Source: Haliclystus octoradiatus (taxonomy: Eukaryota; Cnidaria; Staurozoa; Stauromedusae; Haliclystidae). From it: a stretch of DNA of 64,000 nt. The notes under the pieces are model-generated. The model was not told the DNA's origin and made no database searches. It saw only the letters and a program-made list of their open reading frames with translations. Below, piece after piece: positions 1 through 64,000 of this stretch; position 1 is the first letter of the stretch; each line of letters starts with the position of its first letter. The stretch lies in the NCBI GenBank assembly GCA_916610825.1, contig CAKAJK010000003.1, positions 806,001 to 870,000 on the forward strand. Direction: 5' to 3'. The translations under genes and the position numbers were made by a program.

Positions 1-547
1 TTGCTCAACTATAACTCGAGTAATTAGTGTTTGAAGATTTCCCTTGTTTAAAGTTGAAAATTTGAAACTGTTAAATAGAAGTTTTGAATACAATATTCTT
101 GTTCAGAATTTTTCACTGATTCCAAATATACTATTTGTGAAACGATTAAGCCATTATAACTCGGGAAATTCTTGTTTTAGTTTGACGTACAAAACTTTGT
201 TAAAATTCGAAATTTCAAAACTGTACATTTTTAACTTTTGAGAACATTATTCTTGTTCAAAATTTTGCACTGATTCCAAATATACTATTTGTGAAATGAT
301 TGCTCAGCTATAACTCGAGTAATTCGTGTTTGAAGATTTCCTTTGTTTAAAGTTGAAAATTTGAAACTGTTAAATAGAGGTTTTGAATACAATATTCTTG
401 TTCAGAATTTTTCACTGATTCCAAATATACTATTTGTGAAACCATTACGCCATTATAACTCGAGAAATTCTTGTTTAGTTTGACGTACAAAACTTTGTTA
501 AAATTCGAAATTTCAAAACTGTACATTTTAAACTTTTGAGAACATTA

Positions 548-692
548 TTCTTGTTCAGAATTTTGCACTGATTCCAAATATACTATTTGTGAAATGATTG
601 ATCAACTATAACTCGAGTAATTCGTGTTTGAAGATTTCCTTTGTTTAAAGTTGAAAATTTGAAACTGTTAAATAGAAGTTTTGAATACAATA
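548..692. repeat. Reference A half-unit (145 bp)
   Basis: This is a representative A half. It begins with the shared core, carries g at core position 18 (attttgcactg) and continues with gaaatgattg, an XhoI-type ctcgag at half-unit positions 65-70, then gtaattcgtgtttgaag and an A/T-tract-rich tail. It aligns along its full length with the B half that follows: the core is nearly identical and the tails share aaattt-gaaactg against aaatttcaaaactg. The 9 bp length difference falls in the middle. Diagnostic sites that vary between A halves are cag/cac at position 11, gatc/gctc/aactc after the core, attcgtg/attagtg, the ttcctttg/ttcttttg/tttcccttg group, ctgttaaat/ctgtaaaat, and tagaag/tagagg/tataag. 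Confidence 0.95.
575..589. other. Conserved dyad in the A-half core
   Basis: The core contains a perfect inverted repeat with 6 bp arms and a 3 bp spacer, CAAATA-TAC-TATTTG, at half-unit positions 28-42. It is present in nearly every A half in the window. Arm changes recur only in particular types: tactacttg at about 7458, 8208 and 10752, and actgtttg in the P1 units of Domain IV. A homodimeric DNA-binding site is one possible meaning and local cruciform or non-B structure is another. Neither can be shown from sequence alone. Confidence 0.8.
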
Positions 693-719
693 TTCTTGTT
701 CAGAATTTTTTACTGATTC

Positions 720-734
720 CAAATATACTATTTG
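720..734. other. Conserved dyad in the B-half core
   Basis: The same 6-3-6 inverted repeat lies at the same offset in the B half, so it recurs alternately every 145 and 154 bp along the array. Its retention in both halves contrasts with the strong divergence of the halves downstream of position 50. The contrast suggests either selection on the core or continued gene conversion limited to the core. Confidence 0.8.
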
Positions 735-762
735 TGAAACGGTTACGCCATTATAACTCGAG

Positions 763-836
763 AAATTCTTGTTTTAGTTTGACATACAAAACTTTGTTAA
801 AATTCGAAATTTCAAAACTGTACATTTTAAACTTTT
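763..836. other. Run of short A and T tracts with roughly helical spacing
   Basis: In the B half, A or T runs of 3-4 bases are centred near half-unit positions 87, 97, 108, 117, 134 and 142, spacings of about 8-17 and mostly about 10 bp. The A tail shows a similar pattern. Such phasing is known to give intrinsic curvature and is common in satellites. Curvature here is inferred from spacing only. Confidence 0.5.
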
Positions 837-2938
837 GAGAACATTATTCTTGTTCAGAATTTTGCACTGATTCCAAATATACTATTTGTGAAATGATTGA
901 TCAACTATAACTCGAGTAATTCGTGTTTGAAGATTTCCTTTGTTTAAAGTTGAAAATTTGAAACTGTTAAATAGAGGTTTTGAATACAATATTCTTGTTC
1001 AGAATTTTTCACTGATTCCAAATATACTATTTGTGAAACGATTACGCCATTATAACTCGAGAAATTCTTGTTTTAGTTTGACGTACAAAACTTTGTTAAA
1101 ATTCGAAATTTCAAAACTGTACATTTTAAACTTTTGAGAACATTATTCTTGTTCAGAATTTTGCACTGATTCCAAATATACTATTTGTGAAATGATTGAT
1201 CAACTATAACTCGAGTAATTCGTGTTTGAAGATTTCCTTTGTTTAAAGTTGAAAATTTGAAACTGTTAAATAGAAGTTTTGAATACAATATTCTTGTTCA
1301 GAATTTTTCACTGATTCCAAATATACTATTTGTGAAACGATTACGCTATTATAACTCGGGAAATTCTTGTTTTAGTTTGACGTACAAAACTTTGTTAAAA
1401 TTCGAAATTTCAAAACTGTGCATTTTAAACTTTTGAGAACATTATTCTTGTTCAGAATTTTGCACTGATTCCAAATATACTATTTGTGAAATGATTGCTC
1501 AACTATAACTCGAGTAATTAGTGTTTGAAGATTTCCCTTGTTTAAAGTTGAAAATTTGAAACTGTTAAATAGAAGTTTTGAATACAATATTCTTGTTCAG
1601 AAATTTTCACTGATTCCAAATATACTATTTGTGAAACGATTAAGCCATTATAACTCGGGAAATTCTTGTTTTAGTTTGACGTACAAAACTTTGTTAAAAT
1701 TCGAAATTTCAAAACTGTACATTTTAAACTTTTGAGAACATTATTCTTGTTCAGAATTTTGCACTGATTCCAAATATACTATTTGTGAAATGATTGATCA
1801 ACTATAACTCGAGTAATTCGTGTTTGAAGATTTCCTTTGTTTAAAGTTGAAAATTTGAAACTGTTAAATAGAAGTTTTGAATACAATATTCTTGTTCAGA
1901 ATTTTTTACTGATTCCAAATATACTATTTGTGAAACGGTTACGCCATTATAACTCGAGAAATTCTTGTTTTAGTTTGACATACAAAACTTTGTTAAAATT
2001 CGAAATTTCAAAACTGTACATTTTAAACTTTTGAGAACATTATTCTTGTTCAGAATTTTGCACTGATTCCAAATATACTATTTGTGAAAGGATTGCTCAA
2101 CTATAACTCGAGTAATTAGTGTTTGAAGATTTCCCTTGTTTAAAGTTGAAAATTTGAAACTGTTAAATAGAAGTTTTGAATACAATATTCTTGTTCAGAA
2201 TTTTTCACTGATTCCAAATATACTATTTGTGAAACGATTAAGCCATTATAACTCGGGAAATTCTTGTTTTAGTTTGACGTACAAAACTTTGTTAAAATTC
2301 GAAATTTCAAAACTGTACATTTTTAACTTTTGAGAACATTATTCTTGTTCAAAATTTTGCACTGATTCCAAATATACTATTTGTGAAATGATTGCTCAGC
2401 TATAACTCGAGTAATTCGTGTTTGAAGATTTCCTTTGTTTAAAGTTGAAAATTTGAAACTGTTAAATAGAGGTTTTGAATACAATATTCTTGTTCAGAAT
2501 TTTTCACTGATTCCAAATATACTATTTGTGAAACGATTACGCCATTATAACTCGAGAAATTCTTGTTTAGTTTGACGTACAAAACTTTGTTAAAATTCGA
2601 AATTTCAAAACTGTACATTTTAAACTTTTGAGAACATTATTCTTGTTCAGAATTTTGCACTGATTCCAAATATACTATTTGTGAAATGATTGATCAACTA
2701 TAACTCGAGTAATTCGTGTTTGAAGATTTCCTTTGTTTAAAGTTGAAAATTTGAAACTGTTAAATAGAAGTTTTGAATACAATATTCTTGTTCAGAATTT
2801 TTTACTGATTCCAAATATACTATTTGTGAAACGGTTACGCCATTATAACTCGAGAAATTCTTGTTTTAGTTTGACATACAAAACTTTGTTAAAATTCGAA
2901 ATTTCAAAACTGTACATTTTAAACTTTTGAGAACATTA

Positions 2939-5926
2939 TTCTTGTTCAGAATTTTGCACTGATTCCAAATATACTATTTGTGAAAGGATTGCTCAACTAT
3001 AACTCGAGTAATTAGTGTTTGAAGATTTCCCTTGTTTAAAGTTGAAAATTTGAAACTGTTAAATAGAAGTTTTGAATACAATATTCTTGTTCAGAATTTT
3101 TCACTGATTCCAAATATACTATTTGTGAAACGATTAAGCCATTATAACTCGGGAAATTCTTGTTTTAGTTTGACGTACAAAACTTTGTTAAAATTCGAAA
3201 TTTCAAAACTGTACATTTTTAACTTTTGAGAACATTATTCTTGTTCAAAATTTTGCACTGATTCCAAATATACTATTTGTGAAATGATTGCTCAGCTATA
3301 ACTCGAGTAATTCGTGTTTGAAGATTTCCTTTGTTTAAAGTTGAAAATTTGAAACTGTTAAATAGAGGTTTTGAATACAATATTCTTGTTCAGAATTTTT
3401 CACTGATTCCAAATATACTATTTGTGAAACCATTACGCCATTATAACTCGAGAAATTCTTGTTTAGTTTGACGTACAAAACTTTGTTAAAATTCGAAATT
3501 TCAAAACTGTACATTTTAAACTTTTGAGAACATTATTCTTGTTCAGAATTTTGCACTGATTCCAAATATACTATTTGTGAAATGATTGATCAACTATAAC
3601 TCGAGTAATTCGTGTTTGAAGATTTCCTTTGTTTAAAGTTGAAAATTTGAAACTGTTAAATAGAAGTTTTGAATACAATATTCTTGTTCAGAATTTTTTA
3701 CTGATTCCAAATATACTATTTGTGAAACGGTTACGCCATTATAACTCGAGAAATTCTTGTTTTAGTTTGACATACAAAACTTTGTTAAAATTCGAAATTT
3801 CAAAACTGTACATTTTAAACTTTTGAGAACATTATTCTTGTTCAGAATTTTGCACTGATTCCAAATATACTATTTGTGAAATGATTGATCAACTATAACT
3901 CGAGTAATTCGTGTTTGAAGATTTCCTTTGTTTAAAGTTGAAAATTTGAAACTGTTAAATAGAGGTTTTGAATACAATATTCTTGTTCAGAATTTTTCAC
4001 TGATTCCAAATATACTATTTGTGAAACGATTACGCCATTATAACTCGAGAAATTCTTGTTTTAGTTTGACGTACAAAACTTTGTTAAAATTCGAAATTTC
4101 AAAACTGTACATTTTAAACTTTTGAGAACATTATTCTTGTTCAGAATTTTGCACTGATTCCAAATATACTATTTGTGAAATGATTGATCAACTATAACTC
4201 GAGTAATTCGTGTTTGAAGATTTCCTTTGTTTAAAGTTGAAAATTTGAAACTGTTAAATAGAAGTTTTGAATACAATATTCTTGTTCAGAATTTTTCACT
4301 GATTCCAAATATACTATTTGTGAAACGATTACGCTATTATAACTCGGGAAATTCTTGTTTTAGTTTGACGTACAAAACTTTGTTAAAATTCGAAATTTCA
4401 AAACTGTGCATTTTAAACTTTTGAGAACATTATTCTTGTTCAGAATTTTGCACTGATTCCAAATATACTATTTGTGAAATGATTGCTCAACTATAACTCG
4501 AGTAATTAGTGTTTGAAGATTTCCCTTGTTTAAAGTTGAAAATTTGAAACTGTTAAATAGAAGTTTTGAATACAATATTCTTGTTCAGAAATTTTCACTG
4601 ATTCCAAATATACTATTTGTGAAACGATTAAGCCATTATAACTCGGGAAATTCTTGTTTTAGTTTGACGTACAAAACTTTGTTAAAATTCGAAATTTCAA
4701 AACTGTACATTTTAAACTTTTGAGAACATTATTCTTGTTCAGAATTTTGCACTGATTCCAAATATACTATTTGTGAAATGATTGATCAACTATAACTCGA
4801 GTAATTCGTGTTTGAAGATTTCCTTTGTTTAAAGTTGAAAATTTGAAACTGTTAAATAGAAGTTTTGAATACAATATTCTTGTTCAGAATTTTTTACTGA
4901 TTCCAAATATACTATTTGTGAAACGGTTACGCCATTATAACTCGAGAAATTCTTGTTTTAGTTTGACATACAAAACTTTGTTAAAATTCGAAATTTCAAA
5001 ACTGTACATTTTAAACTTTTGAGAACATTATTCTTGTTCAGAATTTTGCACTGATTCCAAATATACTATTTGTGAAAGGATTACTCAACTATAACTCGAG
5101 TAATTAGTGTTTGAAGATTTCCCTTGTTTAAAGTTGAAAATTTGAAACTGTTAAATAGAAGTTTTGAATACAATATTCTTGTTCAGAATTTTTCACTGAT
5201 TCCAAATATACTATTTGTGAAACGATTAAGCCATTATAACTCGGGAAATTCTTGTTTTAGTTTGACGTACAAAACTTTGTTAAAATTCGAAATTTCAAAA
5301 CTGTACATTTTTAACTTTTGAGAACATTATTCTTGTTCAAAATTTTGCACTGATTCCAAATATACTATTTGTGAAATGATTGCTCAGCTATAACTCGAGT
5401 AATTCGTGTTTGAAGATTTCCTTTGTTTAAAGTTGAAAATTTGAAACTGTTAAATAGAGGTTTTGAATACAATATTCTTGTTCAGAATTTTTCACTGATT
5501 CCAAATATACTATTTGTGAAACGATTACGCCATTATAACTCGAGAAATTCTTGTTTAGTTTGACGTACAAAACTTTGTTAAAATTCGAAATTTCAAAACT
5601 GTACATTTTAAACTTTTGAGAACATTATTCTTGTTCAGAATTTTGCACTGATTCCAAATATACTATTTGTGAAATGATTGATCAACTATAACTCGAGTAA
5701 TTCGTGTTTGAAGATTTCCTTTGTTTAAAGTTGAAAATTTGAAACTGTTAAATAGAAGTTTTGAATACAATATTCTTGTTCAGAATTTTTTACTGATTCC
5801 AAATATACTATTTGTGAAACGGTTACGCCATTATAACTCGAGAAATTCTTGTTTTAGTTTGACATACAAAACTTTGTTAAAATTCGAAATTTCAAAACTG
5901 TACATTTTAAACTTTTGAGAACATTA
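2939..5926. repeat. 10-unit higher-order repeat, copy 2
   Basis: The order a-b*-c-d-e-f-c-a-b-c matches copy 1 at an offset of 2988 bp, including gaaaccatt near 3430. Few single-base differences are visible, for example ggattactc near 5081 against ggattgctc in copy 1. After this copy the order changes to d-e-f-d. Confidence 0.85.
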
Positions 5927-7873
5927 TTCTTGTTCAGAATTTTGCACTGATTCCAAATATACTATTTGTGAAATGATTGATCAACTATAACTCGAGTAAT
6001 TCGTGTTTGAAGATTTCCTTTGTTTAAAGTTGAAAATTTGAAACTGTTAAATAGAGGTTTTGAATACAATATTCTTGTTCAGAATTTTTCACTGATTCCA
6101 AATATACTATTTGTGAAACGATTACGCCATTATAACTCGAAAAATTCTTGTTTTAGTTTGACGTACAAAACTTTGTTAAAATTCGAAATTTCAAAACTGT
6201 ACATTTTAAACTTTTGAGAACATTATTCTTGTTCAGAATTTTGCACTGATTCCAAATATACTATTTGTGAAATGATTGATCAACTATAACTCGAGTAATT
6301 CGTGTTTGAAGATTTCCTTTGTTTAAAGTTGAAAATTTGAAACTGTTAAATAGAAGTTTTGAATACAATATTCTTGTTCAGAATTTTTCACTGATTCCAA
6401 ATATACTATTTGTGAAACGATTACGCTATTATAACTCGGGAAATTCTTGTTTTAGTTTGACGTACAAAACTTTGTTAAAATTCGAAATTTCAAAACTGTG
6501 CATTTTAAACTTTTGAGAACATTATTCTTGTTCAGAATTTTGCACTGATTCCAAATATACTATTTGTGAAATGATTGCTCAACTATAACTCGAGTAATTA
6601 GTGTTTGAAGATTTCCCTTGTTTAAAGTTGAAAATTTGAAACTGTTAAATAGAAGTTTTGAATACAATATTCTTGTTCAGAAATTTTCACTGATTCCAAA
6701 TATACTATTTGTGAAACGATTAAGCCATTATAACTCGGGAAATTCTTGTTTTAGTTTGACGTACAAAACTTTGTTAAAATTCGAAATTTCAAAACTGTAC
6801 ATTTTAAACTTTTGAGAACATTATTCTTGTTCAGAATTTTGCACTGATTCCAAATATACTATTTGTGAAATGATTGATCAACTATAACCCGAGTAATTCG
6901 TGTTTGAAGATTTCCTTTGTTTAAAGTTGAAAATTTGAAACTGTTAAATAGAGGTTTTGAATACAATATTCTTGTTCAGAATTTTTCACTGATTCCAAAT
7001 ATACTATTTGTGAAACGATTACGCCATTATAACTCGAGAAATTCTTGTTTTAGTTTGACGTACAAAACTTTGTTAAAATTCGAAATTTCAAAACTGTACA
7101 TTTTAAACTTTTGAGAACATTATTCTTGTTCAGAATTTTGCACTGATTCCAAATATACTATTTGTGAAACGGTTACGCCATTATAACTCGAGAAATTCTT
7201 GTTTTAGTTTGACATACAAAACTTTGTTAAAATTCGAAATTTCAAAACTGTACATTTTAAACTTTTGAGAACATTATTCTTGTTCAGAATTTTGCACTGA
7301 TTCCAAATATACTATTTGTGAAAGGATTGCTCAACTATAACTCGAGTAATTAGTGTTTGAAGATTTCCCTTGTTTAAAGTTGAAAATTTGAAACTGTTAA
7401 ATAGAAGTTTTGAATACAATATTCTTGTTCAGAATTTTTCACTGATTCCAAATATACTACTTGTGAAACGATTAAGCCATTATAACTCGGGAAATTCTTG
7501 TTTTAGTTTGACGTACAAAACTTTGTTAAAATTCGAAATTTCAAAACTGTACATTTTTAACTTTTGAGAACATTATTCTTGTTCAAAATTTTGCACTGAT
7601 TCCAAATATACTATTTGTGAAATGATTGCTCAGCTATAACTCGAGTAATTCGTGTTTGAAGATTTCCTTTGTTTAAAGTTGAAAATTTGAAACTGTTAAA
7701 TAGAGGTTTTGAATACAATATTCTTGTTCAGAATTTTTCACTGATTCCAAATATACTATTTGTGAAACGATTACGCCATTATAACTCGAGAAATTCTTGT
7801 TTAGTTTGACGTACAAAACTTTGTTAAAATTCGAAATTTCAAAACTGTACATTTTAAACTTTTGAGAACATTA
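5927..7873. repeat. Block d-e-f-d, hybrid half, a'-b, copy 1
   Basis: This is a segment of about 1.95 kb whose order, including a hybrid B-type half at 7123-7276 and the marker ataacccgag near 6888, recurs 3295 bp to the right. The a' unit carries the dyad-arm variant tactacttg. A private g-to-a change gives ctcgaaaaattc near 6140. Confidence 0.8.
7123..7276. repeat. Extra half-unit: A core joined to B body (c type)
   Basis: Begins with g at core position 18 (an A mark) and continues as B from gaaacggttacgcc. The switch therefore lies between core positions 19 and 47. It produces two B-bodied halves in a row. Confidence 0.85.
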
Positions 7874-8027
7874 TTCTTGTTCAGAATTTTGCACTGATTC
7901 CAAATATACTATTTGTGAAACGGTTACGCCATTATAACTCGAGAAATTCTTGTTTTAGTTTGACATACAAAACTTTGTTAAAATTCGAAATTTCAAAACT
8001 GTACATTTTAAACTTTTGAGAACATTA
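7874..8027. repeat. Extra half-unit: A core joined to B body (c type)
   Basis: Same joint as at 7123: g at position 18, then gaaacggttacgcc and gacatac. Probably a copy of the same event. Confidence 0.85.
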
Positions 8028-9221
8028 TTCTTGTTCAGAATTTTGCACTGATTCCAAATATACTATTTGTGAAAGGATTGCTCAACTATAACTCGAGTAA
8101 TTAGTGTTTGAAGATTTCCCTTGTTTAAAGTTGAAAATTTGAAACTGTTAAATAGAAGTTTTGAATACAATATTCTTGTTCAGAATTTTTCACTGATTCC
8201 AAATATACTACTTGTGAAACGATTAAGCCATTATAACTCGGGAAATTCTTGTTTTAGTTTGACGTACAAAACTTTGTTAAAATTCGAAATTTCAAAACTG
8301 TACATTTTTAACTTTTGAGAACATTATTCTTGTTCAAAATTTTGCACTGATTCCAAATATACTATTTGTGAAATGATTGCTCAGCTATAACTCGAGTAAT
8401 TCGTGTTTGAAGATTTCCTTTGTTTAAAGTTGAAAATTTGAAACTGTTAAATAGAGGTTTTGAATACAATATTCTTGTTCAGAATTTTTCACTGATTCCA
8501 AATATACTATTTGTGAAACGATTACGCCATTATAACTCGAGAAATTCTTGTTTAGTTTGACGTACAAAACTTTGTTAAAATTCGAAATTTCAAAACTGTA
8601 CATTTTAAACTTTTGAGACCATTATTCTTGTTCAGAATTTTGCACTGATTCCAAATATACTATTTGTGAAATGATTGATCAACTATAACTCGAGTAATTC
8701 GTGTTTGAAGATTTCCTTTGTTTAAAGTTGAAAATTTGAAACTGTTAAATAGAAGTTTTGAATACAATATTCTTGTTCAGAATTTTTCACTGATTCCAAA
8801 TATACTATTTGTGAAACGATTAAGCCATTATAACTCGGGAAATTCTTGTTTTAGTTTGACGTACAAAACTTTGTTAAAATTCGAAATTTCAAAACTGTAC
8901 ATTTTTAACTTTTGAGAACATTATTCTTGTTCAAAATTTTGCACTGATTCCAAATATACTATTTGTGAAATGATTGCTCAGCTATAACTCGAGTAATTCG
9001 TGTTTGAAGATTTCCTTTGTTTAAAGTTGAAAATTTGAAACTGTTAAATAGAGGTTTTGAATACAATATTCTTGTTCAGAATTTTTCACTGATTCCAAAT
9101 ATACTATTTGTGAAACGATTACGCCATTATAACTCGAGAAATTCTTGTTTAGTTTGACGTACAAAACTTTGTTAAAATTCGAAATTTCAAAACTGTACAT
9201 TTTAAACTTTTGAGAACATTA
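7874..9221. repeat. Shuffled block: hybrid half, a'-b, chimeric a-b
   Basis: A second A/B hybrid half (7874-8027) is followed by a' and b. Next comes a chimeric unit whose A half has attcgtg and cctttg (c/d-like) but whose B half is type a (ttaagcc, ctcggg, catttttaac). Another b follows. The chimera implies an exchange between unit types inside the unit. A private change gagacc lies near 8618. Confidence 0.75.
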
Positions 9222-11168
9222 TTCTTGTTCAGAATTTTGCACTGATTCCAAATATACTATTTGTGAAATGATTGATCAACTATAACTCGAGTAATTCGTG
9301 TTTGAAGATTTCCTTTGTTTAAAGTTGAAAATTTGAAACTGTTAAATAGAGGTTTTGAATACAATATTCTTGTTCAGAATTTTTCACTGATTCCAAATAT
9401 ACTATTTGTGAAACGATTACGCCATTATAACTCGAGAAATTCTTGTTTTAGTTTGACGTACAAAACTTTGTTAAAATTCGAAATTTCAAAACTGTACATT
9501 TTAAACTTTTGAGAACATTATTCTTGTTCAGAATTTTGCACTGATTCCAAATATACTATTTGTGAAATGATTGATCAACTATAACTCGAGTAATTCGTGT
9601 TTGAAGATTTCCTTTGTTTAAAGTTGAAAATTTGAAACTGTTAAATAGAAGTTTTGAATACAATATTCTTGTTCAGAATTTTTCACTGATTCCAAATATA
9701 CTATTTGTGAAACGATTACGCTATTATAACTCGGGAAATTCTTGTTTTAGTTTGACGTACAAAACTTTGTTAAAATTCGAAATTTCAAAACTGTGCATTT
9801 TAAACTTTTGAGAACATTATTCTTGTTCAGAATTTTGCACTGATTCCAAATATACTATTTGTGAAATGATTGCTCAACTATAACTCGAGTAATTAGTGTT
9901 TGAAGATTTCCCTTGTTTAAAGTTGAAAATTTGAAACTGTTAAATAGAAGTTTTGAATACAATATTCTTGTTCAGAAATTTTCACTGATTCCAAATATAC
10001 TATTTGTGAAACGATTAAGCCATTATAACTCGGGAAATTCTTGTTTTAGTTTGACGTACAAAACTTTGTTAAAATTCGAAATTTCAAAACTGTACATTTT
10101 AAACTTTTGAGAACATTATTCTTGTTCAGAATTTTGCACTGATTCCAAATATACTATTTGTGAAATGATTGATCAACTATAACCCGAGTAATTCGTGTTT
10201 GAAGATTTCCTTTGTTTAAAGTTGAAAATTTGAAACTGTTAAATAGAGGTTTTGAATACAATATTCTTGTTCAGAATTTTTCACTGATTCCAAATATACT
10301 ATTTGTGAAACGATTACGCCATTATAACTCGAGAAATTCTTGTTTTAGTTTGACGTACAAAACTTTGTTAAAATTCGAAATTTCAAAACTGTACATTTTA
10401 AACTTTTGAGAACATTATTCTTGTTCAGAATTTTGCACTGATTCCAAATATACTATTTGTGAAACGGTTACGCCATTATAACTCGAGAAATTCTTGTTTT
10501 AGTTTGACATACAAAACTTTGTTAAAATTCGAAATTTCAAAACTGTACATTTTAAACTTTTGAGAACATTATTCTTGTTCAGAATTTTGCACTGATTCCA
10601 AATATACTATTTGTGAAAGGATTGCTCAACTATAACTCGAGTAATTAGTGTTTGAAGATTTCCCTTGTTTAAAGTTGAAAATTTGAAACTGTTAAATAGA
10701 AGTTTTGAATACAATATTCTTGTTCAGAATTTTTCACTGATTCCAAATATACTACTTGTGAAACGATTAAGCCATTATAACTCGGGAAATTCTTGTTTTA
10801 GTTTGACGTACAAAACTTTGTTAAAATTCGAAATTTCAAAACTGTACATTTTTAACTTTTGAGAACATTATTCTTGTTCAAAATTTTGCACTGATTCCAA
10901 ATATACTATTTGTGAAATGATTGCTCAGCTATAACTCGAGTAATTCGTGTTTGAAGATTTCCTTTGTTTAAAGTTGAAAATTTGAAACTGTTAAATAGAG
11001 GTTTTGAATACAATATTCTTGTTCAGAATTTTTCACTGATTCCAAATATACTATTTGTGAAACGATTACGCCATTATAACTCGAGAAATTCTTGTTTAGT
11101 TTGACGTACAAAACTTTGTTAAAATTCGAAATTTCAAAACTGTACATTTTAAACTTTTGAGAACATTA
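9222..11168. repeat. Block d-e-f-d, hybrid half, a'-b, copy 2
   Basis: This matches 5927-7873 at an offset of 3295 bp, including the hybrid half (10418-10571) and the marker ataacccgag near 10183. The shared hybrid joint shows that the joint arose once and was then copied with its surroundings. Confidence 0.8.
10418..10571. repeat. Extra half-unit: A core joined to B body (c type)
   Basis: Same joint as at 7123, carried within the 3295 bp-offset duplicate. Confidence 0.85.
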
Positions 11169-11767
11169 TTCTTGTTCAGAATTTTGCACTGATTCCAAAT
11201 ATACTATTTGTGAAATGATTGATCAACTATAACTCGAGTAATTCGTGTTTGAAGATTTCCTTTGTTTAAAGTTGAAAATTTGAAACTGTTAAATAGAAGT
11301 TTTGAATACAATATTCTTGTTCAGAATTTTTTCACTGATTCCAAATATACTATTTGTGAAACGGTTACGCCATTATAACTCGAGAAATTCTTGTTTTAGT
11401 TTGACATACAAAACTTTGTTAAAATTCGAAATTTCAAAACTGTACATTTTAAACTTTTGAGAACATTATTCTTGTTCAGAATTTTGCACTGATTCCAAAT
11501 ATACTATTTGTGAAATGATTGATCAACTATAACTCGAGTAATTCGTGTTTGAAGATTTCCTTTGTTTAAAGTTGAAAATTTGAAACTGTTAAATAGAGGT
11601 TTTGAATACAATATTCTTGTTCAGAATTTTTCACTGATTCCAAATATACTATTTGTGAAACGATTACGCCATTATAACTCGAGAAATTCTTGTTTTAGTT
11701 TGACGTACAAAACTTTGTTAAAATTCGAAATTTCAAAACTGTACATTTTAAACTTTTGAGAACATTA
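11169..11767. repeat. Unit c with a 1 bp insertion, then unit d
   Basis: The c unit has an extra t in the run just before the core cactg (near 11331). It is the only 1 bp insertion I found and makes this unit 300 bp. The d unit that follows is typical. These two units form the edge of Domain I. Confidence 0.7.
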
Positions 11768-13561
11768 TTCTTGTTCAGAATTTTGCACTGATTCCAAATA
11801 TACTATTTGTGAAATGATTGATCAACTATAACTCGAGTAATTCGTGTTTGAAGATTTCCTTTGTTTAAAGTTGAAAATTTGAAACTGTTAAATAGAAGTT
11901 TTGAATACAATATTCTTGTTCAGAATTTTTCACTGATTCCAAATATACTATTTGTGAAACGATTACGCCATTATAACTCGGGAAATTCTTGTTTTAGTTT
12001 GACGTACAAAACTTTGTTAAAATTCGAAATTTCAAAACTGTGCATTTTAAACTTTTGAGAACATTATTCTTGTTCAGAATTTTGCACTGATTCCAAATAT
12101 ACTATTTGTGAAATGATTGCTCAACTATAACTCGAGTAATTAGTGTTTGAAGATTTCCCTTGTTTAAAGTTGAAAATTTGAAACTGTTAAATAGAAGTTT
12201 TGAATACAATATTCTTGTTCAGAATTTTTCACTGATTCCAAATATACTATTTGTGAAACGATTAAGCCATTATAACTCGGGAAATTCTTGTTTTAGTTTG
12301 ACGTACAAAACTTTGTTAAAATTCGAAATTTCAAAACTGTACATTTTAAACTTTTGAGAACATTATTCTTGTTCAGAATTTTGCACTGATTCCAAATATA
12401 CTATTTGTGAAATGATTGATCAACTATAACTCGAGTAATTCGTGTTTGAAGATTTCCTTTGTTTAAAGTTGAAAATTTGAAACTGTTAAATAGAGGTTTT
12501 GAATACAATATTCTTGTTCAGAATTTTTCACTGATTCCAAATATACTATTTGTGAAACGATTACGCCATTATAACTCGAGAAATTCTTGTTTTAGTTTGA
12601 CGTACAAAACTTTGTTAAAATTCGAAATTTCAAAACTGTACATTTTAAACTTTTGAGAACATTATTCTTGTTCAGAATTTTGCACTGATTCCAAATATAC
12701 TATTTGTGAAATGATTGATCAACTATAACTCGAGTAATTCGTGTTTGAAGATTTCCTTTGTTTAAAGTTGAAAATTTGAAACTGTTAAATAGAAGTTTTG
12801 AATACAATATTCTTGTTCAGAATTTTTCACTGATTCCAAATATACTATTTGTGAAACGATTACGCCATTATAACTCGAGAAATTGTTGTTTTAGTTTGAC
12901 GTACAAAACTTTGTTAAAATTCGAAATTTCAAAACTGTGCATTTTAAACTTTTGAGAACATTATTCTTGTTCAGAATTTTGCACTGATTCCAAATATACT
13001 ATTTGTGAAATGATTACTCAACTATAACTCGAGTAATTCGTGTTTGAAGATTTCTTTTGTTTAAAGTTGAAAATTTGAAACTGTAAAATATAAGTTTTGA
13101 ATACAATATTCTTGTTCAGAATTTTTCACTGATTCCAAATATACTATTTGTGAAACGATTACGCCATTATAACTCGAGAAATTGTTGTTTTAGTTTGAAG
13201 TACAAAACTTTGTTAAAATTCGAAATTTCAAAACTGTGCATTTTAAACTTCTGAGAACATTATTCTTGTTCAGAATTTTTCACTGATTCCAAATATACTA
13301 TTTGTGAAATGATTGATCAACTATAACTCGAGTAATTCGTGTTTGAAGATTTCCTTTGTTTAAAGTTGAAAATTTGAAACTGTTAAATAGAGGTTTTGAA
13401 TACAATATTCTTGTTCAGAATTTTTCACTGATTCCAAATATACTATTTGTGAAACGATTACGCCATTATAACTCGAGAAATTGTTGTTTTAGTTTGACGT
13501 ACAAAACTTTGTTAAAATTCGAAATTTCAAAACTGTACATTTTAAACTTTTGAGAACATTA
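11768..13561. repeat. Domain II block e'-f'-d-g-h-d (1794 bp)
   Basis: Six units of 299 bp. The h unit has gaagtac near 13198 in place of gacgtac. The last d unit has aaattgttg, unlike other d units, which suggests conversion by a neighbouring g or h unit. Confidence 0.75.
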
Positions 13562-15953
13562 TTCTTGTTCAGAATTTTGCACTGATTCCAAATATACTAT
13601 TTGTGAAATGATTGATCAACTATAACTCGAGTAATTCGTGTTTGAAGATTTCCTTTGTTTAAAGTTGAAAATTTGAAACTGTTAAATAGAAGTTTTGAAT
13701 ACAATATTCTTGTTCAGAATTTTTCACTGATTCCAAATATACTATTTGTGAAACGATTACGCCATTATAACTCGGGAAATTCTTGTTTTAGTTTGACGTA
13801 CAAAACTTTGTTAAAATTCGAAATTTCAAAACTGTGCATTTTAAACTTTTGAGAACATTATTCTTGTTCAGAATTTTGCACTGATTCCAAATATACTATT
13901 TGTGAAATGATTGCTCAACTATAACTCGAGTAATTAGTGTTTGAAGATTTCCCTTGTTTAAAGTTGAAAATTTGAAACTGTTAAATAGAAGTTTTGAATA
14001 CAATATTCTTGTTCAGAATTTTTCACTGATTCCAAATATACTATTTGTGAAACGATTAAGCCATTATAACTCGGGAAATTCTTGTTTTAGTTTGACGTAC
14101 AAAACTTTGTTAAAATTCGAAATTTCAAAACTGTACATTTTAAACTTTTGAGAACATTATTCTTGTTCAGAATTTTGCACTGATTCCAAATATACTATTT
14201 GTGAAATGATTGATCAACTATAACTCGAGTAATTCGTGTTTGAAGATTTCCTTTGTTTAAAGTTGAAAATTTGAAACTGTTAAATAGAGGTTTTGAATAC
14301 AATATTCTTGTTCAGAATTTTTCACTGATTCCAAATATACTATTTGTGAAACGATTACGCCATTATAACTCGAGAAATTCTTGTTTTAGTTTGACGTACA
14401 AAACTTTGTTAAAATTCGAAATTTCAAAACTGTACATTTTAAACTTTTGAGAACATTATTCTTGTTCAGAATTTTGCACTGATTCCAAATATACTATTTG
14501 TGAAATGATTGATCAACTATAACTCGAGTAATTCGTGTTTGAAGATTTCCTTTGTTTAAAGTTGAAAATTTGAAACTGTTAAATAGAAGTTTTGAATACA
14601 ATATTCTTGTTCAGAATTTTTCACTGATTCCAAATATACTATTTGTGAAACGATTACGCCATTATAACTCGAGAAATTGTTGTTTTAGTTTGACGTACAA
14701 AACTTTGTTAAAATTCGAAATTTCAAAACTGTGCATTTTAAACTTTTGAGAACATTATTCTTGTTCAGAATTTTGCACTGATTCCAAATATACTATTTGT
14801 GAAATGATAACTCAACTATAACTCGAGTAATTCGTGTTTGAAGATTTCTTTTGTTTAAAGTTGAAAATTTGAAACTGTAAAATATAAGTTTTGAATACAA
14901 TATTCTTGTTCAGAATTTTTCACTGATTCCAAATATACTATTTGTGAAACGATTACGCCATTATAACTCGAGAAATTGTTGTTTTAGTTTGAAGTACAAA
15001 ACTTTGTTAAAATTCGAAATTTCAAAACTGTGCATTTTAAACTTCTGAGAACATTATTCTTGTTCAGAATTTTTCACTGATTCCAAATATACTATTTGTG
15101 AAATGATTGATCAACTATAACTCGAGTAATTCGTGTTTGAAGATTTCCTTTGTTTAAAGTTGAAAATTTGAAACTGTTAAATAGAGGTTTTGAATACAAT
15201 ATTCTTGTTCAGAATTTTTCACTGATTCCAAATATACTATTTGTGAAACGATTACGCCATTATAACTCGAGAAATTCTTGTTTTAGTTTGACGTACAAAA
15301 CTTTGTTAAAATTCGAAATTTCAAAACTGTACATTTTAAACTTTTGAGAACATTATTCTTGTTCAGAATTTTGCAATGATTCCAAATATACTATTTGTGA
15401 AATGATTGATCAACTATAACTCGAGTAATTCGTGTTTGAAGATTTCCTTTGTTTAAAGTTGAAAATTTGAAACTGTTAAATAGAAGTTTTGAATACAATA
15501 TTCTTGTTCAGAATTTTTCACTGATTCCAAATATACTATTTGTGAAACGATTACGCCATTATAACTCGAGAAATTGTTGTTTTAGTTTGAAGTACAAAAC
15601 TTTGTTAAAATTCGAAATTTCAAAACTGTGCATTTTAAACTTCTGAGAACATTATTCTTGTTCAGAATTTTTCACTGATTCCAAATATACTATTTGTGAA
15701 ATGATTGATCAACTATAACTCGAGTAATTCGTGTTTGAAGATTTCCTTTGTTTAAAGTTGAAAATTTGAAACTGTTAAATAGAGGTTTTGAATACAATAT
15801 TCTTGTTCAGAATTTTTCACTGATTCCAAATATACTATTTGTGAAACGATTACGCCATTATAACTCGAGAAATTCTTGTTTTAGTTTGACGTACAAAACT
15901 TTGTTAAAATTCGAAATTTCAAAACTGTACATTTTAAACTTTTGAGAACATTA
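13562..15953. repeat. Domain II block e'-f'-d-g-h-d-(g/h)-d (2392 bp)
   Basis: Eight units. It begins as the preceding block and gains one more pair. The seventh unit has a g-type A half and an h-type B half (gaagtac, cttctgag), so it is a g/h chimera. A private change gcaatgatt lies near 15374. Confidence 0.75.
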
Positions 15954-16252
15954 TTCTTGTTCAGAATTTTGCACTGATTCCAAATATACTATTTGTGAAA
16001 TGATTGATCAACTATAACTCGAGTAATTCGTGTTTGAAGATTTCCTTTGTTTAAAGTTGAAAATTTGAAACTGTTAAATAGAAGTTTTGAATACAATATT
16101 CTTGTTCAGAATTTTTCACTGATTCCAAATATACTATTTGTGAAACGATTACGCCATTATAACTCGGGAAATTCTTGTTTTAGTTTGACGTACAAAACTT
16201 TGTTAAAATTCGAAATTTCAAAACTGTGCATTTTAAACTTTTGAGAACATTA
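15954..16252. repeat. Single e' unit
   Basis: The last e' unit in the window (ctcggg, ctgtgcatt, cgccatt). To its right the repeating blocks begin with f' directly. Confidence 0.7.
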
Positions 16253-19097
16253 TTCTTGTTCAGAATTTTGCACTGATTCCAAATATACTATTTGTGAAAT
16301 GATTGCTCAACTATAACTCGAGTAATTAGTGTTTGAAGATTTCCCTTGTTTAAAGTTGAAAATTTGAAACTGTTAAATAGAAGTTTTGAATACAATATTC
16401 TTGTTCAGAATTTTTCACTGATTCCAAATATACTATTTGTGAAACGATTAAGCCATTATAACTCGGGAAATTCTTGTTTTAGTTTGACGTACAAAACTTT
16501 GTTAAAATTCGAAATTTCAAAACTGTACATTTTAAACTTTTGAGAACATTATTCTTGTTCAGAATTTTGCACTGATTCCAAATATACTATTTGTGAAATG
16601 ATTGATCAACTATAACTCGAGTAATTCGTGTTTGAAGATTTCCTTTGTTTAAAGTTGAAAATTTGAAACTGTTAAATAGAGGTTTTGAATACAATATTCT
16701 TGTTCAGAATTTTTCACTGATTCCAAATATACTATTTGTGAAACGATTACGCCATTATAACTCGAGAAATTCTTGTTTTAGTTTGACGTACAAAACTTTG
16801 TTAAAATTCGAAATTTCAAAACTGTACATTTTAAACTTTTGAGAACATTATTCTTGTTCAGAATTTTGCACTGATTCCAAATATACTATTTGTGAAATGA
16901 TTGATCAACTATAACTCGAGTAATTCGTGTTTGAAGATTTCCTTTGTTTAAAGTTGAAAATTTGAAACTGTTAAATAGAAGTTTTGAATACAATATTCTT
17001 GTTCAGAATTTTTCACTGATTCCAAATATACTATTTGTGAAACGATTACGCCATTATAACTCGAGAAATTGTTGTTTTAGTTTGACGTACAAAACTTTGT
17101 TAAAATTCGAAATTTCAAAACTGTGCATTTTAAACTTTTGAGAACATTATTCTTGTTCAGAATTTTGCACTGATTCCAAATATACTATTTGTGAAATGAT
17201 AACTCAACTATAACTCGAGTAATTCGTGTTTGAAGATTTCTTTTGTTTAAAGTTGAAAATTTGAAACTGTAAAATATAAGTTTTGAATACAATATTCTTG
17301 TTCAGAATTTTTCACTGATTCCAAATATACTATTTGTGAAACGATTACGCCATTATAACTCGAGAAATTGTTGTTTTAGTTTGACGTACAAAACTTTGTT
17401 AAAATTCGAAATTTCAAAACTGTGCATTTTAAACTTCTGAGAACATTATTCTTGTTCAGAATTTTTCACTGATTCCAAATATACTATTTGTGAAATGATT
17501 GATCAACTATAACTCGAGTAATTCGTGTTTGAAGATTTCCTTTGTTTAAAGTTGAAAATTTGAAACTGTTAAATAGAGGTTTTGAATACAATATTCTTGT
17601 TCAGAATTTTTCACTGATTCCAAATATACTATTTGTGAAACGATTACGCCATTATAACTCGAGAAATTCTTGTTTTAGTTTGACGTACAAAACTTTGTTA
17701 AAATTCGAAATTTCAAAACTGTACATTTTAAACTTTTGAGAACATTATTCTTGTTCAGAATTTTGCACTGATTCCAAATATACTATTTGTGAAATGATTG
17801 ATCAACTATAACTCGAGTAATTCGTGTTTGAAGATTTCCTTTGTTTAAAGTTGAAAATTTGAAACTGTTAAATAGAAGTTTTGAATACAATATTCTTGTT
17901 CAGAATTTTTCACTGATTCCAAATATACTATTTGTGAAACGATTACGCCATTATAACTCGAGAAATTGTTGTTTTAGTTTGACGTACAAAACTTTGTTAA
18001 AATTCGAAATTTCAAAACTGTGCATTTTAAACTTTTGAGAACATTATTCTTGTTCAGAATTTTGCACTGATTCCAAATATACTATTTGTGAAATGATAAC
18101 TCAACTATAACTCGAGTAATTCGTGTTTGAAGATTTCTTTTGTTTAAAGTTGAAAATTTGAAACTGTAAAATATAAGTTTTGAATACAATATTCTTGTTC
18201 AGAATTTTTCACTGATTCCAAATATACTATTTGTGAAACGATTACGCCATTATAACTCGAGAAATTGTTGTTTTAGTTTGACGTACAAAACTTTGTTAAA
18301 ATTCGAAATTTCAAAACTGTGCATTTTAAACTTTTGAGAACATTATTCTTGTTCAGAATTTTGCACTGATTCCAAATATACTATTTGTGAAATGATTGCT
18401 CAACTATAACTCGAGTAATTCGTGTTTGAAGATTTCCTTTGTTTAAAGTTGAAAATTTGAAACTGTAAAATAGAAGTTTTGAATACAATATTCTTGTTCA
18501 GAATTTTTCACTGATTCCAAATATACTATTTGTGAAACGATTACGCCATTATAACTCGAGAAATTCTTGTTTTAGTTTGACTTACAAAACTTTGTTAAAA
18601 TTCGAAATTTAAAAACTGTGCATTTTAAACTTTTGAGAACATTATTCTTGTTCAGAATTTTGCACTGATTCCAAATATACTATTTGTGAAATGATTGCTC
18701 AACCATAACTTGAGTAATTCGTGTTTGAAGATTTCTTATGTTTAAAGTTGAAAATTTGAAACTGTAAAATATAAGTTTTGAATACAATATTCTTGTTCAG
18801 AATTTTTCACTGATTCCAAATATACTATTTGTGAAACGATTACGCCATTATAACTCGAGAAATTGTTGTTTTAGTTTGACGTACAAAACTTTGTTAAAAT
18901 TCGAAATTTCAAAACTGTACATTTTAAACTTTTGAGAACATTATTCTTGTTCAGAATTTTTCACTGATTCCAAATATACTATTTGTGAAACGATTACGCT
19001 ATTATAACTCGAGAAATTGTTGTTTTAGTTTGACGTACAAAACTTTGTTAAAATTCGAAATTTCAAAACTGTGCATTTTAAACTTTTGAGAACATTA
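16253..19097. repeat. Domain II large block f'-d-g-h-d-g-h-i-j plus extra B half, copy 1 (2845 bp)
   Basis: Nine units plus one extra 154 bp B-type half (18944-19097). The same order ends again at 26581 with the same length, and an expanded version lies between. The i unit has gacttac and a tail with gaaatttaaaaac; the j unit has accataacttgag. Confidence 0.8.
18944..19097. repeat. Extra B half (cgctatt)
   Basis: B follows B. The core has t at position 18, so the joint lies at or before that position. The mark cgctatt with ctcgag is limited to this half and its copies. Confidence 0.85.
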
Positions 19098-19994
19098 TTC
19101 TTGTTCAGAATTTTGCACTGATTCCAAATATACTATTTGTGAAATGATTGCTCAACTATAACTCGAGTAATTAGTGTTTGAAGATTTCCCTTGTTTAAAG
19201 TTGAAAATTTGAAACTGTTAAATAGAAGTTTTGAATACAATATTCTTGTTCAGAATTTTTCACTGATTCCAAATATACTATTTGTGAAACGATTAAGCCA
19301 TTATAACTCGGGAAATTCTTGTTTTAGTTTGACGTACAAAACTTTGTTAAAATTCGAAATTTCAAAACTGTACATTTTAAACTTTTGAGAACATTATTCT
19401 TGTTCAGAATTTTGCACTGATTCCAAATATACTATTTGTGAAATGATTGATCAACTATAACTCGAGTAATTCGTGTTTGAAGATTTCCTTTGTTTAAAGT
19501 TGAAAATTTGAAACTGTTAAATAGAGGTTTTGAATACAATATTCTTGTTCAGAATTTTTCACTGATTCCAAATATACTATTTGTGAAACGATTACGCCAT
19601 TATAACTCGAGAAATTCTTGTTTTAGTTTGACGTACAAAACTTTGTTAAAATTCGAAATTTCAAAACTGTACATTTTAAACTTTTGAGAACATTATTCTT
19701 GTTCAGAATTTTGCACTGATTCCAAATATACTATTTGTGAAATGATTGATCAACTATAACTCGAGTAATTCGTGTTTGAAGATTTCCTTTGTTTAAAGTT
19801 GAAAATTTGAAACTGTTAAATAGAAGTTTTGAATACAATATTCTTGTTCAGAATTTTTCACTGATTCCAAATATACTATTTGTGAAACGATTACGCCATT
19901 ATAACTCGAGAAATTGTTGTTTTAGTTTGACGTACAAAACTTTGTTAAAATTCGAAATTTCAAAACTGTGCATTTTAAACTTTTGAGAACATTA

Positions 19995-21788
19995 TTCTTG
20001 TTCAGAATTTTGCACTGATTCCAAATATACTATTTGTGAAATGATAACTCAACTATAACTCGAGTAATTCGTGTTTGAAGATTTCTTTTGTTTAAAGTTG
20101 AAAATTTGAAACTGTAAAATATAAGTTTTGAATACAATATTCTTGTTCAGAATTTTTCACTGATTCCAAATATACTATTTGTGAAACGATTACGCCATTA
20201 TAACTCGAGAAATTGTTGTTTTAGTTTGACGTACAAAACTTTGTTAAAATTCGAAATTTCAAAACTGTGCATTTTAAACTTCTGAGAACATTATTCTTGT
20301 TCAGAATTTTTCACTGATTCCAAATATACTATTTGTGAAATGATTGATCAACTATAACTCGAGTAATTCGTGTTTGAAGATTTCCTTTGTTTAAAGTTGA
20401 AAATTTGAAACTGTTAAATAGAGGTTTTGAATACAATATTCTTGTTCAGAATTTTTCACTGATTCCAAATATACTATTTGTGAAACGATTACGCCATTAT
20501 AACTCGAGAAATTCTTGTTTTAGTTTGACGTACAAAACTTTGTTAAAATTCGAAATTTCAAAACTGTACATTTTAAACTTTTGAGAACATTATTCTTGTT
20601 CAGAATTTTGCACTGATTCCAAATATACTATTTGTGAAATGATTGATCAACTATAACTCGAGTAATTCGTGTTTGAAGATTTCCTTTGTTTAAAGTTGAA
20701 AATTTGAAACTGTTAAATAGAAGTTTTGAATACAATATTCTTGTTCAGAATTTTTCACTGATTCCAAATATACTATTTGTGAAACGATTACGCCATTATA
20801 ACTCGAGAAATTGTTGTTTTAGTTTGACGTACAAAACTTTGTTAAAATTCGAAATTTCAAAACTGTACATTTTAAACTTTTGAGAACATTATTCTTGTTC
20901 AGAATTTTGCACTGATTCCAAATATACTATTTGTGAAATGATAACTCAACTATAACTCGAGTAATTCGTGTTTGAAGATTTCTTTTGTTTAAAGTTGAAA
21001 ATTTGAAACTGTAAAATATAAGTTTTGAATACAATATTCTTGTTCAGAATTTTTCACTGATTCCAAATATACTATTTGTGAAACGATTACGCCATTATAA
21101 CTCGAGAAATTGTTGTTTTAGTTTGACGTACAAAACTTTGTTAAAATTCGAAATTTCAAAACTGTGCATTTTAAACTTTTGAGAACATTATTCTTGTTCA
21201 GAATTTTGCACTGATTCCAAATATACTATTTGTGAAATGATTGCTCAACTATAACTCGAGTAATTCGTGTTTGAAGATTTCTTTTGTTTAAAGTTGAAAA
21301 TTTGAAACTGTAAAATAGAAGTTTTGAATACAATATTCTTGTTCAGAATTTTTCACTGATTCCAAATATACTATTTGTGAAACGATTACGCCATTATAAC
21401 TCGAGAAATTCTTGTTTTAGTTTGACTTACAAAACTTTGTTAAAATTCGAAATTTAAAAACTGTGCATTTTAAACTTTTGAGAACATTATTCTTGTTCAG
21501 AATTTTGCACTGATTCCAAATATACTATTTGTGAAATGATTGCTCAACCATAACTTGAGTAATTCGTGTTTGAAGATTTCTTATGTTTAAAGTTGAAAAT
21601 TTGAAACTGTAAAATATAAGTTTTGAATACAATATTCTTGTTCAGAATTTTTCACTGATTCCAAATATACTATTTGTGAAACGATTACGCCATTATAACT
21701 CGAGAAATTGTTGTTTTAGTTTGACGTACAAAACTTTGTTAAAATTCGAAATTTCAAAACTGTGCATTTTAAACTTTTGAGAACATTA
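19995..21788. repeat. Internal tandem duplication h-d-g-h-i-j, copy 1 (1794 bp)
   Basis: Six units in the same order as the adjacent 1794 bp. The g unit of this copy has ctgtacatt where the other has ctgtgcatt. Confidence 0.75.
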
Positions 21789-23582
21789 TTCTTGTTCAGA
21801 ATTTTGCACTGATTCCAAATATACTATTTGTGAAATGATAACTCAACTATAACTCGAGTAATTCGTGTTTGAAGATTTCTTTTGTTTAAAGTTGAAAATT
21901 TGAAACTGTAAAATATAAGTTTTGAATACAATATTCTTGTTCAGAATTTTTCACTGATTCCAAATATACTATTTGTGAAACGATTACGCCATTATAACTC
22001 GAGAAATTGTTGTTTTAGTTTGACGTACAAAACTTTGTTAAAATTCGAAATTTCAAAACTGTGCATTTTAAACTTCTGAGAACATTATTCTTGTTCAGAA
22101 TTTTTCACTGATTCCAAATATACTATTTGTGAAATGATTGATCAACTATAACTCGAGTAATTCGTGTTTGAAGATTTCCTTTGTTTAAAGTTGAAAATTT
22201 GAAACTGTTAAATAGAGGTTTTGAATACAATATTCTTGTTCAGAATTTTTCACTGATTCCAAATATACTATTTGTGAAACGATTACGCCATTATAACTCG
22301 AGAAATTCTTGTTTTAGTTTGACGTACAAAACTTTGTTAAAATTCGAAATTTCAAAACTGTACATTTTAAACTTTTGAGAACATTATTCTTGTTCAGAAT
22401 TTTGCACTGATTCCAAATATACTATTTGTGAAATGATTGATCAACTATAACTCGAGTAATTCGTGTTTGAAGATTTCCTTTGTTTAAAGTTGAAAATTTG
22501 AAACTGTTAAATAGAAGTTTTGAATACAATATTCTTGTTCAGAATTTTTCACTGATTCCAAATATACTATTTGTGAAACGATTACGCCATTATAACTCGA
22601 GAAATTGTTGTTTTAGTTTGACGTACAAAACTTTGTTAAAATTCGAAATTTCAAAACTGTGCATTTTAAACTTTTGAGAACATTATTCTTGTTCAGAATT
22701 TTGCACTGATTCCAAATATACTATTTGTGAAATGATAACTCAACTATAACTCGAGTAATTCGTGTTTGAAGATTTCTTTTGTTTAAAGTTGAAAATTTGA
22801 AACTGTAAAATATAAGTTTTGAATACAATATTCTTGTTCAGAATTTTTCACTGATTCCAAATATACTATTTGTGAAACGATTACGCCATTATAACTCGAG
22901 AAATTGTTGTTTTAGTTTGACGTACAAAACTTTGTTAAAATTCGAAATTTCAAAACTGTGCATTTTAAACTTTTGAGAACATTATTCTTGTTCAGAATTT
23001 TGCACTGATTCCAAATATACTATTTGTGAAATGATTGCTCAACTATAACTCGAGTAATTCGTGTTTGAAGATTTCTTTTGTTTAAAGTTGAAAATTTGAA
23101 ACTGTAAAATAGAAGTTTTGAATACAATATTCTTGTTCAGAATTTTTCACTGATTCCAAATATACTATTTGTGAAACGATTACGCCATTATAACTCGAGA
23201 AATTCTTGTTTTAGTTTGACTTACAAAACTTTGTTAAAATTCGAAATTTAAAAACTGTGCATTTTAAACTTTTGAGAACATTATTCTTGTTCAGAATTTT
23301 GCACTGATTCCAAATATACTATTTGTGAAATGATTGCTCAACCATAACTTGAGTAATTCGTGTTTGAAGATTTCTTATGTTTAAAGTTGAAAATTTGAAA
23401 CTGTAAAATATAAGTTTTGAATACAATATTCTTGTTCAGAATTTTTCACTGATTCCAAATATACTATTTGTGAAACGATTACGCCATTATAACTCGAGAA
23501 ATTGTTGTTTTAGTTTGACGTACAAAACTTTGTTAAAATTCGAAATTTCAAAACTGTACATTTTAAACTTTTGAGAACATTA
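21789..23582. repeat. Internal tandem duplication h-d-g-h-i-j, copy 2 (1794 bp)
   Basis: Follows copy 1 directly and ends at the extra B half at 23583. Its length is exactly six units, as expected for unequal exchange in register. Confidence 0.75.
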
Positions 23583-23736
23583 TTCTTGTTCAGAATTTTT
23601 CACTGATTCCAAATATACTATTTGTGAAACGATTACGCTATTATAACTCGAGAAATTGTTGTTTTAGTTTGACGTACAAAACTTTGTTAAAATTCGAAAT
23701 TTCAAAACTGTGCATTTTAAACTTTTGAGAACATTA
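23583..23736. repeat. Extra B half (cgctatt)
   Basis: Copy of the 18944 half at the end of the expanded Domain II block. Confidence 0.85.
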
Positions 23737-26581
23737 TTCTTGTTCAGAATTTTGCACTGATTCCAAATATACTATTTGTGAAATGATTGCTCAACTATAA
23801 CTCGAGTAATTAGTGTTTGAAGATTTCCCTTGTTTAAAGTTGAAAATTTGAAACTGTTAAATAGAAGTTTTGAATACAATATTCTTGTTCAGAATTTTTC
23901 ACTGATTCCAAATATACTATTTGTGAAACGATTAAGCCATTATAACTCGGGAAATTCTTGTTTTAGTTTGACGTACAAAACTTTGTTAAAATTCGAAATT
24001 TCAAAACTGTACATTTTAAACTTTTGAGAACATTATTCTTGTTCAGAATTTTGCACTGATTCCAAATATACTATTTGTGAAATGATTGATCAACTATAAC
24101 TCGAGTAATTCGTGTTTGAAGATTTCCTTTGTTTAAAGTTGAAAATTTGAAACTGTTAAATAGAGGTTTTGAATACAATATTCTTGTTCAGAATTTTTCA
24201 CTGATTCCAAATATACTATTTGTGAAACGATTACGCCATTATAACTCGAGAAATTCTTGTTTTAGTTTGACGTACAAAACTTTGTTAAAATTCGAAATTT
24301 CAAAACTGTACATTTTAAACTTTTGAGAACATTATTCTTGTTCAGAATTTTGCACTGATTCCAAATATACTATTTGTGAAATGATTGATCAACTATAACT
24401 CGAGTAATTCGTGTTTGAAGATTTCCTTTGTTTAAAGTTGAAAATTTGAAACTGTTAAATATAAGTTTTGAATACAATATTCTTGTTCAGAATTTTTCAC
24501 TGATTCCAAATATACTATTTGTGAAACGATTACGCCATTATAACTCGAGAAATTGTTGTTTTAGTTTGACGTACAAAACTTTGTTAAAATTCGAAATTTC
24601 AAAACTGTACATTTTAAACTTTTGAGAACATTATTCTTGTTCAGAATTTTGCACTGATTCCAAATATACTATTTGTGAAATGATAACTCAACTATAACTC
24701 GAGTAATTCGTGTTTGAAGATTTCTTTTGTTTAAAGTTGAAAATTTGAAACTGTAAAATATAAGTTTTGAATACAATATTCTTGTTCAGAATTTTTCACT
24801 GATTCCAAATATACTATTTGTGAAACGATTACGCCATTATAACTCGAGAAATTGTTGTTTTAGTTTGACGTACAAAACTTTGTTAAAATTCGAAATTTCA
24901 AAACTGTGCATTTTAAACTTCTGAGAACATTATTCTTGTTCAGAATTTTTCACTGATTCCAAATATACTATTTGTGAAATGATTGATCAACTATAACTCG
25001 AGTAATTCGTGTTTGAAGATTTCCTTTGTTTAAAGTTGAAAATTTGAAACTGTTAAATAGAGGTTTTGAATACAATATTCTTGTTCAGAATTTTTCACTG
25101 ATTCCAAATATACTATTTGTGAAACGATTACGCCATTATAACTCGAGAAATTCTTGTTTTAGTTTGACGTACAAAACTTTGTTAAAATTCGAAATTTCAA
25201 AACTGTACATTTTAAACTTTTGAGAACATTATTCTTGTTCAGAATTTTGCACTGATTCCAAATATACTATTTGTGAAATGATTGATCAACTATAACTCGA
25301 GTAATTCGTGTTTGAAGATTTCCTTTGTTTAAAGTTGAAAATTTGAAACTGTTAAATAGAAGTTTTGAATACAATATTCTTGTTCAGAATTTTTCACTGA
25401 TTCCAAATATACTATTTGTGAAACGATTACGCCATTATAACTCGAGAAATTGTTGTTTTAGTTTGACGTACAAAACTTTGTTAAAATTCGAAATTTCAAA
25501 ACTGTACATTTTAAACTTTTGAGAACATTATTCTTGTTCAGAATTTTGCACTGATTCCAAATATACTATTTGTGAAATGATAACTCAACTATAACTCGAG
25601 TAATTCGTGTTTGAAGATTTCTTTTGTTTAAAGTTGAAAATTTGAAACTGTAAAATATAAGTTTTGAATACAATATTCTTGTTCAGAATTTTTCACTGAT
25701 TCCAAATATACTATTTGTGAAACGATTACGCCATTATAACTCGAGAAATTGTTGTTTTAGTTTGACGTACAAAACTTTGTTAAAATTCGAAATTTCAAAA
25801 CTGTGCATTTTAAACTTTTGAGAACATTATTCTTGTTCAGAATTTTGCACTGATTCCAAATATACTATTTGTGAAATGATTGCTCAACTATAACTCGAGT
25901 AATTCGTGTTTGAAGATTTCTTTTGTTTAAAGTTGAAAATTTGAAACTGTAAAATAGAAGTTTTGAATACAATATTCTTGTTCAGAATTTTTCACTGATT
26001 CCAAATATACTATTTGTGAAACGATTACGCCATTATAACTCGAGAAATTCTTGTTTTAGTTTGACTTACAAAACTTTGTTAAAATTCGAAATTTAAAAAC
26101 TGTGCATTTTAAACTTTTGAGAACATTATTCTTGTTCAGAATTTTGCACTGATTCCAAATATACTATTTGTGAAATGATTGCTCAACCATAACTTGAGTA
26201 ATTCGTGTTTGAAGATTTCTTATGTTTAAAGTTGAAAATTTGAAACTGTAAAATATAAGTTTTGAATACAATATTCTTGTTCAGAATTTTTCACTGATTC
26301 CAAATATACTATTTGTGAAACGATTACGCCATTATAACTCGAGAAATTGTTGTTTTAGTTTGACGTACAAAACTTTGTTAAAATTCGAAATTTCAAAACT
26401 GTACATTTTAAACTTTTGAGAACATTATTCTTGTTCAGAATTTTTCACTGATTCCAAATATACTATTTGTGAAACGATTACGCTATTATAACTCGAGAAA
26501 TTGTTGTTTTAGTTTGACGTACAAAACTTTGTTAAAATTCGAAATTTCAAAACTGTACATTTTAAACTTTTGAGAACATTA
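23737..26581. repeat. Domain II large block, copy 3 (2845 bp)
   Basis: The order is f'-d-g-h-d-g-h-i-j plus the extra B half (26428-26581), the same length as copy 1. The first g unit has ctgttaaatataag, a combination of g and h marks. The copy ends where Domain III types begin. Confidence 0.8.
26428..26581. repeat. Extra B half (cgctatt)
   Basis: Third copy of the 18944 half. It ends in ctgtacatt where the other two have ctgtgcatt. Confidence 0.85.
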
Positions 26582-26880
26582 TTCTTGTTCAGAATTTTGC
26601 ACTGATTCCAAATATACTATTTGTGAAATGATTGCTCAACTATAACTCGAGTAATTCGTGTTTGAAGATTTCCTTTGTTTAAAGTTGAAAATTTGAAACT
26701 GTAAAATAGAAGTTTTGAATACAATATTCTTGTTCAGAATTTTTCACTGATTCCAAATATACTATTTGTGAAACGATTACGCCATTATAACTCGAGAAAT
26801 TCTTGTTTTAGTTTGACGTACAAAACTTTGTTAAAATTCGAAATTTCAAAACTGTACATTTTAAACTTTTGAGAACTCTA
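26582..26880. repeat. Transition unit between Domains II and III
   Basis: A single unit with cctttg, ctgtaaaatag, aaattcttg, ctgtacatt and the new tail aactcta. It resembles U6 of Domain III but lacks the U6 1 bp deletion. From here on all A halves have ctgtaaaat. Confidence 0.7.
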
Positions 26881-27776
26881 TTCTTGTTCACAATTTTGCA
26901 CTGATTCCAAATATACTATTTGTGAAATGATTGCTCAACTATAACTCGAGTAATTCGTGTTTGAAGATTTCCTTTGTTTAAAGTTGAAAATTTGAAACTG
27001 TAAAATAGAAGTTTTGAATACAATATTCTTGTTAAGAATTTTTCACTGATTCCAAATATACTATTTGTGAAACGATTACGCCATTATAACTCGAGAAATT
27101 GTTGTTTTAGTTTGACGTACAAAACTTTGTTAAAATTCGAAATTTCAAAACTGTGCATTTTAAACTTTTGAGAACATTATTCTTGTTCAGAATTTTGCAC
27201 TGATTCCAAATATACTATTTGTGAAATGATTGCTCAACTATAACTCGAGTAATTCGTGTTTGAAGATTTCTTTCGTTTAAAGTTGAAAATTTGAAACTGT
27301 AAAATATAAGTTTTGAATACAATATTCTTGTTCAGAATTTTTCACTGATTCCAAATATACTATTTGTGAAACGATTACGCCATTATAACTCGAGAAATTG
27401 TTGTTTTAGTTTGACGTACAAAACTTTGTTAAAATTCGAAATTTCAAAACTGTGCATTTTAAACTTTTGAGAACATTATTCTTGTTCAGAATTTTGCACT
27501 GATTCCAAATATACTATTTGTGAAATGATTGCTCAACTATAACTCGAGTAATTCGTGTTTGAAGATTTCCTTTGTTTAAAGTTGAAAATTTAAACTGTAA
27601 AATATAAGTTTTGAATACAATATTCTTGTTCAGAATTTTTCACTGATTCCAAATATACTATTTGTGAAACGATTACGCCATTATAACTCGAGAAATTCTT
27701 GTTTTAGTTTGACGTACAAAACTTTGTTAAAATTCGAAATTTCAAAACTGTACATTTTAAACTTTTGAGAACTCTA
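26881..27776. repeat. Short Domain III block U1-U5-U6 (896 bp)
   Basis: Three units only. U5 has ttctttcg near 27271, as in X blocks. U2-U4 are missing, consistent with an in-register deletion of three units. U6 here has cctttg. Confidence 0.75.
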
Positions 27777-29569
27777 TTCTTGTTCACAATTTTGCACTGA
27801 TTCCAAATATACTATTTGTGAAATGATTGCTCAACTATAACTCGAGTAATTCGTGTTTGAAGATTTCCTTTGTTTAAAGTTGAAAATTTGAAACTGTAAA
27901 ATAGAAGTTTTGAATACAATATTCTTGTTAAGAATTTTTCACTGATTCCAAATATACTATTTGTGAAACGATTACGCCATTATAACTCGAGAAATTGTTG
28001 TTTTAGTTTGACGTACAAAACTTTGTTAAAATTCGAAATTTCAAAACTGTGCATTTTAAACTTTTGAGAACATTATTCTTGTTCAGAATTTTGCACTGAT
28101 TCCAAATATACTATTTGTGAAATGATTGCTCAACTATAACTCGAGTAATTCGTGTTTGAAGATTTCTTTTGTTTAAAGTTGAAAATTTGAAACTGTAAAA
28201 TATAAGTTTTGAATACAATATTCTTGTTCAGAATTTTTCACTGATTCCAAATATACTATTTGTGAAACGATTACGCCATTATAACTCGAGAAATTGTTGT
28301 TTTAGTTTGACGTACAAAACTTTGTTAAAATTCGAAATTTCAAAACTGTGCATTTTAAACTTTTGAGAACATTATTCTTGTTCAGAATTTTGCACTGATT
28401 CCAAATATACTATTTGTGAAATGATTGCTCAACTATAACTCGAGTAATTCGTGTTTGAAGATTTCTTTTGTTTAAAGTTGAAAATTTGAAACTGTAAAAT
28501 ATAAGTTTTGAATACAATATTCTTGTTCAGAATTTTTCACTGATTCCAAATATACTATTTGTGAAACGATTACGCCATTATAACTTGAGAAATTGTTGTT
28601 TTAGTTTGACGTAAAAAACTTGGTTAAAATTCGAAATTTCAAAACTGTGCATTTTAAACTTTTGAGAACATTATTCTTGTTCAGAATTTTGCACTGATTC
28701 CAAATATACTATTTGTGAAATGATAACTCAACTATAACTCGAGTAATTCGTGTTTGAAGATTTCTTTTGTTTAAAGTTGAAAATTTGAAACTGTAAAATA
28801 TAAGTTTTGAATACAATATTCTTGTTCAGAATTTTTCACTGATTCCAAATATACTATTTGTGAAACGATTACGCCATTATAACTCGAGAAATTGTTGTTT
28901 TAGTTTGACGTACAAAACTTTGTTAAAATTCGAAATTTCAAAACTGTGCATTTTAAACTTTTGAGAACATTATTCTTGTTCAGAATTTTGCACTGATTCC
29001 AAATATACTATTTGTGAAATGATTGCTCAACTATAACTCGAGTAATTCGTGTTTGAAGATTTCTTTCGTTTAAAGTTGAAAATTTGAAACTGTAAAATAT
29101 AAGTTTTGAATACAATATTCTTGTTCAGAATTTTTCACTGATTCCAAATATACTATTTGTGAAACGATTACGCCATTATAACTCGAGAAATTGTTGTTTT
29201 AGTTTGACGTACAAAACTTTGTTAAAATTCGAAATTTCAAAACTGTGCATTTTAAACTTTTGAGAACATTATTCTTGTTCAGAATTTTGCACTGATTCCA
29301 AATATACTATTTGTGAAATGATTGCTCAACTATAACTCGAGTAATTCGTGTTTGAAGATTTCTTTTGTTTAAAGTTGAAAATTTAAACTGTAAAATATAA
29401 GTTTTGAATACAATATTCTTGTTCAGAATTTTTCACTGATTCCAAATATACTATTTGTGAAACGATTACGCCATTGTAACTCGAGAAATTCTTGTTTTAG
29501 TTTGACGTACAAAACTTTGTTAAAATTCGAAATTTCAAAACTGTACATTTTAAACTTTTGAGAACTCTA
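27777..29569. repeat. Domain III block, version X (1793 bp)
   Basis: U1 to U6. Marks of X are gtaaaaaacttgg in U3 (near 28613) and ttctttcg in U5 (near 29063). U6 has a private cattgtaac near 29473. Confidence 0.85.
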
Positions 29570-31362
29570 TTCTTGTTCACAATTTTGCACTGATTCCAAA
29601 TATACTATTTGTGAAATGATTGCTCAACTATAACTCGAGTAATTCGTGTTTGAAGATTTCCTTTGTTTAAAGTTGAAAATTTGAAACTGTAAAATAGAAG
29701 TTTTGAATACAATATTCTTGTTAAGAATTTTTCACTGATTCCAAATATACTATTTGTGAAACGATTACGCCATTATAACTCGAGAAATTGTTGTTTTAGT
29801 TTGACGTACAAAACTTTGTTAAAATTCGAAATTTCAAAACTGTGCATTTTAAACTTTTGAGAACATTATTCTTGTTCAGAATTTTGCACTGATTCCAAAT
29901 ATACTATTTGTGAAATGATTGCTCAACTATAACTCGAGTAATTCGTGTTTGAAGATTTCTTTTGTTTAAAGTTGAAAATTTGAAACTGTAAAATATAAGT
30001 TTTGAATACAATATTCTTGTTCAGAATTTTTCACTGATTCCAAATATACTATTTGTGAAACGATTACGCCATTATAACTCGAGAAATTGTTGTTTTAGTT
30101 TGACGTACAAAACTTTGTTAAAATTCGAAATTTCAAAACTGTGCATTTTAAACTTTTGAGAACATTATTCTTGTTCAGAATTTTGCACTGATTCCAAATA
30201 TACTATTTGTGAAATGATTGCTCAACTATAACTCGAGTAATTCGTGTTTGAAGATTTCTTTTGTTTAAAGTTGAAAATTTGAAACTGTAAAATATAAGTT
30301 TTGAATACAATATTCTTGTTCAGAATTTTTCACTGATTCCAAATATACTATTTGTGAAACGATTACGCCATTATAACTTGAGAAATTGTTGTTTTAGTTT
30401 GACGTACAAAACTTGGTTAAAATTCGAAATTTCAAAACTGTGCATTTTAAACTTTTGAGAACATTATTCTTGTTCAGAATTTTGCACTGATTCCAAATAT
30501 ACTATTTGTGAAATGATAACTCAACTATAACTCGAGTAATTCGTGTTTGAAGATTTCTTTTGTTTAAAGTTGAAAATTTGAAACTGTAAAATATAAGTTT
30601 TGAATACAATATTCTTGTTCAGAATTTTTCACTGATTCCAAATATACTATTTGTGAAACGATTACGCCATTATAACTCGAGAAATTGTTGTTTTAGTTTG
30701 ACGTACAAAACTTTGTTAAAATTCAAAATTTCAAAACTGTGCATTTTAAACTTTTGAGAACATTATTCTTGTTCAGAATTTTGCACTGATTCCAAATATA
30801 CTATTTGTGAACTGATTGCTCAACTATAACTCGAGTAATTCGTGTTTGAAGATTTCCTTTGTTTAAAGTTGAAAATTTGAAACTGTAAAATAGAAGTTTT
30901 GAATACAATATTCTTGTTCAGAATTTTTCACTGATTCCAAATATACTATTTGTGAAACGATTACGCTTTTATAACTCGAGAAATTGTTGTTTTAGTTTGA
31001 CGTACAAAACTTTGTTAAAATTCGAAATTTCAAAACTGTGCATTTTAAACTTTTGAGAACATTATTCTTGTTCAGAATTTTGCACTGATTCCAAATATAC
31101 TATTTGTGAAATGATTGCTCAACTATAACTCGAGTAATTCGTGTTTGAAGATTTCTTTTGTTTAAAGTTGAAAATTTAAACTGTAAAATATAAGTTTTGA
31201 ATACAATATTCTTGTTCAGAATTTTTCACTGATTCCAAATATACTATTTGTGAAACGATTACGCCATTATAACTCGAGAAATTCTTGTTTTAGTTTGACG
31301 TACAAAACTTTGTTAAAATTCGAAATTTCAAAACTGTACATTTTAAACTTTTGAGAACTCTA
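29570..31362. repeat. Domain III block, version Y (1793 bp)
   Basis: U1 to U6. Marks of Y are gtacaaaacttgg in U3, attcaaaattt in U4 (near 30724), and in place of the X-type U5 a unit with gaactgattg (near 30810), cctttg, tagaag and cgctttt. Confidence 0.85.
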
Positions 31363-33155
31363 TTCTTGTTCACAATTTTGCACTGATTCCAAATATACTA
31401 TTTGTGAAATGATTGCTCAACTATAACTCGAGTAATTCGTGTTTGAAGATTTCCTTTGTTTAAAGTTGAAAATTTGAAACTGTAAAATAGAAGTTTTGAA
31501 TACAATATTCTTGTTAAGAATTTTTCACTGATTCCAAATATACTATTTGTGAAACGATTACGCCATTATAACTCGAGAAATTGTTGTTTTAGTTTGACGT
31601 ACAAAACTTTGTTAAAATTCGAAATTTCAAAACTGTGCATTTTAAACTTTTGAGAACATTATTCTTGTTCAGAATTTTGCACTGATTCCAAATATACTAT
31701 TTGTGAAATGATTGCTCAACTATAACTCGAGTAATTCGTGTTTGAAGATTTCTTTTGTTTAAAGTTGAAAATTTGAAACTGTAAAATATAAGTTTTGAAT
31801 ACAATATTCTTGTTCAGAATTTTTCACTGATTCCAAATATACTATTTGTGAAACGATTACGCCATTATAACTCGAGAAATTGTTGTTTTAGTTTGACGTA
31901 CAAAACTTTGTTAAAATTCGAAATTTCAAAACTGTGCATTTTAAACTTTTGAGAACATTATTCTTGTTCAGAATTTTGCACTGATTCCAAATATACTATT
32001 TGTGAAATGATTGCTCAACTATAACTCGAGTAATTCGTGTTTGAAGATTTCTTTTGTTTAAAGTTGAAAATTTGAAACTGTAAAATATAAGTTTTGAATA
32101 CAATATTCTTGTTCAGAATTTTTCACTGATTCCAAATATACTATTTGTGAAACGATTACGCCATTATAACTTGAGAAATTGTTGTTTTAGTTTGACGTAA
32201 AAAACTTGGTTAAAATTCGAAATTTCAAAACTGTGCATTTTAAACTTTTGAGAACATTATTCTTGTTCAGAATTTTGCACTGATTCCAAATATACTATTT
32301 GTGAAATGATAACTCAACTATAACTCGAGTAATTCGTGTTTGAAGATTTCTTTTGTTTAAAGTTGAAAATTTGAAACTGTAAAATATAAGTTTTGAATAC
32401 AATATTCTTGTTCAGAATTTTTCACTGATTCCAAATATACTATTTGTGAAACGATTACGCCATTATAACTCGAGAAATTGTTGTTTTAGTTTGACGTACA
32501 AAACTTTGTTAAAATTCGAAATTTCAAAACTGTGCATTTTAAACTTTTGAGAACATTATTCTTGTTCAGAATTTTGCACTGATTCCAAATATACTATTTG
32601 TGAAATGATTGCTCAACTATAACTCGAGTAATTCGTGTTTGAAGATTTCTTTCGTTTAAAGTTGAAAATTTGAAACTGTAAAATATAAGTTTTGAATACA
32701 ATATTCTTGTTCAGAATTTTTCACTGATTCCAAATATACTATTTGTGAAACGATTACGCCATTATAACTCGAGAAATTGTTGTTTTAGTTTGACGTACAA
32801 AACTTTGTTAAAATTCGAAATTTCAAAACTGTGCATTTTAAACTTTTGAGAACATTATTCTTGTTCAGAATTTTGCACTGATTCCAAATATACTATTTGT
32901 GAAATGATTGCTCAACTATAACTCGAGTAATTCGTGTTTGAAGATTTCTTTTGTTTAAAGTTGAAAATTTAAACTGTAAAATATAAGTTTTGAATACAAT
33001 ATTCTTGTTCAGAATTTTTCACTGATTCCAAATATACTATTTGTGAAACGATTACGCCATTATAACTCGAGAAATTCTTGTTTTAGTTTGACGTACAAAA
33101 CTTTGTTAAAATTCGAAATTTCAAAACTGTACATTTTAAACTTTTGAGAACTCTA
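31363..33155. repeat. Domain III block, version X (1793 bp)
   Basis: U1 to U6 with the X marks gtaaaaaacttgg in U3 and ttctttcg in U5. Nearly identical to the X block 3586 bp to its left. Confidence 0.85.
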
Positions 33156-34350
33156 TTCTTGTTCACAATTTTGCACTGATTCCAAATATACTATTTGTGA
33201 AATGATTGCTCAACTATAACTCGAGTAATTCGTGTTTGAAGATTTCCTTTGTTTAAAGTTGAAAATTTGAAACTGTAAAATAGAAGTTTTGAATACAATA
33301 TTCTTGTTAAGAATTTTTCACTGATTCCAAATATACTATTTGTGAAACGATTACGCCATTATAACTCGAGAAATTGTTGTTTTAGTTTGACGTACAAAAC
33401 TTTGTTAAAATTCGAAATTTCAAAACTGTGCATTTTAAACTTTTGAGAACATTATTCTTGTTCAGAATTTTGCACTGATTCCAAATATACTATTTGTGAA
33501 ATGATTGCTCAACTATAACTCGAGTAATTCGTGTTTGAAGATTTCTTTTGTTTAAAGTTGAAAATTTGAAACTGTAAAATATAAGTTTTGAATACAATAT
33601 TCTTGTTCAGAATTTTTCACTGATTCCAAATATACTATTTGTGAAACGATTACGCCATTATAACTCGAGAAATTGTTGTTTTAGTTTGACGTACAAAACT
33701 TTGTTAAAATTCGAAATTTCAAAACTGTGCATTTTAAACTTTTGAGAACATTATTCTTGTTCAGAATTTTGCACTGATTCCAAATATACTATTTGTGAAA
33801 TGATTGCTCAACTATAACTCGAGTAATTCGTGTTTGAAGATTTCTTTCGTTTAAAGTTGAAAATTTGAAACTGTAAAATATAAGTTTTGAATACAATATT
33901 CTTGTTCAGAATTTTTCACTGATTCCAAATATACTATTTGTGAAACGATTACGCCATTATAACTCGAGAAATTGTTGTTTTAGTTTGACGTACAAAACTT
34001 TGTTAAAATTCGAAATTTCAAAACTGTGCATTTTAAACTTTTGAGAACATTATTCTTGTTCAGAATTTTGCACTGATTCCAAATATACTATTTGTGAAAT
34101 GATTGCTCAACTATAACTCGAGTAATTCGTGTTTGAAGATTTCTTTTGTTTAAAGTTCAAAATTTAAACTTTAAAATATAAGTTTTGAATACAATATTCT
34201 TGTTCAGAATTTTTCACTGATTCCAAATATACTATTTGTGAAACGATTACGCCATTATAACTCGAGAAATTCTTGTTTTAGTTTGACGTACAAAACTTTG
34301 TTAAAATTCGAAATTTCAAAACTGTACATTTTAAACTTTTGAGAACTCTA
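33156..34350. repeat. Domain III short block U1-U2-U5-U6 (1195 bp)
   Basis: Four units; U5 has the X mark ttctttcg, and U3-U4 are absent, as after an in-register loss of two units. U6 has private changes (gttcaaaattt, aactttaaaat) near 34158. It is an extra X-type block that breaks strict X/Y alternation. Confidence 0.8.
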
Positions 34351-36143
34351 TTCTTGTTCACAATTTTGCACTGATTCCAAATATACTATTTGTGAAATGA
34401 TTGCTCAACTATAACTCGAGTAATTCGTGTTTGAAGATTTCCTTTGTTTAAAGTTGAAAATTTGAAACTGTAAAATAGAAGTTTTGAATACAATATTCTT
34501 GTTCAGAATTTTTCACTGATTCCAAATATACTATTTGTGAAACGATTACGCCATTATAACTCGAGAAATTGTTGTTTTAGTTTGACGTACAAAACTTTGT
34601 TAAAATTCGAAATTTCAAAACTGTGCATTTTAAACTTTTGAGAACATTATTCTTGTTCAGAATTTTGCACTGATTCCAAATATACTATTTGTGAAATGAT
34701 TGCTCAACTATAACTCGAGTAATTCGTGTTTGAAGATTTCTTTTGTTTAAAGTTGAAAATTTGAAACTGTAAAATATAAGTTTTGAATACAATATTCTTG
34801 TTCAGAATTTTTCACTGATTCCAAATATACTATTTGTGAAACGATTACGCCATTATAACTCGAGAAATTGTTGTTTTAGTTTGACGTACAAAACTTTGTT
34901 AAAATTCGAAATTTCAAAACTGTGCATTTTAAACTTTTGAGAACATTATTCTTGTTCAGAATTTTGCACTGATTCCAAATATACTATTTGTGAAATGATT
35001 GCTCAACTATAACTCGAGTAATTCGTGTTTGAAGATTTCTTTTGTTTAAAGTTGAAAATTTGAAACTGTAAAATATAAGTTTTGAATACAATATTCTTGT
35101 TCAGAATTTTTCACTGATTCCAAATATACTATTTGTGAAACGATTACGCCATTATAACTTGAGAAATTGTTGTTTTAGTTTGACGTACAAAACTTGGTTA
35201 AAATTCGAAATTTCAAAACTGTGCATTTTAAACTTTTGAGAACATTATTCTTGTTCAGAATTTTGCACTGATTCCAAATATACTATTTGTGAAATGATAA
35301 CTCAACTATAACTCGAGTAATTCGTGTTTGAAGATTTCTTTTGTTTAAAGTTGAAAATTTGAAACTGTAAAATATAAGTTTTGAATACAATATTCTTGTT
35401 CAGAATTTTTCACTGATTCCAAATATACTATTTGTGAAACGATTACGCCATTATAACTCGAGAAATTGTTGTTTTAGTTTGACGTACAAAACTTTGTTAA
35501 AATTCAAAATTTCAAAACTGTGCATTTTAAACTTTTGAGAACATTATTCTTGTTCAGAATTTTGCACTGATTCCAAATATACTATTTGTGAACTGATTGC
35601 TCAACTATAACTCGAGTAATTCGTGTTTGAAGATTTCCTTTGTTTAAAGTTGAAAATTTGAAACTGTAAAATAGAAGTTTTGAATACAATATTCTTGTTC
35701 AGAATTTTTCACTGATTCCAAATATACTATTTGTGAAACGATTACGCTTTTATAACTCGAGAAATTGTTGTTTTAGTTTGACGTACAAAACTTTGTTAAA
35801 ATTCGAAATTTCAAAACTGTGCATTTTAAACTTTTGAGAACATTATTCTTGTTCAGAATTTTGCACTGATTCCAAATATACTATTTGTGAAATGATTGCT
35901 CAACTATAACTCGAGTAATTCGTGTTTGAAGATTTCTTTTGTTTAAAGTTGAAAATTTAAACTGTAAAATATAAGTTTTGAATACAATATTCTTGTTCAG
36001 AATTTTTCACTGATTCCAAATATACTATTTGTGAAACGATTACGCCATTATAACTCGAGAAATTCTTGTTTTAGTTTGACGTACAAAACTTTGTTAAAAT
36101 TCGAAATTTCAAAACTGTACATTTTAAACTTTTGAGAACTCTA
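34351..36143. repeat. Domain III block, version Y (1793 bp)
   Basis: U1 to U6 with Y marks: attcaaaattt near 35504, gaactgattg near 35590, cgctttt near 35746. Its U1 lacks the usual gttaagaat and has gttcagaat. Confidence 0.85.
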
Positions 36144-37936
36144 TTCTTGTTCACAATTTTGCACTGATTCCAAATATACTATTTGTGAAATGATTGCTCA
36201 ACTATAACTCGAGTAATTCGTGTTTGAAGATTTCCTTTGTTTAAAGTTGAAAATTTGAAACTGTAAAATAGAAGTTTTGAATACAATATTCTTGTTAAGA
36301 ATTTTTCACTGATTCCAAATATACTATTTGTGAAACGATTACGCCATTATAACTCGAGAAATTGTTGTTTTAGTTTGACGTACAAAACTTTGTTAAAATT
36401 CGAAATTTCAAAACTGTGCATTTTAAACTTTTGAGAACATTATTCTTGTTCAGAATTTTGCACTGATTCCAAATATACTATTTGTGAAATGATTGCTCAA
36501 CTATAACTCGAGTAATTCGTGTTTGAAGATTTCTTTTGTTTAAAGTTGAAAATTTGAAACTGTAAAATATAAGTTTTGAATACAATATTCTTGTTCAGAA
36601 TTTTTCACTGATTCCAAATATACTATTTGTGAAACGATTACGCCATTATAACTCGAGAAATTGTTGTTTTAGTTTGACGTACAAAACTTTGTTAAAATTC
36701 GAAATTTCAAAACTGTGCATTTTAAACTTTTGAGAACATTATTCTTGTTCAGAATTTTGCACTGATTCCAAATATACTATTTGTGAAATGATTGCTCAAC
36801 TATAACTCGAGTAATTCGTGTTTGAAGATTTCTTTTGTTTAAAGTTGAAAATTTGAAACTGTAAAATATAAGTTTTGAATACAATATTCTTGTTCAGAAT
36901 TTTTCACTGATTCCAAATATACTATTTGTGAAACGATTACGCCATTATAACTTGAGAAATTGTTGTTTTAGTTTGACGTAAAAAACTTGGTTAAAATTCG
37001 AAATTTCAAAACTGTGCATTTTAAACTTTTGAGAACATTATTCTTGTTCAGAATTTTGCACTGATTCCAAATATACTATTTGTGAAATGATAACTCAACT
37101 ATAACTCGAGTAATTCGTGTTTGAAGATTTCTTTTGTTTAAAGTTGAAAATTTGAAACTGTAAAATATAAGTTTTTAATACAATATTCTTGTTCAGAATT
37201 TTTCACTGATTCCAAATATACTATTTGTGAAACGATTACGCCATTATAACTCGAGAAATTGTTGTTTTAGTTTGACGTACAAAACTTTGTTAAAATTCGA
37301 AATTTCAAAACTGTGCATTTTAAACTTTTGAGAACATTATTCTTGTTCAGAATTTTGCACTGATTCCAAATATACTATTTGTGAAATGATTGCTCAACTA
37401 TAACTCGAGTAATTCGTGTTTGAAGATTTCTTTCGTTTAAAGTTGAAAATTTGAAACTGTAAAATATAAGTTTTGAATACAATATTCTTGTTCAGAATTT
37501 TTCACTGATTCCAAATATACTATTTGTGAAACGATTACGCCATTATAACTCGAGAAATTGTTGTTTTAGTTTGACGTACAAAACTTTGTTAAAATTCGAA
37601 ATTTCAAAACTGTGCATTTTAAACTTTTGAGAACATTATTCTTGTTCAGAATTTTGCACTGATTCCAAATATACTATTTGTGAAATGATTGCTCAACTAT
37701 AACTCGAGTAATTCGTGTTTGAAGATTTCTTTTGTTTAAAGTTGAAAATTTAAACTGTAAAATATAAGTTTTGAATACAATATTCTTGTTCAGAATTTTT
37801 CACTGATTCCAAATATACTATTTGTGAAACGATTACGCCATTATAACTCGAGAAATTCTTGTTTTAGTTTGACGTACAAAACTTTGTTAAAATTCGAAAT
37901 TTCAAAACTGTACATTTTAAACTTTTGAGAACTCTA
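36144..37936. repeat. Domain III block, version X (1793 bp)
   Basis: U1 to U6 with X marks gtaaaaaacttgg near 36977 and ttctttcg near 37431. A private change gtttttaata lies near 37172 in U4. Confidence 0.85.
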
Positions 37937-39431
37937 TTCTTGTTCACAATTTTGCACTGATTCCAAATATACTATTTGTGAAATGATTGCTCAACTATAA
38001 CTCGAGTAATTCGTGTTTGAAGATTTCCTTTGTTTAAAGTTGAAAATTTGAAACTGTAAAATAGAAGTTTTGAATACAATATTCTTGTTAAGAATTTTTC
38101 ACTGATTCCAAATATACTATTTGTGAAACGATTACGCCATTATAACTCGAGAAATTGTTGTTTTAGTTTGACGTACAAAACTTTGTTAAAATTCGAAATT
38201 TCAAAACTGTGCATTTTAAACTTTTGAGAACATTATTCTTGTTCAGAATTTTGCACTGATTCCAAATATACTATTTGTGAAATGATTGCTCAACTATAAC
38301 TCGAGTAATTCGTGTTTGAAGATTTCTTTTGTTTAAAGTTGAAAATTTGAAACTGTAAAATATAAGTTTTGAATACAATATTCTTGTTCAGAATTTTTCA
38401 CTGATTCCAAATATACTATTTGTGAAACGATTACGCCATTATAACTCGAGAAATTGTTGTTTTAGTTTGACGTACAAAACTTTGTTAAAATTCGAAATTT
38501 CAAAACTGTGCATTTTAAACTTTTGAGAACATTATTCTTGTTCAGAATTTTGCACTGATTCCAAATATACTATTTGTTAAATGATTGCTCAACTATAACT
38601 CGAGTAATTCGTGTTTGAAGATTTCTTTTGTTTAAAGTTGAAAATTTGAAACTGTAAAATATAAGTTTTGAATACAATATTCTTGTTCAGAATTTTTCAC
38701 TGATTCCAAATATACTATTTGTGAAACGATTACGCCATTATAACTTGAGAAATTGTTGTTTTAGTTTGACGTACAAAACTTGGTTAAAATTCGAAATTTC
38801 AAAACTGTGCATTTTAAACTTTTGAGAACATTATTCTTGTTCAGAATTTTGCACTGATTCCAAATATACTATTTGTGAAATGATAACTCAACTATAACTC
38901 GAGTAATTCGTGTTTGAAGATTTCTTTTGTTTAAAGTTGAAAATTTGAAACTGTAAAATATAAGTTTTGAATACAATATTCTTGTTCAGAATTTTTCACT
39001 GATTCCAAATATACTATTTGTGAAACGATTACGCCATTATAACTCGAGAAATTGTTGTTTTAGTTTGACGTACAAAACTTTGTTAAAATTCAAAATTTCA
39101 AAACTGTGCATTTTAAACTTTTGAGAACATTATTCTTGTTCAGAATTTTGCACTGATTCCAAATATACTATTTGTGAACTGATTGCTCAACTATAACTCG
39201 AGTAATTCGTGTTTGAAGATTTCCTTTGTTTAAAGTTGAAAATTTGAAACTGTAAAATAGAAGTTTTGAATACAATATTCTTGTTCAGAATTTTTCACTG
39301 ATTCCAAATATACTATTTGTGAAACGATTACGCTTTTATAACTCGAGAAATTGTTGTTTTAGTTTGACGTACAAAACTTTGTTAAAATTCGAAATTTCAA
39401 AACTGTACATTTTAAACTTTTGAGAACATTA
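37937..39431. repeat. Domain III block, version Y, broken off after five units
   Basis: U1 to U4 and the Y substitute for U5 (gaactgattg near 39176, cgctttt near 39332). The B half of the last unit switches to ctgtacatt, where other Y blocks have ctgtgcatt, and is followed by a Domain IV unit where U6 is expected. The exchange that formed the domain boundary therefore lies in this B half, between about 39332 and 39410. Private change: tttgttaaatg near 38577. Confidence 0.8.
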
Positions 39432-42400
39432 TTCTTGTTCAGAATTTTGCACTGATTCCAAATATACTGTTTGTGAAATGATTGCTGAACTATAACTCGA
39501 GTAATTCGTGTTTGAAGATTTCCTTTGTTTAAAGTTGAAAATTTGAAACTGTAAAATAGAAGTTTTGAATACAATATTCTTGTTCAAAAGTTTTCACTGA
39601 TTCCAAATATACTATTTGTGAAACGATTACGCCATTATAACTCGAGAAATTGTTGTTTTAGTTTGACGTACAAAACTTTGTTAAAATTCGAAATTTCAAA
39701 ACTGTACATTTTAAACTTTTGAGAACATTATTCTTGTTCACAATTTTGCACTGATTCCAAATATACTATTTGTGAAATGATTGCTCAACTATAACTCGAG
39801 TAATTCGTGTTTGAAGATTTCCTTTGTTTAAAGTTGAAAATTTGAAACTGTAAAATAGAAGTTTTGAATACAATATTCTTGTTCAGAATTTTTCACTGAT
39901 TCCAAATATACTATTTGTGAAACGATTACGCCATTATAACTCGAGAAATTGTTGTTTTAGTTTGACGTACAAAACTTTGTTAAAATTCGAAATTTCAAAA
40001 CTGTGCATTTTAAACTTTTGAGAACATTATTCTTGTTCACAATTTTGCACTGATTCCAAATATACTATTTGTGAAATGATTGCTCAACTATAACTCGAGT
40101 AATTCGTGTTTGAAGATTTCTTTTGTTTAAAGTTGAAAATTTGAAACTGTAAAATAGAAGTTTTGAATACAATATTCTTGTTCAGAATTTTTCACTGATT
40201 CCAAATATACTATTTGTGAAACGATTACGCCCTTATAACTCGAGAAATTCTTGTTTTAGTTTGACGTGCAAAACTTTGTTAAAATTCGAAATTTCAAAAC
40301 TGTGCATTTTAAACTTTTGAGAACATTATTCTTGTTCAGAATTTTGCACTGATTCCAAATATACTATTTGTGAAATGATTGCTCAACTATAACTCGAGTA
40401 ATTCGTGTTTGAAGATTTCCTTTGTTTAAAGTTGAAAATTTGAAACTGTAAAATATAAGTTTTGAATACAATATTCTTGTTCAGAATTTTTCACTGATTC
40501 CAAATATACTATTTGTGAAACGATTACGCCATTATAACTCGAGAAATTGTTGTTTTAGTTTGACGTACAAAACTTTGTTAAAATTCGAAATTTCAAAACT
40601 GTGCATTTTAAACTTTTGAGAACATTATTCTTGTTCAGAATTTTGCACTGATTCCAAATATACTATTTGTGAAATGATTGCTCAACTATAACTCGAGTAA
40701 TTCGTGTTTGAAGATTTCTTTTGTTTAAAGTTGAAAATTTGAAACTGTAAAATATAAGTTTTGAATACAATATTCTTGTTCAGAATTTTTCACTGATTCC
40801 AAATATACTATTTGTGAAACGATTACGCCATTATAACTCGAGAAATTCTTGTTTTAGTTTGACGTACAAAACTTTGTTAAAATTCGAAATTTCAAAACTG
40901 TACATTTTAAACTTTTGAGAACATTATTCTTGTTCACAATTTTGCACTGATTCCAAATATACTATTTGTGAAATGATTGCTCAACTATAACTCGAGTAAT
41001 TCGTGTTTGAAGATTTCCTTTGTTTAAAGTTGAAAATTTGAAACTGTAAAATAGAAGTTTTGAATACAATATTCTTGTTCAGAATTTTTCACTGATTCCA
41101 AATATACTATTTGTGAAACGATTACGCCATTATAACTCGAGAAATTGTTGTTTTAGTTTGACGTACAAAACTTTGTTAAAATTCGAAATTTCAAAACTGT
41201 GCATTTTAAACTTTTGAGAACATTATTCTTGTTCACAATTTTGCACTGATTCCAAATATACTATTTGTGAAATGATTGCTCAACTATAACTCGAGTAATT
41301 CGTGTTTGAAGATTTCTTTTGTTTAAAGTTGAAAATTTGAAACTGTAAAATAGAAGTTTTGAATACAATATTCTTGTTCAGAATTTTTCACTGATTCCAA
41401 ATATACTATTTGTGAAACGATTACGCCCTTATAACTCGAGAAATTCTTGTTTTAGTTTGACGTGCAAAACTTTGTTAAAATTCGAAATTTCAAAACTGTA
41501 CATTTTAAACTTTTGAGAACTCAATTCTTGTTCACAATTTTGCACTGATTCCAAATATACTATTTGTGAAATGATTGCTCAACTATAACTCGAGTAATTC
41601 GTGTTTGAAGATTTCTTTTGTTTAAAGTTGAAAATTTGAAACTGTAAAATATAAGTTTTGAATACAATATTCTTGTTCAGAATTTTTCACTGATTCCAAA
41701 TATACTATTTGTGAAACGATTACGCCATTATAACTCGAGAAATTCTTGTTTTAGTTTGACGTACAAAACTTTGTTAAAATTCGAAATTTCAAAACTGTAC
41801 ATTTTAAACTTTTGAGAACATTATTCTTGTTCACAATTTTGCACTGATTCCAAATATACTATTGGTGAAATGATTGCTCAACTATAACTCGAGTAATTCG
41901 TGTTTGAAGATTTCCTTTGTTTAAAGTTGAAAATTTGAAACTGTAAAATAGAAGTTTTGAATACAATATTCTTGTTCAGAATTTTTCACTGATTCCAAAT
42001 ATACTATTTGTGAAACGATTACGCCATTATAACTCGAGAAATTGTTGTTTTAGTTTGACGTACAAAACTTTGTTAAAATTCGAAATTTCAAAACTGTGCA
42101 TTTTAAACTTTTGAGAACATTATTCTTGTTCACAATTTTGCACTGATTCCAAATATACTATTTGTGAAATGATTGCTCAACTATAACTCGAGTAATTCGT
42201 GTTTGAAGATTTCTTTTGTTTAAAGTTGAAAATTTGAAACTGTAAAATAGAAGTTTTGAATACAATATTCTTGTTCAGAATTTTTCACTGATTCCAAATA
42301 TACTATTTGTGAAACGATTACGCCCTTATAACTCGAGAAATTCTTGTTTTAGTTTGACGTACAAAACTTTGTTAAAATTCGAAATTTCTAAACTGTACAT

Positions 42401-42865
42401 TTTAAACTTTTGAGAACTCAATTCTTGTTCACAATTTTGCACTGATTCCAAATATACTATTTGTGAAATGATTGCTCAACTATAACTCGAGTAATTCGTG
42501 TTTGAAGATTTCTTTTGTTTAAAGTTGAAAATTTGAAACTGTAAAATAGAAGTTTTGAATACAATATTCTTGTTCAGAATTTTTCACTGATTCCAAATAT
42601 ACTATTTGTGAACTGATTGCTCAACTATAACTCGAGTAATTCGTGTTTGAAGATTTCCTTTGTTTAAAGTTGAAAATTTGAAACTGTAAAATAGAGGTTT
42701 TGAATACAATATTCTTGTTCAGAATTTTTCACTGATTCCAAATATACTATTTGTGAAACGATTACGCCATTATAACTCGAGAAATTCTTGTTTTAGTTTG
42801 ACGTACAAAACTTTGTTAAAATTCGAAATTTCAAAACTGTACATTTTAAACTTTTGAGAACTCTA
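39432..42865. repeat. P1-P7, Q1-Q4 segment, copy 1 (3434 bp)
   Basis: Eleven units plus one extra A-type half (42567-42711). The same order returns at 46898-50331, offset 7466 bp, and partly at 54773-57463, offset 15341 bp. Private changes in this copy include ttcaaaagttttc near 39585 and attggtgaaatg near 41862. Confidence 0.85.
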
Positions 42866-43164
42866 TTCTTGTTCACAATTTTGCACTGATTCCAAATATA
42901 CTATTTGTGAAATGATTGCTCAACTATAACTCGAGTAATTCGTGTTTGAAGATTTCCTTTGTTTAAAGTTGAAAATTTGAAACTGTAAAATAGAAGTTTT
43001 GAATACAATATTCTTGTTAAGAATTTTTCACTGATTCCAAATATACTATTTGTGAAACGATTACGCCATTATAACTCGAGAAATTGTTGTTTTAGTTTGA
43101 CGTACAAAACTTTGTTAAAATTCGAAATTTCAAAACTGTGCATTTTAAACTTTTGAGAACATTA
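40628..43164. repeat. 2537 bp tandem repeat, copy 1
   Basis: P5-P6-P7-Q1-Q2-Q3-Q4 (with extra A half) and a U1-like unit (gttaagaat). The length is eight units plus 145 bp. Because it includes one odd half, the repeat is not a whole number of dimers. It overlaps the P/Q segment entry because the two duplications were superimposed. Confidence 0.85.
42567..42711. repeat. Extra half-unit: B core joined to A body
   Basis: t at position 18 (B mark) and then gaactgattgctc (A body), 145 bp long. The switch lies between core positions 19 and 47. Two A-bodied halves stand in a row. Confidence 0.85.
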
Positions 43165-45701
43165 TTCTTGTTCAGAATTTTGCACTGATTCCAAATATAC
43201 TATTTGTGAAATGATTGCTCAACTATAACTCGAGTAATTCGTGTTTGAAGATTTCTTTTGTTTAAAGTTGAAAATTTGAAACTGTAAAATATAAGTTTTG
43301 AATACAATATTCTTGTTCAGAATTTTTCACTGATTCCAAATATACTATTTGTGAAACGATTACGCCATTATAACTCGAGAAATTCTTGTTTTAGTTTGAC
43401 GTACAAAACTTTGTTAAAATTCGAAATTTCAAAACTGTACATTTTAAACTTTTGAGAACATTATTCTTGTTCACAATTTTGCACTGATTCCAAATATACT
43501 ATTTGTGAAATGATTGCTCAACTATAACTCGAGTAATTCGTGTTTGAAGATTTCCTTTGTTTAAAGTTGAAAATTTGAAACTGTAAAATAGAAGTTTTGA
43601 ATACAATATTCTTGTTCAGAATTTTTCACTGATTCCAAATATACTATTTGTGAAACGATTACGCCATTATAACTCGAGAAATTGTTGTTTTAGTTTGACG
43701 TACAAAACTTTGTTAAAATTCGAAATTTCAAAACTGTGCATTTTAAACTTTTGAGAACATTATTCTTGTTCACAATTTTGCACTGATTCCAAATATACTA
43801 TTTGTGAAATGATTGCTCAACTATAACTCGAGTAATTCGTGTTTGAAGATTTCTTTTGTTTAAAGTTGAAAATTTGAAACTGTAAAATAGAAGTTTTGAA
43901 TACAATATTCTTGTTCAGAATTTTTCACTGATTCCAAATATACTATTTGTGAAACGATTACGCCCTTATAACTCGAGAAATTCTTGTTTTAGTTTGACGT
44001 GCAAAACTTTGTTAAAATTCGAAATTTCAAAACTGTACATTTTAAACTTTTGAGAACTCAATTCTTGTTCACAATTTTGCACTGATTCCAAATATACTAT
44101 TTGTGAAATGATTGCTCAACTATAACTCGAGTAATTCGTGTTTGAAGATTTCTTTTGTTTAAAGTTGAAAATTTGAAACTGTAAAATATAAGTTTTGAAT
44201 ACAATATTCTTGTTCAGAATTTTTCACTGATTCCAAATATACTATTTGTGAAACGATTACGCCATTATAACTCGAGAAATTCTTGTTTTAGTTTGACGTA
44301 CAAAACTTTGTTAAAATTCGAAATTTCAAAACTGTACATTTTAAACTTTTGAGAACATTATTCTTGTTCACAATTTTGCACTGATTCCAAATATACTATT
44401 TGTGAAATGATTGCTCAACTATAACTCGAGTAATTCGTGTTTGAAGATTTCCTTTGTTTAAAGTTGAAAATTTGAAACTGTAAAATAGAAGTTTTGAATA
44501 CAATATTCTTGTTCAGAATTTTTCACTGATTCCAAATATACTATTTGTGAAACGATTACGCCATTATAACTCGAGAAATTGTTGTTTTAGTTTGACGTAC
44601 AAAACTTTGTTAAAATTCGAAATTTCAAAACTGTGCATTTTAAACTTTTGAGAACATTATTCTTGTTCACAATTTTGCACTGATTCCAAATATACTATTT
44701 GTGAAATGATTGCTCAACTATAACTCGAGTAATTCGTGTTTGAAGATTTCTTTTGTTTAAAGTTGAAAATTTGAAACTGTAAAATAGAAGTTTTGAATAC
44801 AATATTCTTGTTCAGAATTTTTCACTGATTCCAAATATACTATTTGTGAAACGATTACGCCCTTATAACTCGAGAAATTCTTGTTTTAGTTTGACGTACA
44901 AAACTTTGTTAAAATTCGAAATTTCTAAACTGTACATTTTAAACTTTTGAGAACTCAATTCTTGTTCACAATTTTGCACTGATTCCAAATATACTATTTG
45001 TGAAATGATTGCTCAACTATAACTCGAGTAATTCGTGTTTGAAGATTTCTTTTGTTTAAAGTTGAAAATTTGAAACTGTAAAATAGAAGTTTTGAATACA
45101 ATATTCTTGTTCAGAATTTTTCACTGATTCCAAATATACTATTTGTGAACTGATTGCTCAACTATAACTCGAGTAATTCGTGTTTGAAGATTTCCTTTGT
45201 TTAAAGTTGAAAATTTGAAACTGTAAAATAGAGGTTTTGAATACAATATTCTTGTTCAGAATTTTTCACTGATTCCAAATATACTATTTGTGAAACGATT
45301 ACGCCATTATAACTCGAGAAATTCTTGTTTTAGTTTGACGTACAAAACTTTGTTAAAATTCGAAATTTCAAAACTGTACATTTTAAACTTTTGAGAACTC
45401 TATTCTTGTTCACAATTTTGCACTGATTCCAAATATACTATTTGTGAAATGATTGCTCAACTATAACTCGAGTAATTCGTGTTTGAAGATTTCCTTTGTT
45501 TAAAGTTGAAAATTTGAAACTGTAAAATAGAAGTTTTGAATACAATATTCTTGTTAAGAATTTTTCACTGATTCCAAATATACTATTTGTGAAACGATTA
45601 CGCCATTATAACTCGAGAAATTGTTGTTTTAGTTTGACGTACAAAACTTTGTTAAAATTCGAAATTTCAAAACTGTGCATTTTAAACTTTTGAGAACATT
45701 A
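43165..45701. repeat. 2537 bp tandem repeat, copy 2
   Basis: Same order as copy 1, including gaaatttctaaac near 44925 and the odd A half at 45104-45248. Similarity continues to about 45921, where the unit after copy 2 has aaattgttg and the unit after copy 1 has aaattcttg. Confidence 0.85.
45104..45248. repeat. Extra half-unit: B core joined to A body
   Basis: Copy of the 42567 joint within the second 2537 bp repeat. Confidence 0.85.
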
Positions 45702-46897
45702 TTCTTGTTCAGAATTTTGCACTGATTCCAAATATACTATTTGTGAAATGATTGCTCAACTATAACTCGAGTAATTCGTGTTTGAAGATTTCTTTTGTTT
45801 AAAGTTGAAAATTTGAAACTGTAAAATATAAGTTTTGAATACAATATTCTTGTTCAGAATTTTTCACTGATTCCAAATATACTATTTGTGAAACGATTAC
45901 GCCATTATAACTCGAGAAATTGTTGTTTTAGTTTGACGTACAAAACTTTGTTAAAATTCGAAATTTCAAAACTGTGCATTTTAAACTTTTGAGAACATTA
46001 TTCTTGTTCAGAATTTTGCACTGATTCCAAATATACTATTTGTGAAATGATTGCTCAACTATAACTCGAGTAATTCGTGTTTGAAGATTTCTTTTGTTTA
46101 AAGTTGAAAATTTGAAACTGTAAAATATAAGTTTTGAATACAATATTCTTGTTCAGAATTTTTCACTGATTCCAAATATACTATTTGTGAAACGATTACG
46201 CCATTATAACTTGAGAAATTGTTGTTTTAGTTTGACGTACAAAACTTGGTTAAAATTCGAAATTTCAAAACTGTGCATTTTAAACTTTTGAGAACATTAT
46301 TCTTGTTCAGAATTTTGCACTGATTCCAAATATACTATTTGTGAAATGATAACTCAACTATAACTCGAGTAATTCGTGTTTGAAGATTTCTTTTGTTTAA
46401 AGTTGAAAATTTGAAACTGTAAAATATAAGTTTTGAATACAATATTCTTGTTCAGAATTTTTCACTGATTCCAAATATACTATTTGTGAAACGATTACGC
46501 CATTATAACTCGAGAAATTGTTGTTTTAGTTTGACGTACAAAACTTTGTTAAAATTCGAAATTTCAAAACTGTGCATTTTAAACTTTTGAGAACATTATT
46601 CTTGTTCAGAATTTTGCACTGATTCCAAATATACTATTTGTGAACTGATTGCTCAACTATAACTCGAGTAATTCGTGTTTGAAGATTTCCTTTGTTTAAA
46701 GTTGAAAATTTGAAACTGTAAAATAGAAGTTTTGAATACAATATTCTTGTTCAGAATTTTTCACTGATTCCAAATATACTATTTGTGAAACGATTACGCC
46801 ATTATAACTCGAGAAATTGTTGTTTTAGTTTGACGTACAAAACTTTGTTAAAATTCGAAATTTCAAAACTGTACATTTTAAACTTTTGAGAACATTA
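45702..46897. repeat. Domain III fragment (U2-U3-U4 and Y-type U5) inside Domain IV
   Basis: The cttgag/aacttgg unit (near 46210-46248), the gataactc unit and a gaactgattg unit follow a U1-like unit, in the order of a Y block. They differ from Y blocks in having attcgaaattt in U4 and cgccatt in the U5 substitute. The fragment ends at a P1 unit, as Domain III itself does at 39431. Confidence 0.8.
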
Positions 46898-49800
46898 TTC
46901 TTGTTCAAAATTTTGCACTGATTCCAAATATACTGTTTGTGAAATGATTGCTGAACTATAACTCGAGTAATTCGTGTTTGAAGATTTCCTTTGTTTAAAG
47001 TTGAAAATTTGAAACTGTAAAATAGAAGTTTTGAATACAATATTCTTGTTCAAAATTTTTCACTGATTCCAAATATACTATTTGTGAAACGATTACGCCA
47101 TTATAACTCGAGAAATTGTTGTTTTAGTTTGACGTACAAAACTTTGTTAAAATTCGAAATTTCAAAACTGTACATTTTAAACTTTTGAGAACATTATTCT
47201 TGTTCACAATTTTGCACTGATTCCAAATATACTATTTGTGAAATGATTGCTCAACTATAACTCGAGTAATTCGTGTTTGAAGATTTCCTTTGTTTAAAGT
47301 TGAAAATTTGAAACTGTAAAATAGAAGTTTTGAATACAATATTCTTGTTCAGAATTTTTCACTGATTCCAAATATACTATTTGTGAAACGATTACGCCAT
47401 TATAACTCGAGAAATTGTTGTTTTAGTTTGACGTACAAAACTTTGTTAAAATTCGAAATTTCAAAACTGTGCATTTTAAACTTTTGAGAACATTATTCTT
47501 GTTCACAATTTTGCACTGATTCCAAATATACTATTTGTGAAATGATTGCTCAACTATAACTCGAGTAATTCGTGTTTGAAGATTTCTTTTGTTTAAAGTT
47601 GAAAATTTGAAACTGTAAAATAGAAGTTTTGAATACAATATTCTTGTTCAGAATTTTTCACTGATTCCAAATATACTATTTGTGAAACGATTACGCCCTT
47701 ATAACTCGAGAAATTCTTGTTTTAGTTTGACGTGCAAAACTTTGTTAAAATTCGAAATTTCAAAACTGTGCATTTTAAACTTTTGAGAACATTATTCTTG
47801 TTCAGAATTTTGCACTGATTCCAAATATACTATTTGTGAAATGATTGCTCAACTATAACTCGAGTAATTCGTGTTTGAAGATTTCCTTTGTTTAAAGTTG
47901 AAAATTTGAAACTGTAAAATATAAGTTTTGAATACAATATTCTTGTTCAGAATTTTTCACTGATTCCAAATATACTATTTGTGAAACGATTACGCCATTA
48001 TAACTCGAGAAATTGTTGTTTTAGTTTGACGTACAAAACTTTGTTAAAATTCGAAATTTCAAAACTGTGCATTTTAAACTTTTGAGAACATTATTCTTGT
48101 TCAGAATTTTGCACTGATTCCAAATATACTATTTGTGAAATGATTGCTCAACTATAACTCGAGTAATTCGTGTTTGAAGATTTCTTTTGTTTAAAGTTGA
48201 AAATTTGAAACTGTAAAATATAAGTTTTGAATACAATATTCTTGTTCAGAATTTTTCACTGATTCCAAATATACTATTTGTGAAACGATTACGCCATTAT
48301 AACTCGAGAAATTCTTGTTTTAGTTTGACGTACAAAACTTTGTTAAAATTCGAAATTTCAAAACTGTACATTTTAAACTTTTGAGAACATTATTCTTGTT
48401 CACAATTTTGCACTGATTCCAAATATACTATTTGTGAAATGATTGCTCAACTATAACTCGAGTAATTCGTGTTTGAAGATTTCCTTTGTTTAAAGTTGAA
48501 AATTTGAAACTGTAAAATAGAAGTTTTGAATACAATATTCTTGTTCAGAATTTTTCACTGATTCCAAATATACTATTTGTGAAACGATTACGCCATTATA
48601 ACTCGAGAAATTGTTGTTTTAGTTTGACGTACAAAACTTTGTTAAAATTCGAAATTTCAAAACTGTGCATTTTAAACTTTTGAGAACATTATTCTTGTTC
48701 ACAATTTTGCACTGATTCCAAATATACTATTTGTGAAATGATTGCTCAACTATAACTCGAGTAATTCGTGTTTGAAGATTTCTTTTGTTTAAAGTTGAAA
48801 ATTTGAAACTGTAAAATAGAAGTTTTGAATACAATATTCTTGTTCAGAATTTTTCACTGATTCCAAATATACTATTTGTGAAACGATTACGCCCTTATAA
48901 CTCGAGAAATTCTTGTTTTAGTTTGACGTGCAAAACTTTGTTAAAATTCGAAATTTCAAAACTGTACATTTTAAACTTTTGAGAACTCAATTCTTGTTCA
49001 CAATTTTGCACTGATTCCAAATATACTATTTGTGAAATGATTGCTCAACTATAACTCGAGTAATTCGTGTTTGAAGATTTCTTTTGTTTAAAGTTGAAAA
49101 TTTGAAACTGTAAAATATAAGTTTTGAATACAATATTCTTGTTCAGAATTTTTCACTGATTCCAAATATACTATTTGTGAAACGATTACGCCATTATAAC
49201 TCGAGAAATTCTTGTTTTAGTTTGACGTACAAAACTTTGTTAAAATTCGAAATTTCAAAACTGTACATTTTAAACTTTTGAGAACATTATTCTTGTTCAC
49301 AATTTTGCACTGATTCCAAATATACTATTTGTGAAATGATTGCTCAACTATAACTCGAGTAATTCGTGTTTGAAGATTTCCTTTGTTTAAAGTTGAAAAT
49401 TTGAAACTGTAAAATAGAAGTTTTGAATACAATATTCTTGTTCAGAATTTTTCACTGATTCCAAATATACTATTTGTGAAACGATTACGCCATTATAACT
49501 CGAGAAATTGTTGTTTTAGTTTGACGTACAAAACTTTGTTAAAATTCGAAATTTCAAAACTGTGCATTTTAAACTTTTGAGAACATTATTCTTGTTCACA
49601 ATTTTGCACTGATTCCAAATATACTATTTGTGAAATGATTGCTCAACTATAACTCGAGTAATTCGTGTTTGAAGATTTCTTTTGTTTAAAGTTGAAAATT
49701 TGAAACTGTAAAATAGAAGTTTTGAATACAATATTCTTGTTCAGAATTTTTCACTGATTCCAAATATACTATTTGTGAAACGATTACGCCCTTATAACTC

Positions 49801-50331
49801 GAGAAATTCTTGTTTTAGTTTGACGTACAAAACTTTGTTAAAATTCGAAATTTCTAAACTGTACATTTTAAACTTTTGAGAACTCAATTCTTGTTCACAA
49901 TTTTGCACTGATTCCAAATATACTATTTGTGAAATGATTGCTCAACTATAACTCGAGTAATTCGTGTTTGAAGATTTCTTTTGTTTAAAGTTGAAAATTT
50001 GAAACTGTAAAATAGAAGTTTTGAATACAATATTCTTGTTCAGAATTTTTCACTGATTCCAAATATACTATTTGTGAACTGATTGCTCAACTATAACTCG
50101 AGTAATTCGTGTTTGAAGATTTCCTTTGTTTAAAGTTGAAAATTTGAAACTGTAAAATAGAGGTTTTGAATACAATATTCTTGTTCAGAATTTTTCACTG
50201 ATTCCAAATATACTATTTGTGAAACGATTACGCCATTATAACTCGAGAAATTCTTGTTTTAGTTTGACGTACAAAACTTTGTTAAAATTCGAAATTTCAA
50301 AACTGTACATTTTAAACTTTTGAGAACATTA
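46898..50331. repeat. P1-P7, Q1-Q4 segment, copy 2 (3434 bp)
   Basis: Matches 39432-42865 at an offset of 7466 bp, including the odd A half (50033-50177) with tagagg after it. The copies part at the end: copy 1 ends in aactcta, copy 2 in aacatta. Confidence 0.85.
50033..50177. repeat. Extra half-unit: B core joined to A body
   Basis: Copy of the same joint 7466 bp from the one at 42567. Confidence 0.85.
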
Positions 50332-50630
50332 TTCTTGTTCACAATTTTGCACTGATTCCAAATATACTATTTGTGAAATGATTGCTCAACTATAACTCGA
50401 GTAATTCGTGTTTGAAGATTTCCTTTGTTTAAAGTTGAAAATTTGAAACTGTAAAATAGAAGTTTTGAATACAATATTCTTTTTCAGAATTTTTCACTGA
50501 TTCCAAATATACTATTTGTGAAACGATTACGCCATTATAACTCGAGAAATTCTTGTTTTAGTTTGACGTACAAAACTTTGTTAAAATTCGAAATTTCAAA
50601 ACTGTGCATTTTAAACTTTTGAGAACATTA
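50332..50630. repeat. Single linking unit
   Basis: A unit with cacaatttt, cctttg, tagaag, aaattcttg and ctgtgcatt, an uncommon pairing of the last two marks. A private change ttctttttcag lies near 50478. Confidence 0.65.
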
Positions 50631-51074
50631 TTCTTGTTCACAATTTTGCACTGATTCCAAATATACTATTTGTGAAATGATTGCTCAACTATAACTCGAG
50701 TAATTCGTGTTTGAAGATTTCTTTTGTTTAAAGTTGAAAATTTGAAACTGTAAAATAGAAGTTTTGAATACAATATTCTTGTTCAGAATTTTTCACTGAT
50801 TCCAAATATACTATTTGTGAAACGATTACGCCCTTATAACTCGAGAAATTCTTGTTTTAGTTTGACGTACAAAACTTTGTTAAAATTCGAAATTTCAAAA
50901 CTGTACATTTTAAACTTTTGAGAACTCAATTCTTGTTCACAATTTTCCACTGATTCCAAATATACTATTTGTGAAATGATTGCTCAACTATAACTCGAGT
51001 AATTCGTGTTTGAAGATTTCTTTTGTTTAAAGTTGAAAATTTGAAACTGTAAAATAGAAGTTTTGAATACAATA

Positions 51075-51219
51075 TTCTTGTTCAGAATTTTTCACTGATT
51101 CCAAATATACTATTTGTGAACTGATTGCTCAACTATAACTCGAGTAATTCGTGTTTGAAGATTTCTTTTGTTTAAAGTTGAAAATTTGAAACTGTAAAAT
51201 AGAAGTTTTGAATACAATA
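51075..51219. repeat. Extra half-unit: B core joined to A body
   Basis: Same gaactgattgctc joint, but followed by ttcttttg and tagaag; the copies at 42567, 45104 and 50033 have cctttg and tagagg. Confidence 0.85.
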
Positions 51220-51817
51220 TTCTTGTTCAGAATTTTTCACTGATTCCAAATATACTATTTGTGAAACGATTACGCCATTATAACTCGAGAAATTGTTGTT
51301 TTAGTTTGACGTACAAAACTTTGTTAAAATTCGAAATTTCAAAACTGTGCATTTTAAACTTTTGAGAACATTATTCTTGTTCAGAATTTTGCACTGATTC
51401 CAAATATACTATTTGTGAAATGATTGCTCAACTATAACTCGAGTAATTCGTGTTTGAAGATTTCTTTTGTTTAAAGTTGAAAATTTGAAACTGTAAAATA
51501 TAAGTTTTGAATACAATATTCTTGTTCAGAATTTTTCACTGATTCCAAATATACTATTTGTGAAACGATTACGCCATTATAACTTGAGAAATTGTTGTTT
51601 TAGTTTGACGTACAAAACTTGGTTAAAATTCGAAATTTCAAAACTGTGCATTTTAAACTTTTGAGAACATTATTCTTGTTCAGAATTTTGCACTGATTCC
51701 AAATATACTATTTGTGAAATGATAACTCAACTATAACTCGAGTAATTCGTGTTTGAAGATTTCTTTTGTTTAAAGTTGAAAATTTGAAACTGTAAAATAT
51801 AAGTTTTGAATACAATA

Positions 51818-51927
51818 TTCTTGTTCAGAATTTTTCACTGATTCCAAATATACTATTTGTGAAACGATTACGCCATTATAACTCGAGAAATTGTTGTTTT
51901 AGTTTGACGTACAAAACTTTGTTAAAA
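51818..51927. repeat. Truncated B half, 110 bp, with a 44 bp terminal deletion
   Basis: The B half of a U4 unit runs normally to ttaaaattc and then continues directly as ttgttcag of the next core. Compared with the intact copy (54465-54618) the last 41 bases of the half and the first 3 of the next core are gone. The sequence attc stands at both edges of the lost segment, so the joint has 4 bp microhomology. It is the only breakpoint I found that is not explained by exchange at homologous positions. Confidence 0.9.
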
Positions 51928-52081
51928 TTCTTGTTCAGAATTTTTCACTGATTCCAAATATACTATTTGTGAAACGATTACGCTTTTATAACTCGAGAAA
52001 TTGTTGTTTTAGTTTGACGTACAAAACTTTGTTAAAATTCGAAATTTCAAAACTGTACATTTTAAACTTTTGAGAACATTA
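51928..52081. repeat. Extra B half (cgctttt) after the truncated half
   Basis: B follows B, and the half carries cgctttt and ctgtacatt. It corresponds to 54619-54772 in the intact block, so the odd half came before the 44 bp deletion. Confidence 0.85.
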
Positions 52082-53721
52082 TTCTTGTTCAGAATTTTGC
52101 ACTGATTCCAAATATACTGTTTGTGAAATGATTGCTGAACTATAACTCGAGTAATTCGTGTTTGAAGATTTCCTTTGTTTAAAGTTGAAAATTTGAAACT
52201 GTAAAATAGAAGTTTTGAATACAATATTCTTGTTCAAAATTTTTCACTGATTCCAAATATACTATTTGTGAAACGATTACGCCATTATAACTCGAGAAAT
52301 TGTTGTTTTAGTTTGACGTACAAAACTTTGTTAAAATTCGAAATTTCAAAACTGTACATTTTAAACTTTTGAGAACATTATTCTTGTTCACAATTTTGCA
52401 CTGATTCCAAATATACTATTTGTGAAATGATTGCTCAACTATAACTCGAGTAATTCGTGTTTGAAGATTTCCTTTGTTTAAAGTTGAAAATTTGAAACTG
52501 TAAAATAGAAGTTTTGAATACAATATTCTTGTTCAGAATTTTTCACTGATTCCAAATATACTATTTGTGAAACGATTACGCCATTATAACTCGAGAAATT
52601 GTTGTTTTAGTTTGACGTACAAAACTTTGTTAAAATTCGAAATTTCAAAACTGTGCATTTTAAACTTTTGAGAACATTATTCTTGTTCACAATTTTGCAC
52701 TGATTCCAAATATACTATTTGTGAAATGATTGCTCAACTATAACTCGAGTAATTCGTGTTTGAAGATTTCTTTTGTTTAAAGTTGAAAATTTGAAACTGT
52801 AAAATAGAAGTTTTGAATACAATATTCTTGTTCAGAATTTTTCACTGATTCCAAATATACTATTTGTGAAACGATTACGCCCTTATAACTCGAGAAATTC
52901 TTGTTTTAGTTTGACGTGCAAAACTTTGTTAAAATTCGAAATTTCAAAACTGTGCATTTTAAACTTTTGAGAACATTATTCTTGTTCAAAATTTTGCACT
53001 GATTCCAAATATACTATTTGTGAAATGATTGCTCAACTATAACTCGAGTAATTCGTGTTTGAAGATTTCCTTTGTTTAAAGTTGAAAATTTGAAACTGTA
53101 AAATATAAGTTTTGAATACAATATTCTTGTTCAGAATTTTTCACTGATTCCAAATATACTATTTGTGAAACGATTACGCCATTATAACTCGAGAAATTGT
53201 TGTTTTAGTTTGACGTACAAAACTTTGTTAAAATTCGAAATTTCAAAACTGTGCATTTTAAACTTTTGAGAACATTATTCTTGTTCACAATTTTGCACTG
53301 ATTCCAAATATACTATTTGTGAAATGATTGCTCAACTATAACTCGAGTAATTCGTGTTTGAAGATTTCTTTTGTTTAAAGTTGAAAATTTGAAACTGTAA
53401 AATAGAAGTTTTGAATACAATATTCTTGTTCAGAATTTTTCACTGATTCCAAATATACTATTTGTGAAACGATTACGCCCTTATAACTCGAGAAATTCTT
53501 GTTTTAGTTTGACGTACAAAACTTTGTTAAAATTCGAAATTTCAAAACTGTACATTTTAAACTTTTGAGAACTCAATTCTTGTTCACAATTTTCCACTGA
53601 TTCCAAATATACTATTTGTGAAATGATTGCTCAACTATAACTCGAGTAATTCGTGTTTGAAGATTTCTTTTGTTTAAAGTTGAAAATTTGAAACTGTAAA
53701 ATAGAAGTTTTGAATACAATA

Positions 53722-53866
53722 TTCTTGTTCAGAATTTTTCACTGATTCCAAATATACTATTTGTGAACTGATTGCTCAACTATAACTCGAGTAATTCGTG
53801 TTTGAAGATTTCTTTTGTTTAAAGTTGAAAATTTGAAACTGTAAAATAGAAGTTTTGAATACAATA
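53722..53866. repeat. Extra half-unit: B core joined to A body
   Basis: Copy of the 51075 joint in the intact 2691 bp block. Confidence 0.85.
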
Positions 53867-54618
53867 TTCTTGTTCAGAATTTTTCACTGATTCCAAATAT
53901 ACTATTTGTGAAACGATTACGCCATTATAACTCGAGAAATTGTTGTTTTAGTTTGACGTACAAAACTTTGTTAAAATTCGAAATTTCAAAACTGTGCATT
54001 TTAAACTTTTGAGAACATTATTCTTGTTCAGAATTTTGCACTGATTCCAAATATACTATTTGTGAAATGATTGCTCAACTATAACTCGAGTAATTCGTGT
54101 TTGAAGATTTCTTTTGTTTAAAGTTGAAAATTTGAAACTGTAAAATATAAGTTTTGAATACAATATTCTTGTTCAGAATTTTTCACTGATTCCAAATATA
54201 CTATTTGTGAAACGATTACGCCATTATAACTTGAGAAATTGTTGTTTTAGTTTGACGTACAAAACTTGGTTAAAATTCGAAATTTCAAAACTGTGCATTT
54301 TAAACTTTTGAGAACATTATTCTTGTTCAGAATTTTGCACTGATTCCAAATATACTATTTGTGAAATGATAACTCAACTATAACTCGAGTAATTCGTGTT
54401 TGAAGATTTCTTTTGTTTAAAGTTGAAAATTTGAAACTGTAAAATATAAGTTTTGAATACAATATTCTTGTTCAGAATTTTTCACTGATTCCAAATATAC
54501 TATTTGTGAAACGATTACGCCATTATAACTCGAGAAATTGTTGTTTTAGTTTGACGTACAAAACTTTGTTAAAATTCGAAATTTCAAAACTGTGCATTTT
54601 AAACTTTTGAGAACATTA

Positions 54619-54772
54619 TTCTTGTTCAGAATTTTTCACTGATTCCAAATATACTATTTGTGAAACGATTACGCTTTTATAACTCGAGAAATTGTTGTTT
54701 TAGTTTGACGTACAAAACTTTGTTAAAATTCGAAATTTCAAAACTGTACATTTTAAACTTTTGAGAACATTA
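54619..54772. repeat. Extra B half (cgctttt)
   Basis: Follows a full U4 B half directly; the A half expected between them (with gaactgattg, as at 46599) is missing. The next unit is P1. Confidence 0.85.
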
Positions 54773-57463
54773 TTCTTGTTCAGAATTTTGCACTGATTCC
54801 AAATATACTGTTTGTGAAATGATTGCTGAACTATAACTCGAGTAATTCGTGTTTGAAGATTTCCTTTGTTTAAAGTTGAAAATTTGAAACTGTAAAATAG
54901 AAGTTTTGAATACAATATTCTTGTTCAAAATTTTTCACTGATTCCAAATATACTATTTGTGAAACGATTACGCCATTATAACTCGAGAAATTGTTGTTTT
55001 AGTTTGACGTACAAAACTTTGTTAAAATTCGAGATTTCAAAACTGTACATTTTAAACTTTTGAGAACATTATTCTTGTTCACAATTTTGCACTGATTCCA
55101 AATATACTATTTGTGAAATGATTGCTCAACTATAACTCGAGTAATTCGTGTTTGAAGATTTCCTTTGTTTAAAGTTGAAAATTTGAAACTGTAAAATAGA
55201 AGTTTTGAATACAATATTCTTGTTCAGAATTTTTCACTGATTCCAAATATACTATTTGTGAAACGATTACGCCATTATAACTCGAGAAATTGTTGTTTTA
55301 GTTTGACGTACAAAACTTTGTTAAAATTCGAAATTTCAAAACTGTGCATTTTAAACTTTTGAGAACATTATTCTTGTTCACAATTTTGCACTGATTCCAA
55401 ATATACTATTTGTGAAATGATTGCTCAACTATAACTCGAGTAATTCGTGTTTGAAGATTTCTTTTGTTTAAAGTTGAAAATTTGAAACTGTAAAATAGAA
55501 GTTTTGAATACAATATTCTTGTTCAGAATTTTTCACTGATTCCAAATATACTATTTGTGAAACGATTACGCCCTTATAACTCGAGAAATTCTTGTTTTAG
55601 TTTGACGTGCAAAACTTTGTTAAAATTCGAAATTTCAAAACTGTGCATTTTAAACTTTTGAGAACATTATTCTTGTTCAAAATTTTGCACTGATTCCAAA
55701 TATACTATTTGTGAAATGATTGCTCAACTATAACTCGAGTAATTCGTGTTTGAAGATTTCCTTTGTTTAAAGTTGAAAATTTGAAACTGTAAAATATAAG
55801 TTTTGAATACAATATTCTTGTTCAGAATTTTTCACTGATTCCAAATATACTATTTGTGAAACGATTACGCCATTATAACTCGAGAAATTGTTGTTTTAGT
55901 TTGACGTACAAAACTTTGTTAAAATTCGAAATTTCAAAACTGTGCATTTTAAACTTTTGAGAACATTATTCTTGTTCAGAATTTTGCACTGATTCCAAAT
56001 ATACTATTTGTGAAATGATTGCTCAACTATAACTCGAGTAATTCGTGTTTGAAGATTTCTTTTGTTTAAAGTTGAAAATTTGAAACTGTAAAATATAAGT
56101 TTTGAATACAATATTCTTGTTCAGAATTTTTCACTGATTCCAAATATACTATTTGTGAAACGATTACGCCATTATAACTCGAGAAATTCTTGTTTTAGTT
56201 TGACGTACAAAACTTTGTTAAAATTCGAAATTTCAAAACTGTACATTTTAAACTTTTGAGAACATTATTCTTGTTCACAATTTTGCACTGATTCCAAATA
56301 TACTATTTGTGAAATGATTGCTCAACTATAACTCGAGTAATTCGTGTTTGAAGATTTCCTTTGTTTAAAGTTGAAAATTTGAAACTGTAAAATAGAAGTT
56401 TTGAATACAATATTCTTGTTCAGAATTTTTCACTGATTCCAAATATACTATTTGTGAAACCATTACGCCATTATAACTCGAGAAATTGTTGTTTTAGTTT
56501 GACGTACAAAACTTTGTTAAAATTCGAAATTTCAAAACTGTGCATTTTAAACTTTTGAGAACATTATTCTTGTTCACAATTTTGCACTGATTCCAAATAT
56601 ACTATTTGTGAAATGATTGCTCAACTATAACTCGAGTAATTCGTGTTTGAAGATTTCTTTTGTTTAAAGTTGAAAATTTGAAACTGTAAAATAGAAGTTT
56701 TGAATACAATATTCTTGTTCAGAATTTTTCACTGATTCCAAATATACTATTTGTGAAACGATTACGCCCTTATAACTCGAGAAATTCTTGTTTTAGTTTG
56801 ACGTGCAAAACTTTGTTAAAATTCGAAATTTCAAAACTGTACATTTTAAACTTTTGAGAACTCAATTCTTGTTCACAATTTTGCACTGATTCCAAATATA
56901 CTATTTGTGAAATGATTGCTCAACTATAACTCGAGTAATTCGTGTTTGAAGATTTCTTTTGTTTAAAGTTGAAAATTTGAAACTGTAAAATATAAGTTTT
57001 GAATACAATATTCTTGTTCAGAATTTTTCACTGATTCCAAATATACTATTTGTGAAACGATTACGCCATTATAACTCGAGAAATTCTTGTTTTAGTTTGA
57101 CGTACAAAACTTTGTTAAAATTCGAAATTTCAAAACTGTACATTTTAAACTTTTGAGAACATTATTCTTGTTCACAATTTTGCACTGATTCCAAATATAC
57201 TATTTGTGAAATGATTGCTCAACTATAACTCGAGTAATTCGTGTTTGAAGATTTCCTTTGTTTAAAGTTGAAAATTTGAAACTGTAAAATAGAAGTTTTG
57301 AATACAATATTCTTGTTCAGAATTTTTCACTGATTCCAAATATACTATTTGTGAAACGATTACGCCATTATAACTCGAGAAATTGTTGTTTTAGTTTGAC
57401 GTACAAAACTTTGTTAAAATTCGAAATTTCAAAACTGTGCATTTTAAACTTTTGAGAACATTA
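54773..57463. repeat. P1-P7, Q1-Q2 segment, partial copy 3 (2691 bp)
   Basis: Unit order P1 to Q2 follows the two 3434 bp copies. It then departs at 57464, where a unit with gattacaat and gaaaccatt replaces Q3. P6 here also has gaaaccatt near 56458. Confidence 0.8.
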
Positions 57464-60400
57464 TTCTTGTTCACAATTTTGCACTGATTCCAAATATACT
57501 ATTTGTGAAATGATTGCTCAACTATAACTCGAGTAATTCGTGTTTGAAGATTTCTTTTGTTTAAAGTTGAAAATTTGAAACTGTAAAATAGAAGTTTTGA
57601 TTACAATATTCTTGTTCAGAATTTTTCACTGATTCCAAATATACTATTTGTGAAACCATTACGCCATTATAACTCGAGAAATTGTTGTTTTAGTTTGACG
57701 TACAAAACTTTGTTAAAATTCGAAATTTCAAAACTGTGCATTTTAAACTTTTGAGAACATTATTCTTGTTCACAATTTTGCACTGATTCCAAATATACTA
57801 TTTGTGAAATGATTGCTCAACTATAACTCGAGTAATTCGTGTTTGAAGATTTCTTTTGTTTAAAGTTGAAAATTTGAAACTGTAAAATAGAAGTTTTGAA
57901 TACAATATTCTTGTTCAGAATTTTTCACTGATTCCAAATATACTATTTGTGAAACGATTACGCCCTTATAACTCGAGAAATTCTTGTTTTAGTTTGACGT
58001 GCAAAACTTTGTTAAAATTCGAAATTTCAAAACTGTACATTTTAAACTTTTGAGAACTCAATTCTTGTTCACAATTTTGCACTGATTCCAAATATACTAT
58101 TTGTGAAATGATTGCTCAACTATAACTCGAGTAATTCGTGTTTGAAGATTTCTTTTGTTTAAAGTTGAAAATTTGAAACTGTAAAATATAAGTTTTGAAT
58201 ACAATATTCTTGTTCAGAATTTTTCACTGATTCCAAATATACTATTTGTGAAACGATTACGCCATTATAACTCGAGAAATTCTTGTTTTAGTTTGACGTA
58301 CAAAACTTTGTTAAAATTCGAAATTTCAAAACTGTACATTTTAAACTTTTGAGAACATTATTCTTGTTCACAATTTTGCACTGATTCCAAATATACTATT
58401 TGTGAAATGATTGCTCAACTATAACTCGAGTAATTCGTGTTTGAAGATTTCCTTTGTTTAAAGTTGAAAATTTGAAACTGTAAAATAGAAGTTTTGAATA
58501 CAATATTCTTGTTCAGAATTTTTCACTGATTCCAAATATACTATTTGTGAAATGATTGCTCAACTATAACTCGAGTAATTCGTGTTTGAAGATTTCTTTT
58601 GTTTAAAGTTGAAAATTTGAAACTGTAAAATAGAAGTTTTGAATACAATATTCTTGTTCAGAATTTTTCACTGATTCCAAATATACTATTTGTGAAACGA
58701 TTACGCCATTATAACTCGAGAAATTGTTGTTTTAGTTTGACGTACAAAACTTTGTTAAAATTCGAAATTTCAAAACTGTGCATTTTAAACTTTTGAGAAC
58801 ATTATTCTTGTTCACAATTTTGCACTGATTCCAAATATACTATTTGTGAAATGATTGCTCAACTATAACTCGAGTAATTCGTGTTTGAAGATTTCTTTTG
58901 TTTAAAGTTGAAAATTTGAAACTGTAAAATAGAAGTTTTGAATACAATATTCTTGTTCAGAATTTTTCACTGATTCCAAATATACTATTTGTGAAACGAT
59001 TACGCCCTTATAACTCGAGAAATTCTTGTTTTAGTTTGACGTGCAAAACTTTGTTAAAATTCGAAATTTCAAAACTGTACATTTTAAACTTTTGAGAACT
59101 CAATTCTTGTTCACAATTTTGCACTGATTCCAAATATACTATTTGTGAAATGATTGCTCAACTATAACTCGAGTAATTCGTGTTTGAAGATTTCTTTTGT
59201 TTAAAGTTGAAAATTTGAAACTGTAAAATATAAGTTTTGAATACAATATTCTTGTTCAGAATTTTTCACTGATTCCAAATATACTATTTGTGAAACGATT
59301 ACGCCATTATAACTCGAGAAATTCTTGTTTTAGTTTGACGTACAAAACTTTGTTAAAATTCGAAATTTCAAAACTGTACATTTTAAACTTTTGAGAACAT
59401 TATTCTTGTTCACAATTTTGCACTGATTCCAAATATACTATTTGTGAAATGATTGCTCAACTATAACTCGAGTAATTCGTGTTTGAAGATTTCCTTTGTT
59501 TAAAGTTGAAAATTTGAAACTGTAAAATAGAAGTTTTGAATACAATATTCTTGTTCAGAATTTTTCACTGATTCCAAATATACTATTTGTGAAACGATTA
59601 CGCCATTATAACTCGAGAAATTGTTGTTTTAGTTTGACGTACAAAACTTTGTTAAAATTCGAAATTTCAAAACTGTGCATTTTAAACTTTTGAGAACATT
59701 ATTCTTGTTCACAATTTTGCACTGATTCCAAATATACTATTTGTGAAATGATTGCTCAACTATAACTCGAGTAATTCGTGTTTGAAGATTTCTTTTGTTT
59801 AAAGTTGAAAATTTGAAACTGTAAAATAGAAGTTTTGAATACAATATTCTTGTTCAGAATTTTTCACTGATTCCAAATATACTATTTGTGAAACGATTAC
59901 GCCATTATAACTCGAGAAATTCTTGTTTTAGTTTGACGTACAAAACTTTGTTAAAATTCGAAATTTCAAAACTGTACATTTTAAACTTTTGAGAACATTA
60001 TTCTTGTTCACAATTTTGCACTGATTCCAAATATACTATTTGTGAAATGATTGCTCAACTATAACTCGAGTAATTCGTGTTTGAAGATTTCCTTTGTTTA
60101 AAGTTGAAAATTTGAAACTGTAAAATAGAAGTTTTGAATACAATATTCTTGTTCAGAATTTTTCACTGATTCCAAATATACTATTTGTGAAACGATTACG
60201 CCATTATAACTCGAGAAATTGTTGTTTTAGTTTGACGTACAAAACTTTGTTAAAATTCGAAATTTCAAAACTGTGCATTTTAAACTTTTGAGAACATTAT
60301 TCTTGTTCACAATTTTGCACTGATTCCAAATATACTATTTGTGAAATGATTGCTCAACTATAACTCGAGTAATTCGTGTTTGAAGATTTCTTTTGTTTAA

Positions 60401-60598
60401 AGTTGAAAATTTGAAACTGTAAAATAGAAGTTTTGAATACAATATTCTTGTTCAGAATTTTTCACTGATTCCAAATATACTATTTGTGAAACGATTACGC
60501 CCTTATAACTCGAGAAATTCTTGTTTTAGTTTGACGTACAAAACTTTGTTAAAATTCGAAATTTCAAAACTGTACATTTTAAACTTTTGAGAACTCAA
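57464..60598. repeat. Mosaic of P6, P7 and Q1 type units with an odd A half
   Basis: Repeats of the trio [tataag, aaattcttg, ctgtacatt] - [cctttg, aaattgttg, ctgtgcatt] - [cgccctt, gacgtgc, aactcaa] recur with a period of 897 bp where regular. They are varied by an odd A half (58506-58650) and inserted units. Tail aactcaa marks lie at 58052, 59094 and 60589. Confidence 0.75.
58506..58650. repeat. Extra half-unit: B core joined to A body, distinct variant
   Basis: t at position 18 then gaaatgattgctc. All other B/A joints have gaactg, so this is either an independent exchange or a converted copy. Confidence 0.85.
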
Positions 60599-60743
60599 TT
60601 CTTGTTCACAATTTTCCACTGATTCCAAATATACTATTTGTGAAATGATTGCTCAACTATAACTCGAGTAATTCGTGTTTGAAGATTTCTTTTGTTTAAA
60701 GTTGAAAATTTGAAACTGTAAAATAGAAGTTTTGAATACAATA

Positions 60744-60888
60744 TTCTTGTTCAGAATTTTTCACTGATTCCAAATATACTATTTGTGAACTGATTGCTCA
60801 ACTATAACTCGAGTAATTCGTGTTTGAAGATTTCTTTTGTTTAAAGTTGAAAATTTGAAACTGTAAAATAGAAGTTTTGAATACAATA
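60744..60888. repeat. Extra half-unit: B core joined to A body
   Basis: gaactgattgctc joint in the first 1495 bp repeat. Confidence 0.85.
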
Positions 60889-61640
60889 TTCTTGTTCAGA
60901 ATTTTTCACTGATTCCAAATATACTATTTGTGAAACGATTACGCCATTATAACTCGAGAAATTGTTGTTTTAGTTTGACGTACAAAACTTTGTTAAAATT
61001 CGAAATTTCAAAACTGTGCATTTTAAACTTTTGAGAACATTATTCTTGTTCAGAATTTTGCACTGATTCCAAATATACTATTTGTGAAATGATTGCTCAA
61101 CTATAACTCGAGTAATTCGTGTTTGAAGATTTCTTTTGTTTAAAGTTGAAAATTTGAAACTGTAAAATATAAGTTTTGAATACAATATTCTTGTTCAGAA
61201 TTTTTCACTGATTCCAAATATACTATTTGTGAAACGATTACGCCATTATAACTTGAGAAATTGTTGTTTTAGTTTGACGTACAAAACTTGGTTAAAATTC
61301 GAAATTTCAAAACTGTGCATTTTAAACTTTTGAGAACATTATTCTTGTTCAGAATTTTGCACTGATTCCAAATATACTATTTGTGAAATGATAACTCAAC
61401 TATAACTCGAGTAATTCGTGTTTGAAGATTTCTTTTGTTTAAAGTTGAAAATTTGAAACTGTAAAATATAAGTTTTGAATACAATATTCTTGTTCAGAAT
61501 TTTTCACTGATTCCAAATATACTATTTGTGAAACGATTACGCCATTATAACTCGAGAAATTGTTGTTTTAGTTTGACGTACAAAACTTTGTTAAAATTCG
61601 AAATTTCAAAACTGTGCATTTTAAACTTTTGAGAACATTA

Positions 61641-61794
61641 TTCTTGTTCAGAATTTTTCACTGATTCCAAATATACTATTTGTGAAACGATTACGCTTTT
61701 ATAACTCGAGAAATTGTTGTTTTAGTTTGACGTACAAAACTTTGTTAAAATTCGAAATTTCAAAACTGTACATTTTAAACTTTTGAGAACATTA
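61641..61794. repeat. Extra B half (cgctttt)
   Basis: Same U4-B-B-P1 arrangement, 7022 bp from the copy at 54619. Confidence 0.85.
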
Positions 61795-62238
61795 TTCTTG
61801 TTCAGAATTTTGCACTGATTCCAAATATACTGTTTGTGAAATGATTGCTGAACTATAACTCGAGTAATTCGTGTTTGAAGATTTCCTTTGTTTAAAGTTG
61901 AAAATTTGAAACTGTAAAATAGAAGTTTTGAATACAATATTCTTGTTCAAAATTTTTCACTGATTCCAAATATACTATTTGTGAAACGATTACGCCATTA
62001 TAACTCGAGAAATTGTTGTTTTAGTTTGACGTACAAAACTTTGTTAAAATTCGAAATTTCAAAACTGTACATTTTAAACTTTTGAGAACTCAATTCTTGT
62101 TCACAATTTTCCACTGATTCCAAATATACTATTTGTGAAATGATTGCTCAACTATAACTCGAGTAATTCGTGTTTGAAGATTTCTTTTGTTTAAAGTTGA
62201 AAATTTGAAACTGTAAAATAGAAGTTTTGAATACAATA

Positions 62239-62383
62239 TTCTTGTTCAGAATTTTTCACTGATTCCAAATATACTATTTGTGAACTGATTGCTCAACTAT
62301 AACTCGAGTAATTCGTGTTTGAAGATTTCTTTTGTTTAAAGTTGAAAATTTGAAACTGTAAAATAGAAGTTTTGAATACAATA
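62239..62383. repeat. Extra half-unit: B core joined to A body
   Basis: gaactgattgctc joint in the second 1495 bp repeat. Confidence 0.85.
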
Positions 62384-63135
62384 TTCTTGTTCAGAATTTT
62401 TCACTGATTCCAAATATACTATTTGTGAAACGATTACGCCATTATAACTCGAGAAATTGTTGTTTTAGTTTGACGTACAAAACTTTGTTAAAATTCGAAA
62501 TTTCAAAACTGTGCATTTTAAACTTTTGAGAACATTATTCTTGTTCAGAATTTTGCACTGATTCCAAATATACTATTTGTGAAATGATTGCTCAACTATA
62601 ACTCGAGTAATTCGTGTTTGAAGATTTCTTTTGTTTAAAGTTGAAAATTTGAAACTGTAAAATATAAGTTTTGAATACAATATTCTTGTTCAGAATTTTT
62701 CACTGATTCCAAATATACTATTTGTGAAACGATTACGCCATTATAACTTGAGAAATTGTTGTTTTAGTTTGACGTACAAAACTTGGTTAAAATTCGAAAT
62801 TTCAAAACTGTGCATTTTAAACTTTTGAGAACATTATTCTTGTTCAGAATTTTGCACTGATTCCAAATATACTATTTGTGAAATGATAACTCAACTATAA
62901 CTCGAGTAATTCGTGTTTGAAGATTTCTTTTGTTTAAAGTTGAAAATTTGAAACTGTAAAATATAAGTTTTGAATACAATATTCTTGTTCAGAATTTTTC
63001 ACTGATTCCAAATATACTATTTGTGAAACGATTACGCCATTATAACTCGAGAAATTGTTGTTTTAGTTTGACGTACAAAACTTTGTTAAAATTCGAAATT
63101 TCAAAACTGTGCATTTTAAACTTTTGAGAACATTA

Positions 63136-63289
63136 TTCTTGTTCAGAATTTTTCACTGATTCCAAATATACTATTTGTGAAACGATTACGCTTTTATAAC
63201 TCGAGAAATTGTTGTTTTAGTTTGACGTACAAAACTTTGTTAAAATTCGAAATTTCAAAACTGTACATTTTAAACTTTTGAGAACATTA
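63136..63289. repeat. Extra B half (cgctttt)
   Basis: Same arrangement in the second 1495 bp repeat. Confidence 0.85.
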
Positions 63290-63588
63290 TTCTTGTTCAG
63301 AATTTTGCACTGATTCCAAATATACTGTTTGTGAAATGATTGCTGAACTATAACTCGAGTAATTCGTGTTTGAAGATTTCCTTTGTTTAAAGTTGAAAAT
63401 TTGAAACTGTAAAATAGAAGTTTTGAATACAATATTCTTGTTCAAAATTTTTCACTGATTCCAAATATACTATTTGTGAAACGATTACGCCATTATAACT
63501 CGAGAAATTGTTGTTTTAGTTTGACGTACAAAACTTTGTTAAAATTCGAAATTTCAAAACTGTACATTTTAAACTTTTGAGAACATTA

Positions 63589-64000
63589 TTCTTGTTCACA
63601 ATTTTGCACTGATTCCAAATATACTATTTGTGAAATGATTGCTCAACTATAACTCGAGTAATTCGTGTTTGAAGATTTCCTTTGTTTAAAGTTGAAAATT
63701 TGAAACTGTAAAATAGAAGTTTTGAATACAATATTCTTGTTCAGAATTTTTCACTGATTCCAAATATACTATTTGTGAAACGATTACGCCATTATAACTC
63801 GAGAAATTGTTGTTTTAGTTTGACGTACAAAACTTTGTTAAAATTCGAAATTTCAAAACTGTGCATTTTAAACTTTTGAGAACATTATTCTTGTTCACAG
63901 TTTTGCACTGATTCCAAATATACTATTTGTGAAATGATTGCTCAACTATAACTCGAGTAATTCGTGTTTGAAGATTTCTTTTGTTTAAAGTTGAAAATTT
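63589..64000. repeat. P2 unit and start of the next unit, cut by the window end
   Basis: A P2-type unit (cacaatttt, cctttg, aaattgttg, ctgtgcatt) is followed by an A half starting at 63888 that runs off the window. A private change ttcacagttttg lies near 63895. Confidence 0.75.

Follow-up and report, generated by a model that had tools for sequence, protein, structure and literature searches.

A dimeric 299-bp satellite with layered higher-order repeats in Haliclystus octoradiatus, probably part of a large heterochromatic block

The stretch of DNA analysed here, 64,000 nucleotides of an unplaced scaffold of the stalked jellyfish H. octoradiatus (below, the window), is ordinary satellite DNA in kind, a long, high-copy, non-coding head-to-tail array of similar units. 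We lean towards the view that it lies inside a heterochromatic satellite block of approximately 2.2 Mb at one locus of the genome. Such a block would most likely play a passive or structural role, contributing to heterochromatin on one chromosome, either (peri)centromeric or of the knob type.

All 64,000 letters of the window (C12:806001-870000) are unambiguous A, C, G or T, and the tandem array, in which type A (154 bp) and type B (145 bp) monomers alternate, covers positions 1-64,000 on the plus strand. A 26-bp box, with up to 4 substitutions allowed, was used as marker to cut the window into monomers. It was found 428 times, giving 427 spacings, of which 214 are 153 or 154 bp (type A) and 212 are 144, 145 or 146 bp (type B), the first complete monomers being A at 116-269 and B at 270-414 (both plus strand). 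The sole odd spacing belongs to a truncated monomer of 110 bp at 51,838-51,947 (plus strand, seen by both TRF and box spacing), and a B monomer of 146 bp at 11,189-11,334 (plus) is a one-base length variant. As every spacing is monomer-sized, there is no space for a foreign insert. TRF reports a period of 299 bp across 1-51,930 and 51,927-63,969, and the self-identity of the window is 0.896 at a shift of 299 against 0.21-0.30 at shifts of 149-151. The A and B consensus sequences are identical in 119 of 157 columns (76% alike). The 204 AB dimers, spanning 60,983 bases and comprising 63 distinct sequences, have a mean pairwise identity of 97.6% (20,706 pairs), and the GC content stays between 0.263 and 0.270 in every 2-kb bin. 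No open reading frame in the window exceeds 71 aa, and the 65 of at least 60 aa all start with TTG.

The description of the window as one homogeneous dimeric satellite devoid of inserts, given in the sequence-only reading, thus holds. That account also explained every base by a 299-bp unit and a few rearrangements; the period stands, but the picture was too simple as it missed the layered higher-order repeats. It also left out the small number of distinct monomers and the phase breaks, which interrupt the A/B alternation 17 times in the window (9 A-A and 8 B-B). The array far exceeds the window.

Only 76 distinct sequences occur among the 427 monomers, and the longest exact repeats in the window measure 2,671, 2,379, 2,273 and 2,094 bp. 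The period of the monomer order shifts along the window, from 20 monomers near the start to 31 at about 18-27 kb, 32 at about 30-39 kb (where 86% of the monomers are identical at a shift of 32) and 33 at about 42-51 kb. The 20-monomer repeat (1-5,082) has exact copies of 2,094 bp at 1 and 2,989, spaced 2,988 bp; the 32-monomer repeat (29,724-37,175) has copies of 2,671 bp at 29,724 and 34,505, spaced 4,781 bp; and the 33-monomer repeat (43,020-50,327) has copies of 2,379 bp at 43,020 and 47,949, spaced 4,929 bp, all three on the plus strand. Blocks of many monomers are more alike than adjacent monomers, as in higher-order-repeat satellites, and this layered structure records the recent copying of blocks several kb long.

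A and B share a block of about 52 bp, exemplified by positions 95-146 (plus strand) with the 26-bp box at 116-141. The two consensus sequences agree in 50 of its 52 columns compared with 69 of 105 outside (P = 8e-6, an optimistic value since the 52 columns were picked after inspection of the alignment). To the window we added 19 ten-kb slices, giving a larger set of 1,624 monomers (787 A and 837 B), all of 153-154 or 144-147 bp; four odd short pieces of 128 bp (two), 134 bp and 110 bp are omitted from it. Among the 180 A-A and B-B breaks of this set, 140 switch type within an interval around the box, from base 3 before it to the bases after it (37 of 64 A-A and 103 of 116 B-B), although these are not independent counts, as breaks are passed on by descent. 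For 26 of the 64 A-A breaks, the base preceding the box already matches B, placing the switch farther upstream. It should be noted that the diagnostic base is imperfect, with the other base at 11 of 709 A-B and 7 of 709 B-A junctions and a third base at 4 more. Unequal homologous exchange through the longest tract common to A and B would account for these switches most simply.

Variants in the box have frequencies of 0.0006 and 0.0017 in the window, against 0.019 and 0.021 for the remainder of the monomers, a 12- to 30-fold deficit, and in the larger set the variant frequency in the box is about 10 times below that of the rest. The corresponding test in the larger set is weak, with P values of 0.043 and 0.068 for frequency and 0.046 and 0.18 for alleles per column; a count with another anchor, omitting monomers spaced at 299 or more, gave 0.034 and 0.29 for alleles. 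The likeness of the block between A and B may reflect protein binding, exchange that keeps the copies alike, or chance. By eye the box resembles the core and a stem of a hammerhead ribozyme, a candidate we rejected: Rfam returned 17 matches at E <= 10 for window positions 1-2000, none of them a hammerhead and none above its gathering score. Three pieces tested for DNA hairpins were unremarkable (z-scores -1.30, -1.51 and +1.56), the CENP-B box pattern TTCGNNNNANNCGGG has 0 matches in the doubled dimer consensus, and no exact match to the box was found in virus and prokaryote contigs.

The assembly, jrHalOcto1.1, comprises 261.86 Mb in 33 contigs, of which C12, 933,410 bp long, is unplaced and not among the nine chromosomes. 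By arithmetic, the summed length of C1 to C11 exceeds that of the nine chromosomes by about 0.06 Mb. Genome-wide the box has 13,864 matches with at most one mismatch, and the reversed-letter control has 0. Outside the window, slices rather than complete scaffolds were sampled. The satellite was present on C12 at every sampled place (15 ten-kb slices, both ends and one further point) and at all points sampled on C16 (6), C17 (4), C18 (3), C19 (2) and C23 (2). On C21 it runs from 9,501 to the scaffold end, and on C13 a 59-bp satellite reaches to about 856,720, followed by the 299-bp satellite to the scaffold end. Assuming that unsampled stretches have the same content, the satellite would total about 2.16 Mb on eight unplaced scaffolds, 0.8% of the assembly, versus at least roughly 2 Mb of the 59-bp satellite as counted on C13, C15 and C1.

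The exact motifs ATTCCAAATATNNTATTTGT and ATTCTTGTTCAGAATTTT have 13,317 and 9,954 matches genome-wide; extrapolation from the slices gives an expected 12,742 and 10,208 on seven of the eight scaffolds (C21 left out). The matches listed begin at C12. They stand in contig order, which is our own inference, and those of the 59-bp and 178-bp repeats start on C1; hence neither exact motif occurs on C1 to C11, where, unlike the 299-bp motifs, the 59-bp, 178-bp and pentanucleotide repeats are listed. Forward matches apparently come first for each contig, as known minus copies of C12 are absent among the matches listed. The searches were exact, and diverged chromosomal copies would escape them.

On C12 the array is in minus orientation up to 696,581 and in plus beyond, the single inversion seen. 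Its flanks hold 23 and 12 distinct monomers with only 1 in common, so the inversion is not a recent fold-back. Two array edges were found, one on C13 at about 856,720 against the 59-bp satellite and one on C21 between 8,300 and 9,501, next to a pentanucleotide repeat (seen at 8,001-8,300); of the 16 ends of the eight scaffolds, 14 are satellite, and the sense of both edges is as one inversion demands. At the C13 edge, where the monomer order is A-A-B, identity is lower (A 0.947, B 0.956) than for the window copies (0.984 for both), as expected if exchange is rarer there. The diverged edge, the multi-kb exact copies and the few distinct monomers bear out the earlier idea of an actively homogenised satellite.

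The neighbouring 59-bp satellite also forms a block of about 1 Mb in the middle of chromosome 1 (about 21.09 to 22.06 of 39.98 Mb), as nine sampled points show; it is bordered by different sequence on both flanks, and an exact 29-base word of it occurs 42 times on that chromosome. C15 carries, in order, the 178-bp repeat, other sequence and the 59-bp satellite, oriented as on C13. For a 300-base piece of C15 the best match outside itself is only 81% (on C5), so that near-identical copies are lacking; as the piece does not match C1 either, we rejected the idea that C15 represents the other haplotype of the flank on chromosome 1. Placing the locus by the pentanucleotide repeat fails as well; this repeat is also on C1, hence the C21 edge does not fix the position of the locus. 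Elsewhere in the assembly, a guess of insect-type TTAGG telomeres proved wrong, the telomere repeat being TTAGGG. C33 bears a mitochondrial COX1, in which TGA codes for Trp, arranged head to head with COX2, a gene order that points to Medusozoa. The likely chain of scaffolds is C15, C13, (C18), C12 with its inversion, then C16, C17, C19 and C23 in any order, and C21 reversed; C16 to C23 may in fact stand in any order.

Two edges and one inversion are most simply explained by a single locus, although unbridged gaps separate the satellite scaffolds, and there may instead be two or three loci whose remaining edges were lost. We suggest that an old duplication gave rise to monomers A and B, and that the AB dimer would then have multiplied as sister or homologous arrays recombined, by unequal exchange or a similar process. 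Copying would have proceeded mostly in blocks of 6 to 33 monomers, yielding the shifting higher-order repeats, and exchange between the A and B registers through the common block of about 50 bp would explain why phase breaks leave monomers whole.

A rival to this heterochromatic block is a functional centromere of one chromosome, with CENP-A nucleosomes occupying a portion of the 299-bp array and different sequences serving the other chromosomes (e.g. the 59-bp satellite on chromosome 1). The array's megabase size, higher-order repeats, homogeneous core and diverged edge would suit such a role, as would the nucleosome-scale monomers (145 and 154 bp), the presence of the 59-bp satellite both mid chromosome 1 and adjoining the array, and the CENP-A gene described from Hydractinia, another medusozoan (PMC5011920). 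We regard it as possible but rather unlikely, as knob-type satellites can be equally large and clean, the consensus lacks the CENP-B box pattern, and the array sits on unplaced scaffolds, its tie to the kinetochore being a candidate only. The fuller version, in which centromeres are chromosome-specific, with the 299-bp array on one and the 59-bp satellite on chromosome 1, and the block of about 50 bp is both a putative protein-binding site and the register for recombination, seems doubtful. The sequence-only reading had linked the array to centromeres, and as a satellite of all centromeres this link is opposed by the results. That every one of the nine chromosomes carries it, with all edges lost in scaffolding, is quite improbable, even though it is the most abundant long-unit tandem repeat encountered and Melters et al. 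take whichever tandem repeat is most abundant to be the candidate centromere repeat (PMC4053949); they also state that chromosome-specific repeats are not what their method was designed for. Such a satellite should leave edges on the chromosome scaffolds, where none were seen; 2 edges were found in all against 18 expected, and the two exact motifs have no listed match on C1 to C11, where arrays lost in scaffolding would be invisible.

The confinement of the array to unplaced scaffolds could also be read as a supernumerary (B) chromosome or as presence in a single haplotype, since C15, C13 and C21 link the array to further sequence that is itself unplaced and the C15 piece has no near-identical copy. 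We hold this to be very improbable, as long satellites that lack unique Hi-C contacts are expected to stay unplaced. The same confinement, together with the inversion in C12, might point to a contaminant or an assembly artefact, but C13 joins the array to a satellite found on chromosome 1, the flanks of the inversion share a single monomer, and the assembly is a HiFi one with a reported QV of 56.6 (PMC9975415), which makes this explanation extremely improbable.

The 299-bp family looks undescribed in the literature searched, a new family within a familiar type of satellite. The earlier suggestion of novelty is upheld to that extent, Staurozoa and centromere not being found together and no description of a Staurozoa satellite or centromere being found there; where the context of Haliclystus with "satellite" was checked, the word was generic. 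In PMC10719294 and PMC13137736, which use the H. octoradiatus genome or cite its genome note, the words centromere and satellite are absent. If the chromosome-specific reading were true, the array would be the first Staurozoa centromere candidate in the literature searched, and if one chromosome alone bears a megabase satellite, abundance would again be a poor guide to centromeres. The two edges, the inversion and the layered higher-order repeats provide a usable start for cytogenetic and chromatin study.

Satellites that combine diverged monomer pairs with higher-order repeats are familiar (PMC4053949), and arrays of the primate alpha-satellite type are described in the same paper. Like alpha-satellite, the Haliclystus array has diverged monomer types in fixed order, multi-kb higher-order repeats, a homogeneous core and a diverged edge; unlike it, the array has no CENP-B box, apparently occupies one locus and changes period within tens of kb. 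The likeness is structural, and a relation in sequence is not known. Satellites of Meloidogyne, which carry conserved boxes at monomer junctions (PMC3694981), similarly have a short conserved block in diverged monomers at which types switch, and simple and higher-order arrays together, but their box is CENP-B-box-like, whereas the Haliclystus block has no such pattern and is longer (about 50 bp). The candidate centromere repeat of Hydra (PMC4053949) is likewise an abundant medusozoan tandem repeat, with a unit of 183 bp versus 299 (145+154), compared by description only. Leaving aside chromosome position and drive, the Haliclystus array resembles the maize knob repeats, which are very abundant, homogeneous, confined to a few heterochromatic places and not the centromere repeat, which they outnumber in maize (PMC4053949).

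The 299-bp array of scaffold C12, an unplaced 933-kb scaffold, changes sense a single time, at C12:696,581, and as the arms flanking this point contain 23 and 12 distinct monomers, with just one in common, a fold-back of recent date does not account for the inversion. Elsewhere, runs of B monomers are abundant at C12:400001-560000 and at C16:180001 on another unplaced scaffold, where every 10 kb holds between 17 and 30 B-B junctions, and the window differs in local composition from these stretches.

The 299-bp array is adjoined by a 59-bp satellite, which occupies C13:1-856,720 and the right part of C15 (both unplaced scaffolds) and shows higher-order periods of its own of 157, 177, 216, 275 and 452 bp. 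It also forms a block of about 0.97 Mb in the middle of chromosome 1 (C1:21.09-22.06 Mb), and is a candidate (peri)centromere marker of that chromosome. Telomere repeats of the TTAGGG type were detected at scaffold ends (C1:1-591 and the starts of C10 and C11), along with an internal TTAGGG stretch at C1:4.089 Mb and a short TTAGG array at C5:11.186 Mb.

Similar CCGATCC-rich repeats lie at the start of C14 and at C15:120001, and are perhaps a dispersed element. Further, a 178-bp repeat was found at C15:1-20,300 and on C1, C2, C4, C5 and C6; exact matches number 457 in forward and 133 in reverse orientation. Along the chromosomes it forms numerous short tandem arrays, and in this the 299-bp satellite differs from it.
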